Part shown: piece by piece, positions 1 to 55,433 of the stretch
How the letters are laid out: every line of letters starts with the position of its first letter
Position numbering within the stretch: the stretch's first letter is position 1
Assembly: GCA_944320855.1 (NCBI GenBank)
Contig: CALUJF010000018.1
Coordinates: 1-55,433 of the forward strand
Direction of reading: 5' to 3'
Origin: an uncultured Phocaeicola sp.
GTDB lineage: Bacteria > Bacteroidota > Bacteroidia > Bacteroidales > Bacteroidaceae
DNA length: 55,433 nucleotides
The notes under the pieces: model-generated
The model's database searches: none
Seen by the model: only the letters and a program-made list of their open reading frames with translations
Told to the model about the DNA's origin: nothing
Program-made: the position numbers and the translations under genes

Positions 1-66
1 AACGTCAAAACCAAAGCGTAGTAAACGCCTTTCAATATGTCTTGTCCCTCCCTTCCTACGCTCCAT
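1..66 (-). CDS. possible 5' end of an unidentified gene (runs off the window)
   Basis: An ATG on the minus strand at 66-64 opens a frame of 22 codons that continues to the left edge without a stop. It starts MERRKGGTRHIERR and is very basic. A good -7 box (TACCTTTG on the minus strand, 96-103) lies about 30 bases upstream, so transcription would start near 89 and the leader would be short. That promoter is the main reason to believe the gene. The family cannot be recognised from 22 residues. Confidence 0.3.
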   Translation of the reverse strand, partial: MERRKGGTRHIERRLLRFGFDV

Positions 67-95
67 GATAAAGCGTCTGGCGGCGCGGGACTGCA

Positions 96-103
96 CAAAG
101 GTA
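96..103 (-). promoter_or_regulatory. putative -7 box (TACCTTTG) of the left-edge gene
   Basis: Minus-strand TACCTTTG matches the Bacteroidota TAnnTTTG element. A TTG about 22 bases further upstream may be the -33 element. It would drive the gene that leaves the window at base 1. The remaining bases to 300 are AT-rich and hold no convincing gene. A short GCATTT-ATC-AAATGC hairpin at 258-272 lies downstream of the methyltransferase gene but has no U-tract. Confidence 0.45.
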
Positions 104-300
104 ATAAAAACTATCCGGTTTTTCACAACGATGGAGGAAGTAATATAACTCAAATCTAACTTAGTTGATTCACATTATACAATATATCAACATATTATAA
201 TAACTTAAAGAACTAAATTATTATACTCTCAAGTCATAAAACTTCACCTATTAAATGGCATTTATCAAATGCTATATGTACAACAAAAGACTAAAGAGCC

Positions 301-1344
301 CTAAAAAAGAGACAACTGAACTGGAGTATTATTAACTACAGACATCGAGTCTACTATATTCCTCTCTAAGCAAGGAGTATTGATACAAGACTGTAATGAC
401 CTTGCGATATGCCACATCATTACAGGAGGGACGGCATTTCCTATTGCCTTATATTGCCTTATTTGCGAAACAGAGTTAAAAATAAATGAATCAGGAAACG
501 ATTGTATACGAGCCGCTTCACGAGAAGAAAAACGTCTGTATCTATCACCTACCATAAACACAGGGTCAGTGCTGTTAAGACTTACCTTCGCAAGATGGGC
601 ACTAATAGTATTACAAGGTTCAGTCAGGGACATTACACGGCCTTTATTCATCTTTTCTCTAACTGCCAACATTCCGGCAACTGCTTTTTCACTAAAAAAC
701 AACGACTCGTCACGATTACATTCCTCAATAATAACATCTCTCAGAACCTTACGTTCCGAGCTCTTTACTTTTAAAGGATAATGGAACTTATAAAAGTCTT
801 CCTTATTTTTAAATCCTACAATTATAACACGTTCACGCTTTTGTGGGACACCGTAATCCGAAGCTGATAGCAATTTGTGAGCTACCATATATCCTGCTTT
901 CCTGAATTCATCAACAATCATAGGAAAAGCTTTCCCTTTGTTTGCAGAAAGAATTCCTTTCACATTTTCCGCAACAAAGAGTCTCGGTTGGCGTTCCTTC
1001 AAAATCTTTACCATCTCGAAAAACAGCATGCCTCTTTCATCCTTATAGCCTAAGCGTGGTGGATTTTGGGCTGATATAGAGAACGACTGACAAGGGAAAC
1101 CGCCAATAAGCATATCAAATTGAGGCATCTCATCAACCTTAATATCACGCACGTCCTTAACTATACATTTATGTTTAAAGTTGTCATTATATATTTTTGT
1201 ACAATATTCATCATTATCAACAGCATACACTATTTCAAACGGATTCTCCATATACTCCTTACCAAGATAAGAAAAACCGCCTATAACACCTAAATCCATT
1301 CCACCACATCCGCAAAACAATGATGCAACTTTTATTTTTTCCAT
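301..1344 (-). CDS. DNA (cytosine-5-)-methyltransferase, type II RM (M1)
   Basis: Transfers methyl from SAM to C5 of cytosine in a specific DNA site, protecting host DNA from the nuclease encoded just upstream. The 347 aa carry the m5C motifs in order: SAM-binding LFCGCGGMDLG (residues 9-19), catalytic GGFPCQSFS with Cys85, ENVKG (126-130), the QKRERV motif VIII, and the C-terminal AARIQSFPD and YKAIGNAVPP motifs IX/X. The stretch between motifs VIII and IX is the likely target-recognition region. Its start codon overlaps the end of the nuclease gene by 13 bp, so the three genes form one translationally coupled minus-strand operon. It is clearly diverged from the second methyltransferase of the operon, so it is not a simple duplicate. 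Confidence 0.93.
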   Translation of the reverse strand: MEKIKVASLFCGCGGMDLGVIGGFSYLGKEYMENPFEIVYAVDNDEYCTKIYNDNFKHKCIVKDVRDIKVDEMPQFDMLIGGFPCQSFSISAQNPPRLGYKDERGMLFFEMVKILKERQPRLFVAENVKGILSANKGKAFPMIVDEFRKAGYMVAHKLLSASDYGVPQKRERVIIVGFKNKEDFYKFHYPLKVKSSERKVLRDVIIEECNRDESLFFSEKAVAGMLAVREKMNKGRVMSLTEPCNTISAHLAKVSLNSTDPVFMVGDRYRRFSSREAARIQSFPDSFIFNSVSQIRQYKAIGNAVPPVMMWHIARSLQSCINTPCLERNIVDSMSVVNNTPVQLSLF

Positions 1345-2819
1345 ACAAGTAATTTGGTAGGTTTAAAATTGTCTGTAGAGAATGTTATCTCCATTCCGTC
1401 ACGTGGTTCTGCCTCAATCATATCATTCTTATAAAGGCTCACAGGATTTCGTAAGACAAAAAGAATTTTATCAGTTTCACTCAACATCAGCCTGTAAATG
1501 TAATAGTGTTCCTTTATCGTTCCTGCAACTCTCCATTCATTTGGCGACATGTGAAATCCATACATTTGTATCTTTCTCTTACTAATAGTAGTTTTTACTT
1601 CTATGTATCTATGGTCTTCTGTACCGTCAGCCTCGAAACTGTCAATATCAAAACCTGGATGATAAGTAGGACTATCTACAATTTGCACAAACCGTATAAA
1701 ACCTTCATAACCGTTTATCTTTAAACGCATCTTTTCGTGTCCACAAATTATCGCTTCACCAAGGTTTCCAATATCCTTAGTTGTTTTATCATCCGACATT
1801 ACCACATCTTTTATACGCTCATCAAAAATCACATCGATTTCTGTATCTTTTCCTATAACGGAACGTAAATCAGTCTTAAAGAGTTGTGGATTCATTGAAT
1901 TATTGACATATTCAAACCAAGACGGCTCTACTTTTGCCAATTCGCTTGTTTCTATATTTTCCTTGCCATAAAATGACTCATATCCATCAAACCATGTGTC
2001 ATCTTCCGCAAAAACACTCAACACTTTCAATTCGTTACCTTTTAAAGAAAAATATCCATTGCGTTTTTCCAACAAGTTGGCGATTTCCATATAATCAAGA
2101 ATATCTCCTGCATAACGTGTCATATCTCCTTTTGTACGAGGAGTACCTGCCAATGAGAGCGTTTTTCTGTCATTTGGATTATAGTATTTAATTCTATTTT
2201 TTCTGTTATACAGAATTGTTCTTGCAACTTCATCAACAGAAACCAAACCGCTTGTAACACGTATATCATTGAAAATGCAATATGTAGCTTCTTCCGCCGA
2301 AATGGTCATTTCTTTCTCACTGTTTGTTTGACTCAGAATTCTGTTTCCTTCCATCAAAACCTGAACAATAGTTCGCGCTGGTTTAAATCTTATGTTATGA
2401 TATATGATTTCTTTCAAATCTTTTGGTTTCATATGGCCACCTGGAAACTGGAAAGAAAACAGAAACAGCCTCAAAAACTGAGTCAAATCCTGATTGACAT
2501 GAAGGAACTTTGCCATTTCAGACGTTTCTGTAACGCCGATTTCCTTATTTTCTTTATAAAAGCCAAATAATGCGGGAATCTCCGTACGCCAATTATGAAG
2601 CGTCTTGTCCGCCATATCAATATTGCCAGGGAACATCCGAATAGCTTCAAAATATCTTCTGCTGTACTCTTCACAAGACAACTTTGGTATTCGGCAACAT
2701 TCGTTAGCCATGTAAAGCAATACACTTTCAATATTGCTTTTAAAACGTGGCCTCACAAAATGCAATCTATGCCAGTATTCATCCGGGACTTGATAATATA
2801 TTATTTCTTTTTTTGCCAT
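1332..2819 (-). CDS. putative restriction endonuclease with C-terminal DUF3883 (NO VEIN) nuclease-like domain
   Basis: 495 aa, located between two m5C methyltransferase genes and overlapping both (19 bp upstream, 13 bp downstream), which makes it the restriction subunit by context. The C-terminal third (about 345-480) looks like DUF3883: GNLGE, then GFDIDSF (389-395) and YIEVKTT with E407 and K409, which fits a PD-(D/E)xK core D391/D393...E407-x-K409. The N-terminal ~330 residues show no family I can name and presumably recognise DNA. A hydrophobic stretch near 130-145 (FLRLFLFSFQFPGG) is too short for a membrane anchor. That it cleaves DNA, and at which site, is inference. Confidence 0.75.
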   Translation of the reverse strand: MAKKEIIYYQVPDEYWHRLHFVRPRFKSNIESVLLYMANECCRIPKLSCEEYSRRYFEAIRMFPGNIDMADKTLHNWRTEIPALFGFYKENKEIGVTETSEMAKFLHVNQDLTQFLRLFLFSFQFPGGHMKPKDLKEIIYHNIRFKPARTIVQVLMEGNRILSQTNSEKEMTISAEEATYCIFNDIRVTSGLVSVDEVARTILYNRKNRIKYYNPNDRKTLSLAGTPRTKGDMTRYAGDILDYMEIANLLEKRNGYFSLKGNELKVLSVFAEDDTWFDGYESFYGKENIETSELAKVEPSWFEYVNNSMNPQLFKTDLRSVIGKDTEIDVIFDERIKDVVMSDDKTTKDIGNLGEAIICGHEKMRLKINGYEGFIRFVQIVDSPTYHPGFDIDSFEADGTEDHRYIEVKTTISKRKIQMYGFHMSPNEWRVAGTIKEHYYIYRLMLSETDKILFVLRNPVSLYKNDMIEAEPRDGMEITFSTDNFKPTKLLVWKK

Positions 2820-3856
2820 AATGTATTCAATAATTGTAAAGCTATAGCTTTTGCCATCAGAGGAGGCACAGCATTTCCTACCTGTTTGTATTGACTCGTT
2901 TTACTGCAAAGAAAAATATACCAATCAGGAAAAGACTGAATTCTTGCACTTTCACGCACAGTAGGCACCCTATTCCATTTATAATGAAAATGGTGGCGAT
3001 GACCGGTATCAATTGTTATACTTGGCTTTTGACTGGAAAGTCTTGTCCAAGCTATATGCACATTACGGGTTCTTTTAAATTCGTCAGGCAAATCCTTGTA
3101 GTTACCACCATCCGGGACAAGAGAAATAATTTCTGTAGTTCTATTATTATGAGCAGTAATTTCATGATTATAAATGCCTTTGCTACATTTACGCACATAT
3201 CGCTGATAATCACTGCATGCTTCAATAGGATAATCACTGCCTTCAGGCAATGAACCTTCCGGGAGGTCGCTTATAGCTTCAAAAGTTGTAATCTTTTCAG
3301 TTTCTAAAGCTTTAGGAAATTCAAAATCCATTCCATCAGATATTCCTACAAACACAGCTCTTTTCCTATTTTGAGGTACACCATAATCTGAAGCTGTCAA
3401 GACTTTCACACTCACACTGTATCCTAATTTCTCAAAATCCCGAATTATCGTTTCACGAACAATTCCACCACCTATACTTAAAATATTGGGTACATTTTCC
3501 ATTACAAACGCCTTAGGATGAAAACAGGAAACAAAATCCACAAAAGACTTATACAAAAGGTTCCTTTCATCTTCAATGATGCGTTTTCCTGCAACAGAAA
3601 ATCCCTGGCACGGAGGTCCACCTATAATAACATCAACATTTTCAATATTGTATGTATCTTTTATCGTTTGTGGATTTATAGTTGAAATATCTGCACATAA
3701 AGTCCTTGATACATTCCTATTTGCAGCATAAGTATAAAGAGCATCCTGCCAATTATCTATGGCAAGAATCCCTTCAAACCCGGCTTCTTCAAACCCTAAG
3801 CTCAGACCTCCGCAACCTGCAAACAAATCTATAAACGTATATTTCTTATTTACCAT
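2801..3856 (-). CDS. DNA (cytosine-5-)-methyltransferase, type II RM (M2)
   Basis: 351 aa with a complete m5C motif set: FIDLFAGCGGLSLGF (8-22), GGPPCQGFSVAG with catalytic Cys83, MENVPN (119-124), QNRKRAVFVG, and ARIQSFPD / YKQVGNAVPPLMA near the C-terminus. It is the first gene of the minus-strand RM operon, so methylation activity can accumulate before the nuclease is translated. The stop codon lies 19 bp inside the nuclease gene. Having two distinct m5C enzymes in one system is usual where the recognition site is asymmetric and each strand needs its own enzyme. Candidate promoters lie at 3879-3886 and 3906-3913. No separate controller (C) protein is seen. Confidence 0.94.
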   Translation of the reverse strand: MVNKKYTFIDLFAGCGGLSLGFEEAGFEGILAIDNWQDALYTYAANRNVSRTLCADISTINPQTIKDTYNIENVDVIIGGPPCQGFSVAGKRIIEDERNLLYKSFVDFVSCFHPKAFVMENVPNILSIGGGIVRETIIRDFEKLGYSVSVKVLTASDYGVPQNRKRAVFVGISDGMDFEFPKALETEKITTFEAISDLPEGSLPEGSDYPIEACSDYQRYVRKCSKGIYNHEITAHNNRTTEIISLVPDGGNYKDLPDEFKRTRNVHIAWTRLSSQKPSITIDTGHRHHFHYKWNRVPTVRESARIQSFPDWYIFLCSKTSQYKQVGNAVPPLMAKAIALQLLNTLWQKKK

Positions 3857-3878
3857 GTAATGTCTATCATATAATGTG

Positions 3879-3913
3879 CAAAAATATAAATAAATACAGA
3901 AATATCAAAGATA
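3879..3913 (-). promoter_or_regulatory. two candidate -7 boxes for the RM operon, next to a small palindrome
   Basis: Minus-strand TATTTTTG (3879-3886) and TATCTTTG (3906-3913) both match TAnnTTTG and would start transcription about 16 and 43 bases ahead of the ATG at 3856. A perfect 11-bp palindrome, ATAACAGTTAT (3918-3928), sits in the spacer of the upstream box and could be an operator. Which box is used cannot be decided from sequence. Confidence 0.45.
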
Positions 3914-3981
3914 ACCTATAACAGTTATGATTAATATAAAAATACACGGATAAAGGCGGACTTTAAAAGAAATTAATTCCG

Positions 3982-3989
3982 TACTTTTG
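3982..3989 (+). promoter_or_regulatory. -7 box (TACTTTTG) for the HU-HIG gene
   Basis: TACTTTTG matches TAnnTTTG. Transcription would begin near 3996 and leave a leader of about 160 nt. That leader includes the whole 22-bp repeat array at 4031-4118 before the ATG at 4155. Confidence 0.55.
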
Positions 3990-4030
3990 CATATCGGAAA
4001 CAGGGTGAAAACAAGCCGATGTTTTTTGGT

Positions 4031-4118
4031 GCTGACCATCGTCGGCAGCAATGCCCACCATCGTCAGCAATGGTGCCGACTATCGTCAGCAGCATTGCCT
4101 ACCATGGTCGGCAGCAAA
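4031..4118 (+). repeat. four 22-bp (eight 11-bp) imperfect direct repeats in the HU-HIG leader
   Basis: Exact 22-bp phasing. Each unit begins at 4031, 4053, 4075 and 4097 with GCyNACyATSG followed by TCrGCAryrnT, for example GCTGACCATCG then TCGGCAGCAAT. Individual units can form short hairpins (GCTGAC-CATC-GTCGGC with one G.U pair). The array is far GC-richer than the surrounding DNA and lies in the presumed 5' UTR. There are no unique spacers, so it is not CRISPR. Confidence 0.85.
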
Positions 4119-4154
4119 AAAATATATTGACAGAAACATTAAAAAAACAAGATT

Positions 4155-4784
4155 ATGGGAAAGATTAAATACGATTTTTACAAAAATCCGGACAACAAGG
4201 CAGATAAACTGAAATCGAAATACCACATCAGAATCTGCGACAGGCAAACCATTGGCACAAAGGGGATTGTAGACAATATCCACATGAAAAGCACACTTAC
4301 ATCAGCTGATATTAATGCCGTCATAATAGCCTTTCAGGATGAGATAGCCAATCAGTTGGGGCAGGGAAAGATTGTCAGATTAGAGGGATTATGCAGTTTC
4401 GACATCAGCCTGAGACCTAAAAGCGGAATCTGTACCGGAGAGGAGAGCAGCAAGGAGATAGAGCTGAAATCGGTCAATATCAACCCGGAAAAGGAATTTA
4501 TGGAAAGGGTGCAGAAGTGTATAAACGAAACGGGAATGGAGAAGGTGAAAGGAAAACATTCAGCAACAATCCCGGATGAGAAAGTAGACTCTCTACTGAC
4601 TGAATATTTCAGAAAGGAGAAGACCGTCACCAGACCAAAGCTACAGGAACTCTGCTCAATGACACGCTATATGGCCATGCAGCAAATAAAGCGTCTGACG
4701 GACAGCGGAAAGCTCATAAACATAGGTTTCAAGAATCATCCGCTGTATGTACCGGCTCCGGGATGTTTCGGTACTGAAGAATAG
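4155..4784 (+). CDS. HU-HIG family DNA-binding protein (HU domain plus C-terminal winged helix)
   Basis: 209 aa. The N-terminal ~110 residues fit the Bacteroidota HU-HIG variant of the HU/IHF fold: the start MGKIKYDFYKNPD, then KGIVDNIHMKSTLTSADINAVI, LGQGKIVRLEGLCSFDISL and a region rich in basic residues. Residues ~130-200 (PDEKVDSLLTEYFRKEKTVTR...MTRYMAMQQIKRLTDSGKLINIG) look like a winged helix-turn-helix, one of the accessory domains known for this family. HU-HIG proteins are presumed nucleoid-associated or regulatory DNA binders. The gene lies between an RM operon and an ATPase/Toprim pair and has an unusual repeat-rich leader, which suggests autoregulation or a link to the island. That is inference. 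Confidence 0.8.
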   Translation: MGKIKYDFYKNPDNKADKLKSKYHIRICDRQTIGTKGIVDNIHMKSTLTSADINAVIIAFQDEIANQLGQGKIVRLEGLCSFDISLRPKSGICTGEESSKEIELKSVNINPEKEFMERVQKCINETGMEKVKGKHSATIPDEKVDSLLTEYFRKEKTVTRPKLQELCSMTRYMAMQQIKRLTDSGKLINIGFKNHPLYVPAPGCFGTEE

Positions 4785-4850
4785 AAAACAAAATATGCAT
4801 ATTAGAAGCAAAAACATTGTTAACTCTATTTTACAATACATATATTTGAT

Positions 4851-4858
4851 TAAATTTG
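4851..4858 (+). promoter_or_regulatory. -7 box (TAAATTTG) for the ATPase/Toprim pair
   Basis: TAAATTTG matches TAnnTTTG and lies 33 bases ahead of the ATG at 4892, implying separate transcription from the HU-HIG gene. No clear -33 element is visible. Confidence 0.5.
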
Positions 4859-4891
4859 CGTTCTAAACCATAATTGGAGTATTCAAGGACT

Positions 4892-5926
4892 ATGTTTAAA
4901 AAAATCGAAATAGAAAGATTCAGAGGTATAAGACATGCTTCAATAGGAGGGCTCAGACAAATTAATCTTTTCTTCGGGAAGAATAATTGCGGCAAATCCT
5001 CTTTATTGGAATCATTGTTCTTGGCCAGTGGTTTATCAAATCCGATACTCCCAATCAATGTCAACATAATGCGAGGATATAACAAATCGCGTTTGGATGA
5101 CCTTAAATTGGATTTCTACAACTTAGATTCGACCTGTCCTATCCACATCCGGACTGAGAATGAGGAAATACGCGACTTGAACATTCATCTGTTTGTCAGA
5201 AATCAGAAAAACATTTCCATCAATACAGATGACCCAAACATCCTTTCAAATGTAGAGGAGGAGCAGTATGGACTGAGATTTGAGTTCAAGATTAACAACG
5301 AGCAGTTCTCGTCTTCATTGCATTTCAACTCTGAGGCTCCAAGCAATGCCACTCGACTAATCGCCAAGGATTATACAGAATCTTTGCGTTGTACATACTT
5401 AAGTCCGAAATACGATTTCAATGCATCCATACAGGGATTACAGAATATTCTACAGAACAAGGATGAACGTTTTATAGTGGAAGGGTTGAAATTAATCGAG
5501 CCACGCATCAAAGACTTCATTTTTACAGACAAGGAAATGCTTATCGACATAGGTCTTGCCAAACGTATTCCTGTAAATATGATGGGCGACGGAGCAAGAA
5601 AAATAGTTTCTCTGCTAACCGCTATATACGATTGTAAAGACGGCACTCTGCTTGTTGATGAAATCAGCAACGGTTTCCACCATTCAGTAATGAGCGATTT
5701 ATGGAGAGTTCTTATAAATGCAGCCATAAAGAATAATACCCAACTGTTTGTAACAACCCACGACATTGATTCTATCATAGGCCTCCGAAATGCAGCATTA
5801 CATGATTTCAGTGACACAGCTGCTGCTTTTAAGCTACTTAGAACTCCTGATGACGAATTGAAAGCTTTTCACTATTCATTAGAGAGCCTTGACTATTCCA
5901 TCAATCAAGAAATAGAGATTAGATAA
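4892..5926 (+). CDS. AAA ATPase of the OLD/AAA_15 type, defence-like
   Basis: 344 aa from ATG 4892. An in-frame TTG 18 bases upstream is less likely. It has an SMC/ABC-like ATPase layout: the N-terminal IEIERFRGIRHA strand, Walker A FGKNNCGKSS (28-37, K35), a long middle region, then MGDGARKI (signature-like), Walker B LLVDEISNG (D256/E257) and a switch His in VTTHD (~290). This is the architecture of OLD nucleases and of the ATPase partner in PARIS-like systems, but the Toprim nuclease part is a separate gene that follows after one base. The two would therefore be co-translated and presumably form one complex. Location beside an RM operon supports defence. Target and trigger are unknown. Confidence 0.85.
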   Translation: MFKKIEIERFRGIRHASIGGLRQINLFFGKNNCGKSSLLESLFLASGLSNPILPINVNIMRGYNKSRLDDLKLDFYNLDSTCPIHIRTENEEIRDLNIHLFVRNQKNISINTDDPNILSNVEEEQYGLRFEFKINNEQFSSSLHFNSEAPSNATRLIAKDYTESLRCTYLSPKYDFNASIQGLQNILQNKDERFIVEGLKLIEPRIKDFIFTDKEMLIDIGLAKRIPVNMMGDGARKIVSLLTAIYDCKDGTLLVDEISNGFHHSVMSDLWRVLINAAIKNNTQLFVTTHDIDSIIGLRNAALHDFSDTAAAFKLLRTPDDELKAFHYSLESLDYSINQEIEIR

Positions 5927-5927
5927 T

Positions 5928-6548
5928 ATGAACAGAATTTTTATCGAAGCCAAAAACAATAAAACTCCGGAATACCATTTCCTAATGGCTATTCTGAATG
6001 GTTTCTTTCCAGACAAAGAAATAGAATTTATTTTTATGGATGGCATCGGGAATCTGTTTAATGAAACGAACATAAATCTGATATCACAATCGCAAATCAC
6101 TGAAGATAAAGTTTTAGTCATTGCAGATGCAGACACCAAGGAAAAGGGATATGGATACGAAAAGCGTAAGACTGAAATAGAACAGGGAATGTCAAAACAT
6201 AACATTACGTTTCCATATTTCATATATCCGGACAATCATAGCGACGGCGACGTAGAAGTTCTAATGGAATACTCTGCAAGACGCGACTTGCACTCTGTAT
6301 TTTTCGACTGTTTCGAAGATTACGAGAAATGCGTTTCAGGCATTAAAGACAAGTCCGGCAATGAATTATATAATATCCCGAACAGGAAAGGCAAACTGCA
6401 CACTTATATAACCGCACAAAAGCTGTGCAGCAAATCACGTAACAGATTGGGCTCCGGCGACTGGCTTTTTGGCGACGCAAACTATTGGAACTTAAATTCT
6501 GAAGCACTAATTCCTTTGAAAGAGTTTTTGTCTGTTAACCTAAAATAA
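5928..6548 (+). CDS. DUF3226-like Toprim-fold protein, probable nuclease partner of the ATPase
   Basis: 206 aa, beginning one base after the ATPase stop. It shows Toprim-like acidic residues: E7 in the first strand (RIFIEAKN), an aspartate pair D67-A-D69 after a hydrophobic strand (KVLVIADADT), and PDNHSDGDVEVLM (101-113), which is typical of the DUF3226/DUF4435 group. In OLD-family nucleases and in the PARIS effector the Toprim module cleaves nucleic acid. Here that activity is inferred from the motifs and from pairing with an ATPase. No membrane segment or signal peptide is seen. Confidence 0.72.
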   Translation: MNRIFIEAKNNKTPEYHFLMAILNGFFPDKEIEFIFMDGIGNLFNETNINLISQSQITEDKVLVIADADTKEKGYGYEKRKTEIEQGMSKHNITFPYFIYPDNHSDGDVEVLMEYSARRDLHSVFFDCFEDYEKCVSGIKDKSGNELYNIPNRKGKLHTYITAQKLCSKSRNRLGSGDWLFGDANYWNLNSEALIPLKEFLSVNLK

Positions 6549-6593
6549 AGAACGACAGTGTAAAACATGGTAATTCCACATAATCCATATAAC

Positions 6594-6622
6594 TTTTAAA
6601 CACCATTTAAATACAGTTTAAA
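6594..6622. repeat. 11-bp array, three TTTAAA units
   Basis: TTTAAA begins at 6595, 6606 and 6617, exactly 11 bp apart, about 100 bp upstream of the -7 box of the next gene. It belongs to the same series as the arrays at 24603, 43988 and 46265. Confidence 0.8.
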
Positions 6623-6720
6623 ATGTTATACTTTCGATATTTGGACGATAAAAACGGACAGTTTATCCATAATTTTATATAAAACTATAGGAAATGTTCT
6701 GTTTAGACGAAAAAACTTTC

Positions 6721-6728
6721 TACTTTTG
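6721..6728 (+). promoter_or_regulatory. -7 box (TACTTTTG) for the DUF6242 lipoprotein
   Basis: TACTTTTG matches TAnnTTTG and lies 29 bases ahead of the ATG at 6757. The implied transcription start (~6735) leaves a short leader. Confidence 0.6.
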
Positions 6729-6756
6729 CAACTTGTAACATAGTAATCATTTGCAA

Positions 6757-8169
6757 ATGAAAATAAGAATATTACCTGCATTGGTTGCCGGAGTTATGGC
6801 TACCACTGCTTTTTTGTCATCATGTCTGAAAAGTGACTATACTGAAATTGACTATCCTGCAGAGTCAAGCATTAAGGCTTTTTCTATAGGTACACTTCAT
6901 CAGACCATATATGGAAAGGACTCAGAGGGAAATGACAGTTTCTATGTAGACACTATAAGCTACGCTCATGTTCCGTTCACTATCGACCAGATAAACAGAC
7001 AGATTTACAATAAAGACTCTCTTCCTAAGGAAGTTGACGTGACAAGGGTATTGGCCTCTATCTCGGCTGACAATGGTGTATATTATGTAAACAAGAACGG
7101 GAAAGACACTCTTTGGACTTCAGCCGACTCCTTGGATTTCACGAATGCGGTAACATTCAAGGTCTTGGCTTATAGCGAATTGCAGAATAATTTCGTATTC
7201 GGCAAGCCATATACAGTAAAAGTTAATGTTCATAAACTTAATCCGGACTCACTGTTTTGGAAACATTTCGGGGATAAGAAGTTTGTTGGAGATGTAACTC
7301 TTACAGAACAGAAGGCTGTATATATGAATAAAGATTTGTATGTGTTCGGAAAGACAGAAAGTAATGTTATTAAAGTATTTAAGGCACATGTTCTTAGGGG
7401 AAATATTGATGGATGGGAAGATATTTCTTCAACTGTAGCTGGAACAGATGTCAACATCTACTCTGCAACAGCTTTCAATAATGGCATTTATTATGTAGCA
7501 GACGGAAAGTTATACAAACTGATTGACAATGCTACCGGACAAGTAGGTAGTCTGACCGGATTATCGAACCTTATTTCTGTAAGCAACGACAACCTACTGG
7601 CTTACAACAAAACAGACAACAAAGTTATAACTATCAACGCAAATGGTGAAGAAGTTACCGATGGCAAAAGTTCTTTCGTAAGCGGATACGATTTATCAGG
7701 ACGTTTCTCTGCTATTTCTACTGAATCTACACACAACAGCAATATATGGAGAACTGTAGTTATGACTAATAACTCAGGAACTGCCAAGACCGGCACAACT
7801 GCTAATGTATTCAGCTACATAAGCAGCGACAAAGTCTGGACTAAATTCCAACCAAACAATCCTACTACATGCCCTAACCAGAATAACATCTCCATGATAA
7901 GTTACGACGGCAAGCTATTTGCATATGGTGAAGATTTTGACTATTTCTATTCGTCTACAGACAACGGATTGAACTGGAAAAAAGAAGAAGATTATATGGT
8001 TTTCCCTACACAAGAAAAAAACAATATGTCGCTTGAAGCATACCGCAACGAAGGCAGCTATTCTACCGTAGTGGAAGATAATGGCAATAAAGGCTCATTC
8101 ATATGGTTTATCTGGCAGGACGGAACTGCCACAAGAGCCTGTCTGAACAGACTTATGCCAAAAGAATAA
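6757..8169 (+). CDS. DUF6242-type lipoprotein
   Basis: 470 aa from ATG 6757, chosen over an in-frame TTG two codons upstream. An N-terminal lipoprotein signal ends in LSSC (Cys23), so the protein is predicted to be exported and lipidated. Residues ~35-160 resemble the N-terminal domain of DUF6242 proteins (SSIKAFSIGTL..., YAHVPFTIDQINRQIYNKDSLP), with paired motifs such as ADSLDF. The rest has kelch/propeller-like repeats (IYYVADGKLYKL, SMISYDGKLFAYG, FYSSTDNGLNWKK). Function of the family is unknown. The gene has its own promoter and precedes the envelope cluster by 24 bp, so read-through into uppS is possible. Confidence 0.75.
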   Translation: MKIRILPALVAGVMATTAFLSSCLKSDYTEIDYPAESSIKAFSIGTLHQTIYGKDSEGNDSFYVDTISYAHVPFTIDQINRQIYNKDSLPKEVDVTRVLASISADNGVYYVNKNGKDTLWTSADSLDFTNAVTFKVLAYSELQNNFVFGKPYTVKVNVHKLNPDSLFWKHFGDKKFVGDVTLTEQKAVYMNKDLYVFGKTESNVIKVFKAHVLRGNIDGWEDISSTVAGTDVNIYSATAFNNGIYYVADGKLYKLIDNATGQVGSLTGLSNLISVSNDNLLAYNKTDNKVITINANGEEVTDGKSSFVSGYDLSGRFSAISTESTHNSNIWRTVVMTNNSGTAKTGTTANVFSYISSDKVWTKFQPNNPTTCPNQNNISMISYDGKLFAYGEDFDYFYSSTDNGLNWKKEEDYMVFPTQEKNNMSLEAYRNEGSYSTVVEDNGNKGSFIWFIWQDGTATRACLNRLMPKE

Positions 8170-8193
8170 ATCACTTAAACAGATATTGACAAC

Positions 8194-8925
8194 ATGCTAT
8201 ACAGAGAAAAAATTGACAAGACCAGAATTCCTGCACACATTGCCATCATAATGGACGGAAACGGACGTTGGGCAAAGGAGAAAGGACAGGCACGCACCTT
8301 CGGACATCAGGCAGGTGCGGAAACAGTACATGTCATAGCGGAAGAATCGGCAAGGTTGGGAGTTAAGTTCCTGACTCTCTATACATTCTCTACCGAAAAC
8401 TGGAACAGACCGGTGGATGAAGTGGCTGCGCTTATGAGCCTGCTTATGGACTCGATAGAAGAAGAAACTTTCATGAAGAACAATATAAGTTTCAGAATCA
8501 TAGGCGATACATCAAGGCTGCCGAAGGAGGTTCTGGACCGTCTGAACAGATGTATAGAAAACACCTCGCGCAACACAGGCATGTGTCTGACTCTTGCTCT
8601 GAGCTATTCTTCCAAGTGGGAGATAACAGATGCAGTGAAGAGAATTGCAGAAAAGGTGAAAAACGGCGAGTTGTCTGCCGGTGAAATTACAGACAAGACC
8701 ATAGACGAACATTTGGCTACCAACTATATGCCTGACCCTGAACTGCTTATCCGTACAGGTGGCGAAATAAGACTGAGCAACTATCTGTTGTGGCAGTGTG
8801 CCTACTCGGAATTGTACTTCTGCGACACTTACTGGCCGGACTTCAAGGAAGAGGAACTGTGCAAAGCCATTTGCGACTATCAGGGCAGAGAACGCCGATT
8901 TGGAAAAACAAGTGAACAATTATAA
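8194..8925 (+). CDS. uppS: isoprenyl transferase (undecaprenyl diphosphate synthase)
   Basis: Cis-prenyltransferase that condenses IPP onto FPP to make undecaprenyl diphosphate, the lipid carrier for peptidoglycan and surface glycans. 243 aa is the usual size. It shows the family signature [13 protein letters not shown] (15-27, catalytic D21), FSTENWNRP, and the C-terminal [15 protein letters not shown] and AYSELYF motifs. It is the first gene of an envelope-biogenesis series, with bamA 9 bp downstream, an arrangement common in this phylum. Confidence 0.97.
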
Positions 8926-8934
8926 TATTAAGCA

Positions 8935-11586
8935 ATGAGATACCGTCTTTTACTCATAACTATGATGACCATGGGCATGGCTTTCACAAACAGCAGTGCC
9001 TTCGCCCAGGACAATAATACCGATAATGAAAAACCTGTGATACTGTACAACGGCTCGCCTAAGAAATACGAGATTGCCGACATCAAGGTGACAGGTGTGA
9101 AGAATTACGAAGACTACGTGTTGGTGGGCATTTCAGGTCTTGCCGTAGGACAGACTATCACTGTGCCGGGTGACGATATCACCGGAGCAGTAAAGAAGTA
9201 CTGGAGACACGGATTGTTTTCTGACGTTAAAATATCGGCTGACAAGATTGAGGGCAACAAGATATATCTGCACATTGAGCTGAAACAGCGTCCGCGTATT
9301 ACTGACATAAGGTTTCATGGCGTAAAGAAAAGCGAGCGTGAGGACCTGCAGGCAAAGTTGGGACTCGTAAAGGGTAGCCAGATTACGCCTAACCTTATTG
9401 ACCGTGCAAAGATTCTTATCAAGAAGCATTTCGACGAGAAAGGTTTCAAGAATGCCGAAGTAAACATCGTGGAACGTGAGGATACTGCAAATGCAGAACA
9501 GGTGTACGTGGATGTAAACATCGACAAGAAAGAGAAAATCAAGGTTCATCAGATTATTATAGACGGTAATACTGTACTGACAGACAAGAAGCTGAAGAGG
9601 GTGATGAAGAAAACCAACGAAAAGGGTAAACTTATCAACCTGTTCCGTACCAAGAAATTTATCGAAAGCAACTATGAGGCTGACAAACAGCTCATTATAG
9701 ACAAGTATAACGAATTGGGTTATCGCGATGCCCTTATTGTAACGGACAGCGTAAGCCAGTACGACGACAAGACGGTAGATGTATACATGAAGATATACGA
9801 AGGTGACAAATACTACCTGAGAGATATCACATGGGTGGGTAACACGGTTTACCCTTCTGACCTCCTGAGCGAACAGCTGAGAATGAAGAAGGGTGATGTG
9901 TATAACCAGAAACTGCTGAACGAACGTATCAGCGGCGACGAGGATGCCATCGGTAACAACTATTACAACAGAGGTTATGTGTTCTACAACCTCGACCCTG
10001 TGGAAATCAACATCGACGGTGACTCTATCGACCTCGAAATGCGTATCACCGAAGGCCCGCAGGCTACTATCAGCCATGTGCGAATCAACGGTAATGACCG
10101 TCTGTATGAAAACATCGTACGACGTGAGTTGAGAACTCGTCCGGGCGACCTCTTCAGTAAGGAAGCTTTGGAACGTTCTTATCGTGAAATTGCTCAGATG
10201 GGACACTTCAACCCTGAGAACATACAGCCGGACGTACAGCCTAACGTGCAGGACGGTACGGTAGACATCAACTGGGGACTGGAATCAAAGGCTAACGACC
10301 AGGTGGAATTCTCGGCCGGATGGGGTCAGACAGGTATCATCGGTAAGCTGAGTCTGAAGTTCACTAACTTCTCGTTTGCCAACCTGTTCAGAAAGAATGA
10401 CAACTACCGCGGTATTCTTCCTCAGGGAGACGGTCAGACTCTTACTATCAGTGGTCAGACAAACGGTAGATACTATCAGTCATACAGCATTTCATTCTTC
10501 GACCCATGGTTTGGAGGCAAGCGTCCTACTTCGTTCTCTGTATCGGCATTCTACTCTGTACAGACCGACGTAAGCAGTAACTACTATAACTCGGCATATA
10601 TGAACAACTATTATAACATGCTTTACGGTTATGGCAGCTACTACAACAACTATTATGGCAACTACTATAATAACTATGAATCTTACTACGACCCTGACAA
10701 GTCTATCAAGATGTTCGGTGCGTCAATCGGTTGGGGTAAGCGTCTGAGATGGCCTGACGACTATTTCACTATCTCGGCTGAACTTTCTTACCAGAGATTC
10801 ATGCTTAAGGACTGGAGCTACCTGTACATCAAGCTGAACAACGGACAGTATATGAACACAGGTAACTGTAACAACATCAACCTGAACCTGACTCTTGCCA
10901 GAAACTCTACAGACAACCCTATCTTCCCAAGATACGGTTCGGAATTCTCGGCTTCCGTTTCGTTCACTCCTCCTTACTCGCTCTTCAGCAACAAGGATTA
11001 TTCTACTTACGGAAAAGACAATTACGAAGAGGCTGCAAGCATGTACAAGTGGATTGAATATCACAAGTGGAAATTCAAAGCAAAAACCTATACAGCTCTT
11101 CTGCCGATACAGAAATGTCCTGTGTTGATGACACGTACTGAGTTCGGTATCTTGGGCCACTACAACAAGTACAAACGTTCTCCGTTTGAAACATTCTACG
11201 TCGGTGGTGACGGTATGACAGGATACAGTTACAACTACGCTTCGGAAACTATCGCTCTCCGCGGTTATGAAAACGGTGCGCTGACTCCATACGGTAGCGA
11301 AGGTTATGCATACATCAGACTCGGTGCCGAACTGAGATATCCGCTTATGCTTGAAAACTCTACAAGTATCTATGCTCTCGGATTCGTAGAAGCCGGTAAT
11401 GCATGGACAGATGTAGCGAAGTTCAATCCGTTCCAGTTGAAACGTTCTGCGGGTGTGGGTGTCCGTATCTTCCTGCCTATGATTGGTATGATGGGTATCG
11501 ACTGGGCATACGGTTTCGACAAGATAAACGGCTCAATGCAGTATAGCGGAAGCCAGTTCCACTTTATCATCGGTCAAGAGTTCTAA
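8935..11586 (+). CDS. bamA: outer membrane protein assembly factor BamA
   Basis: 883 aa with an N-terminal signal peptide ending near AFAQ (about residue 25), five POTRA-like repeats (about 45-430, with repeated G-N-x-x beta-alpha-alpha-beta patterns such as VTGVKNYEDY, FHGVKKSERED, IDGNTVLTD, WVGNTVYPSD, INGNDRLYEN) and a C-terminal 16-strand barrel ending in IIGQEF. It inserts beta-barrel proteins into the outer membrane. The barrel holds an unusual Tyr/Asn-rich segment (about 551-585) reading as NNYYN and YYGNYYNNY repeats, probably an extracellular loop. It lies between uppS and the two periplasmic Skp-like chaperones that would hand it substrates. Confidence 0.96.
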   Translation: MRYRLLLITMMTMGMAFTNSSAFAQDNNTDNEKPVILYNGSPKKYEIADIKVTGVKNYEDYVLVGISGLAVGQTITVPGDDITGAVKKYWRHGLFSDVKISADKIEGNKIYLHIELKQRPRITDIRFHGVKKSEREDLQAKLGLVKGSQITPNLIDRAKILIKKHFDEKGFKNAEVNIVEREDTANAEQVYVDVNIDKKEKIKVHQIIIDGNTVLTDKKLKRVMKKTNEKGKLINLFRTKKFIESNYEADKQLIIDKYNELGYRDALIVTDSVSQYDDKTVDVYMKIYEGDKYYLRDITWVGNTVYPSDLLSEQLRMKKGDVYNQKLLNERISGDEDAIGNNYYNRGYVFYNLDPVEINIDGDSIDLEMRITEGPQATISHVRINGNDRLYENIVRRELRTRPGDLFSKEALERSYREIAQMGHFNPENIQPDVQPNVQDGTVDINWGLESKANDQVEFSAGWGQTGIIGKLSLKFTNFSFANLFRKNDNYRGILPQGDGQTLTISGQTNGRYYQSYSISFFDPWFGGKRPTSFSVSAFYSVQTDVSSNYYNSAYMNNYYNMLYGYGSYYNNYYGNYYNNYESYYDPDKSIKMFGASIGWGKRLRWPDDYFTISAELSYQRFMLKDWSYLYIKLNNGQYMNTGNCNNINLNLTLARNSTDNPIFPRYGSEFSASVSFTPPYSLFSNKDYSTYGKDNYEEAASMYKWIEYHKWKFKAKTYTALLPIQKCPVLMTRTEFGILGHYNKYKRSPFETFYVGGDGMTGYSYNYASETIALRGYENGALTPYGSEGYAYIRLGAELRYPLMLENSTSIYALGFVEAGNAWTDVAKFNPFQLKRSAGVGVRIFLPMIGMMGIDWAYGFDKINGSMQYSGSQFHFIIGQEF

Positions 11587-11622
11587 TTATAAGTGAACAA
11601 GGCTTTTATAAGTGAACAAGGC
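11587..11622 (+). repeat. two 17-bp direct repeats downstream of bamA
   Basis: TTATAAGTGAACAAGGC occurs at 11587-11603 and again at 11606-11622, with 19 bp between starts. The repeats follow the bamA stop codon directly and precede the dispersed repeat at 11641. No terminator is seen here. Confidence 0.75.
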
Positions 11623-11640
11623 CTCAGTTACAAGTTAATA

Positions 11641-11705
11641 GAAAGGTTCTCCATCCGGATGAATTGAAAATCGACGGAGTCAACCAACGGTCAGCGAAGC
11701 TGAAA
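11641..11705 (+). repeat. dispersed ~57-bp repeat, copy 1
   Basis: The core (from TCTCCATCCGGATGAATTG to GGTCAGCGAAGC) matches the reverse complement of 32631-32686 with about four differences. It is bounded by short inverted ends (AAGGT/ACCTT). The flanks CAGTTACAAGTT on the left and CTTGTCAA repeats on the right occur in the same order around the second copy, but there the core is reversed. Confidence 0.8.
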
Positions 11706-11706
11706 C

Positions 11707-11796
11707 CTTGTCAGCTTGTCAACTCGTCGACTTGTCAACTAACTTAAAAACTAATAACCAAAGGTCAACGAAGTTAAACTCAAAAACTCAAACATT
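11707..11796 (+). repeat. 8-bp-period leader array upstream of the first ompH
   Basis: Units of 8 bp, CTTGTCAG, CTTGTCAA, CTCGTCGA, CTTGTCAA, follow each other from 11707. After a gap, CTCAAAAA and CTCAAACA (11779-11794) run up to the ATG at 11797. The same style of leader precedes the starts at 32743, 39263 and 39111 (minus). No Shine-Dalgarno site is present. Confidence 0.75.
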
Positions 11797-12312
11797 ATGA
11801 AGAAGATGTTTCTATCATTGCTGTTTGTTATGGCAACCCTAATGACAGCACAGGCACAGAAGTTCGCTCTTATAGACATGGAGTTTATCCTGAAGCAGAT
11901 ACCTTCGTACGAACAGGCCAACAAGCAGATGGAGAGTCTGTCGAAGAAATGGCAGAGCGAGGTAGAGGCTAAGGCAAAAGAGGCAAAGGTTCTATATGAG
12001 GCATATCAGAAAACAGCTTCTACAATGAGCGCACAGCAAAGAACTGCCAAAGAAGAAGAGATTATAAATAAGGAAAAAGAGGCAGCCGAACTGAGACAGA
12101 CTTACTTCGGTCCGCAGGGCGAGGCAATGAAGAAAAGACAGGAGCTTATATCTCCTATACAGGATGCGATATATAATGCCGTGAAGGAAATAGCGACACT
12201 GAAAGGCTATGACGCTGTGATAGACAGAGCCTCGGCACAAAGCATGATTTATGCATCGCCGCGTATAGATATAAGCAATGAAGTCCTTTCAAAATTAGGA
12301 TATTCAAAATAA
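11797..12312 (+). CDS. OmpH/Skp-family periplasmic chaperone (copy 1)
   Basis: 171 aa with a clear signal peptide (MKKMFLSLLFVMATLMTAQAQ, cleavage around residue 20). The mature protein begins with the short beta strand KFALIDMEFIL, followed by a long charged helical region (about 40-125: KEAKVLYEAYQKTAS, REEEIINKEKEAAELR-like) and a C-terminal strand segment GYDAVIDRAS. This is the tentacle architecture of Skp, which binds unfolded outer-membrane proteins in the periplasm and delivers them to BamA, encoded just upstream. A second paralogue follows after 77 bp. Confidence 0.9.
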   Translation: MKKMFLSLLFVMATLMTAQAQKFALIDMEFILKQIPSYEQANKQMESLSKKWQSEVEAKAKEAKVLYEAYQKTASTMSAQQRTAKEEEIINKEKEAAELRQTYFGPQGEAMKKRQELISPIQDAIYNAVKEIATLKGYDAVIDRASAQSMIYASPRIDISNEVLSKLGYSK

Positions 12313-12317
12313 TTTTA

Positions 12318-12325
12318 TACATTTG
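12318..12325 (+). promoter_or_regulatory. -7 box (TACATTTG) for the second ompH
   Basis: TACATTTG matches TAnnTTTG, 64 bases ahead of the ATG at 12390. It suggests that the second chaperone gene can be transcribed independently of bamA and the first copy. Confidence 0.5.
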
Positions 12326-12389
12326 CAACCGAAAGAAAGACACTTATAATAAACTAAGAAATTAATAATAAAAATAGAAGACTAAAGTT

Positions 12390-12947
12390 ATGTTGAAAAA
12401 ATTAGCATTATTGCTTATGCTCGTTGCACCAATGAGCATATTCGCACAGAAGTTCGGATACTTCAAATCAGAATCAATCATCTTGGTTATGCCTGAATAC
12501 GCTAAGGCTCAGACAGACATCCAGGCATTGCAGAAACAATATGAAGATGAAATCAAACGTGCATCTGACGAATTCAACAAGAAGTTTGCCGAATTCCAAC
12601 AGGAACAGAAGAACCTTCCTCAGAACATCCTTGAACGTCGTCAGAAAGAGCTTCAGGAACTTTCAGAAAAAGGAATGCAGTTCCAGCAGGACGCTCAGCA
12701 GCAGTTGCAGAAAGCTTATGCTGACATGATGGCTCCTATCTACGAAAAGATGGAAAAATCAGTTCAGACTGTAGCTAAGGCAGGTGGTTATATATTTGTG
12801 TTCGACTTGAACCGTACTGACATTCCTTACGTTGATGAAACTCAGGCTAAGGACATCACAGACGATATCAAGACTAACCTCGGAATCAGCCTGACAGCTG
12901 CACCATATGTACCACAGGTACCTGCTACACTTCCGGCAGGAAACTAA
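12390..12947 (+). CDS. OmpH/Skp-family periplasmic chaperone (copy 2)
   Basis: 185 aa, signal peptide MLKKLALLLMLVAPMSIFAQ, then KFGYFKSESII and a long helical coiled section rich in Gln/Glu/Lys (about 45-130, with FQQEQKNLPQNILERR) and the closing strand GGYIFVFDLNRTD. It has the same fold as the preceding gene but is clearly diverged. The C-terminus adds a short proline-containing tail (APYVPQVPATLPAGN). Codon choice is biased toward the set seen in the abundant lipoprotein at 19.2 kb, which suggests high expression. It ends at a strong terminator. Confidence 0.92.
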   Translation: MLKKLALLLMLVAPMSIFAQKFGYFKSESIILVMPEYAKAQTDIQALQKQYEDEIKRASDEFNKKFAEFQQEQKNLPQNILERRQKELQELSEKGMQFQQDAQQQLQKAYADMMAPIYEKMEKSVQTVAKAGGYIFVFDLNRTDIPYVDETQAKDITDDIKTNLGISLTAAPYVPQVPATLPAGN

Positions 12948-12970
12948 TATTAAATTAAACATATAGCATA

Positions 12971-13020
12971 AGTGAAGAATCTGTCTACACACCTGATGTG
13001 TACAGGTTCTTCACTTTTTA
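12971..13020 (+). terminator. rho-independent terminator after the ompH pair
   Basis: Inverted repeat with arms AGTGAAGAA and TTCTTCACT enclosing an inner ACACA/TGTGT stem, followed by a T-run. It lies between ompH copy 2 and murI, so murI depends on read-through or on its own weak promoter. Confidence 0.85.
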
Positions 13021-13032
13021 ATTTTGAATTAT

Positions 13033-13875
13033 ATGCCATATCTGAAGAGTTTGATAAAAGGCCCAATAGGGGTGTTCGATTCCGGCTACGGCGGACTGAC
13101 AATACTGAAGGAAATCAGAAAAGCATTACCCGAATATGACTATCTGTATTTGGGCGACAATGCACGTACACCATACGGTACACGTTCGTTCGAAGTGGTG
13201 TACGAATTTACCTTGGAAGCTGTCACCAGACTCTTCGATATGGGATGCCCTTTAGTGATACTGGCCTGCAACACTGCATCGGCCAAAGCCCTGAGGAGCA
13301 TACAGCAGAATGACCTGCCTTATCTGGACGATTCAAGACGTGTGTTGGGTGTCATCAGACCGACAGCGGAAAGTATTGGGGAAGCCACTAAAAGCCGTCA
13401 TGTAGGCATTCTGGCTACTTCGGGAACCATACGTTCCGAGTCATATCCTATGGAGATAAAAAAGCTTTTCCCGGATATAACTGTCACAGGGTTGGCATGC
13501 CCTATGTGGGTTCCTTTAGTCGAGAACAAGGAATATGATTCTGAAGGAGCCGACTTCTTCGTAAAGAAATATATCAACGAACTGCTGGACAAGGATGCGG
13601 ATATTGACACTATAGTATTGGGATGTACGCACTATCCGCTATTGATAGACAAAATAAGGCAGTTTACTCCGGAAGGCATAAATATAATCACGCAGGGAGA
13701 ATACGTTGCTACAAGCCTGAAAGACTATCTACGAAGACATGATGAGATAGCTTCACGATGTACCAAGAACGGAAGGTGTGAGTTTCTCACAACCGAATCG
13801 GTGGAGAAATTCAAGGAATCGGCTTCGATATTCCTACATGAAGATGTGGAGGTAAGGAGTATAACTCTTGAATAA
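13033..13875 (+). CDS. murI: glutamate racemase
   Basis: Makes D-glutamate for peptidoglycan. 280 aa from ATG 13033; an in-frame TTG three codons earlier is a poorer start. It has the N-terminal GPIGVFDSGYGGLT (10-23), the first catalytic cysteine in LACNTAS (Cys79) and the second in GCTHYPLL (Cys198), plus YLGDNARTPYG. It closes the envelope cluster and converges on the permease gene, with the two stop codons only 2 bp apart and no terminator between them. Confidence 0.96.
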   Translation: MPYLKSLIKGPIGVFDSGYGGLTILKEIRKALPEYDYLYLGDNARTPYGTRSFEVVYEFTLEAVTRLFDMGCPLVILACNTASAKALRSIQQNDLPYLDDSRRVLGVIRPTAESIGEATKSRHVGILATSGTIRSESYPMEIKKLFPDITVTGLACPMWVPLVENKEYDSEGADFFVKKYINELLDKDADIDTIVLGCTHYPLLIDKIRQFTPEGINIITQGEYVATSLKDYLRRHDEIASRCTKNGRCEFLTTESVEKFKESASIFLHEDVEVRSITLE

Positions 13876-13877
13876 GC

Positions 13878-15101
13878 CTACAGAAGTCTGCGGCTGAGGT
13901 ATCTCACCGGATACCACACGGATATAAAGCCTACTATCAGAACTGTAGCAAATACTAATACTACATCCCATGCATGAACGCTCACCGGATATGCATCTAC
14001 GATAAAGCTTCCTGCTGTTCCCAAAGATATTATACCGTATTCCTGCTGGATAAGACACAAGGCAAGCCCTATAATCACTCCTGAAACAGCACCGATGAAC
14101 GAAATCATTCTTCCTTCAAAAAGGAATATACGCACTATCTGACTGTCCGAAGCACCAAGATTGCGCAAGGTCTGAACATCGTTTTTCTTGTCGATTATAA
14201 GCATTGACAGAGAGCCGATAACATTGAAGCATGCTATCATAAGAATAAATGTAAGGAATATGTATGAAATGAGTTTCTCTATTTCCATTATTCTGAATGT
14301 GTCTGCCTGCTGCTCGTAACGGTTCTGAACACGGAAATCATCTCCTAATTTCTCTTTCAGTTTCTTTATTACGGTATTCTCATCCGCATCCGGAGTAAGG
14401 CGAAGATTAACAGCAGAAACTTCGTTTGTATACTGGAAAAGGCGGCGTGCAAAGCCGATGGATGTTATAATGTATGATGCGTCGTATTTCTCCTGATTCA
14501 CAGTGAATGTCAGACCTGAGGAAAAGAGCTGGTCGCTGACGAAACTGCTCATAGGATTTGACATATTGATACGGCTTCCACGTTTGGGAGCGTATATTTC
14601 AAGCGGGTCGAGGAAACGTATTCCGGAGCCTAATGTCGAGAGCAACTGAAGACCGGGAATTGCGTAATCCACTACTTCATCGTGAAGAATAAGCTCTCCC
14701 CTGCCGAACAGTATACTGTCAATCGGAGTAAGTTTGTCGAAATTATCTTCCACTCCTTTTATTACTGCCATTGCCTGCCGTCCCTTGTATTGTACCATGG
14801 CATTATCCTCTACCGATTCGGAATAAACTGCAACTTCAGGCATGGTCATGATTTCGGCAAATACAGGTTCGCTACCGTCAAAGACCTTTCCCTTGACGGA
14901 TGTAATCTTTATCTGTGGGTCAAAGGCCGTGAAAAATGTAGCCACCATATCCTGGAACCCGTTAAAAACAGAAAGTGTGCAGACCATGGCCAGTGTGGCC
15001 AAAGCGACTCCGCACACAGATATAGCAGAAATTACATTTATGGCATTATGCGATTTCTTTGAGAACAGATACCTTTTAGCAATAAAAAAAGGAAAATTCA
15101 C
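13878..15101 (-). CDS. LolC/E-like ABC transporter permease (FtsX family)
   Basis: 407 aa: an N-terminal cytoplasmic start FIAKRYLFSKKSHNAINVISAIS, TM1 (about 20-45), a large periplasmic domain (about 50-270), and three C-terminal TMs (about 275-300, 320-350, 375-400) with the FtsX-type core LSMLIIDKKNDVQTLRNLGAS. This fits the lipoprotein-releasing permease group that extracts lipoproteins from the inner membrane. No ATPase partner is adjacent, so assignment to LolC/LolE rather than another MacB-like permease rests on the sequence alone. It is the last gene of the aroQ operon, 27 bp after rbfA. Confidence 0.85.
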   Translation of the reverse strand: MNFPFFIAKRYLFSKKSHNAINVISAISVCGVALATLAMVCTLSVFNGFQDMVATFFTAFDPQIKITSVKGKVFDGSEPVFAEIMTMPEVAVYSESVEDNAMVQYKGRQAMAVIKGVEDNFDKLTPIDSILFGRGELILHDEVVDYAIPGLQLLSTLGSGIRFLDPLEIYAPKRGSRINMSNPMSSFVSDQLFSSGLTFTVNQEKYDASYIITSIGFARRLFQYTNEVSAVNLRLTPDADENTVIKKLKEKLGDDFRVQNRYEQQADTFRIMEIEKLISYIFLTFILMIACFNVIGSLSMLIIDKKNDVQTLRNLGASDSQIVRIFLFEGRMISFIGAVSGVIIGLALCLIQQEYGIISLGTAGSFIVDAYPVSVHAWDVVLVFATVLIVGFISVWYPVRYLSRRLL

Positions 15102-15128
15102 GATGAGACTGTTTAAATGTGAAGACTT

Positions 15129-15464
15129 TTAGTCGTTCAGAAGTTTGTCAATCTTTTCAACGTAGTCAAGTGAATCGTCAATGAAGAACTTCAGTTCCGG
15201 AATGATACGCAACTGGTGACGGACACGGTTACCAAGTTCATAACGGATAGACTTCATATTGTCATTGATGTTCTTTACTATCTCCTCTCCTCTCTCAGAA
15301 GGGAAAACGCTCAAATATGCACGTGCATAGCTCATATCAGGACTGATTCTGACTATGCTGACAGAAACAAGCACACCCGGCATTGATTTTGTCTGAACCA
15401 GAAACATCTCACTCAATTCCTTCTGAATGAGTCTGGCTATTTTGTTTTGTCTGGTAGTTTCCAT
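15129..15464 (-). CDS. rbfA: ribosome-binding factor A
   Basis: 111 aa, the normal size. It shows the family pattern RQNKIARLIQKELSEMF at the N-terminus, then VSIVRISPDMSYARAYLSVFP and the C-terminal ELKFFIDDSLDYVEKIDKLL. RbfA binds the 30S subunit late in 16S rRNA maturation. It lies 8 bp after the methyltransferase gene within the minus-strand operon. Confidence 0.93.
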   Translation of the reverse strand: METTRQNKIARLIQKELSEMFLVQTKSMPGVLVSVSIVRISPDMSYARAYLSVFPSERGEEIVKNINDNMKSIRYELGNRVRHQLRIIPELKFFIDDSLDYVEKIDKLLND

Positions 15465-15472
15465 ATTATCTT

Positions 15473-16114
15473 TTATTTTTTTCTTATTATGGTAAGCCCG
15501 TCGCGCATAGGCAATATTACTTTCTCCACTCTCTCGTCGGTAGCTACCAAGTCATTGAATTTCTTTATTCCTATTGTCTGAAGGTCCGTGTGATGCGGAT
15601 TCTCCTCAAGCACATGACCATCCCAGAGGGTATTGTCGGCGAGGATATATCCACCTTTGTGAAGCTGTTTGAGAATCATTTCGTAGTACTCGACGTAATA
15701 ACGCTTGTTGCCGTCCATAAACACAAGGTCGAACGTAATGTCCATAGTCGGTACTATCTCCAGGGCATCACCTATATAGAACTTAATCTTGTCGGCATAT
15801 GGTGAGTTTTCCAGCCATGGACGTGTGAAATCTTCCTGCTCGTCGTTAATCTCGAATGTATGAAGCATGGCTCCATCTTCAAGGCCTTCGGCCAGACAAA
15901 GGGCGGAATATCCGCTGTATGTACCTATCTCAAGCACCTGTTTCGGACGAATCATCTGTACAAACATTTTCAACATTCGTCCCTGAAGATGTCCCGAAGC
16001 CATTCGGGGACGCAGCAGTTTTACGTGCGTCGCCCGATATAATGCCTTCAGATATTCTCCTTCTTCATCAATGTGACGAAGTATATAATCGTCCAGTGCG
16101 TCCGTTTCTTTCAT
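15473..16114 (-). CDS. class I SAM-dependent O-methyltransferase (COMT-like family)
   Basis: 213 aa. SAM-binding glycine loop VLEIGTYSGYSALCLAEGL (about 61-79), acidic residue in FEINDE, then FDLVFMDGNKRYYVEYYE and GGYILADNTLWDG with the metal-binding residues typical of the cation-dependent O-methyltransferase group. The substrate is unknown. Its close packing between pyk (6 bp) and rbfA (8 bp) suggests co-expression only. Confidence 0.88.
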   Translation of the reverse strand: MKETDALDDYILRHIDEEGEYLKALYRATHVKLLRPRMASGHLQGRMLKMFVQMIRPKQVLEIGTYSGYSALCLAEGLEDGAMLHTFEINDEQEDFTRPWLENSPYADKIKFYIGDALEIVPTMDITFDLVFMDGNKRYYVEYYEMILKQLHKGGYILADNTLWDGHVLEENPHHTDLQTIGIKKFNDLVATDERVEKVILPMRDGLTIIRKK

Positions 16115-16120
16115 TATTAA

Positions 16121-17581
16121 TTATAAGTAACGGTTTTTGTTAGGAAGAACATAGTCATCTGCATGTTCAAGAACATCGTTCACCTGATTGATTTCAAGGA
16201 ATGAAGTCTTAGTACCTGCCTTACCACTACTCAAGTATGCCACCATGTCGTTTTCTGAGAGGACTCCGTCAGTGATAAGCTTGCGAAGAGCAGTGAAATA
16301 GTATTCCTGTCCGTTTGCTTTTTCCGGCATATAGATAGCTTCAACACCGTAAGAAAGAGCAAGGTGACGCATTGTCTTTTCCTTATAACAGATAGCCAAT
16401 ACAGGATGTTTTCCACGATATGCAGCAAGGCTGCGAGCTGTCAAACCGCTGAAACTGTCTGTAATAATGGCGTGTATAGGCATAAGGTTAGTGGCGCGTA
16501 CTGCTGATTTTGCAAGGAAGCCTGTCACATCGGCATTCTCAGCAGTAAGACGAATCTGAATATCGTTCTCTTCCATTTTGTCTTTCTCTGCCTGAGCCGC
16601 AATCTTTGTCATTGTCTTTACAGCTTCTACTGGATACTTACCGTATGCAGTTTCACCACTAAGCATCAATGCATCAGTACGATAATAGATTGCATTTGCG
16701 ATGTCGGTAACTTCAGCACGTGTAGGGCGTGGATTGTTAATCATAGTGTGAAGCATCTGAGTAGCCACGATAACCGGCTTGCGGGCCAGGATACACTTCT
16801 TGATTAACTGACGCTGTATACCCGGAATGCGTTCCTGAGCAACTTCGATTCCCAAGTCACCACGTGCAACCATAACACCGTCGGCAACTTCAAGGATTTC
16901 ATCGATGTTGTCAACACCTTCCTGGTTCTCAATCTTTGCGATAATCTTGATATCACTGTTGTGTGCGTCAAGTATCTCGCGGATATCAAGGACATCCTGA
17001 CGGTTACGAACAAATGAGTGGGCAATAAAATCGATGTCTTTTTCAATAGCATAAAGGATATTGTTGCGGTCCTTTTCCGTCAATGAAGGAAGATTGATAC
17101 GGACTCCTGGAACATTCACACTTTTACGGTTGCCGAGAGTAGCGTCATTCTGAACTTCGCAGAACAAAGTTGTTTCATTCTTATCGACTACAGTCAAAGC
17201 CAAATCTCCGTCATCTATCAGGACAGAAGCCCCAACAGCAAGGTCATGTACAAAATTCTTGTATGTCACAGCGATGCATTCGCGAGTTGTTTCCTGGTCT
17301 GGATTACCTACGATCTGCACCTTATCACCTATTTTAAAATCGATAGGACCTTCAGCACTGGCTGTTGTACGCACCTCAGGACCTTTTGTATCCATAAGGA
17401 TTGCAATACGGTTAGACACTTCGCGCACATTGGATATCAATTTTTCAAATCCTTCACGACTGGCATGGGCTGTATTCATTCGAACTACGTTCATACCTGC
17501 ATTAAAAAGATCTCTGATAAAATCCACTTCACAGCGCAAATCTGAAATGGACGCAACGATTTTTGTTTGTTTAAGCATCAT
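16121..17581 (-). CDS. pyk: pyruvate kinase
   Basis: Converts phosphoenolpyruvate and ADP to pyruvate and ATP. 486 aa with KIVASISDLRCEVDFI at the start, GMNVVRMNTAHAS (substrate arginine), LMDTKGPEVR, IIAKIENQEGVDNIDEI (catalytic lysine region), GDLGIEV and the signature PVIVATQMLHTMINNPRPTRAEVTDIANA, plus a C-terminal allosteric domain. Two consecutive ATG codons start the gene; either could be used. It follows aroQ by 28 bp with no promoter seen in the gap, so it is read from the aroQ promoter. Confidence 0.96.
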   Translation of the reverse strand: MMLKQTKIVASISDLRCEVDFIRDLFNAGMNVVRMNTAHASREGFEKLISNVREVSNRIAILMDTKGPEVRTTASAEGPIDFKIGDKVQIVGNPDQETTRECIAVTYKNFVHDLAVGASVLIDDGDLALTVVDKNETTLFCEVQNDATLGNRKSVNVPGVRINLPSLTEKDRNNILYAIEKDIDFIAHSFVRNRQDVLDIREILDAHNSDIKIIAKIENQEGVDNIDEILEVADGVMVARGDLGIEVAQERIPGIQRQLIKKCILARKPVIVATQMLHTMINNPRPTRAEVTDIANAIYYRTDALMLSGETAYGKYPVEAVKTMTKIAAQAEKDKMEENDIQIRLTAENADVTGFLAKSAVRATNLMPIHAIITDSFSGLTARSLAAYRGKHPVLAICYKEKTMRHLALSYGVEAIYMPEKANGQEYYFTALRKLITDGVLSENDMVAYLSSGKAGTKTSFLEINQVNDVLEHADDYVLPNKNRYL

Positions 17582-17609
17582 AATAAAAAACTATTATATC
17601 TGTTTTACA

Positions 17610-18032
17610 TTATTTCGAATTAATAAAGGCCTCTACCGCCAGCCTGTACGAGTCCAAGCCAAAACCACATATCACCCCCATACACGCACACGAAATCATA
17701 GACTTGTGCCTGAACTCCTCTCTTGTGTGCACATTTGAAATATGAACCTCTATTGCAGGCGTTGTAACAGCCCGTAAGGCATCCTGTAAGGCTATCGAAG
17801 TATGTGTATAAGCACCGGCATTGAGTATTATACCGTCGAATGAGAATCCAATCTCATGAATTTTGTTTATCATTTCGCCTTCCACATTGGACTGATAATA
17901 GGCAAACTCCACATCTGGATACTGCGACACCAATTTCCTGAAGTAATCTTCAAAAGAAACAGCTCCGTAGATAGAAGGCTCACGTTTTCCCAATAAATTT
18001 ATATTCGGGCCATTGATTATTTGTATTCGCAT
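17610..18032 (-). CDS. aroQ: 3-dehydroquinate dehydratase, type II
   Basis: Third step of the shikimate pathway. 140 aa with INGPNINLLGKREPSIYG (R17, catalytic Tyr22), ILNAGAYTHTS and EVHISNVHTREEFRHKS (catalytic His region). It is the first gene of the operon aroQ-pyk-omt-rbfA-permease, driven by a promoter that faces the xerD promoter. Confidence 0.96.
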   Translation of the reverse strand: MRIQIINGPNINLLGKREPSIYGAVSFEDYFRKLVSQYPDVEFAYYQSNVEGEMINKIHEIGFSFDGIILNAGAYTHTSIALQDALRAVTTPAIEVHISNVHTREEFRHKSMISCACMGVICGFGLDSYRLAVEAFINSK

Positions 18033-18056
18033 CGTTTATTTTAATATAAACTTTTA

Positions 18057-18085
18057 TATCTTTGTAATAATATGGTGCAAAGATA
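18057..18085. promoter_or_regulatory. face-to-face promoters for xerD (+) and aroQ (-)
   Basis: A plus-strand TATCTTTG at 18057-18064 points at xerD (ATG 18096) and a minus-strand TATCTTTG at 18078-18085 points at aroQ (ATG 18032). The -7 boxes are 13 bp apart and both predicted start sites fall near 18071. RNA polymerase bound at one would block the other, so the two operons are likely in competition. Confidence 0.65.
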
Positions 18086-18095
18086 ATAAAAAAGA

Positions 18096-19013
18096 ATGAA
18101 TAATAAGGAAGTAAACGGACAAATTATAACAAAGTATAAGCAATATCTCCGGCTTGAAAAGTCTTTATCGGACAATACTGTCATGGCTTATATGAGCGAC
18201 CTCGAAAAGTTGACGTTATATCTGGCAGAAGAGAAAATAAACATAACGGATGTCACATTGGACGATTTGGAGAATTTTGCTGCAGGACTGCGGGATATAG
18301 GCATACATCCGCGCTCGCAGGCCAGAATATTATCCGGCATACGTTCTTTCTTTCAGTTTCTGTTACTTGACGGATATATAGAACAAGACCCGTCCGAGCT
18401 TCTTGAATCTCCACAAATTGGAAAGCATCTGCCGGACATCCTTAATGTAGAGGAAATAGACAGCCTGATTGGAGCCATAGACAGAAGCACAAGAGAAGGC
18501 CAGCGCAACTGTGCAATCCTGGAAACCCTCTACAGTTGCGGACTGCGCGTCTCAGAGTTATGCAATCTGAAAATCTCAGACCTGTACCTTGACGAAGGTT
18601 TTATAAAAGTGGACGGAAAAGGAAGCAAACAACGCCTTGTTCCCATTTCTCCGAAAGCGATAAAAGAAATCAGGAACTATTTTCCATTCAGAAATGAAGG
18701 ACTGATAAAGCCCGATTTTGAAGATTTTGTTTTCATAAGCAGATTCGGAAAGAACATTTCAAGGATTATGGTTTTTCATGTAATAAAGGAGCTGGCCGAG
18801 AAAATCGGCCTGAAGAAAGCCATCAGCCCCCACACCTTCAGACATTCATTCGCCACCCATCTGCTTGAAGGAGGAGCAAACTTAAGAGCCATCCAAAGCA
18901 TGTTAGGACATGAAAGCATAGGTACAACGGAAATTTATACACACATAGACAGGAGAAAACTGAGGGATGAAATCATCAATCATCACCCCCGAAATAACAA
19001 AAAATCACTATAA
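18096..19013 (+). CDS. xerD: tyrosine recombinase XerD
   Basis: 305 aa. N-terminal SAM-like core-binding domain (about 10-95) and a catalytic domain with the full active-site set: R151 in YSCGLRVSEL, the beta-hairpin lysine near KVDGKGSKQRLVP, H246-x-x-R249 in HTFRHSFATHLLEGG, H272 in LGHESI and nucleophile Y281 in TTEIYTHID. With XerC it resolves chromosome dimers at dif. Size and motif context fit the housekeeping XerD rather than a mobile-element integrase, and no other mobile genes are nearby. Confidence 0.92.
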   Translation: MNNKEVNGQIITKYKQYLRLEKSLSDNTVMAYMSDLEKLTLYLAEEKINITDVTLDDLENFAAGLRDIGIHPRSQARILSGIRSFFQFLLLDGYIEQDPSELLESPQIGKHLPDILNVEEIDSLIGAIDRSTREGQRNCAILETLYSCGLRVSELCNLKISDLYLDEGFIKVDGKGSKQRLVPISPKAIKEIRNYFPFRNEGLIKPDFEDFVFISRFGKNISRIMVFHVIKELAEKIGLKKAISPHTFRHSFATHLLEGGANLRAIQSMLGHESIGTTEIYTHIDRRKLRDEIINHHPRNNKKSL

Positions 19014-19102
19014 ACCCAATAATAGACATCATTTTTAAGTATTTTTCATTTGTCACCATATAAAAAAACGGACAAAAATGGATTATGCTATATCTTTTTT
19101 CG

Positions 19103-19110
19103 TATCTTTG
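19103..19110 (+). promoter_or_regulatory. -7 box (TATCTTTG) for the abundant TPR lipoprotein
   Basis: TATCTTTG matches the consensus exactly and lies 62 bases ahead of the ATG at 19173. The gene behind it has strongly biased codon use, so this is probably a strong promoter. Confidence 0.65.
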
Positions 19111-19172
19111 TCCCGACTGAACATAAACTAAAAGATAAATTTATAATTATACAAACCTAATTTTTAAGAATC

Positions 19173-20846
19173 ATGATTAAGAAGTTGTATTTGCCTATCG
19201 TGGCATTATTAGTTCTTGCTTTCTCTTCATGTAGCAAGATGGGAGAATTGTCTTCTGACTACTTCACTACAAATCCTGAAGTTTTGGAAGCTGTTGGAGG
19301 TAAAGTTCCTGTAACTATCACAGGTAAATTCCCTGAAAAGTATTTCAAGAAAAGCGCAACTGTAGAAGTTACTCCGGTTTTAAGATGGGAAGGTGGCGAG
19401 GCTAAAGGTCAGCCTGCAATGTTCCAGGGTGAAAAAGTTCAAGGTAACGACCAGACTATCTCTTACAAAGCTGGTGGTACTTACACTATGAAAGCTTCTT
19501 TCGACTATGTTCCAGAAATGGCTAAGTCAGAGCTTTATCTTGATTTCAAAATCAAGTCAGGTAAAAAGGAATACACAATCCCTTCAGTAAAAATTGCTGA
19601 TGGTGTTATCGCTACTTCTGAACTTCCTACTGTAGCTTCTGCTAATGCTGCAAGCTCTACTGACGCATTCCAGCGTATCATCAAGGAAGCTAAAGAAGCT
19701 CAGATCATGTTCTTGATTCAGCAGGCTAACCTTCGTTCAAGCGAATTGAAATCTGAAGGTATCAAAGATTTCCACAAACAGGTGGCTATCGTTGCCGGCG
19801 ACACTAAGAACTACAAACTTAACAATATTGAAATCTCTGCTTATGCTTCACCTGATGGTGGTGTTAAACTGAACACAGGATTGGCTGAAAACCGTCAGAA
19901 CAACACTGAAAAATACATGAAACAGCAGTTGAAGAAAGGCAAAATCGAAACTAACGTAGATACTGAATACACTGCTCAGGACTGGGAAGGTTTCCAGGAA
20001 TTGGTTTCTAAATCTAACATCCAGGACAAAGACCTTATCTTGCGTGTTCTTTCAATGTATCAGGACCCAGAACAGCGTGAAACTGAAATCAAGAACATCT
20101 CTTCAGTTTACAAGACTTTGGCTGACGAAATCCTTCCTCAGTTGCGTCGTGCACGCTTGACTGCCAACTACGATGTTATCGGCCGTAGCGACGAAGAAAT
20201 CAACGCTGCATTCGACAGCGATGCTTCTGCATTGAGCGTAGAAGAACTTCTTTATGCTGCTACTTTGACTAGCGACAACGCCCGCAAAGAAGCTATCTAC
20301 AAGAAAGCAGTAGAATTGTATCCTAACGACTACCGCGCTTACAACAACCTTGGTGAATTGGCATACGTTTCAGACAAGGCTGCTGCTGAAAAATACTTCA
20401 AACAGGCTGCAAGCAAGAACGCTAACGCTCCTGAAGTTAATACTAACCTTGGTTTGATTGAATTGTCTAAGGGTAATGTAGCTAACGCTGAAACTTATCT
20501 TGCTAAAGCTACAGGTGCTAACACAGCTAACGAAGCTCTTGGTAACTTGTATATCAAACAGGGTCAGTATGACAAGGCTGTTGCTGCATTCGGCGACACT
20601 AAGACTAACTCAGCTGCTTTGGCTCAGATCTTGGCTAAAGATTACAACAAGGCTAAAAACACTTTGTCAGCTGTTAAGAACCCAGACGCTTACACAGACT
20701 ATTTGATGGCTATCGTAGGTGCAAGAACAAACAACGCTGATTTGGTTAAGACAAGCATGGCTAAGGTTGCACAGAAAGACGCTGCTCTTGCTGCTAAAGC
20801 TGCTAACGACCGTGAATTTGCAAAATATGCAAACGAAATCAAGTAA
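19173..20846 (+). CDS. major TPR/OmpA-like outer-membrane lipoprotein
   Basis: 557 aa with a lipoprotein signal ending in FSSC (Cys20). The middle region (about 205-255, with ISAYASPDGGVKLN...LAENRQNNTEKYM) resembles an OmpA-like peptidoglycan-associating motif. The C-terminal half (about 370-550) holds TPR repeats (YPNDYRAYNNLGELAY, APEVNTNLGLIELSKGN, ANEALGNLYIKQGQYDKA). Codon choice is narrow (GCT, AAC, CGT, GAA), unlike neighbouring genes, a sign of very high expression. Strong promoter and a clean terminator make it a single-gene unit. It probably links outer membrane and cell wall, but its exact role is unknown. Confidence 0.8.
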   Translation: MIKKLYLPIVALLVLAFSSCSKMGELSSDYFTTNPEVLEAVGGKVPVTITGKFPEKYFKKSATVEVTPVLRWEGGEAKGQPAMFQGEKVQGNDQTISYKAGGTYTMKASFDYVPEMAKSELYLDFKIKSGKKEYTIPSVKIADGVIATSELPTVASANAASSTDAFQRIIKEAKEAQIMFLIQQANLRSSELKSEGIKDFHKQVAIVAGDTKNYKLNNIEISAYASPDGGVKLNTGLAENRQNNTEKYMKQQLKKGKIETNVDTEYTAQDWEGFQELVSKSNIQDKDLILRVLSMYQDPEQRETEIKNISSVYKTLADEILPQLRRARLTANYDVIGRSDEEINAAFDSDASALSVEELLYAATLTSDNARKEAIYKKAVELYPNDYRAYNNLGELAYVSDKAAAEKYFKQAASKNANAPEVNTNLGLIELSKGNVANAETYLAKATGANTANEALGNLYIKQGQYDKAVAAFGDTKTNSAALAQILAKDYNKAKNTLSAVKNPDAYTDYLMAIVGARTNNADLVKTSMAKVAQKDAALAAKAANDREFAKYANEIK

Positions 20847-20876
20847 TTAAGTAATTAATTATATACCTCACATGAA

Positions 20877-20905
20877 GGTCGGAACAATCGTTCCGACCTT
20901 TTTTT
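20877..20905 (+). terminator. rho-independent terminator of the TPR lipoprotein
   Basis: Perfect 9-bp stem GGTCGGAAC / GTTCCGACC with a 4-base loop, followed by seven T. Confidence 0.93.
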
Positions 20906-20977
20906 ATAAATAAACTCACATGAAACACATAGTTTACAGCATTTTTATGTATTTTCGCGGTAAACAATAAAAGTCTT

Positions 20978-21985
20978 ATGAATTTAATAATCAGAATAAT
21001 ATTTGTATACACATTGGCATGCCTCGTTTCATGCAGCGAAAATAACATGTTCACGCTTAACGGTACATTAAGCAATAAGAAAGAAAAAAACATATACGTT
21101 GTCTATGACGACCCGATAGCAAAGGTAGATACCATAAAACCCGAGAACGGGAAGTTTGAATATACATTCCTGCCGGACACTATAACTATATTCAGACTTG
21201 TCAATGACTCAGGAATTGCAGTACCTGTATTTGCGGACAAAGGCTGGAAAGTAACATTCAAAGGCAGCTTTGCCAATCCCGACATATCCGGAGATGGCCC
21301 TAACAATGAATTACAACAATTCAGAAATCTGATACATAAAGATACTGCCAACATAGTTGATGCTGCAAAAAACTTCATACTGAGGAACAGAATGTCATAT
21401 GCATCGGCATATGTCTTCAATCAGTATTTTGTCCAGGGAAAAGAGCATGACTACAAGGAACTGTCCGATATCATAGCCCAGATGGACGGTCATGTAAAAG
21501 ACTGCCGTGTAGTAGACATCATACAAAAGACATTATCCGAAAACAGCGACAAAAGTTCGGAATATCTGAACTACTTCTCATGCAAGGACAGAAAAGGGAA
21601 ATACGTTTCATGGTCGAGCAAAGAGGAGCAATATACATTGGTAAACATATGGGCATCATGGGATGAAACAAGCAACCGGATGAGAGATTCACTCTACAAC
21701 GACGTAAAATCACTGCCAGAAAAGGAATTCAGAGTTCTGAACATCTCCATAGATTTGGACAAATCCGAATGGGAGAAGAAATGTAAGAAAGAGAATGAGC
21801 AATGGATTGAAACCTGCGACTTAAACGGATGGCAAAACCAGATTGTAAAACAAATGAACATATCAAAAGTGCCATACAATATACTCGTAAACAAAAACAG
21901 GAAAATAATAACCTCAAACATATATGGTGAGGAACTGACCCAGAAAGTCAAAAATCTGATACAGGAAAACAAAAACAAGAAATAG
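20978..21985 (+). CDS. DUF4369/thioredoxin-fold lipoprotein lacking the CxxC active site
   Basis: 335 aa with a lipoprotein signal (LVSC, Cys19). Residues ~25-110 match the DUF4369 beta domain found in front of many Bacteroidota TlpA-like proteins. Residues ~200-330 form a thioredoxin fold: LVNIWASW, then EFRVLNISIDLDKSEWEK and the cis-proline loop SKVPYNILV. Where TlpA/ResA proteins have WCxxC this protein reads W228-D-E-T-S232, so both redox cysteines are gone. It cannot act as a disulfide reductase and may be a binding or scaffolding protein. comM follows 7 bp later. Confidence 0.83.
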   Translation: MNLIIRIIFVYTLACLVSCSENNMFTLNGTLSNKKEKNIYVVYDDPIAKVDTIKPENGKFEYTFLPDTITIFRLVNDSGIAVPVFADKGWKVTFKGSFANPDISGDGPNNELQQFRNLIHKDTANIVDAAKNFILRNRMSYASAYVFNQYFVQGKEHDYKELSDIIAQMDGHVKDCRVVDIIQKTLSENSDKSSEYLNYFSCKDRKGKYVSWSSKEEQYTLVNIWASWDETSNRMRDSLYNDVKSLPEKEFRVLNISIDLDKSEWEKKCKKENEQWIETCDLNGWQNQIVKQMNISKVPYNILVNKNRKIITSNIYGEELTQKVKNLIQENKNKK

Positions 21986-21992
21986 CATAAAC

Positions 21993-23531
21993 ATGTTAGT
22001 AAAGCTATACGGAGCCGCAGTACAAGGCATTGATGCCAACATAGTTACCATAGAAGTAAACACTTCAAGAGGGATAAAGTTCTTTCTTGTCGGACTTCCT
22101 GACTCTGCCGTAAAGGAAAGTCATGAAAGAATCATGTCCGCACTGAATGTAAACGGATATAAAGTACCTTCATGCCAGATTGTGATAAATCTTGCACCGG
22201 CAGACATAAGGAAAGAAGGTACATCGTACGATTTGCCGTTGGCAATAGGTATAATGGCAGCTACAGGCATCGTATCAGCAGAGAAACTAAGCAAATATCT
22301 CATCATAGGCGAGTTAAGCCTCGACGGCAGCCTTCAACCCATAAAAGGGGCATTGCCAATAGCCATAGCTGCAAGAGCACAAGGCTTCGAAGGATTTATA
22401 CTTCCAAAACAAAATGCGCGCGAAGCTGCCGTAGTAAACAATCTGGATGTCTACGGTGTAGAGAATATCAGGGAAGTGGTAGAGTTCTTCAATGGCACCC
22501 GTTCGCTTGAACCAACCATAGTACACACAAGGGAAGAATTCTACAATAATCAGACGAATTTTCCTTTTGACTTTGCAGACGTAAAAGGTCAGGAAAATGT
22601 GAAAAGAGCATTAGAAGTAGCCGCCGCCGGAGGACACAACATAATAATGATAGGTGCACCGGGAAGCGGAAAATCAATGATGGCAAAAAGGCTGCCTGGC
22701 ATACTTCCTCCGCTTACATTGGCAGAGAGTCTGGAAACCACCAAGATACATTCTGTTGCAGGAAAGCTTGGCAGAGAAGTTTCGCTTATAGCCACACGTC
22801 CGTTCCGCAGTCCGCATCACACTATATCTCAGATTGCAATGGTCGGCGGAGGCTCAAACCCTCATCCGGGCGAAATCAGCCTTGCACATAACGGTGTTTT
22901 GTTCCTTGACGAGCTTCCCGAATTCAGCAGAAGTGTACTTGAAGTTCTGCGACAACCGTTGGAAGACAGACACATAACCATTTCACGTGCCAAATATGTT
23001 TTGGACTATCCTGCAAGCTTCATGCTTGTGGCATCTATGAACCCGTGTCCTTGCGGATATTACAACCACCCGACACGCAACTGCGTCTGCTCGCCCGGAC
23101 AAGTCCAACGCTATCTAAACAAGATATCGGGCCCGCTTCTCGACAGAATAGACATACAGGTAGAAATCGTTCCCGTTCCATTCGAAAAGATTTCAGAACA
23201 GGAAAGAGGCGAAAGCAGTTCTGCTATTAGGGAAAGGGTGATAAAGGCACGAAAAATCCAGGAAAAGAGATTTGAAAAAGAAAGAGGCATACACTGCAAT
23301 GCACAGATGACTCCGGCTCTGCTACATACATATGCACAGCCTGACACACAAGGACTAACTCTGCTTAAAAACGCGATGACACGACTGAACCTGTCAGCCA
23401 GGGCCTACGACCGTATATTAAAAGTCTCGAGAACGATTGCAGACCTTGAAGGCTCAGCAGATATATTATCATCGCATATAGCCGAAGCCATCAGCTACAG
23501 AAATCTTGACAGGGAAAACTGGGCGGGATAA
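21993..23531 (+). CDS. YifB/ComM-family Mg-chelatase-like AAA+ ATPase
   Basis: 512 aa. N-terminal Lon-protease-like S5 fold (about 1-170: FFLVGLPDSAVKESHERI, ADIRKEGTSYDLPLAIG), an AAA+ core with Walker A GAPGSGKSMMAKR (~222), FRSPHHTIS, Walker B GVLFLDELPEF, the cysteine cluster NPCPCGYYNHP...CVC, and the C-terminal Mg-chelatase domain. ComM is a hexameric helicase that promotes branch migration during natural transformation. In non-competent bacteria the role is probably general homologous recombination. It converges on the CDF gene with 15 bp between them. Confidence 0.93.
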   Translation: MLVKLYGAAVQGIDANIVTIEVNTSRGIKFFLVGLPDSAVKESHERIMSALNVNGYKVPSCQIVINLAPADIRKEGTSYDLPLAIGIMAATGIVSAEKLSKYLIIGELSLDGSLQPIKGALPIAIAARAQGFEGFILPKQNAREAAVVNNLDVYGVENIREVVEFFNGTRSLEPTIVHTREEFYNNQTNFPFDFADVKGQENVKRALEVAAAGGHNIIMIGAPGSGKSMMAKRLPGILPPLTLAESLETTKIHSVAGKLGREVSLIATRPFRSPHHTISQIAMVGGGSNPHPGEISLAHNGVLFLDELPEFSRSVLEVLRQPLEDRHITISRAKYVLDYPASFMLVASMNPCPCGYYNHPTRNCVCSPGQVQRYLNKISGPLLDRIDIQVEIVPVPFEKISEQERGESSSAIRERVIKARKIQEKRFEKERGIHCNAQMTPALLHTYAQPDTQGLTLLKNAMTRLNLSARAYDRILKVSRTIADLEGSADILSSHIAEAISYRNLDRENWAG

Positions 23532-23546
23532 GCCCCTTGTATACCT

Positions 23547-24545
23547 TTATTTATCAGACATCTCACTCTCATTAAGGGTGAAACTTGACAGCGTTATTTT
23601 CTCCGGTGCAATCATCGGAGATTTTCTGTATTTACACTTCTCGAAAATACAGCCGCCACATTTAGGATTCTCAAATATATCGCACGGGTCGAGATGCAAT
23701 GTAAGCTGAACCTTATCACAGTATCTTCCCTTCAGTACATTTTTCAATTTCTCGCCGGACTTATGTCCCTCTGAAACAGTATAATACCATGGCACTGTCA
23801 AGTCACAGTCTATATAAATACTGTTTCCGGATTTTATCACCTTAGTATTGTGTATATCCACCCACTCAGGCTGTCTGTTCTCATTCAGCAAATCAGCCAA
23901 CTCACCCAAGAGTTTATCATCGGCCGTATCAAGCAATCCGGAAATAGTGTTTCTAAGAATTGAAATACCCGTAACTATTATTATTGTTCCGAATATAAGA
24001 GCCAGCGCACTGTCTATCCACGCCAGTCCTGTAAAATACAAGACCAGAAGTCCGGCCACAAGACCTATAGTGGAATATGTATCCGACTGCAAATGTTTTC
24101 CTCCTGCCACAAGTGCCATAGAACCATATTTCTTTCCCGTTCTGATACTATAATATCCCATGAGATAATTCAGCACGCCGGAAACCGCGACTATTATTAT
24201 ACCTACATCAAGTTTCCCTACCTCGGCAGGAACCAGCAGACGCTTTACTGCCTCATATATAATCATTCCACCGGCTACGCTTATCAGAATTCCTTCTACG
24301 GAGGCAGAAATCAGTTCTATTTTTCCATGTCCGTAAGGATGTTCCTTGTCGTTAGGTTTAGCTCCCCACCTAAGGCAATACAAACTTATCAATCCGGCCA
24401 CAACGTTGACGATGCTCTCCATGGCATCTGTCAGTACTCCCACAGAATTAGTCACAAAGTAGGCAATAAACTTACCTACAAGTATAAGCCCCGAAATAAT
24501 CACTATACGCTTCTGTACCCTGAGTTTTATCTGTTCTTCATTCAT
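23547..24545 (-). CDS. cation diffusion facilitator (CDF) metal transporter with Cys-rich tail
   Basis: 332 aa from ATG 24545. An upstream in-frame ATG at 24569 lies at or before the predicted transcription start and is rejected. Six TM segments (about 10-200) with the CDF metal-site motifs DAMES (in TM2) and HLQSDTYST (TM5), and a HPYGHGK loop. The cytoplasmic C-terminal domain is followed by an unusual four-cysteine tail, DPCDIFENPKCGGC then EKCKYR, which could bind metal or sense redox. Probably exports Zn or a similar divalent metal. The substrate is not decided by sequence. An 11-bp TTTAAA array lies just upstream of the promoter. Confidence 0.9.
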   Translation of the reverse strand: MNEEQIKLRVQKRIVIISGLILVGKFIAYFVTNSVGVLTDAMESIVNVVAGLISLYCLRWGAKPNDKEHPYGHGKIELISASVEGILISVAGGMIIYEAVKRLLVPAEVGKLDVGIIIVAVSGVLNYLMGYYSIRTGKKYGSMALVAGGKHLQSDTYSTIGLVAGLLVLYFTGLAWIDSALALIFGTIIIVTGISILRNTISGLLDTADDKLLGELADLLNENRQPEWVDIHNTKVIKSGNSIYIDCDLTVPWYYTVSEGHKSGEKLKNVLKGRYCDKVQLTLHLDPCDIFENPKCGGCIFEKCKYRKSPMIAPEKITLSSFTLNESEMSDK

Positions 24546-24570
24546 ATTCAAAGATAGTTTTATCTGCATG

Positions 24571-24578
24571 CAAAGTTA
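24571..24578 (-). promoter_or_regulatory. -7 box (TAACTTTG) for the CDF transporter
   Basis: Minus-strand TAACTTTG. The predicted start is about 24564, inside the first of two candidate ATG codons, which supports the second ATG (24545) as the real start. The TTTAAA array begins 25 bp upstream of the box. Confidence 0.6.
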
Positions 24579-24602
24579 TAAATATTACTTTATAACATTA
24601 GA

Positions 24603-24652
24603 TTTAAAATCCTTTTAAATAGCATTTAAACACTGATTAAACAGTCTTTAAA
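24603..24652. repeat. 11-bp array, five TTTAAA/ATTAAA units
   Basis: Units start at 24603, 24614, 24625, 24636 and 24647, exactly 11 bp apart (TTTAAA except ATTAAA in the fourth). The array begins 25 bp upstream of the CDF -7 box, so it overlaps the region of the -33 element. Confidence 0.9.
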
Positions 24653-24680
24653 TAAAGATTATAATTGAAGTCCTTCTCAG

Positions 24681-24792
24681 TGAACGGCTGGTGAACAGCA
24701 AATGAACAAAATATGAATTTATGTGTCCCTACTTTTCATTGCCCATTAACAAGCGTTCACTAACCGTTCAGTAGCCGTTCATTGCCCGTTCA
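24681..24792. repeat. opposed 11-bp arrays: four TGAAC-type then four GTTCA units
   Basis: TGAAC starts at 24681, 24692 and 24703 with TGAAT at 24714. The complementary motif GTTCA starts at 24755, 24766, 24777 and 24788. Each set is in strict 11-bp register. The two halves are inverted relative to each other and could pair in RNA or bind protein as a dyad. Confidence 0.9.
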
Positions 24793-24851
24793 CTAAACAG
24801 TAGAGATTATTAGTTTACTGACAAAATTGCAACTTTTTCCATATTATATTG

Positions 24852-24859
24852 TATCTTTG
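24852..24859 (+). promoter_or_regulatory. -7 box (TATCTTTG) for metG
   Basis: Consensus -7 element 49 bases ahead of the metG ATG, with a TTG about 22 bases upstream as a possible -33 element. Confidence 0.6.
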
Positions 24860-24908
24860 CAAAGATTTGATAACAATAATAATAACATAAAAGTAAATAC
24901 CATACATA

Positions 24909-26951
24909 ATGGAAAAGAAATTCAAAAGAACAACCGTGACATCGGCACTCCCTTATGCCAACGGTCCTGTGCATATAGGACATCTGGCAGGCGTATATGT
25001 GCCGGCTGACATCTATGTCCGTTATCTTCGCCTGAAGAAAGAAGATGTAATCTTCATCGGAGGATCAGATGAACATGGTGTGCCTATCACCATCCGTGCA
25101 AAAAAGGAAGGTGTCACTCCACAAGATGTAGTAGATCGTTATCATACACTTATACGAGACTCATTCAAGGAATTCGGTATTTCGTTCGACGTTTACGGAC
25201 GTACTTCATCAGAAATACATCATCAGACAGCTTCTGATTTCTTCCGCAAGCTTTATGATAAAGGCGAATTCATAGAAAAGACTTCTGAACAGTACTACGA
25301 TGAAGAGGCCAAGACATTCCTTGCCGACAGATATATCACCGGTGAATGTCCACGCTGCCATGCAGAAGGCGCATACGGCGATCAGTGCGAAAAGTGCGGT
25401 AGTACCCTCTCGCCTACTGAACTTATCAACCCTAAGAGTGCAATCAGCGGAAGCCAGCCTGTAATGAAAGAAACAAAACACTGGTATCTGCCACTCGACA
25501 AGCACGAAGGATGGTTGCGCAAATGGATTCTTGAAGACCACAAGGAATGGCGTCCTAACGTTTACGGACAGTGCAAGAGCTGGCTCGACATGGGACTTCA
25601 GCCACGTGCCGTAAGCCGTGACCTCGATTGGGGTATTCCTGTTCCGGTAGAAGGTGCAGACGGCAAAGTGCTTTATGTATGGTTCGACGCTCCTATCGGA
25701 TATATCTCAAATACTAAGGAACTGCTTCCTGACTCATGGGAAAAATGGTGGAAAGACCCTGAAACACGTCTTGTTCACTTCATCGGTAAGGACAACATCG
25801 TGTTCCACTGTATCGTTTTCCCTGCCATGCTGAAAGCAGAAGGCAGCTATATCCTGCCGGACAATGTTCCTTCAAACGAGTTCCTGAACCTTGAAGGCGA
25901 CAAGATTTCAACTTCACGCAACTGGGCTGTATGGTTGCACGAATATCTGAAGGACTTCCCAGGCAAGCAGGATGTTCTGCGCTATGTCCTCACAGCCAAT
26001 GCTCCTGAGACTAAAGACAATGACTTTACCTGGAAAGACTTCCAGGCACGCAATAACAACGAGCTTGTAGCCGTTTATGGTAACTTCGTAAACCGTGCAC
26101 TTGTTCTTACAGGCAAGTATTTCGACGGAAAAGTTCCTGCCGCAGGCGAACTGACAGACTACGACCGCGAAACGCTGAAAGAATTTGCTGACGTTAAGGC
26201 TGAAGTGGAAAAACTTCTTGATGTATTCAAGTTCCGCGACGCACAGAAAGAAGCAATGAACCTGGCACGTATCGGTAACAAGTATCTTGCTGATACTGAA
26301 CCTTGGAAACTTGCCAAAACAGATATGGACCGTGTAGCTACTATCCTGAACATAGCTCTGCAGCTTGTTGCCAACCTTGCAATAGCATTTGAACCGTTCC
26401 TGCCGTTCAGCTCTGCAAAACTGCGTACAATGCTTAACATGGATTCTTTCGAATGGGAAAACCTTGGACGCACAGACCTTCTTGCTACAGGTCATCAGTT
26501 GGGTAAGGCAGAACTTCTGTTCGAGAAAATCGAAGACAGCACAATAGAAGCACAGGTACAGAAACTTCTTGATACCAAGAAGGCTAACGAAGCTGCAGCT
26601 TACAAGGCTAACCCTATCAAGCCTACAATAGCATTCGAAGATTTCGAAAAACTTGATATCCGTGTGGGTACAGTTCTTGAATGCGAAGTAGTGCCTAAGA
26701 TGAAGAAACTGCTGAAGTTCAAGATTGCCGACGGACTTGAGGACCGTACTATCGTGAGCGGTATAGCACAGCACTACAAGCCGGAAGAGTTGGTAGGAAA
26801 ACAGGTTCTGTTCATCGCCAACCTTGCTCCACGCCAGTTTAAGAACGGTCTGGTGAGCGAAGGTATGATTCTTAGTGCAGAGAACTTCGACGGTTCACTG
26901 GCTGTTACTTCACTGCTTAAGGAAGTAAAACCGGGAAGCCAGGTTTGCTGA
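24909..26951 (+). CDS. metG: methionyl-tRNA synthetase
   Basis: Charges tRNA-Met. 680 aa: class I signature HIGHLAG (22-28), the zinc knuckle [17 protein letters not shown], the KMSKS-equivalent DKISTS, an anticodon-binding helical domain and a C-terminal EMAP/tRNA-binding domain (about 575-680, [13 protein letters not shown]...[13 protein letters not shown]), so this is the long two-domain form. It has its own promoter and a strong terminator. Confidence 0.97.
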
Positions 26952-26981
26952 TAAGATAATTCTTGACAAAACATTATATAA

Positions 26982-27013
26982 GAACAGTCCTGAAAAGGAC
27001 TGTTCCTTTTTTT
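26982..27013 (+). terminator. rho-independent terminator of metG
   Basis: 10-bp perfect stem GAACAGTCCT / AGGACTGTTC around a GAAA tetraloop, followed by a T-run. It separates metG from the glycan cluster. Confidence 0.93.
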
Positions 27014-27043
27014 CACCCATTTATTCTGAACATCCTTTTTTTT

Positions 27044-28495
27044 ATGGCAGTAGAAGAAACACTTAAAGGCAAAGCAGCCAAAGGGCTTTTCTGGGGCGGT
27101 CTGAGCACTATGGGACAGCAGGTTATGAGTCTGTTCTTCGGAATATTGCTGGCCAGACTGTTAAGTCCGGAAGACTATGGTCTGTTCAATATGCTAATTA
27201 TCTTCACTTCACTTGCCGCCTTATTACAGGACAGCGGTTTCACCATAGCGCTTGTAAACAAGAAGAATGCCACAGACACAGACTATAATTCCGTTTTCTG
27301 GTTCAGCTGTTTCGTTGGACTGCTTTTATATGCTATAGGCTTTGTTTCCGCTCCGTATATAGCAGCCTTCTACCATTCGCCCGAACTTGAACCGGCAGCA
27401 CGCATCATGTTCCTATGGTTTGTATTCGGATGTACATGCACAGTCCATAATGCCGTAATCATAAAGCATCTTATGATAAAGGAACGCGCCAAGGCAGACC
27501 TTATTTCATTTGTAGTGTCCTGCATCATAGGAGTAATATTAGCCTTCAACGGAGCCGGGTTCTGGGCTCTTATCATACAGATGCTCTCACAGGGAGTAAT
27601 AAACTGCATACTCAGATGGTATTATTCACCATGGCGACCATCCTTGTTGTTCAACATTCGTCCGCTGAAAGAGTTCTTCCCATTTAGCGTGAAAATACTT
27701 ATTACAGGATTGTTCAACGTAGCAAACAATAACATATTCTCCATCATATTAGGACGCTTCTATTCCAAAGCTCTGACCGGATATTATGCACAGGGCTATA
27801 AATGGGGTTACATCGCCTACAGTGTTATCTGGGGCATGGTGAACAATGTTTCACAACCTGTACTCGCCGAGGTGGCCAATGACCCGGAGCGTCAGAATCA
27901 GGTATTCAGGAAACTGATACGTTTCGTATCCTACGTCACCTTCCCAACTATGCTAGGACTGGCCTTTGTTGCTCCTGAGTTCATATCAGTAACCGTAACA
28001 GACAAATGGGCTGAGAGTGTTCCTTACATGCAACTGTTCTGCCTGTGGGGAATTATCACTCCTATTAATAATCTGTGTACGAATACAATCATCAGTAAAG
28101 GGAAATCCAATATCTTCATGTATGGAACAATAGTCCTCGACATAGTACAGTTGTCCGTAATATATCTGACTGCCGGATACGGACTTATCAATATGGTTAT
28201 CAGTTTCATAATAGTAAACTTCTGCTGGTTCTTCGTATGGTTCTACTTCGTAAACCGTATGATTGGAACAGGCCTCCTGACATTACTGTTCAGAGATATA
28301 CTGCCGTTCTTTGCCATATCGGCTGTAAGTATAGCCATAGCATGGTTCGTTACATCAGGAATAAGCAATATATACCTTCTTCTGACAACAAAAATAGTAA
28401 CAGTTGCCGCATGCTACATAATAACTCTGTATCTTTGCAAATCAGTATTACTTGCAGAAACCATACAGTATCTGCGTAAGATATTTAAGAAATAA
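27044..28495 (+). CDS. polysaccharide flippase (Wzx-like, MOP superfamily)
   Basis: 483 aa from ATG 27044, placed after the metG terminator; codons further upstream in frame lie inside that terminator. About 12-14 TM segments with the family N-terminus KGKAAKGLFWGGLSTMGQQVMSLFFGILLARLLSPEDYGLFNM and the loop GYYAQGYKWGYIAYSVIWGMVNNVSQPVLAEVANDPER. Such proteins flip lipid-linked sugar units across the inner membrane. It opens a run of glycosyltransferases, which supports a role in O-antigen or capsule-like glycan export. No Wzy polymerase was recognised in the window. Confidence 0.9.
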   Translation: MAVEETLKGKAAKGLFWGGLSTMGQQVMSLFFGILLARLLSPEDYGLFNMLIIFTSLAALLQDSGFTIALVNKKNATDTDYNSVFWFSCFVGLLLYAIGFVSAPYIAAFYHSPELEPAARIMFLWFVFGCTCTVHNAVIIKHLMIKERAKADLISFVVSCIIGVILAFNGAGFWALIIQMLSQGVINCILRWYYSPWRPSLLFNIRPLKEFFPFSVKILITGLFNVANNNIFSIILGRFYSKALTGYYAQGYKWGYIAYSVIWGMVNNVSQPVLAEVANDPERQNQVFRKLIRFVSYVTFPTMLGLAFVAPEFISVTVTDKWAESVPYMQLFCLWGIITPINNLCTNTIISKGKSNIFMYGTIVLDIVQLSVIYLTAGYGLINMVISFIIVNFCWFFVWFYFVNRMIGTGLLTLLFRDILPFFAISAVSIAIAWFVTSGISNIYLLLTTKIVTVAACYIITLYLCKSVLLAETIQYLRKIFKK

Positions 28496-28501
28496 AAGAA
28501 T

Positions 28502-29320
28502 ATGAAGTCACTATCCAATGCAGTCATAGCAATCCCTGTATACAAGGAAACACCAGACAAATACGAAACCATATCGTTAGTCCGGTGCGCCGAAGTATTG
28601 CATGAATACGATTTTTGTCTTTTCGGACCGGATGGATTAAACATCTCGGAGTATGAGAATATACTTGCAGGAATGTCAAAGACATTCAGATACGAGGCTT
28701 TCGACAAATCATATTTCTCAAGCCAGCGTGGTTACAACCGCCTCATGCTTACTGCCGATTTCTATAAAAGATTCAGCAGCTATGAGTATATGCTTATTTA
28801 CCAACTCGATGCATATGTTTTCAGCAATCAGATGGAAAAATGGTGCCAAAGCGGTTATGACTATATCGGAGCCCCATTCTTCAAACTTAATAAGAAAATA
28901 GACTGGAAAAATGCAGGCAATGGAGGATTCTCGCTCAGAAAAACAGACTCTTTCATAAAGCTATTCGACCATAAAGGCAAAATACTCACATGGCGAGGGC
29001 TCTGGCGATATCACAGATACAGAGGGCCATTACACCGTCTTCCACTAACGATAAAAGGATTTTTCGGGATTGGCAACAGCATAAAGTATTTTACAGAAGA
29101 ATGGATCAGGCATAATGAAGACCTGTTTTACTCTATGCTGAATGACAGCTATCTACATTGGAATATTCCTTTAACTGCCGAAGCCATGTTTTTCTCATTC
29201 GAACAGGCTCCTACACTGCTGTACAGTATTACCAAGGAGCTACCATTCGGATGTCATGCATTTCTGAAGAATGAGTACGAACAGTTCTATAAGGGAATAA
29301 TAGAGAAAAACGTCCAATAA
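28502..29320 (+). CDS. DUF5672-type putative glycosyltransferase
   Basis: 272 aa, 6 bp after the flippase. It shows the DUF5672 pattern: AVIAIPVYKETPDKYE at the start, LIYQLDAYVF (a D-containing strand in place of DxD, about 98-107), GYDYIGAPFF and NGGFSLRK. The domain occurs with sugar transferases and is predicted GT-A like. Acceptor and donor unknown. Confidence 0.75.
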   Translation: MKSLSNAVIAIPVYKETPDKYETISLVRCAEVLHEYDFCLFGPDGLNISEYENILAGMSKTFRYEAFDKSYFSSQRGYNRLMLTADFYKRFSSYEYMLIYQLDAYVFSNQMEKWCQSGYDYIGAPFFKLNKKIDWKNAGNGGFSLRKTDSFIKLFDHKGKILTWRGLWRYHRYRGPLHRLPLTIKGFFGIGNSIKYFTEEWIRHNEDLFYSMLNDSYLHWNIPLTAEAMFFSFEQAPTLLYSITKELPFGCHAFLKNEYEQFYKGIIEKNVQ

Positions 29321-29353
29321 TCCTAAACAATTACAATAACATAAATATAACGT

Positions 29354-30370
29354 ATGCCTACTTTTACAGTTTTTCCTAACATAAAACAATCACCCGAAAC
29401 TAAAGCTAATCCATACATAAAAGATTTTATTTCAGCAATTGACAGCACTGAAGGATGTAAAGTTATAAATGAAGAACATAAAAATCCGCTTCTCAGTATC
29501 TTAAGACCATCTAAATGGGGAGATGTATTCATACTAAACTGGTTCGAGAATATACCTGATTTCAAATACGGATACATACAATCCATATTAGCTATATTAT
29601 TTTTATTCGCCATAAAAATAAAAAGAAGAAAAATAATATGGATTCTCCACAATAAAAAGCCTCATTCGGAAAACAAAAAAACAATTAAAAGACTACTCAC
29701 ATACCTGATTGCAAAAACTTCTGATGTTATAGTCACTCATGCCAGTGAAGGCGTAACCCTGATAAATAAAAAATACAAGTTTACAACAAATAAGGCTTTT
29801 TACATAGACCATCCAACAAAAAACAGGCTGGATATGATAAAACCTATCAGTAATTGCTCTCAGTATGATTTATTAATATGGGGTAATATTATAGGCTACA
29901 AGGGTGTTTATCAATATCTTAAGTATATAAAAGAAAACAGCATTGACAATATTAGAATATGCGTAATAGGCAAATGTACTACACAAAAAATAGCTTCTGA
30001 CATAACTTCTGTAGCTACTAAAAATACTACGATAATATTCAAAGGAGCATCTTTTGAGGAATTGGCTCAATATATATCGATGTCAGAGTTTGTGCTCATG
30101 CCGTATCTTCAAGACTCAATTTTGAGCTCAGGAATTTTAATGGATACACTATCTTTTGGAGCAAAGATTATAGGTCCCAATACAGGTTCATTTAAGGATT
30201 ACGCTAAAAACAACAACCTAAACGTTTATGTTTTCGATGAATATAAAGATATATCTAATATAATAATAGCCAACAGAAATGCCACAATATCAACTGAAGG
30301 GTACAATAAATTCCTGAATGAAAACAATTGGGGGAATTTCATACGGAAAGTCATTACCATTATATCATAG
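29354..30370 (+). CDS. putative GT-B glycosyltransferase
   Basis: 338 aa. The C-terminal half resembles the GT4/GT-B nucleotide-sugar domain: LLIWGNIIGYKGVYQYLKYI, IRICVIGKC, FEELAQYISMSEFVLMPYLQDSILSSGILMDTLSFGAKIIGPNTGSF. The N-terminal half has WGDVFILNWFENIP and a hydrophobic stretch near 80-95. The gene is markedly AT-richer than its neighbours, consistent with exchange within glycan loci. It ends at the 11-bp array and converges with the next gene. Confidence 0.7.
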   Translation: MPTFTVFPNIKQSPETKANPYIKDFISAIDSTEGCKVINEEHKNPLLSILRPSKWGDVFILNWFENIPDFKYGYIQSILAILFLFAIKIKRRKIIWILHNKKPHSENKKTIKRLLTYLIAKTSDVIVTHASEGVTLINKKYKFTTNKAFYIDHPTKNRLDMIKPISNCSQYDLLIWGNIIGYKGVYQYLKYIKENSIDNIRICVIGKCTTQKIASDITSVATKNTTIIFKGASFEELAQYISMSEFVLMPYLQDSILSSGILMDTLSFGAKIIGPNTGSFKDYAKNNNLNVYVFDEYKDISNIIIANRNATISTEGYNKFLNENNWGNFIRKVITIIS

Positions 30371-30382
30371 ATTAACTTTCAG

Positions 30383-30482
30383 CGAACACCCAATGAACGC
30401 TCAGTGAACAAAGGATAAACTGCTATGTTGCAAAAGTTTTGCATATTCATTATACGTTCACTACGCGTTCATTATACGTTCA
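30383..30482. repeat. opposed 11-bp arrays around a GCAAAAGTTTTGC palindrome
   Basis: CGAAC 30383, TGAAC 30394 and 30405, TAAAC 30416; then ATTCA 30445 and GTTCA 30456, 30467, 30478. All steps are 11 bp. Between them is a perfect 13-bp palindrome GCAAAAGTTTTGC (30430-30442). It lies between two convergent genes, so it may terminate transcription in both directions, although no long T-run is present. Confidence 0.9.
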
Positions 30483-30498
30483 TTTCGTGATATTATAT

Positions 30499-31338
30499 TC
30501 AATCATTCTTTAATACTATTAGTGGAATACCTCCCAAAGCCGCCGCCACCTCGGAATAACTACTCCCGTACGAACCATATATTTTATTTGTCATAGACAG
30601 AACATACATCTCTGCTACAGCATCCATTATTCCGGAGACAGAGTTACGATCAGCCTCAGAAGTGGAAAAGAATATTCTATTACCATATTTATTCTTGAAA
30701 TCTTCTTTAACGTTCTCCGAGTCTGTAGCCAAATATATGGAGAGTGAATTATTGAGATTCAATTCTTCATCTATAGCTTGATAGAACAATTCATTGGGAC
30801 TATTATTTATGGAAACGATATGGTCTGTTCTCCTTACATGTATACCTATCCTATAATCCGACATATTTGAAATTACAGAATAAGCCTTTGTCTCTATTTC
30901 TTCTACGGGTTTAAACAGGTCTCTAAAAATATCAGTATTAAAGTCTATTATTGGATAACATGAAGAAACATAAAGACCGCCTTCTGCCAAAAATTTCATG
31001 AATATATCCTTGTTCCTTTCATAATCATTTATTTCGTTATCATATACCCTATTACGAAAAAGCAATTTCTGTGGCACCCGTGGAATCCACATATTATGCC
31101 TGCGAGGATGGTCATAAAGAAGCTTTCCCAGTAAAGAATCTACATGAATACAAACCTTATCCGTTTCTATGTCTTTGAATATATCACCGAAACGAGCGTT
31201 TAGGCCTTTATCACGAAACCAATACACATCAAGACTACAACCGGACAGCCTGCACAGATGTACAGCAGAAGCTATAGCACGCATTCTGTTTGCCAATCCA
31301 CCTATAGGAAGCAATGTCATCTTTCTCTTTTTTACCAT
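30499..31338 (-). CDS. fucosyltransferase-like glycosyltransferase
   Basis: 279 aa. The N-terminal loop LLPIGGLANRMRAIASA and the motif YRIGIHVRRTDH (~165-176) are the hallmarks of the fucosyltransferase superfamily (GT11/GT23/NodZ-like), where the HxRxTD/RRGD arginine contacts GDP-fucose. The C-terminal IYGSYGSSYSEVAAALGG fits the same fold. It is the only gene of the glycan cluster on the minus strand and has its own promoter, so it may be a later insertion. The exact family and linkage are undecided. Confidence 0.75.
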   Translation of the reverse strand: MVKKRKMTLLPIGGLANRMRAIASAVHLCRLSGCSLDVYWFRDKGLNARFGDIFKDIETDKVCIHVDSLLGKLLYDHPRRHNMWIPRVPQKLLFRNRVYDNEINDYERNKDIFMKFLAEGGLYVSSCYPIIDFNTDIFRDLFKPVEEIETKAYSVISNMSDYRIGIHVRRTDHIVSINNSPNELFYQAIDEELNLNNSLSIYLATDSENVKEDFKNKYGNRIFFSTSEADRNSVSGIMDAVAEMYVLSMTNKIYGSYGSSYSEVAAALGGIPLIVLKND

Positions 31339-31388
31339 ATAAAATTTTATATTATAGAAGGCAATCTTTAATAAGGTTTTTCAGGATG

Positions 31389-31396
31389 CAAAAATA
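31389..31396 (-). promoter_or_regulatory. -7 box (TATTTTTG) for the fucosyltransferase-like gene
   Basis: Minus-strand TATTTTTG with TTG 19 bases upstream as -33 element, 51 bases ahead of the ATG at 31338. Confidence 0.6.
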
Positions 31397-31497
31397 ACCA
31401 AGTTTAGCGGTTTTTCAATCAACAAAATACATTATAAATCAAAAATTTGGATTATCTGTATTTTCTAACATTATTTATTAGTAACTTCACCCCCATT

Positions 31498-32598
31498 ATG
31501 AGAATAGCTTTAGTAAAACAGGAAATATATCAGGATCTTTACGTTTGTCCGGTAACAGAGAAAAACGCGGCAAACATTCTCTTCTCGTCTATGGGAAGAG
31601 TAGGACCTATCGGACTTATGGCAGAACTTGATGCCGACTTCTACATAGTAAAAGAAGAACCGGAATACGAAACACAGATTTACCGCAAGGTGATACCACA
31701 CATTTCCAGGCATCTGTATCTTCTGAAAACAGAAACCCTCGACAAGATTCCGGGACAGGAATTCAAACAGCCGGGAAGCCCATATCCGAACGGTAAGTTT
31801 GCCATCGACTGCCACGATATAGACTGGGGCAAATACGATGCTGTGATTTCCATTAACGTAAGTCTGCCAACAACCGTTGTCAGAAACTATCCGCAAACAC
31901 TTTTTGCCTATATGATAGGTGAGGCCAATATGGCTACCGGAAGCGTACACTTCGGATATGATATCACAATGAATCAGATGGCAAGAGGAATAGTTTCGAA
32001 GAAACTTGGAATAATGGATTTCCCATATACATTCCTAAGTTCAAATACACTGCAGAATATCATGCAGCAGTACCTCGGACGTACTTCAGAGAATAAAGGG
32101 ATTTTCATGGAAATCAATTCGACTACAGAGCGTCCCGTAACAAAGGCTCCGGCACATTTCCAGCCGCTGATAGATGCCGGATATGAAATAATTCTCCACA
32201 AACAGCGTATATTCGACAATCTGAAGAGTATATATGATGCGAAGTATTTCGTAAAGATGGGAGGACGACATATACGCGGAAACTCTGTGGCAGAGGCTGT
32301 TTCATTAGGAACATTGGCCATTATGAACAAGAACGAAGTCACACACCACGAATTGATAATTGACGAGTGCGACGTGAAGAATATGGACCAGATGATAAGT
32401 CTTATAAACCGTTTGGAGAAGAATCCGAATCTGTATCAGGAACTTTTGGCAAAACAGCGAAAAGTCTTGAAAGAATTGTTCTTTGATGCTCCAGTACAGT
32501 CACTTGCCAACTGCATCGAGGAAAAAAGAAAAGCAGGAAAAGCAAGACCATATAAATGGTATAACAAAATTGCAGACAGACTCTGCTTTCTCAGGTAA
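31498..32598 (+). CDS. putative glycosyltransferase (GT-B-like)
   Basis: 366 aa from ATG 31498 (MRIALVKQEIYQDLYV), preferred over an ATG 17 codons upstream whose extra residues look like leader sequence. The C-terminal part has the pattern FVKMGGRHIRGNSVAEAVSLGTLAIMNKNEV, similar to the donor-site EAxxxG region of GT-B enzymes. The family is not recognised with certainty. It lies between two other glycosyltransferase genes. Confidence 0.6.
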   Translation: MRIALVKQEIYQDLYVCPVTEKNAANILFSSMGRVGPIGLMAELDADFYIVKEEPEYETQIYRKVIPHISRHLYLLKTETLDKIPGQEFKQPGSPYPNGKFAIDCHDIDWGKYDAVISINVSLPTTVVRNYPQTLFAYMIGEANMATGSVHFGYDITMNQMARGIVSKKLGIMDFPYTFLSSNTLQNIMQQYLGRTSENKGIFMEINSTTERPVTKAPAHFQPLIDAGYEIILHKQRIFDNLKSIYDAKYFVKMGGRHIRGNSVAEAVSLGTLAIMNKNEVTHHELIIDECDVKNMDQMISLINRLEKNPNLYQELLAKQRKVLKELFFDAPVQSLANCIEEKRKAGKARPYKWYNKIADRLCFLR

Positions 32599-32630
32599 CA
32601 AGGTATCAGTTACAAGTTGACAAGGCTTTA

Positions 32631-32686
32631 ACTTCGCTGACCGTTGATTGACTTCGTCTATTTTCAATTCATCCGGATGGAGAGCC
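32631..32686 (-). repeat. dispersed ~57-bp repeat, copy 2 (core reversed)
   Basis: Reverse complement of the core at 11645-11701 with about four mismatches, bounded by AGGCT/AGCCT inverted ends. The left flank CAGTTACAAGTT (about 32607-32618) and the right-hand CTTGTCAA repeats have the same orientation as at copy 1, so only the core is flipped. Confidence 0.8.
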
Positions 32687-32742
32687 TCGTCAACTTGTCA
32701 ACCCATAACTCACAAACTTAAAAACTCACAAACTCAAACCAC
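32686..32742 (+). repeat. 8-bp-period leader array ending at a start codon
   Basis: CTCGTCAA, CTTGTCAA, one 7-bp unit, then CTCACAAA, CTTAAAAA, CTCACAAA, CTCAAACC, and after two bases the ATG at 32743. The phase is strict except for the 7-bp unit. No Shine-Dalgarno site is present. Confidence 0.85.
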
Positions 32743-33651
32743 ATGAATGCCCCAATACTCCTTTTCGTCTACAACCGTCCGGACCATGTACGCCGGACAG
32801 TAGAAGCATTGCAGAAGAATACACTTGCAGCCGAAAGTATACTCTATATATATTCCGATGCGGCACGCACCCCTGAACAGCAAGAAGCTGTGAGCGAAGT
32901 TAGAAAATACATACACACCATCAACGGATTTAAGGAAATAAACATCATTGAGAGAGAGAAGAACTGGGGACTTGCAAGAAGCATCATAGACGGAGTGACT
33001 ACACGTGTAAAAGAGTACGGAAGAGTAATTGTGCTGGAGGACGACCTTATTACCGCACCGTATTTCCTGCAGTTCATGAACGATGCTTTGGAGACCTACA
33101 AAGATGAAGAAAAAGTAGGACACATACAGGGATGCGACTTCACACAGGATACCTCGCTCCCCGACACTTTCCTTATAAAATGGACCGGAAGTTGGGGATG
33201 GGCTACCTGGGAACGTGCATGGAAACATTTCAACCCCGATGGGAAGGCACTCCTTAAAGAACTTGAGGACAGAAAACTGACATACACTTTCGACTTCAAC
33301 GGGAAATACGGATACACACGTATGCTTCGCCGACAGATTGAAGGAAAGAACAATTCATGGGCGATAAGATGGAATGCCTCCTTATTCCTTAAGGATATAC
33401 TTTCATTAAACGTGGGCAAATCGCTTGTTCAAAACGAAGGCTTCGACGGCAGCGGTACAAACTGCGGAGGAGGAGGTCTGTATTCATCAAACCTCTACAT
33501 GGGCAGAATAGAAGTGAAAAGAATCTCTCCGGCTATAGAAAACAAAGAAGCAAGACAAGCTTACGTGAGATACTATGCACGTACAAATTCATTCATGGCT
33601 AAAGCTATCAGAAGGATAAAACGCACACTGAAAGGAGATTTCGGCAGATAA
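32743..33651 (+). CDS. glycosyltransferase family 2-like / GNT-I-like sugar transferase
   Basis: 302 aa. Begins APILLFVYNRPDHVRRTVEAL, then VIVLEDDLITAPYFLQFMNDAL with an acidic EDD in the position of the GT-A DxD metal site (about residue 93), and WTGSWGWATWERAWKHF. This set is typical of Bacteroidota GT-A proteins annotated as sugar transferases. Donor and acceptor unknown. Its leader is the 8-bp-period array. Confidence 0.8.
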   Translation: MNAPILLFVYNRPDHVRRTVEALQKNTLAAESILYIYSDAARTPEQQEAVSEVRKYIHTINGFKEINIIEREKNWGLARSIIDGVTTRVKEYGRVIVLEDDLITAPYFLQFMNDALETYKDEEKVGHIQGCDFTQDTSLPDTFLIKWTGSWGWATWERAWKHFNPDGKALLKELEDRKLTYTFDFNGKYGYTRMLRRQIEGKNNSWAIRWNASLFLKDILSLNVGKSLVQNEGFDGSGTNCGGGGLYSSNLYMGRIEVKRISPAIENKEARQAYVRYYARTNSFMAKAIRRIKRTLKGDFGR

Positions 33652-33771
33652 ACGGCCCTAAATAGCGTTTTTAACTATATTCTGCCAAATTATTCCTATA
33701 CCAATTAGGATAAACAATGACAGTAAGCATTATCTTTTGATAAGATAGGCTGCACCTCGGAATTAAAATCC

Positions 33772-33786
33772 GAAAACCAGGTTTTC
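33772..33786. promoter_or_regulatory. 15-bp perfect palindrome next to the -33 box (candidate operator)
   Basis: GAAAACC-A-GGTTTTC, 7-1-7 symmetry, ends two bases before the TTTG -33 element of the next promoter. The position suits a repressor or activator site for the last two glycosyltransferase genes. Confidence 0.5.
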
Positions 33787-33788
33787 AC

Positions 33789-33819
33789 TTTGTACTTCAC
33801 TCGGTTTGCACTATCTTTG
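33789..33819 (+). promoter_or_regulatory. consensus promoter TTTG-N19-TATCTTTG
   Basis: TTTG at 33789-33792 and TATCTTTG at 33812-33819 with the ideal 19-bp spacer. The start site would be near 33826, which rules out an in-frame ATG at 33806 and fixes the gene start at 33836. Confidence 0.85.
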
Positions 33820-33835
33820 CAAAAAATTCCCGAAA

Positions 33836-35098
33836 ATGAGAATACTTATCATAAACACGGCAGAACGTATAGGAGGTGCAGCCATTGCAGCAAACCGTCT
33901 GATGGAAGCACTTAACAACAATGGTATAAAAACAAAGATGCTTGTCCGTACAAAACAGACAGACCAGCTGACAGTCATTCCTCTGAAAAGTTCATGGAGA
34001 AGAATATGGCAGTTTGCATGGGAACGTATTGTCATATGGATAGCCAACGGATTCACACGCCGCAACCTTTTCGCCGTGGATATAGCCAATACGGGAACGG
34101 ATATAACCAAGCTGCACGAATTCATACAGGCAGACGTAATACACCTGCATTGGATAAATCAGGGAATGTTATCACTGAACGACATCGACAAGATTCTTAA
34201 ATCAGGTAAACCGGTGGTATGGACTATGCACGACATGTGGCCTTTCACAGGCATATGCCACTATGCCGGAACGTGCAGAAAATACGAAAAACAGTGTCAA
34301 AGCTGCGAACTACTGCTGAAACCTCATAAGAAAGACTTGTCATACCGAGTCTTCAAGAAGAAAAACAGGATATTCTCAAACTCGAAAATAACATTCGTTG
34401 CATGCAGCCATTGGCTCGAAGAAATGGCAAAGAACAGTGCACTAATAAGCAAACAAAATATCACAAGCATTCCCAATGCCATAAACACCAATCTCTTCGT
34501 ACCACGCAACAAACGCCAGGCAAGAGAAAAGCTCAACCTGCCTCAGGACAAGAAACTCCTGCTTTTCGGCTCTGTAAAGATAACAGACAAGCGCAAGGGC
34601 ATTGACTATCTGATAGAAGCCTGCAAGATACTGACACAGAACTATCCTGAGCTAAGCGAGAAACTTGGAGTGGTAATATTGGGGGCACATCCGGAACAAT
34701 ATTCGTCGCTGTTCCCATTCCCTATATATACCATGAATTATGTAAAGAGCGAGAGAGACCTTGTAGATATATACAATGCCGTTGATATATACGTCACCCC
34801 TTCGCTGCAGGACAATCTTCCAAACACCATAGTAGAAGCCATGTCGTGCGGTATTCCTTGTGTAGGTTTCCAGACCGGAGGTATTCCGCAGATGATAGAC
34901 CACCTGCACAACGGATATGTAGCAGAATACAAATCGGCTTCTGACCTTGCAAACGGAATAAAATGGGTACTGACCGACGGTGACTATCAGACACTAAGCG
35001 AGGAAGCTCACCGCAAAGCTGTAAACTCATACTCCGAATCGATAGTGGCTCACAAATATCTTCAAATCTACAACAAGCTGACAGGTAAAAATGCATAA
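33836..35098 (+). CDS. family 4 glycosyltransferase
   Basis: 420 aa from ATG 33836. Typical GT4: MRILIINTAERIGGAAIAANRL, VVWTMHDMWPFTGICHYAGTC with a cysteine cluster (HYAGTC...CQSC) common in Bacteroidota members, KLLLFGSVKITDKRKGIDYLIEA, and the donor-site motif VEAMSCGIPCVGFQTGGIPQMI. Retaining sugar transferase acting on the growing glycan at the inner face of the membrane. It overlaps the next gene by 8 bp, so the two are translationally coupled. Confidence 0.92.
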   Translation: MRILIINTAERIGGAAIAANRLMEALNNNGIKTKMLVRTKQTDQLTVIPLKSSWRRIWQFAWERIVIWIANGFTRRNLFAVDIANTGTDITKLHEFIQADVIHLHWINQGMLSLNDIDKILKSGKPVVWTMHDMWPFTGICHYAGTCRKYEKQCQSCELLLKPHKKDLSYRVFKKKNRIFSNSKITFVACSHWLEEMAKNSALISKQNITSIPNAINTNLFVPRNKRQAREKLNLPQDKKLLLFGSVKITDKRKGIDYLIEACKILTQNYPELSEKLGVVILGAHPEQYSSLFPFPIYTMNYVKSERDLVDIYNAVDIYVTPSLQDNLPNTIVEAMSCGIPCVGFQTGGIPQMIDHLHNGYVAEYKSASDLANGIKWVLTDGDYQTLSEEAHRKAVNSYSESIVAHKYLQIYNKLTGKNA

Positions 35099-35867
35099 CA
35101 CCGTTCCTAACTACCACATACAGCACCTGCACCCCAAGTTCAGCATTATCACCGTGACGTATAATGCCGAAAAGGTTCTTGAAGATACCATACAGAGTGT
35201 CATCACCCAGTCGTACAAGAACGTAGAGTACATAATAGTGGACGGCGGTTCGAAAGACGGCACTCTGAAGATTGCAGACAAATACAGACAGCATATAACT
35301 CATCTGGTAAGCGAGCCGGACAAAGGGCTGTACGATGCCATGAACAAGGGTATCAGGCTTGCCACAGGCGATTATGTCTGCTTCCTTAATGCCGGCGACG
35401 AACTTCACGAAGACGATACCCTCTTCTGTATGGCGCACAGCATCAAGGGCGAAACGCTGCCGGACGTGATATACGGCGAAACGGAGATAGTAGACGAGAA
35501 CGGACATTTCATAAGGATGCGCCGTCTTTCAGCCCCCGAAGTACTGACATGGAAAAGCTTCAGGAAAGGCATGTTAGTGTGTCATCAGGCATTCTTCGCC
35601 CGTCGTGAACTTGCTGTCGCAGAGCCGTATAACCTGAAATACCGTTTCTCGGCCGATTTCGACTGGTGCATTCGCATAATGAAGAAAAGCAGAAACATAC
35701 ATAATTCAGGACTTACAGTAATCGACTATCTGAACGAGGGCATGACCACACGCAATCATAAGGCCTCGCTGATGGAACGTTTCCATATCATGTGCCACCA
35801 CTACGGATACATATCTACCGTGGCATATCACCTATGGTTTATAGTCAGGGCAGTATTAAAGAAATAA
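35091..35867 (+). CDS. family 2 glycosyltransferase
   Basis: 258 aa. GT-A core: FSIITVTYNAEKVLEDTIQSVITQSYKNVEYIIVDGGSKDGT (about 17-58), EPDKGLYDAMNKGIRLATGDYVCFLNAGDE with the acidic site near 101, and CHQAFFARR...FSADFDWCIR. This subgroup (WcaA/Wcl-like) adds hexose or N-acetylhexosamine residues in surface glycans. It overlaps the preceding GT4 gene by 8 bp and ends the cluster. Confidence 0.92.
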   Translation: MHNTVPNYHIQHLHPKFSIITVTYNAEKVLEDTIQSVITQSYKNVEYIIVDGGSKDGTLKIADKYRQHITHLVSEPDKGLYDAMNKGIRLATGDYVCFLNAGDELHEDDTLFCMAHSIKGETLPDVIYGETEIVDENGHFIRMRRLSAPEVLTWKSFRKGMLVCHQAFFARRELAVAEPYNLKYRFSADFDWCIRIMKKSRNIHNSGLTVIDYLNEGMTTRNHKASLMERFHIMCHHYGYISTVAYHLWFIVRAVLKK

Positions 35868-35945
35868 GCTCGCTGCCTGCATCAGTCGTAACCGAAGTTG
35901 AAAACACATCTTAATAATTCAGAAAAACAGATAAGAAGCTGACGA

Positions 35946-35980
35946 TAAATTTGTAATCATTACAAATTTATATATTTTTG
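35946..35980 (+). promoter_or_regulatory. promoter TTTG-N19-TATTTTTG overlapped by a FUR-family-like 25-bp palindrome
   Basis: TTTG 35950-35953 and TATTTTTG 35973-35980 have ideal spacing. A perfect inverted repeat with 12-bp arms (TAAATTTGTAAT, one central C, then the exact complement) spans 35946-35970 and so covers the -33 box and spacer. Its core TTGTAAT-C-ATTACAA has the 7-1-7 layout with TAATnATTA centre known from Fur, PerR and Zur boxes. The downstream gene is therefore likely repressed by a FUR-family protein. Confidence 0.75.
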
Positions 35981-36019
35981 CCTCATAAGTAATTCATTAA
36001 CCCTTTAAAACCAAAACTT

Positions 36020-36436
36020 ATGAGAAAAATCATGTCACTATTTACGCTATTCGTACTGTTATCAACCATACAACTGTTCTCGCAGGAGAAGCAATACCAG
36101 CTGTCAAGCCATATCCTCGACATAAATACCGGCTATCCGGCCAAGGATGTGAAAATCAGCCTTTCCAAGATGGATAATACTAAAAACTGGACAGTAATAG
36201 ACGAGAAAACCACAGATACGAACGGCAGAGTAAAAGACTTCCTTCTGCAGGACGGCCAATCGGACAACAAAGGCATATATAAACTGACATTCCACACAGA
36301 GCCTTATTTCAAGGCACAGGGCAAGGAATCATTCTATCCCTTCATAGATGTAGTGTTCGAAATAAAGGACGAGAGCCATTACCACGTACCTATAACTCTT
36401 TCTCCATACGGATATTCCACCTACAGAGGAAACTGA
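36020..36436 (+). CDS. secreted 5-hydroxyisourate hydrolase / transthyretin-like protein
   Basis: 138 aa with a signal peptide (MRKIMSLFTLFVLLSTIQLFSQ, cleavage about 22). The mature ~115 aa show HIUase features: LSSHILDINTGYPA (H31), TTDTNGR (R70), SHYHVPITLSPYGYSTYRGN with the histidine near 120-122 and a C-terminal YRGN where the family normally ends YRGS. HIUase hydrolyses 5-hydroxyisourate in urate breakdown, but no other urate gene lies nearby. Export and the FUR-like operator suggest a different or extended role. Catalytic residues look intact. Confidence 0.85.
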   Translation: MRKIMSLFTLFVLLSTIQLFSQEKQYQLSSHILDINTGYPAKDVKISLSKMDNTKNWTVIDEKTTDTNGRVKDFLLQDGQSDNKGIYKLTFHTEPYFKAQGKESFYPFIDVVFEIKDESHYHVPITLSPYGYSTYRGN

Positions 36437-36467
36437 TATATCCGAACCAAACAATAAATTAAAGCAA

Positions 36468-36515
36468 TTAGGCGTTTCATGGATTATTTGCGTTAATAAT
36501 CCGCGAAACGCCTAA
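36468..36515. terminator. large hairpin after the HIUase-like gene
   Basis: Arms TTAGGCGTTTC and GAAACGCCTAA (perfect 11 bp), a 2-base mismatch, then a perfect inner GGATTATT/AATAATCC stem and a 6-base loop. There is no T-run. It lies between convergent genes and likely ends or protects the transcript. Confidence 0.65.
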
Positions 36516-36521
36516 ATTAAT

Positions 36522-36615
36522 AAAGCGTGACACGTACGTGTTCCGCCCGTTACACGCTCGTGTTCCGCGCGTTACACGAACGTGTTCCGCGCGTAACACG
36601 TACGTGTCACGCTTT
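36522..36615. repeat. 22-bp (2 x 11) GC-rich array, palindromic overall
   Basis: Alternating 11-mers ACACGTACGTG-type (starts 36530, 36552, 36574, 36596) and TTCCGCSCGTT-type (36541, 36563, 36585). The ends AAAGCGTGA and TCACGCTTT are inverted, so the block is nearly self-complementary around 36568. It is in a convergent intergenic gap and stops just before the stop codon of the minus-strand gene. Confidence 0.93.
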
Positions 36616-36621
36616 CTATGT

Positions 36622-39111
36622 CTAAGAATTTCTTCTTCTGTATTCCGTCGCAATGACAACTACGGCCCCAACGGCAAGCAAAACCAATGCTATATATGCA
36701 ATAGTTTCAGTGAGGTGAAGCGATTTAGGGTCGAACTTGAACTCTACTACATGCTTTCCTGCAGGAACATTCATCGCACGCAGGATATAGTCTGCACGCC
36801 CGTGTTCCACCTCCTCGCCGTCGATAGTAGATATCCATCCCGGATAATAAATCTCAGAGAATACCACTACTCCGCCATTTTTCGAATTGACCTCATATTT
36901 CAGTGCGTTAGGCTGGTATTCCTTCAGAACCACAGTATCCAAAGAATCGGCTGCAGACGATGCTCTGACCTGTTCGGCAAAACGCTTGTCTACCACTGCC
37001 GTATGGCGGGGATTAATATCATGCAGTGCGTCTATCTCTTCGTTGGCATTGTCCACATACTCCACATTATCTACAAACCATGCATTTCCGTAGGCATGAG
37101 GATTGAACACAGGAGCTGTCTTTCCACCTTGAAGCGGAAGAATGAAATATCTTGTATTCAGCATATTCAGCACAGGGAATGCGTTTGCATCCACCTTAGC
37201 CATATCTCCATTTGCCTCCGATAGTTTTGAGAACACACCGCTCATCTCTCCCTGAATGTGTTCCTCTATCATTTCCTGATATCTGCGGAGCTTTGCAGCG
37301 TGATAACCGCCTATGCTCTTGTGCCAGTATGCGGTATTGTTCTCGTTGAAGGTATTGGCTGCTAAATTCAGCACTCTGTAGTCCAAGGATGTATCTTTCA
37401 GGATTTCCTTATCTGTTTCCGACGGTTGCAGATACGGCTTCATCTTGTTGCTCTTGGCCACGAACTGTTCGTCGTAAAGATAGCGTTTGTTCACTCCCCA
37501 CATATCTACGAGGCAAAGCAATGTGAGAAGTGCTATAGTAGTCTTCGGCTTCAGTTTTCCCACAGAATAGGCATACACCAATGCTACACCTATCAGTATG
37601 ACAACAAAACTTCTCCATGCATCGGCTGTAAATATCGACACGCGGACTTCCTCAAGGTTAGTGAGAATAGGTACAAGCTGGTCCTGAGGTATAGCATTCT
37701 GCAGGGCAGACATCTCCATGGTAGAAATATACGAAGAGAAGAACACATGCGGCGCAACGGCAAACAGCAGTGACAATCCACCGGTCAGACCAAGGCTTAT
37801 ATAGAAACCTTTGGCATTCTCCTTAATGACAGAAGGACGCTCCATAATCACCTTCAACGCCATGATGGCAAGAAGAGGAATGGTGAATTCAGCTATTACA
37901 AGTATGGACGATACGGCACGGAACTTATTGTACATCGGTACATAGTCGATAAAGAAATCTGTCACTCCCATGAAGTTCTTACCCCACGAAAGCACGATAG
38001 AGAAGACTGTTCCTGCCAGTAATGCCCACTTCATAGGTACCTTCACGATGAAGCATCCCAATATGAAAAGAAACATCACAAACGCCCCTACATATACAGG
38101 GCCTGATGTGCCCGGCTGTTCTCCCCAATACTGTCCCAACTGCGAATACAGTCCGCGATACATCGGATTTGCCTTCTTCATGGCATCTTCGTTGGCTGCA
38201 AGAGGTACGGATGCACCACCTTTCACGTTAGGTACAAGCAATGAAAATGTTTCACCTATACCGTAACTCCACTGAGTTATATAGTCACGTTCCAGCCCAC
38301 TGTCTGTCTGATTTGCAGAGTTTTCCTTTACGAGTTCGCTCTTGCCGCGCATACTCTCCTTGCTGTACTGATAGGTGTGATACAGAGTCGAGAGATTCAC
38401 ACATACGCCTACTACTCCTGCAAGCACAAGCACGCCCGAAGCCTTGAAGAAGTCCTTCAGTTTCTTCTCTCTGTAAGCCATGACAAAGTATGCCACTGCC
38501 ATAAACAGCATCACAAACAGGAAGTAGTAACTCATCTGCGGATGGTTTGACTTTATCTGCAATGCCACGAACAGAGCTGTCAGCAATGCTCCCACAAGAT
38601 ACTTTCCGCGATAAACCAATACCATTCCGGCTATCGTTGGGGGAATATATGCCAATGTGACAAACTTCCATATATGTCCGGCCGCAATGATGATGAAGAA
38701 ATAGGACGAGAAAGCCCATATTATGGCACCGAGAGCCGACAGCCATACCTTGAAATTGAATGCACGCAGCAGGATATAGAATCCTAAAAGCATGATGAAT
38801 ACATACCATGTACACGACGGGAGAAACAATCCATAGAGTTTCTGTACGAATCCAAGCACCTCGGTAGAATCATAGCTCGGTGCCATCTGGTATGTAGGCA
38901 TACCTCCGAATATGGAGTTTGTCCATCTGGTTCGCTCACCGGTCTTCTCCAGATACTCCTGTTGCTCCTGTCCGGCACCTATACCTGCAATGGCATCATC
39001 CTGTGCCAGTACTCGTCCCTCTGTGACTGCCGGAAAGAAGTATGCAAACGAAATTACCGCAAACAGAACCACAGCCACCAGGTCCGGAATAAATTTCTTG
39101 AATGAGTTCAT
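36622..39111 (-). CDS. YfhO-family polytopic membrane protein
   Basis: 829 aa. About a dozen TM helices in the first 500 residues (start KKFIPDLVAVVLFAVISFAYFFPAV), then a soluble extracytoplasmic region (about 540-790, including YILPLQGG-like beta strands and FSEIYYPGWISTIDG) and a last TM near 800-822. YfhO relatives are GT-C-like proteins thought to transfer sugars from lipid carriers, for example in teichoic-acid glycosylation. In Bacteroidota the substrate is unknown. Its leader carries the 8-bp-period units (39114-39137) and its promoter is at 39149-39156. Confidence 0.82.
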   Translation of the reverse strand: MNSFKKFIPDLVAVVLFAVISFAYFFPAVTEGRVLAQDDAIAGIGAGQEQQEYLEKTGERTRWTNSIFGGMPTYQMAPSYDSTEVLGFVQKLYGLFLPSCTWYVFIMLLGFYILLRAFNFKVWLSALGAIIWAFSSYFFIIIAAGHIWKFVTLAYIPPTIAGMVLVYRGKYLVGALLTALFVALQIKSNHPQMSYYFLFVMLFMAVAYFVMAYREKKLKDFFKASGVLVLAGVVGVCVNLSTLYHTYQYSKESMRGKSELVKENSANQTDSGLERDYITQWSYGIGETFSLLVPNVKGGASVPLAANEDAMKKANPMYRGLYSQLGQYWGEQPGTSGPVYVGAFVMFLFILGCFIVKVPMKWALLAGTVFSIVLSWGKNFMGVTDFFIDYVPMYNKFRAVSSILVIAEFTIPLLAIMALKVIMERPSVIKENAKGFYISLGLTGGLSLLFAVAPHVFFSSYISTMEMSALQNAIPQDQLVPILTNLEEVRVSIFTADAWRSFVVILIGVALVYAYSVGKLKPKTTIALLTLLCLVDMWGVNKRYLYDEQFVAKSNKMKPYLQPSETDKEILKDTSLDYRVLNLAANTFNENNTAYWHKSIGGYHAAKLRRYQEMIEEHIQGEMSGVFSKLSEANGDMAKVDANAFPVLNMLNTRYFILPLQGGKTAPVFNPHAYGNAWFVDNVEYVDNANEEIDALHDINPRHTAVVDKRFAEQVRASSAADSLDTVVLKEYQPNALKYEVNSKNGGVVVFSEIYYPGWISTIDGEEVEHGRADYILRAMNVPAGKHVVEFKFDPKSLHLTETIAYIALVLLAVGAVVVIATEYRRRNS

Positions 39112-39137
39112 TGTTTATGAGTTTGTTAGTTTTTGAC
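39112..39137 (-). repeat. 8-bp-period leader (minus strand) of the YfhO gene
   Basis: Read on the minus strand: GTCAAAAA, CTAACAAA, CTCATAAA, then CA and ATG. It has the same period and composition as the leaders at 11797, 32743 and 39263. Confidence 0.7.
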
Positions 39138-39148
39138 ATTTCAGTTGG

Positions 39149-39187
39149 CAAAGATAACATAATACTGATTGAAATATTGTAAATTTG
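39149..39187. promoter_or_regulatory. divergent -7 boxes for the YfhO gene (-) and mtnN (+)
   Basis: Minus-strand TATCTTTG at 39149-39156 serves the YfhO gene (ATG 39111). Plus-strand TAAATTTG at 39180-39187 serves mtnN (ATG 39263) with a leader of about 70 nt. Confidence 0.6.
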
Positions 39188-39240
39188 CCACAAAATAAGT
39201 TTGTGTTACCGTTTTTGGAACAGAAATCAAAACAAAAGAA

Positions 39241-39262
39241 CTTAAAAACTCAAAAACTCATA
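39241..39262 (+). repeat. 8-bp-period leader of mtnN
   Basis: CTTAAAAA, CTCAAAAA, CTCATA run directly into ATG 39263. No Shine-Dalgarno site is present. Confidence 0.75.
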
Positions 39263-39961
39263 ATGAAAATAGGAATTATCACAGCCATGTCTTCCGAGCA
39301 GAAGCAACTGGCAAACCAGCTTACAGAGATAAAAGAATCGAGTAAAGGTCCTTTCAGCTACATTGAAGGAAAAATCAACAACAACGAAATAGTACTGATG
39401 CAGTGCGGTATAGGAAAGGTGAATGCCGCAGCAGGTACAGTGGAGATGATAAACAACTTCCAGCCTGACTGTATAATCAGCACCGGTGTGGCTGGAGGTA
39501 TAGACACTTGCCTGAAGGTGATGGATGTAGTGGTGAGCCGCAACATTGTGTATCACGATGTATGGTGTGGCGAAGGAAATGCCTACGGACAGATTCAGGG
39601 ACTGCCTACTTTCTTCGAAGGTAACGAAACTCTATACAATACAGCCATGTCGCTCGACACTGAAACAGCCATCCACGGTGGCCTCATCTGTACAGGTGAC
39701 AAATTCATAACCGATCGTAAGGAACTTGACGAAATAAAATCCAACTTCCACGAAGGTCTGGCCGTGGATATGGAATCCGCTTCAATAGCTCAGGTATGCT
39801 ATCTGTATAAGGTTCCTTTCATCAGCTTCAGAATCATCAGCGACACTCCGGGAGCAGAAAACCACTTCGACCAGTATCTGAACTTCTGGGGAGAGATGGC
39901 AAACCGTTCATTCAAGGTAACGGAAACATTCCTGAAGGCGTTGCCGAATAGAATTGGATAA
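39263..39961 (+). CDS. mtnN: 5'-methylthioadenosine/S-adenosylhomocysteine nucleosidase
   Basis: Cleaves MTA and SAH, releasing adenine. 232 aa from ATG 39263 matches the family's usual length; an in-frame start 26 codons upstream would add a charged leader that lies in the 5' UTR. Motifs: MKIGIITAMSSEQKQL with the catalytic Glu region, MQCGIGKVNAAAGT, STGVAGGID, LICTGDKFI, VDMESASIAQVC and FRIISDTPG (catalytic Asp). luxS follows 31 bp downstream, so this pair performs both steps from SAH to homocysteine and DPD/AI-2. Confidence 0.95.
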   Translation: MKIGIITAMSSEQKQLANQLTEIKESSKGPFSYIEGKINNNEIVLMQCGIGKVNAAAGTVEMINNFQPDCIISTGVAGGIDTCLKVMDVVVSRNIVYHDVWCGEGNAYGQIQGLPTFFEGNETLYNTAMSLDTETAIHGGLICTGDKFITDRKELDEIKSNFHEGLAVDMESASIAQVCYLYKVPFISFRIISDTPGAENHFDQYLNFWGEMANRSFKVTETFLKALPNRIG

Positions 39962-39992
39962 TTTTTAATTATTAATTTTTAATTCTTCACTC

Positions 39993-40472
39993 ATGAAAAA
40001 GATACCAAGCTTTACAATCGACCATATCCGCATGCTGCGCGGAATATACGTGTCAAGACAGGACCAGGTAGGAACAGAAACTGTGACTACATTCGATATC
40101 CGCATGAAGGAGCCTAACCGCGAACCGGCATTAAGCCCTTCGGCTATCCATACAATAGAACATTTAGCTGCTACATTCCTCCGCAACCATCCTGTATGGG
40201 CAGACAAGATTATATACTGGGGTCCGATGGGCTGCCTCACTGGTAACTATCTTGTAGTAAAAGGTGACTTGAAATCGGCAGACATTCTTCCGCTGATGAT
40301 AGAGACTTTCCGTTTCATTGCCGATTATGAAGGTGAAGTTCCCGGAGCATCAGCAAAAGACTGCGGTAACTATCTGATGATGAATCTTCCTATGGCAAAA
40401 TGGGAAGCCAGGAAGTATCTTGAAGAGGTCTTGGAAAAGGCTACTGAAGAGAATCTGAATTACCCTGCATAA
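39993..40472 (+). CDS. luxS: S-ribosylhomocysteine lyase
   Basis: Converts S-ribosylhomocysteine to homocysteine and DPD, the AI-2 precursor. 159 aa, with [17 protein letters not shown], the metal-binding [10 protein letters not shown] (H..EH), [13 protein letters not shown] (catalytic Cys) and [10 protein letters not shown] (third metal ligand). It uses the product of MtnN, encoded just upstream. It is followed by an 11-bp array and a convergent toxin-antitoxin operon. Confidence 0.96.
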
Positions 40473-40484
40473 ATAAGATTAGCC

Positions 40485-40517
40485 GTTCAGTGAACGTTCA
40501 CTAAACGTTCACTGAAC
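40485..40517. repeat. three tandem 11-bp palindromic units between luxS and higA
   Basis: GTTCAGTGAAC, GTTCACTAAAC, GTTCACTGAAC with no bases between them. Units 1 and 3 are perfect 5-1-5 palindromes. This is the shortest and cleanest form of the TGAAC/GTTCA array family and shows that the two half-motifs belong to one 11-bp site. It sits between convergent genes. Confidence 0.93.
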
Positions 40518-40526
40518 GACTTTAAT

Positions 40527-40862
40527 TTAAAATACTGCTACAGATTTACGTATATTATCCAAAATGGCAGACAACTTGCTATCATGTCTGGCCATCTGCA
40601 TATTATATGCAGACTGCATATTAATCCAAATATAAGCAGGAATATCTGTTGCTGCTTCTATCTTAAGAGCCGTATCAGTAGTTATAGGTCTTTTGCAATT
40701 TATAATCTCATTAAATGCAGTATATGCCATACCTATAATAGCAGCAAATTTACGCTGCGAAATACCACGTGCCTCAAGTTCATCTTTAAGCATCTCTCCG
40801 GGATGTATCGGTATAGATGGAACCAATTCGTATGGGGCATAAATTTTCTTTGATGTATCCAT
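40527..40862 (-). CDS. higA: HigA-type antitoxin (XRE HTH)
   Basis: 111 aa. IPIHPGEMLKDELEARGISQRKFAAIIGMAYTAFNEIINCKRPITTDTALKIEAA is the HigA/VapI helix-turn-helix region (about 18-72) that represses the operon and neutralises the toxin. It lies 6 bp after the toxin gene, in the toxin-first order typical of higBA. Confidence 0.92.
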   Translation of the reverse strand: MDTSKKIYAPYELVPSIPIHPGEMLKDELEARGISQRKFAAIIGMAYTAFNEIINCKRPITTDTALKIEAATDIPAYIWINMQSAYNMQMARHDSKLSAILDNIRKSVAVF

Positions 40863-40868
40863 ATTTAC

Positions 40869-41186
40869 TTATTTATAATGGTTACTTATATCCAATAATC
40901 GACATACAGTTATTATCTGCTCGCCCATTTCTTCTCTTACAGTAAATTCCAGTCGATACTTACGGTTTACTCTAACTGACGAAATTCCTTCCTTATCTCC
41001 ATGCAATGCTTCATAGTTTAAAGCATTGAAACGGAATAAATCGGTTATGGTATTAGCTGAAATAATAGTAAACACAGCTTTCTGGTATCCTCTTATGACC
41101 TCTGGCTGATAACGGTGTTTTCTATCATTCGTATGACCATTTTCAAACAGCTCACGCAGATATTCTTTATCAAACTCAATATACAT
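40869..41186 (-). CDS. higB: HigB-like toxin (RelE/ParE superfamily)
   Basis: 105 aa. Basic protein with MYIEFDKEYLRELFENG, a HRYQPEVIRGYQKAVFTI helix and the beta-sheet segment FNALNYEALHGDKEGISSVRVNRKYRLEFTV, matching HigB ribosome-dependent mRNA interferases, where R and Y residues near SVRVNRKYRL serve catalysis. The first gene of the minus-strand higBA operon. No clear TAnnTTTG box was placed upstream in the 87-bp gap to mgtA. Confidence 0.88.
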   Translation of the reverse strand: MYIEFDKEYLRELFENGHTNDRKHRYQPEVIRGYQKAVFTIISANTITDLFRFNALNYEALHGDKEGISSVRVNRKYRLEFTVREEMGEQIITVCRLLDISNHYK

Positions 41187-41273
41187 TAATTTTTATATTA
41201 TTGTCTGACACAAAGATAGTAATTTTATTTGTATTCACAAAATAAGTGAACATGCAATCGTGACAATTATTTT

Positions 41274-43919
41274 CTACAACCATTTTACAAACTTCCTGAT
41301 ATACCAGTTCTTTATCAGTTGAGTAAGAACACAGTAGGACAACAATATTCCAAAAAGCCACGGGAAATAGCTCAAAGGCAAAGGTTGCAGATCTATAGCA
41401 CTACCGAAACTGCTGAAAGGTATGAACAGACCAATGGCAACAATTATCACTGTAAGGCATCCTACCTGCCAGGAAGAACGACTCTGAATGAAAGGTATCT
41501 TGCGGGTTCTTATCATGTGGACAATAAGAGTCTGCGACAACAATCCTTCCACAAACCATCCGGACTGGAACAATGCCTGATGTTCCACAGAATTACATCC
41601 GAAAACATACCACATCACTACATACGTCAATATATCGAATATGGAACTAATAGGTCCTATATACATCATGAAACGACTCAAATCTGATGCATCCCAACGG
41701 CGTGGTTTTCTGAGATACTCCGCATCCATCCTGTCAAAAGGGATTGTGGTCTGCGACACATCATACAGCAGATTCTGTATCAGCAGATGAATAGGCATCA
41801 TAGGCAGAAAAGGCAAAAAAGCACTGGCAGCCATCACACTGAACATATTTCCAAAGTTGGAACTTGCAGTCATCTTTATATACTTTGTAATATTCCCGAA
41901 AGTCTTCCTGCCTTCAAGAACTCCGTCTTCAAGCACCATAAGGTCTTTTTCCAACAGAATAATATCTGCACTCTCCTTGGCGATATCAACAGCAGAATCA
42001 ACAGATATACCTATATCCGACTGACGCAACGCCGCAGCATCATTTATTCCATCACCCAAGAAACCCACAGTATTATCCTGTTCCTGAAGAAGAGTTATGA
42101 TGCGTGTCTTCTGCATCGGTGTAAGTTTTGAGAATACAGTAGCCTTGGCTACGGCTGTTCTCTGTCCTTCTTCCGACATTGAATCGAATTCCGGTCCGGT
42201 AACAGAATTAGCTGTGTCAATACCTACCTGACGTGCGATGGTACGCACAACAGCATCATTATCACCGGAAAGGACTTTCACCCCTACACCATGCTCGTGC
42301 AACTGACGGATGGCATTAGCAGCCGATGGTTTAGGTGGGTCAAGGAAAGCCAGATATCCTATCAGAACCATATCGTTTTCATCGTCAATACAGAAATCTG
42401 ATTCTTTATCAAGAAAGCTCTTCTGAGCCACAGCAATGACCCTCATTCCCTGACGGTTCATTCTCTCACTTATCTCGCGCGCCTTATCCTTCAATTCTAC
42501 AGTCAGCGGATGTACGTCACCGGCAAATTCTGCATACGAACATATCTCAAGCATTTCTTCTACAGCCCCCTTGGTTATAATCTGACGTTTTCCCTGGGTA
42601 TCCTCAACTACTACCGACATGCGGCGACGTGTAAAGTCGAAAGGAATCTCGTCCACTTTACGGTAATTATCTTTCAGATATTCAAGCGAAAGGTCTTTCA
42701 CGTGCGAAAGAATAGCCTTGTCCATAAGGTTTTTCAATCCGGTCTGGAAGAAACTGTTGAAATAGGCATGACGCAGGATACGCTTGTTCTCGTCGTTGCT
42801 GCCATCGGCATTGATATATTTCTCGAGGACTATCTGGTCGCAAGTCAATGTGCCGGTCTTGTCCGTACACAGAATGTTCATTGCTCCGAAATTCTGAATG
42901 GCATTAAGGTCCTTCACAATTGTCTTCTTTTTCGACATAGCAACGGCTCCTTTAGACAAGTTGGCGGTAACAATCATAGGAAGCATCTCCGGCGTAAGGC
43001 CTACTGCCACAGATACTGCAAAGATGAAAGCCTCAAGCCAGTCGCCTTTGGTAATACCGTTAATAAGAAAAACAAAAGGAATCATCACAAGCATAAACCG
43101 GATGAGCAAAAAACTGACCTTACTGATACCCTTGTCGAAAGCAGTTGCCGCACGATGTCCTGCTATACTGCGTGCGATGGTGCCGAGATATGTATTATTC
43201 CCTGTAGCAATTACTATACCTACTCCGGAACCGCTCACCACATTGGAGCCCATGAAGCTGATATTACCCAATTCCACCACACTGCCACTCTTTGCACCCT
43301 TACAGTCCGGCGTTTTCTCTATAGGGTCCGATTCTCCTGTCAGCGATGCCTGGCTTACAAACAAGTCTTTAGCCTCAACAATACGCACATCGGCTGGAAT
43401 CATATCTCCGGCAGCTATTCTCACTACATCTCCCGGAACAAGCTCCGTAATGCTTATCTCGCATGTATCATCATTGTCCTGCCTTATTACACTGCATGTG
43501 TTTGTAACCATTTTCAGCAAAGCATCGCTTGATACATTTGCTTTCCACTCCTGCCAGAAACGAAGTATCGAACTTGATACAACCATTACAGATATGATTA
43601 TTATGGCAGTCCAGTCCTGCTCACCCGGAGCAGCAATAGCCACATCAAGTACAAACGAAACTATGACCAGTATGGTAAGAACACCTATAAACGGATTTAT
43701 GAATGCCTTGACAAAGGTTGATACAGGATTTTTCTTTTTTTCATGTTCCACCTCGTTCACTCCATACTCGGAACGGCGGATTTCCACTTCTTCAGTAGAG
43801 AGCCCTCGCGGGTTGGTCTGAAAATAGTTGAATACTGAGTCTACAGGCTGTGAAGCAGCAAGAAATACTTTCTCTGCATTAAAAGCTGAATTTGGTCCGA
43901 TTTTTTTCTTCCTCAACAT
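41274..43919 (-). CDS. mgtA: magnesium-translocating P-type ATPase (P3B)
   Basis: 881 aa. P-type ATPase hallmarks: TGES (A domain), the TM4 motif VGLTPEMLPMIV characteristic of MgtA/B, DKTGTLT phosphorylation site, KGAVEEM and FLGDGINDAAAL hinge motifs, then six C-terminal TMs. Imports Mg2+ across the inner membrane. The promoter at 43968-43975 is preceded by an eight-unit 11-bp array, and a two-component system of the OmpR class lies directly upstream. Low-Mg control by that system is plausible by analogy with PhoPQ-mgtA but is inference. Confidence 0.94.
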   Translation of the reverse strand: MLRKKKIGPNSAFNAEKVFLAASQPVDSVFNYFQTNPRGLSTEEVEIRRSEYGVNEVEHEKKKNPVSTFVKAFINPFIGVLTILVIVSFVLDVAIAAPGEQDWTAIIIISVMVVSSSILRFWQEWKANVSSDALLKMVTNTCSVIRQDNDDTCEISITELVPGDVVRIAAGDMIPADVRIVEAKDLFVSQASLTGESDPIEKTPDCKGAKSGSVVELGNISFMGSNVVSGSGVGIVIATGNNTYLGTIARSIAGHRAATAFDKGISKVSFLLIRFMLVMIPFVFLINGITKGDWLEAFIFAVSVAVGLTPEMLPMIVTANLSKGAVAMSKKKTIVKDLNAIQNFGAMNILCTDKTGTLTCDQIVLEKYINADGSNDENKRILRHAYFNSFFQTGLKNLMDKAILSHVKDLSLEYLKDNYRKVDEIPFDFTRRRMSVVVEDTQGKRQIITKGAVEEMLEICSYAEFAGDVHPLTVELKDKAREISERMNRQGMRVIAVAQKSFLDKESDFCIDDENDMVLIGYLAFLDPPKPSAANAIRQLHEHGVGVKVLSGDNDAVVRTIARQVGIDTANSVTGPEFDSMSEEGQRTAVAKATVFSKLTPMQKTRIITLLQEQDNTVGFLGDGINDAAALRQSDIGISVDSAVDIAKESADIILLEKDLMVLEDGVLEGRKTFGNITKYIKMTASSNFGNMFSVMAASAFLPFLPMMPIHLLIQNLLYDVSQTTIPFDRMDAEYLRKPRRWDASDLSRFMMYIGPISSIFDILTYVVMWYVFGCNSVEHQALFQSGWFVEGLLSQTLIVHMIRTRKIPFIQSRSSWQVGCLTVIIVAIGLFIPFSSFGSAIDLQPLPLSYFPWLFGILLSYCVLTQLIKNWYIRKFVKWL

Positions 43920-43967
43920 TGTTCTTTCTTTTTTCAGCGTTACACATTATGATTAAATTTCACGCTG

Positions 43968-43975
43968 CAAAAGTA
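43968..43975 (-). promoter_or_regulatory. -7 box (TACTTTTG) for mgtA
   Basis: Minus-strand TACTTTTG, 49 bases ahead of the ATG at 43919. The first units of the 11-bp array lie 13 and 24 bp upstream of it, overlapping the -33 region. Confidence 0.65.
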
Positions 43976-43987
43976 GTATGAAGCGGT

Positions 43988-44070
43988 TTCGAACAGTGTT
44001 AGAAGACTATTAGAACGGTATTAGAATTCCATTAGAATGATGTTTAGAACTCATTTAAGTGATATTTAAA
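43988..44070. repeat. eight-unit 11-bp array (TTAGAA/TTTAAA) upstream of mgtA
   Basis: Units start at 43988 (TTCGAA), 43999, 44010, 44021, 44032 (all TTAGAA), 44043 (TTTAGA), 44054 (TTTAAG) and 44065 (TTTAAA), every one 11 bp after the last. The last unit overlaps the stop codon of the histidine kinase gene. The motif grades from TTAGAA to TTTAAA, linking it to the TTTAAA arrays elsewhere. Confidence 0.93.
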
Positions 44071-45436
44071 GATGTTCCATCTCCACCACAAAGGTTATAC
44101 CCTTTCCCTCGTCGGACAATACATTGATTTTACCCTGATGGAGATTTATTATCTTCCGGGCCAGGGCCATACCTATGCCATGACCTGCCGCAACATGTTC
44201 CTGCTTACCTCTGTAAAACAGTTTGAACATGTTCTGTCGCTCATCTTCGGAAAGTCCCGCTCCATTGTCGGACATACGGACTACCGTCCATTTATCCCAA
44301 AACGAAATCTGCACAAATGAAGTCCTGTCCGGTGAGTACTTGCAATTATTCTCTATCAGATTTGAGAAAGCTATACTGAGAAGATATAAGTTTCCGCTGA
44401 CAGTGACAAAACGGTCATCATCCGTTTCCTGTTCATCGAAAACCAGTTCAATCTTATATTCGGGGTGTGCCCTGAGAATACATTCGCGCACATCAAGCAG
44501 AAGTTCGTCAAGACGTATCTCCTGCATACTTATCTGTTCCTTACCATAATCCGCCTTGGCAAGATTAAGCAGTCCGTCTATCAGACTGTTCATCCTGCGC
44601 GCATCGTTCATCACATTGTCAAGCGCATCCCTGTACTGCTGCGGAGTACGCTCTTTCTGAAGTGTTATCCCCAACTCTGCCATCAGAGCCGCAAGCGGAG
44701 TACGCAGTTCGTGCGACACATTGCTTACGAACATCTTCTGCGAATTGAAAGACTCTTCAAGCCTTGAAAGCAAATCGTTGAAAGTAGTTGCCAGCTCGCC
44801 AAGTTCATCCTTTTCGTTCTTGACAGGCAATCGGCGACTGATACTTGTAGCAGTGATATTCTCTGACTCGGCTACAATATCACGGATTGGCTTCAAAGCT
44901 GCACGCGAAAGATAATATCCGGAAACAAACAATAGACTCAGTCCAACGACAAACAATACTATAAGCGCATTAAGAAGAGAGGCGAGATTATCATATCCAT
45001 ATCCATCGTACGCAGCAGCTGTGACTACATATTTCCTTCCTCCATAGTCATAAAGCATACCTATACACTGATAACCGTCTACATAAAACTCCATATCACC
45101 ATCAGTCACTATGGTCTGTATCATGGCGCTGTCCTCCTTTATTATATCATTCTGCACTGCGTCGTGATAGAGCATAAGGAATGAAGTGTCATACACAGCC
45201 ACTTCAACCTCATTGATAAACTTACGGTTATTAAGATATATGGACTGCATTATTTCAGAGTCCACCTGTCCTCCAAGAAAGAGATGAGCCTTCGTCACAG
45301 CCTCACTCCTGAGGTCATGAAAAAAAGTATTGCTTCGGATACGCTCACTTGCCACATATACCAATGACAAGCATAGCGCGAAAACAGCTGCCGTTACAAG
45401 CGAATTTTTAAGAGTTAGTGCGGTTCTTATCTTCAT
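44066..45436 (-). CDS. sensor histidine kinase (two-component system)
   Basis: 456 aa. TM1 about 13-30, extracytoplasmic sensor 31-154, TM2 about 155-178, HAMP (179-230), HisKA with NVSHELRTPLAALMAE (phospho-His242), and a HATPase domain with NLIENNCKYS, DNGAGL and GHGIGMAL. It overlaps the response-regulator gene by 4 bp, so the pair is co-translated. The sensor domain has tyrosine-rich AAYDGYGYDN near the membrane. The signal is unknown; mgtA downstream and a TonB receptor upstream suggest metal or envelope stress. Confidence 0.94.
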   Translation of the reverse strand: MKIRTALTLKNSLVTAAVFALCLSLVYVASERIRSNTFFHDLRSEAVTKAHLFLGGQVDSEIMQSIYLNNRKFINEVEVAVYDTSFLMLYHDAVQNDIIKEDSAMIQTIVTDGDMEFYVDGYQCIGMLYDYGGRKYVVTAAAYDGYGYDNLASLLNALIVLFVVGLSLLFVSGYYLSRAALKPIRDIVAESENITATSISRRLPVKNEKDELGELATTFNDLLSRLEESFNSQKMFVSNVSHELRTPLAALMAELGITLQKERTPQQYRDALDNVMNDARRMNSLIDGLLNLAKADYGKEQISMQEIRLDELLLDVRECILRAHPEYKIELVFDEQETDDDRFVTVSGNLYLLSIAFSNLIENNCKYSPDRTSFVQISFWDKWTVVRMSDNGAGLSEDERQNMFKLFYRGKQEHVAAGHGIGMALARKIINLHQGKINVLSDEGKGITFVVEMEHL

Positions 45437-46122
45437 AGCGGTTTATCTGTCAGAATAAATCCCATTCCTGGTTTTGTGTGTATAAGTTTGGTATCGAAAT
45501 CCTTGTCTATCTTCTTGCGCAGATAGTTTATATAGACATCAATGAAGTTTGTTCCCGTATCGAAATGTGTATTCCAAACCTTCTCTGCTATCTCCATACG
45601 GCTTATCACCCTTTCAGAATTCTCAACCATATAAACTAAAAGATTATATTCTTTGGGTGATAGTTTTATCTGCACTCCGGCACGAGTTACCTCGCATGTA
45701 TTAAGATTGATTGATATGTCAGAATATGATATAGAGTCAGGTCTTGCAACCTGTGGCGATGAATATCTTTTCAGCAGTACCTTAATACGTGCATTAAGCT
45801 CCCTGAAATCGAATGGTTTCAGCATATAGTCATCTGCTCCGGCATCAAAGCCATCGAGTTTATCATCGGTAGAGCCGAGAGCTGTAAGCATAAGAACCGG
45901 TACGTCCGGATTGATTTTCCTTATCTCCTTGCAAAGACCGAAACCGTCAAGTCCGGGAAGAACAATATCAGAAATAACAAGATGGAACTCGTTTGAGCGA
46001 AACAGGCGCAATCCCATTTCTCCATCGTATGCCACCATCACATTATAGCTGTTCTCCTCAAGTCCGGCTTTAAGGAGGTCGGCTACACGCTTCTCGTCTT
46101 CTACTATCAATATACTCTGCAT
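45433..46122 (-). CDS. OmpR/PhoB-family response regulator
   Basis: 229 aa. Receiver domain with ILIVEDEKRVADLL, phospho-acceptor D52 in LVISDIVLPGLDG, conserved Thr/Lys in LMLTALGS and MLKPFD, then a winged helix (about 130-228: VQIKLSPKEYNLLVYMVENSERVIS...NFIDVYINYLRKKID). This class binds DNA as tandem dimers on direct repeats spaced 11 bp. Arrays with precisely that period lie upstream of this gene (46157-46314) and between the kinase gene and mgtA (43988-44070). Confidence 0.95.
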   Translation of the reverse strand: MQSILIVEDEKRVADLLKAGLEENSYNVMVAYDGEMGLRLFRSNEFHLVISDIVLPGLDGFGLCKEIRKINPDVPVLMLTALGSTDDKLDGFDAGADDYMLKPFDFRELNARIKVLLKRYSSPQVARPDSISYSDISINLNTCEVTRAGVQIKLSPKEYNLLVYMVENSERVISRMEIAEKVWNTHFDTGTNFIDVYINYLRKKIDKDFDTKLIHTKPGMGFILTDKPL

Positions 46123-46156
46123 ATAGTCATAAGTTTAGTTAATCAATCAGTCCTAA

Positions 46157-46245
46157 CGAACGGGCAGTGAACACGAAATAAACGGACAGTGAACACAGAA
46201 AGAAAACATTCATTATATGTTCATAAGCCGTTCACTGAGTGTTCA
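46157..46245. repeat. opposed 11-bp arrays (CGAAC/TGAAC then GTTCA) upstream of the response regulator
   Basis: CGAAC 46157, TGAAC 46168, TAAAC 46179, TGAAC 46190; then ATTCA 46208 and GTTCA 46219, 46230, 46241. Eleven-bp steps within each half, halves inverted to one another as at 24681 and 30383. Confidence 0.9.
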
Positions 46246-46264
46246 CCGGATGTCATCATTATTC

Positions 46265-46314
46265 ATTAACCGGCATTTAAACACTGATTAAATACCGGTT
46301 AAACGCCATTTAAT
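46265..46314. repeat. 11-bp array, five TTAAA-type units at the end of the TonB receptor gene
   Basis: ATTAAC 46265, TTTAAA 46276, ATTAAA 46287, GTTAAA 46298, TTTAAT 46309, each step 11 bp. The last unit overlaps the receptor's stop codon. About 145-190 bp upstream of the response-regulator start on the same strand. Confidence 0.88.
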
Positions 46315-48670
46315 ACTCGAAAGTTATTCCAATAGTAGGCAATAAAGTTCCGCTTTCCATCTTTATACTCTTCATCACATAATGTCCGGGACGATTAGGG
46401 TCTACCTCTCCCGTACTCATCAGCGCATCAGGCTGACGGAGCTTACTTGCTGTTATATTCTGTATATCCAGATAGAATCCCAACATACACTTCTTCAGAT
46501 AGAATGTCTTATCTACCCTGACATCCAGCTGTCCGAAAGCCGGAAGACGCTCCATGTTATAACGGCTATAGTCATAATATGCACATCCCTGTACATTCCA
46601 TGCCTCTATAAGCGATGATTTTTCCTCATCGTATGGAGTATATGGCGAACCGCCTATGGCACACACTCGCATACCCATACTCCAGTTCTTAGGCAGATTA
46701 TACGTTCCGCTCATATTGAATATGAATCTGTTATCCCATGCAGATGCCACATATTTATCATCCGCTCCCGACTTAAACTCACTTCTAAATAAAGTAAGCG
46801 ATGAAGAAAGATTCAGTTTCTTAGCCAACAACCATTTGAACATGATTTCCACACCATAAGAACGGCCTTCTGCATCCGATACAAGCAGTTCGTTACCTAT
46901 AACCCCATAATCGTTTCCCTTGCATGATAGAGGGATATTGTCAGCCACCGACAAAGGCATATTATTATATTTCTTATAGAAACCTTCGGCTGAAACCTCC
47001 ATAGTTTCAATAGGATTCCATGTCAGGCCGACACTCTCCTGAGTTACTGAAGTATAATCCAGTCCCTTATTTACATAGACACCGGAATTATCTTTATACC
47101 CCAAAGCGGTATATGCAGGAAGCTGATAGTAGAGTCCCATATGTCCGCTGAGATAAAGCCCGTCTATAAGCCTGTAGGAAACAGAAAGACGAGGCGAGAG
47201 TTGCCTCCACAGTTCTTTCATCTTGTCGCTGTAGTTATTTCCGTCGGTTCTTACGCCGAGAGAAGCCGTAAACTTCTCATCGAATGATTTATAGTCGGCA
47301 GAAGCATATATTCCCCAGCGCAACATATTGAGCGAGGTGTTATAATTGAACTCATATAACTTGTCGGAGAATATCTTCTGATAGGTATCGTTGGTGTAAT
47401 GAGTGTAATTCAATTCAAAACCGGCATTGACCTTCCATGAAGCCCACTCGGATGTATTCTCTACACGCAGTTTGGTTTCCTGTTCTACGGAGCCCAAATC
47501 AAGATTCAGATTGTCAGGATTGCTGTCATCATTGTTCTGATACTTGAAGTTCCTGTTATGCAGATAACTGTGGCTCAACGTAACGGACTGTACATGATTG
47601 CCCGCATAATGACGGTACACACTACCCAAAGTGAATGTTTCCTGCTCTATCGTAGGCAGATAGCTGAGAAGATACTCGACATAATCGCCATCTATATCCA
47701 TATTCAGTTTCATGCGGTCCAATCCCCCAAGACCAAGCACGGTGAGTTCATTCTTGTCATCAAATCTTGTCTTTATCTTGAAAGAAGCATCAGTATAAGC
47801 CGGCAGGAACGGCAGTCCGAGCACCTTGAACAACATCTGCAGATATGACTGGCGCACAGACACAAGATAAGAAGTCTTGTCGCCCAGATTACCGTTTGAG
47901 CTGAGTGACACTTCGGATGCTCCGAGAGTAGCCTTAAGCGAATTACGCTCCATGCTTCCGTCGCGAAGGCTGAAATCAAGCACAGAACTCAAAGCGTTTC
48001 CACGATGAGCCGGAAAGGCACCGCTATAGAACTTGACATTTCGTATAAGGTCGGCATCAATAAGCCCCACAGGACCACCGGAAGCTCCCTGCGTACTGAA
48101 ATGGTTGATGTTAGGTATCTCTACACCATCCAGATAGAATCTGTTTTCAGACGGGCCTCCACCACGGACTATCAGGTCGTTTCTGTATCCAACGGGCGAA
48201 AATGCCACACCCGGATAGTTCTGTACCACACGCGATATATCACGGTTTGCTCCCGGAGCCTTCTCTATTTCCTGAAGTCCGATAACCCTCAGACTGACAG
48301 GACTCTCGGCTACCCTACGGAACGGCGAGGCTGTGACTGTTACTTCAGATATTGATGTGCTTTCCTCCTCCATCTCTATATTGATATGAGGTGTGATATG
48401 ATTAACCCTGTATTCCTCTGTAAATACAGTCTTATATCCAATGGTAGAGGCTCTCAACTGGTATATACCCGGAGGAACGGAATTGATTGTGAAATTACCG
48501 TTTATATCAGTTGAAGCACCGATATTAAGCCCTACAACCAATATGTTTACAAACTCCAGAGGTTCACGTGTAGTCTTGCTTACTACCGTACCTTTAATCT
48601 GATAATTCTGGGCAAACACAGCTATGGAAACTATTGACAGAACAAACCCACTAATAAATCTTCTGAACAT
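46310..48670 (-). CDS. TonB-dependent outer-membrane receptor
   Basis: 786 aa. Signal peptide (about 1-20, ending SIAVFAQ), a carboxypeptidase-regulatory-like domain (about 22-105: IKGTVVSKTTREPLEFVNILV...FTINSVPPGIYQLRAS), a plug (about 115-240: RVVQNYPGVAFSP, LIVRGGGPSENRFYLDGVEIP) and a C-terminal barrel ending GITFEY. Single receptor with no SusD partner, so the substrate is more likely a metal complex or small ligand than a glycan. Promoter at 48698-48705. It lies upstream of the two-component genes on the same strand, with arrays between. Confidence 0.92.
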   Translation of the reverse strand: MFRRFISGFVLSIVSIAVFAQNYQIKGTVVSKTTREPLEFVNILVVGLNIGASTDINGNFTINSVPPGIYQLRASTIGYKTVFTEEYRVNHITPHINIEMEEESTSISEVTVTASPFRRVAESPVSLRVIGLQEIEKAPGANRDISRVVQNYPGVAFSPVGYRNDLIVRGGGPSENRFYLDGVEIPNINHFSTQGASGGPVGLIDADLIRNVKFYSGAFPAHRGNALSSVLDFSLRDGSMERNSLKATLGASEVSLSSNGNLGDKTSYLVSVRQSYLQMLFKVLGLPFLPAYTDASFKIKTRFDDKNELTVLGLGGLDRMKLNMDIDGDYVEYLLSYLPTIEQETFTLGSVYRHYAGNHVQSVTLSHSYLHNRNFKYQNNDDSNPDNLNLDLGSVEQETKLRVENTSEWASWKVNAGFELNYTHYTNDTYQKIFSDKLYEFNYNTSLNMLRWGIYASADYKSFDEKFTASLGVRTDGNNYSDKMKELWRQLSPRLSVSYRLIDGLYLSGHMGLYYQLPAYTALGYKDNSGVYVNKGLDYTSVTQESVGLTWNPIETMEVSAEGFYKKYNNMPLSVADNIPLSCKGNDYGVIGNELLVSDAEGRSYGVEIMFKWLLAKKLNLSSSLTLFRSEFKSGADDKYVASAWDNRFIFNMSGTYNLPKNWSMGMRVCAIGGSPYTPYDEEKSSLIEAWNVQGCAYYDYSRYNMERLPAFGQLDVRVDKTFYLKKCMLGFYLDIQNITASKLRQPDALMSTGEVDPNRPGHYVMKSIKMESGTLLPTIGITFEY

Positions 48671-48697
48671 ATAAAAAGTTTTTCACATTAACAGATG

Positions 48698-48705
48698 CAA
48701 ATGTA
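48698..48705 (-). promoter_or_regulatory. -7 box (TACATTTG) for the TonB receptor
   Basis: Minus-strand TACATTTG, 28 bases ahead of the ATG at 48670 and just after the terminator of the preceding gene. Confidence 0.55.
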
Positions 48706-48717
48706 ATGATAACAAAT

Positions 48718-48746
48718 AAAAAAAAGCCATCATTCGGGATGGCTTT
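48718..48746 (-). terminator. rho-independent terminator of the HIT gene
   Basis: On the minus strand AAAGCCATC / GATGGCTTT stem with a 6-base loop, followed by a run of eight T. Confidence 0.9.
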
Positions 48747-48765
48747 ATATGAATGAATAGGAAAA

Positions 48766-49173
48766 TTATTTCTGACTTTCAGTCCACGCGCTGTTTATAG
48801 CTTGGGCAATAGCAGCAAATTCGTCTGAAGTCAATGATAGTTTAGGATTTGAGAAGAGCATATCCGATTCGTTCTGGATTGGAATAAGGTGGATGTGTGC
48901 ATGAGGAACCTCAAGACCGATAACAGCCTCACCTACTTTCTTGCATGGGAATGCCTTCTGAATGGCAAGTGCCACGCTCTTTGCAAAAACGTGCATTCCG
49001 GCCAGCTCGTCGTCTTCCAAATCAAAGATGTAATCCACTTCCTTCTTCGGAACCACAAGTGTGTGTCCCTTCACTAAAGGGTTAATGTCAAGAAACGCAT
49101 AAAACTTATCATTCTCAGCCACTTTGTAGCTTGGAATTTCTCCTGCAATGATTTTACTGAATATAGTTGCCAT
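48766..49173 (-). CDS. HIT-family protein (HINT-like nucleotide hydrolase)
   Basis: 135 aa from ATG 49173 (MATIFSKIIAGEIPSYKV); an in-frame ATG 11 codons upstream is in the greA-HIT gap and is less likely. Catalytic HIT motif VPHAHIHLIP (HxHxH) and the DINPLVKGHTLVVPKK strand. Such enzymes hydrolyse purine nucleoside phosphoramidates or adenylylated intermediates. It is cotranscribed with greA (56 bp downstream of it) and ends at a strong terminator. Confidence 0.93.
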   Translation of the reverse strand: MATIFSKIIAGEIPSYKVAENDKFYAFLDINPLVKGHTLVVPKKEVDYIFDLEDDELAGMHVFAKSVALAIQKAFPCKKVGEAVIGLEVPHAHIHLIPIQNESDMLFSNPKLSLTSDEFAAIAQAINSAWTESQK

Positions 49174-49229
49174 ATCTTTATATAATATTAAATAAGGCAA
49201 GTCCACACGAAGCAGACCTGCCTTAACAA

Positions 49230-49694
49230 TTAAAATGATATACTTAAAATTTCAAGACTGATTTTACCCTGAGGTATTGTGATTTCAGCTACGTCACCCA
49301 CTTTCTTGCCAAGCAATCCCTGAGCGATAGGAGTAGTTACAGAAATCTTTCCTTCCTTAAGGTTGGCTTCACTTTCAGACACGATAGTATAAGCCATTTT
49401 CATGTTTGTTTTTACATTCTTCAATTCCACACGTGTAAGAATCTGTACTGTATCAGCCTTCATCTTTGATGTGTCAATGATTTTCGCATCACCGATAGTC
49501 GCCTTAAGCTGGTTGATTTTCATTTCCAACAAGCCCTGTGCTTCCTTGGCAGCATCATACTCTGCATTTTCCGACAAGTCACCCTTATCACGTGCCTCTG
49601 CAATAGCAGCAACGATTCTCGGACGTTCCACTGCCTCCAGATGCTTTAACTCGGCCAACAGTTTCTGATAGCCTTCTTCTGACATATAAGCCAT
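49230..49694 (-). CDS. greA: transcription elongation factor GreA
   Basis: 154 aa. N-terminal coiled coil with the acidic tip ARDKGDLSENAEYDAAKE (about 34-51), which enters the RNA polymerase secondary channel to rescue backtracked complexes, and the C-terminal domain with GLLGKKVGDVAEITIPQGKISLEIL. It has an unusually strong Shine-Dalgarno site (AGGAGG, about 49703-49708 on the minus strand), rare in this window, and a leader containing a terminator-like hairpin. Confidence 0.96.
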   Translation of the reverse strand: MAYMSEEGYQKLLAELKHLEAVERPRIVAAIAEARDKGDLSENAEYDAAKEAQGLLEMKINQLKATIGDAKIIDTSKMKADTVQILTRVELKNVKTNMKMAYTIVSESEANLKEGKISVTTPIAQGLLGKKVGDVAEITIPQGKISLEILSISF

Positions 49695-49752
49695 AATAAT
49701 TTTCCTCCTAATTATTTTCGTTATTAATTAATTTCCTTATTTGATATAAAAC

Positions 49753-49787
49753 AAAAAAGAATTCCGACATGTTCAACTATGCCGGAA
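49753..49787 (-). terminator. terminator-like hairpin in the greA leader
   Basis: Minus-strand stem TTCCGGCAT / ATGTCGGAA (one mismatch) followed by six T. It ends the thioredoxin-like gene transcript, and it also lies between the greA promoter (49811-49818) and the greA ATG, so greA transcripts must read through it. Confidence 0.8.
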
Positions 49788-49810
49788 CCCTTCATCTTAT
49801 ATTCTGTGTG

Positions 49811-49818
49811 CAAAGATA
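49811..49818 (-). promoter_or_regulatory. -7 box (TATCTTTG) for greA-HIT
   Basis: Minus-strand TATCTTTG with TTG about 18-19 bases upstream. Predicted start about 49804, giving a ~110-nt leader that contains the hairpin. Confidence 0.6.
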
Positions 49819-49877
49819 AGCTTTTTTCTTATAAGTCAATCACATAAGTGCTTTATTTTTACATGCTGTTAAACATG

Positions 49878-51023
49878 TTAAAGCAACTTTTTGATTTCAG
49901 CTTCCAAATCCGATTTTTCGTTCAGTCTTAACACTAATTCATTGTTTCTATTTACGAGAAATGCTGTAGGAAGTCCTGAAACGCCATATAATTTTGCATA
50001 AGTAGAATATGGACCTTGCGGGTCACGGACACAAATCCACGGCAGATTGTCGCACGCTGTTTTCCAGAAATGTTCGTCAGTATCAAATGACACCTGATAT
50101 ATTTCAAGTCCCTGAGATGAATATTTATTATAGAGTTCTCTCAAAGCCAACGTCCTTGTTCCTGAATTTGAAGTGGCATAAGCAGTGAAATCTATCAATA
50201 CCACTTTACCCTTCAGGTCTGTAAGATGCATTGTCTCACCGTCTATATTTTTCAGAGGAATATCAATGATTGATGTTTCTGTCACCATATCCTCTGGAAT
50301 CTCTATCGGTTTAGCCTGTGGAGTACGGGTGTTCTTCATTCCTTTTATTACCATATTATAAAGGTTTCTCGAACGGTCTGCATGAGGATACTTGTGATTA
50401 AGGCTTGTTGCAACCGCTGCAAAACACTTGACATCATCTTTGCTTGAGAACGGGTCAAAAATCATTAAACCGTTCAACTGCTGGAACAATGCAAAATACG
50501 ATGATGCCTTGTCCGGTTCCTTAAATATATATTCACGCTTCACCTTATTCTTATAGTCAGCAATCATGCGCAAAAGACTATCCTGGGCTATACCAGCCGG
50601 AAGTCCTGATTCGTTCAGCCCGTTTACCTTCTCCTGAAGCTCAGCCTGCAACAACGAAAGCTCTTTTATCTTAATGTTACTTTCCGAGCCCGTTACCGTG
50701 TAACCGGAAGAAAACGTAGCGTATGAAGTATTTATATCGACAGTTTCTGTAGAATCCACAACAAAGTTTATAACCTTGTCATCAATTCTCAATCTATAAA
50801 AATCAGGTGCCTCAGGGCGTGCCGCAGACAAGTGGAACTTACCGTTTTCGCCGAGTTTCACAGAATCCACCTTAAGAACTCCGCTCATCGAAGAATGCTC
50901 CATATACAACATTTTATCATCAGCTCCGGCTATTACACCCTCAACATTAAAAACCGGCCCGCGGTTACATGCCGCAAATCCTGCTGCGAGAAGCATGGCG
51001 GCGATATAATTTTTTTTGCTCAT
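49878..51023 (-). CDS. DUF4369/thioredoxin-fold lipoprotein lacking CxxC (second copy)
   Basis: 381 aa with a lipoprotein signal ending GFAAC (Cys19), a DUF4369-like N-domain (about 24-115), a helical linker (about 120-235) and a C-terminal TlpA/AhpC-type thioredoxin fold (about 245-381: IPLKNIDGETMHLTDLKGKVVLIDF, LEIYQVSFDTDEHFWK, cis-Pro SGLPTAFLV). The active-site position reads T284-S-N-S287 where CxxC is expected, so both cysteines are absent. Same family as the gene at 20978 but clearly diverged. A non-redox envelope role is likely. Confidence 0.86.
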   Translation of the reverse strand: MSKKNYIAAMLLAAGFAACNRGPVFNVEGVIAGADDKMLYMEHSSMSGVLKVDSVKLGENGKFHLSAARPEAPDFYRLRIDDKVINFVVDSTETVDINTSYATFSSGYTVTGSESNIKIKELSLLQAELQEKVNGLNESGLPAGIAQDSLLRMIADYKNKVKREYIFKEPDKASSYFALFQQLNGLMIFDPFSSKDDVKCFAAVATSLNHKYPHADRSRNLYNMVIKGMKNTRTPQAKPIEIPEDMVTETSIIDIPLKNIDGETMHLTDLKGKVVLIDFTAYATSNSGTRTLALRELYNKYSSQGLEIYQVSFDTDEHFWKTACDNLPWICVRDPQGPYSTYAKLYGVSGLPTAFLVNRNNELVLRLNEKSDLEAEIKKLL

Positions 51024-51063
51024 ACCGTTATTCCTATTGGTTAAAAAAATAAATTTAGCGGTG

Positions 51064-51071
51064 CAAAGTTA
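51064..51071 (-). promoter_or_regulatory. -7 box (TAACTTTG) for the thioredoxin-fold lipoprotein
   Basis: Minus-strand TAACTTTG with TTTG 18 bases upstream, 41 bases ahead of the ATG at 51023. Confidence 0.65.
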
Positions 51072-51186
51072 CTGTTTTAAACGATTTCACAAAGTTTTTT
51101 TCTTTCTTCTTAATAATCAGCAACAAAAAATTAGCATTTTATGAAAGTTTTACCTCATAACCACCCTTTTACTGCAATAAAATGTT

Positions 51187-51194
51187 TATCTTTG
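51187..51194 (+). promoter_or_regulatory. -7 box (TATCTTTG) for pnp
   Basis: Consensus -7 element. An in-frame ATG at 51182 overlaps it and so cannot be translated from this transcript, which fixes the pnp start at 51233. Confidence 0.65.
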
Positions 51195-51232
51195 CGCATA
51201 TTTTGACGAAAAACTATATTAAATCAATTTTT

Positions 51233-53401
51233 ATGATCAATCCAATTGTTAAGACGATCGAGCTCGGAGATGGCAGAACCATCACACTCGAAACGGGAAA
51301 GCTGGCAAAACAGGCAGATGGTGCTGTTATGCTACGCATGGGTAACACCATGTTGTTGGCTACTGTTTGTGCAGCAAAAGATGCAGTTCCCGGTACAGAT
51401 TTCATGCCTTTACAGGTAGAGTACAAAGAAAAATATTCAGCATTCGGACGTTTCCCCGGCGGTTTCACAAAACGCGAAGGCAAGGCATCTGACTATGAAA
51501 TTTTGACTTGCCGTCTTGTAGACCGTGCATTACGTCCTCTTTTCCCTGATAATTATCATGCAGAGGTATATGTAAATATCATCCTCTATTCAGCAGACGG
51601 TGTAGATATGCCTGACGCACTTGCAGGACTTGCAGCTTCAGCAGCACTTGCAGTTTCTGATATACCATTCGGTGGTCCTATATCAGAAGTACGTGTAGCA
51701 CGTATCGACGGACAGTTTGTTATCAACCCTACATTCGAAGCCCTCAAGAAAGCCGACATGGACTTGATGGTAGCAGCCACTTACGAAAACATTATGATGG
51801 TGGAAGGCGAAATGGAAGAAGTGTCAGAACAAGACCTTCTCGAAGCTATGAAGTTCGCTCACGAAGCTATCAAGGTTCACTGCAAGGCTCAGATGGAACT
51901 TATGGAAGAAGTAGGTTCTACAGTTAAGCGTGAATACTGCCACGAAGAAAACGATGAAGACCTTCGCAAGGCTGTACACGATGCATGCTACGAAAAGGCA
52001 TATGCTATTGCAGCATCAGGCAACAGAAACAAGCACGAACGCGGTGATGCTTTCGAGGCTGTATGCGACGAATTCAAGGCACAGTTCACAGAAGAGGAAC
52101 TCGAAGAAAAAGGTGCATTGATAGACCGCTACTATCACGATGTAGAAAAAGAAGCTATGCGCCGTTGTATCCTCGACGAAGGCAAGCGTCTTGACGGACG
52201 TACCACTACAGAGATACGTCCTATCTGGTGCGAAGTAAGCCCACTGCCTGGCCCTCACGGTTCTTCAATCTTCACACGTGGTGAAACTCAGTCATTGAGT
52301 ACTGTAACTCTCGGTACAAAACTTGACGAAAAGATTGTGGACGATGTTCTTGACCAGCATAAGGAACGCTTCCTGCTCCACTACAACTTCCCTCCATTCT
52401 CTACAGGCGAAGCTAAGGCACAGCGCGGTGTAGGCCGTCGTGAAATCGGTCACGGTCACTTGGCATGGCGCGCATTGAAAGGACAGATTCCTGCAGATTA
52501 TCCATACTGCGTACGTGTAGTTTCAGATATACTTGAATCAAACGGTTCATCTTCTATGGCAACAGTATGTGCCGGAACACTGGCTCTTATGGATGCCGGT
52601 GTACCTATCAAGAATCCGGTATCAGGTATTGCAATGGGATTGATCAAAAACGCCGGAGAAGACAAATATGCCGTTCTTTCAGATATCCTTGGCGATGAAG
52701 ACCACTTGGGCGATATGGACTTCAAGGTTACAGGTACTTGCAAAGGTATCACTGCTACACAGATGGACATCAAGTGTGACGGTCTGACATACGACATACT
52801 CGAAAAGGCTCTTCTTCAGGCAAAACAAGGACGCGAATACATCCTTGGCAAACTGACAGAATGTATAGCAGAGCCACGTGAAGACCTGAAACCACATGCT
52901 CCACGCATAGAGACAATGACTATTCCTAAAGAATTCATCGGTGCTGTAATCGGCCCTGGAGGTAAGATTATACAGGGTATGCAGGAAGAAACAGGTGCAA
53001 CTATCACTATCGAAGAAGTTGACAACATGGGCAGTATCGAAATCTCGGGTACAAACAAGAAGTCAATCGACGATGCAATCCGCTTGATAAAAGGAATAGT
53101 AGCTATCCCCGAAGTAGGTGAAGTTTACACAGGTAAGGTTCGTTCTATCATGCCATACGGTGCTTTCGTAGAATTCCTTCCAGGCAAGGATGGTTTGCTC
53201 CACATTTCTGAAATAGATTGGAAACGCCTTGAAACAATCGAAGAAGCCGGTTTGAAAGAAGGTGATGACATAGAAGTAAAACTTCTTGAAATCGACCCTA
53301 AGACCGGTAAATTCAAACTTTCACACAAAGTATTGTTGCCAAAACCTGAAGGTATGGAAGAAAACAACAAGAAACGTGAGAAGAAGGCTCATCAGAAATA
53401 A
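51233..53401 (+). CDS. pnp: polynucleotide phosphorylase
   Basis: 3'-5' phosphorolytic exoribonuclease and degradosome component. 722 aa from ATG 51233. Two RNase PH domains (about 1-145 and 320-540) joined by an all-alpha linker, with [48 protein letters not shown] and [20 protein letters not shown] (catalytic core), then KH ([16 protein letters not shown]) and S1 ([34 protein letters not shown]) RNA-binding domains and a basic tail. It is a single-gene unit ending in a terminator. Confidence 0.97.
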
Positions 53402-53424
53402 TTCATAAAGAAGAACTATTATAT

Positions 53425-53458
53425 AAAGGAATGACCGGAAACGGTTGTTCCTTTTTTT
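53425..53458 (+). terminator. rho-independent terminator of pnp
   Basis: AAAGGAA...TTCCTTT outer stem with an inner GACCG/CGGTT stem around GAAA, followed by a T-run. Confidence 0.88.
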
Positions 53459-53460
53459 GT

Positions 53461-53540
53461 TAGTGGACCAGTTAGAGCTTGAACCTGGGACCTCCAGATT
53501 ATGAGGCTGTTGCTCTAACCAACTGAGATAGCTCATTATC
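53461..53540 (-). pseudogene. decayed tRNA-Met-like sequence (anticodon CAU)
   Basis: The minus strand reads as a tRNA in its middle: CTCAGTTGGTTAGAGC (D arm), CTCATAA (anticodon loop, CAU), GGAGGTCCCAGGTTCAA (variable loop and T-arm start) and CTGGTCCACTA (3' acceptor). The 5' acceptor strand (AATGAGC) does not pair with CTGGTCC, the T stem CCAGG has no partner, and the anticodon stem has mismatched end pairs. It is therefore a remnant or partial copy rather than a working gene. It marks the junction between core genes and the AbiE pair. Confidence 0.6.
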
Positions 53541-53797
53541 AACACGTTAATTATCTCAATGCAAGTTCTAGGGTCAACAATAGGTCAACACTAATCTGTA
53601 TACTATTTTCGTATCTTTGATTGTGAAACAAGTGTTCTTTTTATTTTATGCAAAATAGGTGATTTGAAGAAGTCTACTCGTTTCTAAACCGTTACCTTTA
53701 AAAAAATAAATCTTGTAAATCCATTATTCTCAATAAGTAAGAGTAAATTATATGCCTACTGCGATATATTCCAATAATTTTCCCATTGCCTAATTTT
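53541..53797. other. AT-rich gap after the decayed tRNA with an orphan promoter
   Basis: No gene is supported in these ~260 bases. It holds GGTCAACA twice (about 53573 and 53583) and a plus-strand TATCTTTG (53612-53619) that points at no plus-strand gene in the window. The layout of tRNA fragment, repeats and outward promoter resembles the scar of a lost integrase gene, but that is inference. Confidence 0.5.
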
Positions 53798-54829
53798 TCA
53801 TATTATATGTAACCCTTTTACTCTATCATTCAAATTTTTGAGGTTATTTATCAACTCTTCAAATGACATTGATTCACCATAAATCATATGTAACCGCATA
53901 TTGTCATAATCAGTTTTCCATTGCTCAATAATAGAGGCAGGTGGAATGATATTAAGTGTTGCAGGATAAAGTGTGTCATAGTTGAAACCACGCAAGCCAA
54001 TAAACGTGCGGCGATGTTCCACGACTTGACGATAGAGAACATTGTCATTTATGGCACGTTCAGCTATTGGAGTTTTCAACATTTGTACAATATCATACAT
54101 ATGTCGTGACATACGTTCCACTCTGATTAAATCCTTGGGCTTTGCAAACTCTTCATGAAGCAGAAACACCTTTTCAAGAAATGTACGTTCTGGGAGAACT
54201 GCACGTACCATAAACTTCTGTTCCGCAAAAGAAGATTCTGGATATATTTGGTCTATCATTGAATCAAGTGCAATTTCTTGCACAGGCTCAGTCATTGACC
54301 TGCCACTAACTTCCACTTTTACTTTAGGTAGTATGTATTGATTACCATCCATTCCATCTATAGAAAAAGATAACACAGAATCATAGTTTATATTTATTAC
54401 TTCTGGATCTGTTGTAGTGACAGGTGTTATATTCACATCTACTTTAAACCTTTCTTTTGATATACCATATTGATATAACTGATTCGTTAAATCACTTTGC
54501 ATAGTCTCTCTCACAAAAGCACAAGCAGCACGACGTAATTTATCGCTTATTTGTGTCTTGGATAAAGTTCCACTGAAACCAAGAAATTCTCTGTCAATAG
54601 CAATATCTATATCTTCAGAAAAGCGATTAATAAGATTCCAACATTTACTTAGCGATGTACCTCCCTTGAAAGACAAATGGTTGGCATACGGCAAACTAAA
54701 CATTGCCCGGAGCACTGCCGTTACCCATACATCTTTTTCTACAACTTGTACTGGCAAGCCAGTTTTATTAGCCGCCTGAGTTAATACCATTTGCTGTTGT
54801 TCCTTGGATAGTTGAAAGTAATTATTCAT
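53798..54829 (-). CDS. AbiEii-type nucleotidyltransferase toxin
   Basis: 343 aa. Nucleotidyltransferase signature LSFKGGTSLSKCWNLINRFSEDIDIAI: G56-G57-T58-S59 loop, then D73-x-D75. This is the AbiEii/AbiGii (former DUF1814) group, toxins of type IV toxin-antitoxin systems that give abortive infection against phage. The rest (PERTFLEKVFLLHEEF, LIRVERMSRHMYDIVQML) matches the family's C-terminal half. It overlaps the antitoxin gene by 8 bp and follows it. Confidence 0.9.
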   Translation of the reverse strand: MNNYFQLSKEQQQMVLTQAANKTGLPVQVVEKDVWVTAVLRAMFSLPYANHLSFKGGTSLSKCWNLINRFSEDIDIAIDREFLGFSGTLSKTQISDKLRRAACAFVRETMQSDLTNQLYQYGISKERFKVDVNITPVTTTDPEVININYDSVLSFSIDGMDGNQYILPKVKVEVSGRSMTEPVQEIALDSMIDQIYPESSFAEQKFMVRAVLPERTFLEKVFLLHEEFAKPKDLIRVERMSRHMYDIVQMLKTPIAERAINDNVLYRQVVEHRRTFIGLRGFNYDTLYPATLNIIPPASIIEQWKTDYDNMRLHMIYGESMSFEELINNLKNLNDRVKGLHII

Positions 54830-55427
54830 ATGCTTGTCTTGTGAAAGTTCTTATCCACGCCGGCATGAGTGCTTCATCTGCCAAGACATTTTCTCTTTGT
54901 TCTTTCTGAAGCACATTCTTTATTTGTTTGGCAATATCGTCAGTTACATTATTTTTTCCTATTTCCTTTAGAGCAAATGTAACTAACATTGCAAGTGGAT
55001 TAGTGAAAGAAAGATTTTTCGGAGTCGTATATTTGAACTGTATAGAGCGACCATTTCCAAGGCTTACCTTACGTGGTGCACCATCAGTCAGATAAACTAT
55101 ATTCATTGGTACTTGGGTTGATATACCCAACCTATTCAAAGCATAAATGCCGGTAGGTACAATACGCGCTTTATCTCTACGTGCTATTGTTTCGGCAATT
55201 TGTTCTATGGACGGCATCAATATGCCAAGTCCCAAGGCCGTATCAATCTCAGGATATAAATATATACCCCTTGCCAAACGTATGATGTCACCTTTTGCAG
55301 TTAGTCGTTCAAGGCTTTTACCAACAGCTTTTACTTCACCATATGATGTAAAATCAGAAGGAAAGAAGATGCTTCCCCTTCCCTTATCTTTTATTGCTGT
55401 CAAAATACTATCCTCTATGCTTGCCAT
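54822..55427 (-). CDS. AbiEi-type (DUF6088) antitoxin
   Basis: 201 aa. N-terminal winged-helix region (about 5-55: DSILTAIKDKGRGSIFFPSDFTSYGEVKAVGKSLERLTAKGDIIRLARGIYLYP), then the PTGIYALNRLGISTQVP segment typical of DUF6088/AbiEi proteins that repress their own operon. The start lies 6 bases from the right edge, so its promoter is outside the window. The 8-bp overlap with the toxin gene indicates translational coupling. Confidence 0.85.
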   Translation of the reverse strand: MASIEDSILTAIKDKGRGSIFFPSDFTSYGEVKAVGKSLERLTAKGDIIRLARGIYLYPEIDTALGLGILMPSIEQIAETIARRDKARIVPTGIYALNRLGISTQVPMNIVYLTDGAPRKVSLGNGRSIQFKYTTPKNLSFTNPLAMLVTFALKEIGKNNVTDDIAKQIKNVLQKEQRENVLADEALMPAWIRTFTRQAYE

Positions 55428-55433
55428 TGAATT

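Follow-up and report, generated by a model that had tools for sequence, protein, structure and literature searches.

What kind of intergenic element keeps its step while its letters change? The question is raised by nine arrays in the window (the whole stretch of DNA analyzed here, 55,433 nucleotides from an uncultured Phocaeicola sp.), which an initial annotation had described as one system of 11- or 22-bp repeats with free and unrelated unit sequences.

The 11-bp step in the window and in the genome

Period 11 or 22 was confirmed at every place named there with Tandem Repeats Finder (TRF), or, for the arm at 24681, with a pattern search. Upstream of the HU-HIG gene lies a 22-bp array of the GCCGACCATCGTCAGCAGCAAT type (4027-4117, also the TRF span; periods 22 and 44), a separate family with a second copy at L081:8287-8370. 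Three TTTAAAYRSYR units are found upstream of the DUF6242 gene (6595-6628; TRF 6595-6622), and locus L147 of genome G135 carries a matching array with similar flanks when compared by eye. TTTAAA-type units repeat at 11 bp between the divergent cation efflux and MetRS genes (24603-24657; TRF 24614-24652). A three-unit TGAAC arm with 11-bp step on the plus strand (24681-24707), outside the TRF output and picked up by pattern search, faces a four-unit GTTCA arm with the same step on the minus strand (24755-24796; TRF 24754-24796 and pattern search). Between convergent genes, a plus-strand TGAAC arm (30379-30411; TRF 30379-30410) is partnered by a minus-strand GTTCA arm (30446-30485; TRF 30446-30484 and pattern search). 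A second convergent gap holds four 22-bp ACACGNNCGTGT units (36522-36614; TRF 36525-36607); the two-unit ACACGNNCGTGT pattern has 41 matches per strand in this genome. A compact palindromic GTTCA/TGAAC array occupies a convergent gap of only 54 bp (40485-40518; TRF 40484-40518 and pattern search), and its fold energy is low, being equaled in 2/100 draws with re-drawn spacers. The TTAGAA array (43989-44051; TRF 43991-44037) is discussed below. The last group comprises a plus-strand TGAAC/TAAAC arm (46157-46205; TRF 46159-46205, 22 bp with 4% indels), a minus-strand GTTCA arm detected by pattern search (46208-46248) and, following it, TTTAAA/TTAAAC units (46274-46316; TRF 46277-46304).

Periodicity was measured as exact 5-mer matches per lag against dinucleotide shuffles. 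The intergenic set of the window (28 regions, 4,258 bp, with genes chosen by the analyst) gave 68 matches at lag 11 versus 9.0 in shuffles (z 14.8) and 90 versus 8.1 at lag 22 (z 26.0), while the top z among lags other than multiples of 11 was 5.0 (lag 19). We extended the survey beyond the window to the first 20 kb of 20 contigs from the same genome (225 intergenic regions and 34 kb, window included). In this survey, the kind of test suggested in the initial annotation, intergenic DNA peaks at 11 bp (357 versus 81), 22 bp (512 versus 71) and 44 bp (178 versus 60), and the coding DNA of the sampled stretches is without a peak (396 versus 431 at lag 11, 385 versus 415 at lag 22). The 225 regions contain 40 core triples at step 11 and none at any step of 6-10 or 12-18, and 377,517 bp of coding DNA contain two at step 11 and none at steps 9, 10, 12 and 13, bearing in mind that the cores themselves were read from 11-bp arrays. 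When the gap length was left unconstrained in the genome's own stretches, all 100 TGAAC triples were N6/N6 and all 24 TTTAAA triples N5/N5. Across the whole genome, TGAACN{4,8} triples number 132 versus 3 for the reversed pattern. Eleven bp is about one helix turn of DNA.

Unit frame, polarity and position relative to genes

The TTTAAA, TTAGAA and TGAAC/GTTCA units mostly fit a common 11-bp frame, RTT-NN-AAY followed by 3 bp. Left arms retain the right half of this frame (TGAAC) and right arms its left half (GTTCA), with full dyads in the middle. One locus has 15 units in a single register, passing from TGAAC through TTTAAA, TTAGAA and GTTCGAAC to GTTCA. The TTTAAA-versus-TGAAC phase taken from this locus holds at 5/11 other loci (p 0.002) and within 1 bp at 9/11; the TTTAAA-GTTCA phase has the predicted value at just 3/11 loci, the defining locus among them. 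We do not claim a phase lock between TGAAC..GTTCA arms, whose phase varies, with 7/21 at one value and 5/21 at another. For the three main unit types, the idea of a free sequence finds no support, given their common frame and, in the case of TTTAAA and TGAAC, their common phase. Likewise, the units are unrelated only as far as ACACGNNCGTGT and GCCGACCATCG are concerned, which are families apart from the RTTNNAAY arrays, and the notion of one system applies to the latter but not to the GC-rich 22-bp arrays at 36522 and 4031, separate families that have only the period in common with them.

The spacer between TTTAAA units conforms to YRSYR in 101/129 cases, compared with 5/160 after an isolated TTTAAA, and C and G occupy its S position in similar proportion. 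In 15 locus pairs, the choice of which was biased, substitutions affect 4/334 bases of TTTAAA, 30/205 of the spacer and 465/4,699 of the flanks. The pyrimidine-purine steps within the units may follow a 4-4-3 spacing.

Positions relative to genes were counted with one gene-calling rule for arrays and baseline alike. TGAAC clusters lie in convergent gaps in 22/49 cases, versus 15% of intergenic length (p 7e-7), and in divergent gaps in 4/49. Nine of the 22 convergent gaps have the order TGAAC..GTTCA, five the reverse order and eight a single arm. In tandem gaps, the sense strand shows TGAAC first in 16/20 (p 0.01), and arrays are closer to the upstream stop in 16/20 cases for TGAAC and 25/37 for TTTAAA (joint p 0.001). 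The 58 TTTAAA arrays comprise 12 convergent, 9 or 10 divergent and 37 tandem cases. A convergent enrichment of TTTAAA arrays was dismissed (12/58, p 0.16-0.33), as a first count of 17/58 had been inflated by spurious short ORFs.

The TTAGAA array and the adjacent two-component system

The plus-strand TTAGAA array at 43989-44051 consists of direct repeats at 11 bp, of which only the last step, to TTTAGAA, measures 12 by the TTAGAA word. It lies upstream of a P-type cation ATPase gene (41274-43919) and beside genes for a histidine kinase (44066-45436) and an OmpR-type response regulator with receiver and Trans_reg_C domains (45433-46122), all three on the minus strand. A CTACTTTTGC-like element near the array presumably represents a Bacteroidetes -7 box. 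Response regulators of the OmpR/PhoB class have operators of 11-bp direct repeats, and this array most likely represents an ordinary, putative operator of that type, belonging to the adjacent two-component system and placed at its ATPase gene, the probable target that the system appears to control.

In five species, the array is conserved next to the two-component system. We scanned 12 genomes for its co-occurrence with the regulator (orthologue cut-off at least 73% identity). An orthologue was found in eight. Seven of these carry TTAGAA 11-bp triples, and in the remaining one, G158, inspection by eye shows TTAGAG/TTAGAA units ahead of its ATPase gene; no such triples were found in the four genomes without an orthologue, two of which are just 83-84% complete. 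These cases are not independent because five of the eight regulator-bearing genomes form one clade. In G000, G161, G170, G144, G139, G141 and G158 the array precedes the ATPase gene, and in G112 another gene, with a CTACTTTTGC-like element nearby. That of the window offers a testable operator for the OmpR-type system.

The OmpR/PhoB precedent invoked in the initial annotation thus very probably suits one of the nine arrays. Head-to-tail 11-bp repeats are a general likeness, but the TGAAC lattices are mostly not at promoters: their clusters are largely convergent or post-stop and can bear arms of opposite polarity with full dyads. In addition, TTTAAA arrays persist in the close relatives G041 and G135, where just ~35% identical paralogues of the regulator were found. 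The regulator had looked attractive as a binder of the TGAAC arrays because both relatives lack it together with TGAAC triples. We did not adopt this candidate, since G154, in which no orthologue was found (83% complete), contains 37 TGAAC triples, and G049 and G023, of another genus, carry TGAAC arrays without the regulator.

A proposed protein-binding lattice and its alternatives

The intergenic 11-bp lattices look like a docking strip for a DNA-binding protein, as judged from their sequence. We propose that the TGAAC/TTTAAA/GTTCA arrays are helix-phased, polar protein-binding lattices of double-stranded DNA that would serve as insulators, roadblocks or aids to termination where genes end, a reading to which we assign a probability of roughly 0.47. 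It builds on the exact step, the common frame, the polarity and 3' bias of the TGAAC clusters, the clade-specific units and the unit-wise changes in length. Speaking against it, no binder was found, the TTTAAA arrays show no convergent enrichment, and many lattices are not kept between species. Each 11-bp unit would offer one 8-bp site, RTT-NN-AAY, with TGAAC and GTTCA as half-sites. Such sites would fall on nearly one helix face, allowing protein molecules to bind as neighbors, one for each turn, and to cooperate, while the arms would be head-to-tail half-sites of opposite polarity, able to meet around full dyads. The TGAAC clusters are mostly located downstream of genes (convergent, or post-stop with TGAAC on the sense strand), and from this position we infer the role suggested above for the bound protein. 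Binding itself and the kind of protein are predictions; a winged helix of the OmpR/PhoB-like type, binding head to tail, or a ribbon-helix-helix protein resembling Arc/ParR would presumably fit. In plasmid R1, 11-bp iterons of parC, a single locus beside parM/parR, are bound by the ribbon-helix-helix protein ParR. Two groups of iterons with one protein per turn would match the proposed lattices, but these occur at many chromosomal loci.

The arrays might instead work as RNA, as hairpins forming bidirectional terminators or mRNA 3' stabilizers, given that A-form RNA completes one turn in 11 bp. The enrichment of TGAAC clusters between convergent genes, near-perfect palindromes at L143, L151, L154 and L156 and the overall palindromic ACACG array at 36522 speak for this rather unlikely explanation, which we examined by re-drawing the spacers of the arrays from the pool and comparing the folding of the natural and re-drawn versions. 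Among the TGAAC clusters, 7/29 with two arms and 3/20 with one arm surpass their re-drawn versions in folding at p <= 0.05, so that some also form hairpins. However, the mean z of two-armed clusters is just -0.62, and the 58 distinct TTTAAA arrays fold like re-drawn ones (mean z 0.09; 5/58 at p <= 0.05), with their facing S letters complementary in 27/59, which is chance level. Arms complementary beyond the fixed words are hence absent from TTTAAA arrays and present in part of the TGAAC palindromes. At L144, an ordinary terminator with a hairpin and a T run comes after the array. Re-drawing speaks against hairpins as the general rule and leaves the palindromic subset. Replication slippage favoring 11 bp, as in minisatellites, was also suggested in the initial annotation. 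Some orthologues do differ in length by whole 11-bp units, one of these being an exact copy of the adjacent unit (L144/L217), and in another genus the L115 arrays consist of almost perfect copies in tandem. In this genome, slippage is not supported because neighboring spacers differ like random pairs (2.86 versus 2.69 for TTTAAA, 3.70 versus 3.71 for TGAAC) and identical neighbors number 0/79 and 0/100, respectively, making it a very improbable origin. It is improbable as well that the arrays are just an extreme case of the helical periodicity of ~11 bp that is ordinary in bacterial DNA, reflecting curvature or supercoiling with no specific protein. The accessible parts of two studies describe this periodicity as a dinucleotide signal (PMC516772, PMC4132750), and the AA/TT periodicity of E. 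coli as concentrated in intergenic DNA (PMC516772). The period is the same, but the arrays are made of recurring fixed-letter words (TGAAC, RTTNNAAY, YRSYR), the TGAAC arms are polar, and TTTAAA triples number no more than three per strand in 52/60 genomes of the genus.

Copies are many, intergenic and clade-specific, which would also suit a MITE- or REP-like origin, with small elements that moved or were copied across the intergenic DNA of the clade. Among 60 species compared in the genus, TTTAAA and ACACG arrays are confined to a clade of eight. At the tight gene boundary L097:16577-16623, a TTTAAA array is present in G000 and G154 and cleanly absent in six relatives (2/8 species); related species have different arrays or none at the metG promoter, and G170 keeps the gene order around a response regulator/TonB gap of ~70 bp without TGAAC, the counterpart of the last array group in the window, where the lattice is absent. 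Conservation at the same loci, which had been expected of the arrays, is therefore mixed, with some loci keeping their array and others lacking it, and such patchiness also suits an element that is gained and lost. Nevertheless, inspection by eye showed no constant ends, and spacers vary between neighbors as much as between arrays, with S as C or G about equally; with neither fixed ends nor common spacers, we did not assign the arrays to MITEs or REPs and consider a mobile origin unlikely. REPs, described in the accessible part of PMC3733652 as palindromic repeats that are small (20-40 bp) and occur in high copy, share with the arrays, as do BIMEs, their numerous short palindromic intergenic repeats, but the arrays keep just an 8-bp frame and the 11-bp step. 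According to the available text of PMC4596501, the BrickBuilt MITE of Porphyromonas gingivalis, found 19 times in one strain, is likewise a tandem repeat in intergenic DNA of Bacteroidales, but has 23-nt units, a leader, a tail and small inverted-repeat ends. The portion of a paper on P. gingivalis repeats at hand (PMC5771137) mentions no 11-bp or 22-bp repeats, and we found no account of such arrays in openly licensed PubMed Central papers.

If a protein coats the lattices, as the protein-binding reading has it, Bacteroidales would possess a class of chromosomal structure that has gone unrecognized. Such a strip would be polar and helix-phased, would often lie close to the ends of genes and would combine a fixed step with a word that changes fast. 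The lattices offer a clean natural experiment because close relatives lack TGAAC triples (G041, G135) or single lattices. A broader and doubtful extension is that, in a Bacteroidaceae clade, the 3' ends of many genes are marked by polar lattices with one protein site for each helix turn, coated by a cooperative protein as insulators or roadblocks against read-through. The 11-bp step, rather than the word, may be the conserved device, because lattices with other unit words occur in another genus (g23).

Periodicity of intergenic DNA

The 11-bp arrays reported in the initial annotation are real, and the periodicity of intergenic DNA extends beyond the window. Tandem Repeats Finder returns a period of 11 or 22 at all named arrays except the short TGAAC arm at 24681, which was recovered by pattern search. 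The 5-mer autocorrelation of the window's intergenic DNA is 68 versus 9.0 at lag 11, 90 versus 8.1 at lag 22 and 23 versus 7.4 at lag 33. We sampled the own genome (3.33 Mb in 123 contigs, the window being contig C18) through 225 intergenic regions, drawn from the window plus the first 20 kb of 20 contigs. Peaks are found at lags 11, 22 and 44, and coding DNA of the same sample is without excess at lags 11 and 22. A simple array rule selects 46 of these regions, a few of which are AT-rich so that chance is possible, with 16/40 convergent, 24/142 tandem and 6/43 divergent gaps (Fisher p 0.002 for convergent versus remaining regions). Literature searches of openly licensed papers gave no description of such arrays.

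The sample also contains additional short tandem families at lags 7/14 and 8/16. A AACTCAAA-like family with an 8-bp step occurs in the window at 11776-11792, 32707-32738 and 39239-39260, and lags 8 and 16 are prominent in the genome sample as well.

A common frame for the unit words

The unit sequences had been described as unrelated. This does not apply to TTTAAA, TTAGAA and TGAAC/GTTCA, which fit one frame and share one register at C105, an own-genome locus where 15 successive 11-mers run (x)TGAAC, TTTAAA, TTAGAA, GTTCGAAC, GTTCA. The fetched locus L192 has a pattern much like it, and another TTAGAA triple of the own genome belongs to the C105 lattice. The gaps are fixed: among sampled own-genome stretches, free-gap TGAAC triples have N6/N6 in 100/100 cases and TTTAAA triples N5/N5 in 24/24. 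The spacer between TTTAAA units is YRSYR in 101/129 cases (arrays from several clade genomes), a word that follows isolated TTTAAA in only 5/160. From the shared register, the lattice unit is RTT-NN-AAY followed by three further bases; the left arm holds right half-sites and the right arm left half-sites. The main unit types are one helix-phased lattice.

The own genome contains 132 matches to TGAACN{4,8}TGAACN{4,8}TGAAC versus 3 to the reversed pattern, and 59 TTTAAAN{3,7} triples per strand (control, 0). Core triples in the 225 regions number 40 at step 11 and none at steps 6-10 and 12-18, a count that tests exactness rather than blind discovery since the cores came from 11-bp arrays. They are spread over 16 regions, which extrapolates to roughly 120 lattice loci per genome. 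The TTTAAA-to-TGAAC phase of C105 recurs exactly in 5 of 11 other loci (p 0.002) and within 1 bp in 9 of 11; its TTTAAA-to-GTTCA phase fails, being found in 3/11 loci with C105 counted among them. The fetched loci L182 and L204 carry an identical loop word, GTCAACCAAAATCAGGAAAAGACAGTTT, inside TGAAC..GTTCA clusters.

The GC-rich arrays are families apart from the RTT-NN-AAY lattice. Those with ACACGNNCGTGT have a 22-bp step, and many matches bear a second dyad (ACGNNCGT or GAGNNCTC) in the second half, 11 bp off. The 22-bp step is also found in the 4031 array and in arrays with the cores TACATATGTA, GACACGTGTC and AAACGACGAAGCGTTTT. Some 22-bp arrays look like terminator hairpins plus an extra arm. 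Terminator-like AAACGACGAAGCGTTTT-type hairpins with a third arm were seen at L086:15925-16002 and L094:381-453, both with the 22-bp step, and in L223 and L224 upstream of the regulator gene.

Genomic place, conservation and candidate explanations

Since genes were simple longest-ORF calls, we recounted arrays and baseline under a single rule (ORFs of at least 300 nt; values for 180 nt in brackets). Convergent gaps hold 22 (23) of 49 TGAAC clusters, although they make up just 15.2% (17.8%) of the intergenic sequence by length (p 7e-7 (3e-6)); another 20 (21) clusters fall in tandem gaps, 4 (3) in divergent ones and 3 (2) beside an unknown neighbor. The convergent clusters comprise 9 (10) TGAAC..GTTCA, 5 (5) reverse and 8 (8) one-armed cases. 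In tandem gaps TGAAC is the first of the two words on the sense strand in 16/20 (p 0.01; 17/21, p 0.007), and 16/20 (16/21) clusters lie closer to the upstream stop. The 58 TTTAAA arrays divide into 12 (12) convergent (p 0.16 (0.33)), 9 (10) divergent and 37 (36) tandem, with 25/37 (26/36) of the latter closer to the upstream stop; pooled, both families give 41/57 (42/57; p 0.001 (0.0005)). TGAAC clusters show clear polarity and 3' bias; in TTTAAA arrays both are weaker. Earlier counts under a 150-nt rule gave the same picture for TGAAC; the 17 convergent TTTAAA arrays they yielded are withdrawn in favor of the 12.

Across 15 orthologous locus pairs, most of them selected for arrays on both sides, changed letters amount to 4/334 in TTTAAA, 30/205 in spacers and 465/4,699 in flanks (partly coding). 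Two loci count against conservation. The RR/TonB gap of the relative G170 is about 70 bp long and lacks TGAAC. At L097:16577-16623 a TTTAAA array of 44-48 bp lies between two abutting genes, with the start codon of the first ORF on one side and its neighbor's stop codon on the other; of 8 genomes compared, only the own genome and G154 have it, and it is cleanly missing in the six other relatives.

Hairpin pairing does not hold as a general rule: the 58 distinct TTTAAA arrays fold no better than their pool-redrawn versions (mean z 0.09; p <= 0.05 in 5/58), and the corresponding values are -0.62 (7/29) for two-armed and -0.20 (3/20) for one-armed TGAAC clusters; a palindromic subset remains. Recent slippage was likewise rejected, since neighboring spacers show no likeness to each other; between species, array length changes by whole units in some cases.

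The proposed OmpR/PhoB precedent very probably holds for one array, the TTAGAA units at 43989-44051 beside P-type ATPase, histidine kinase and OmpR-type regulator genes. The array likewise lies between the ATPase and kinase genes in four other genomes whose loci were retrieved through gene homology (G161, G170, G144 and G139); in G139 a single spacer change was noted. A regulator orthologue occurs in 8 of 12 genomes scanned, and TTAGAA triples in 7/8 with it and 0/4 without (Fisher p 0.01, five of the 8 coming from one clade, so that cases are not independent). Since placement and co-occurrence behave as such an operator should, this array is most likely an ordinary, putative OmpR/PhoB-class operator. 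In G141 the array precedes an ATPase homologue (83%) and the regulator is on another contig, which would fit a regulator acting in trans. A weaker array (TTAGAG/TTAGAA) precedes the ATPase of G158, and in G112 a TTAGAA array precedes another gene.

Distribution in the clade and the order

The window's MetRS is 84-91% identical to its best 14 matches (recorded as Bacteroides, Phocaeicola, Prevotellaceae, Paraprevotella or Parabacteroides), so that the organism is probably a member of Bacteroidaceae. By metG DNA identity, matched in 58 of 60 genus genomes, eight genomes group together (91-94% to the window, besides the window itself), all other full-length matches being at most 83% identical. 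In these eight, TTTAAA triples per strand number 59, 52, 40, 34, 25, 24, 11 and 4 (elsewhere in the 60, 0-3), ACACG arrays 41, 22, 17, 16, 14, 13, 11 and 3 (elsewhere 0, save one genome with 1), and TGAAC triples, including a few off-step cases, 132, 37, 28, 19, 8, 4, 0 and 0 (reversed-pattern controls, 0 to 4). TTTAAAYRSYR triples occur in 4 of 393 order genomes (34 in the own genome, 1 each in three others), a draw that contained only 2 genomes of the own genus. Among 12 stretches from six same-genus genomes, one of them (G041) a clade member, lag 11 was found in 3/115 regions and lag 22 in 1/115. In 80 Bacteroidales metG neighborhoods, regions with at least 6 matches are most frequent at lag 22 (30/690), versus 19 at lags 7 and 14, 14 at 21, 11 at 23, 7 at 11 and 2 at 24.

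Another genus (G049, G023) has 11-bp arrays with the different words TACGTTCAAGG, TACGGGGTAGG and TATATGTAAGC, and one array keeps its register across a word change. An array of about 17 units in this genus (L115:6308-6644) has TATAT fixed at 11 bp, with the rest of the unit varying along it. Long runs of TGAAC at a 9-bp step in G082 are a repeat of a different kind, perhaps coding.

The window also encodes a restriction-modification cluster (301-3856), in which two C-5 cytosine methylases flank a BpuJI-like endonuclease that carries a NOV_C domain. At 53798-55427 it encodes an AbiEii-type protein of the type IV toxin-antitoxin family, overlapped by a second small ORF.
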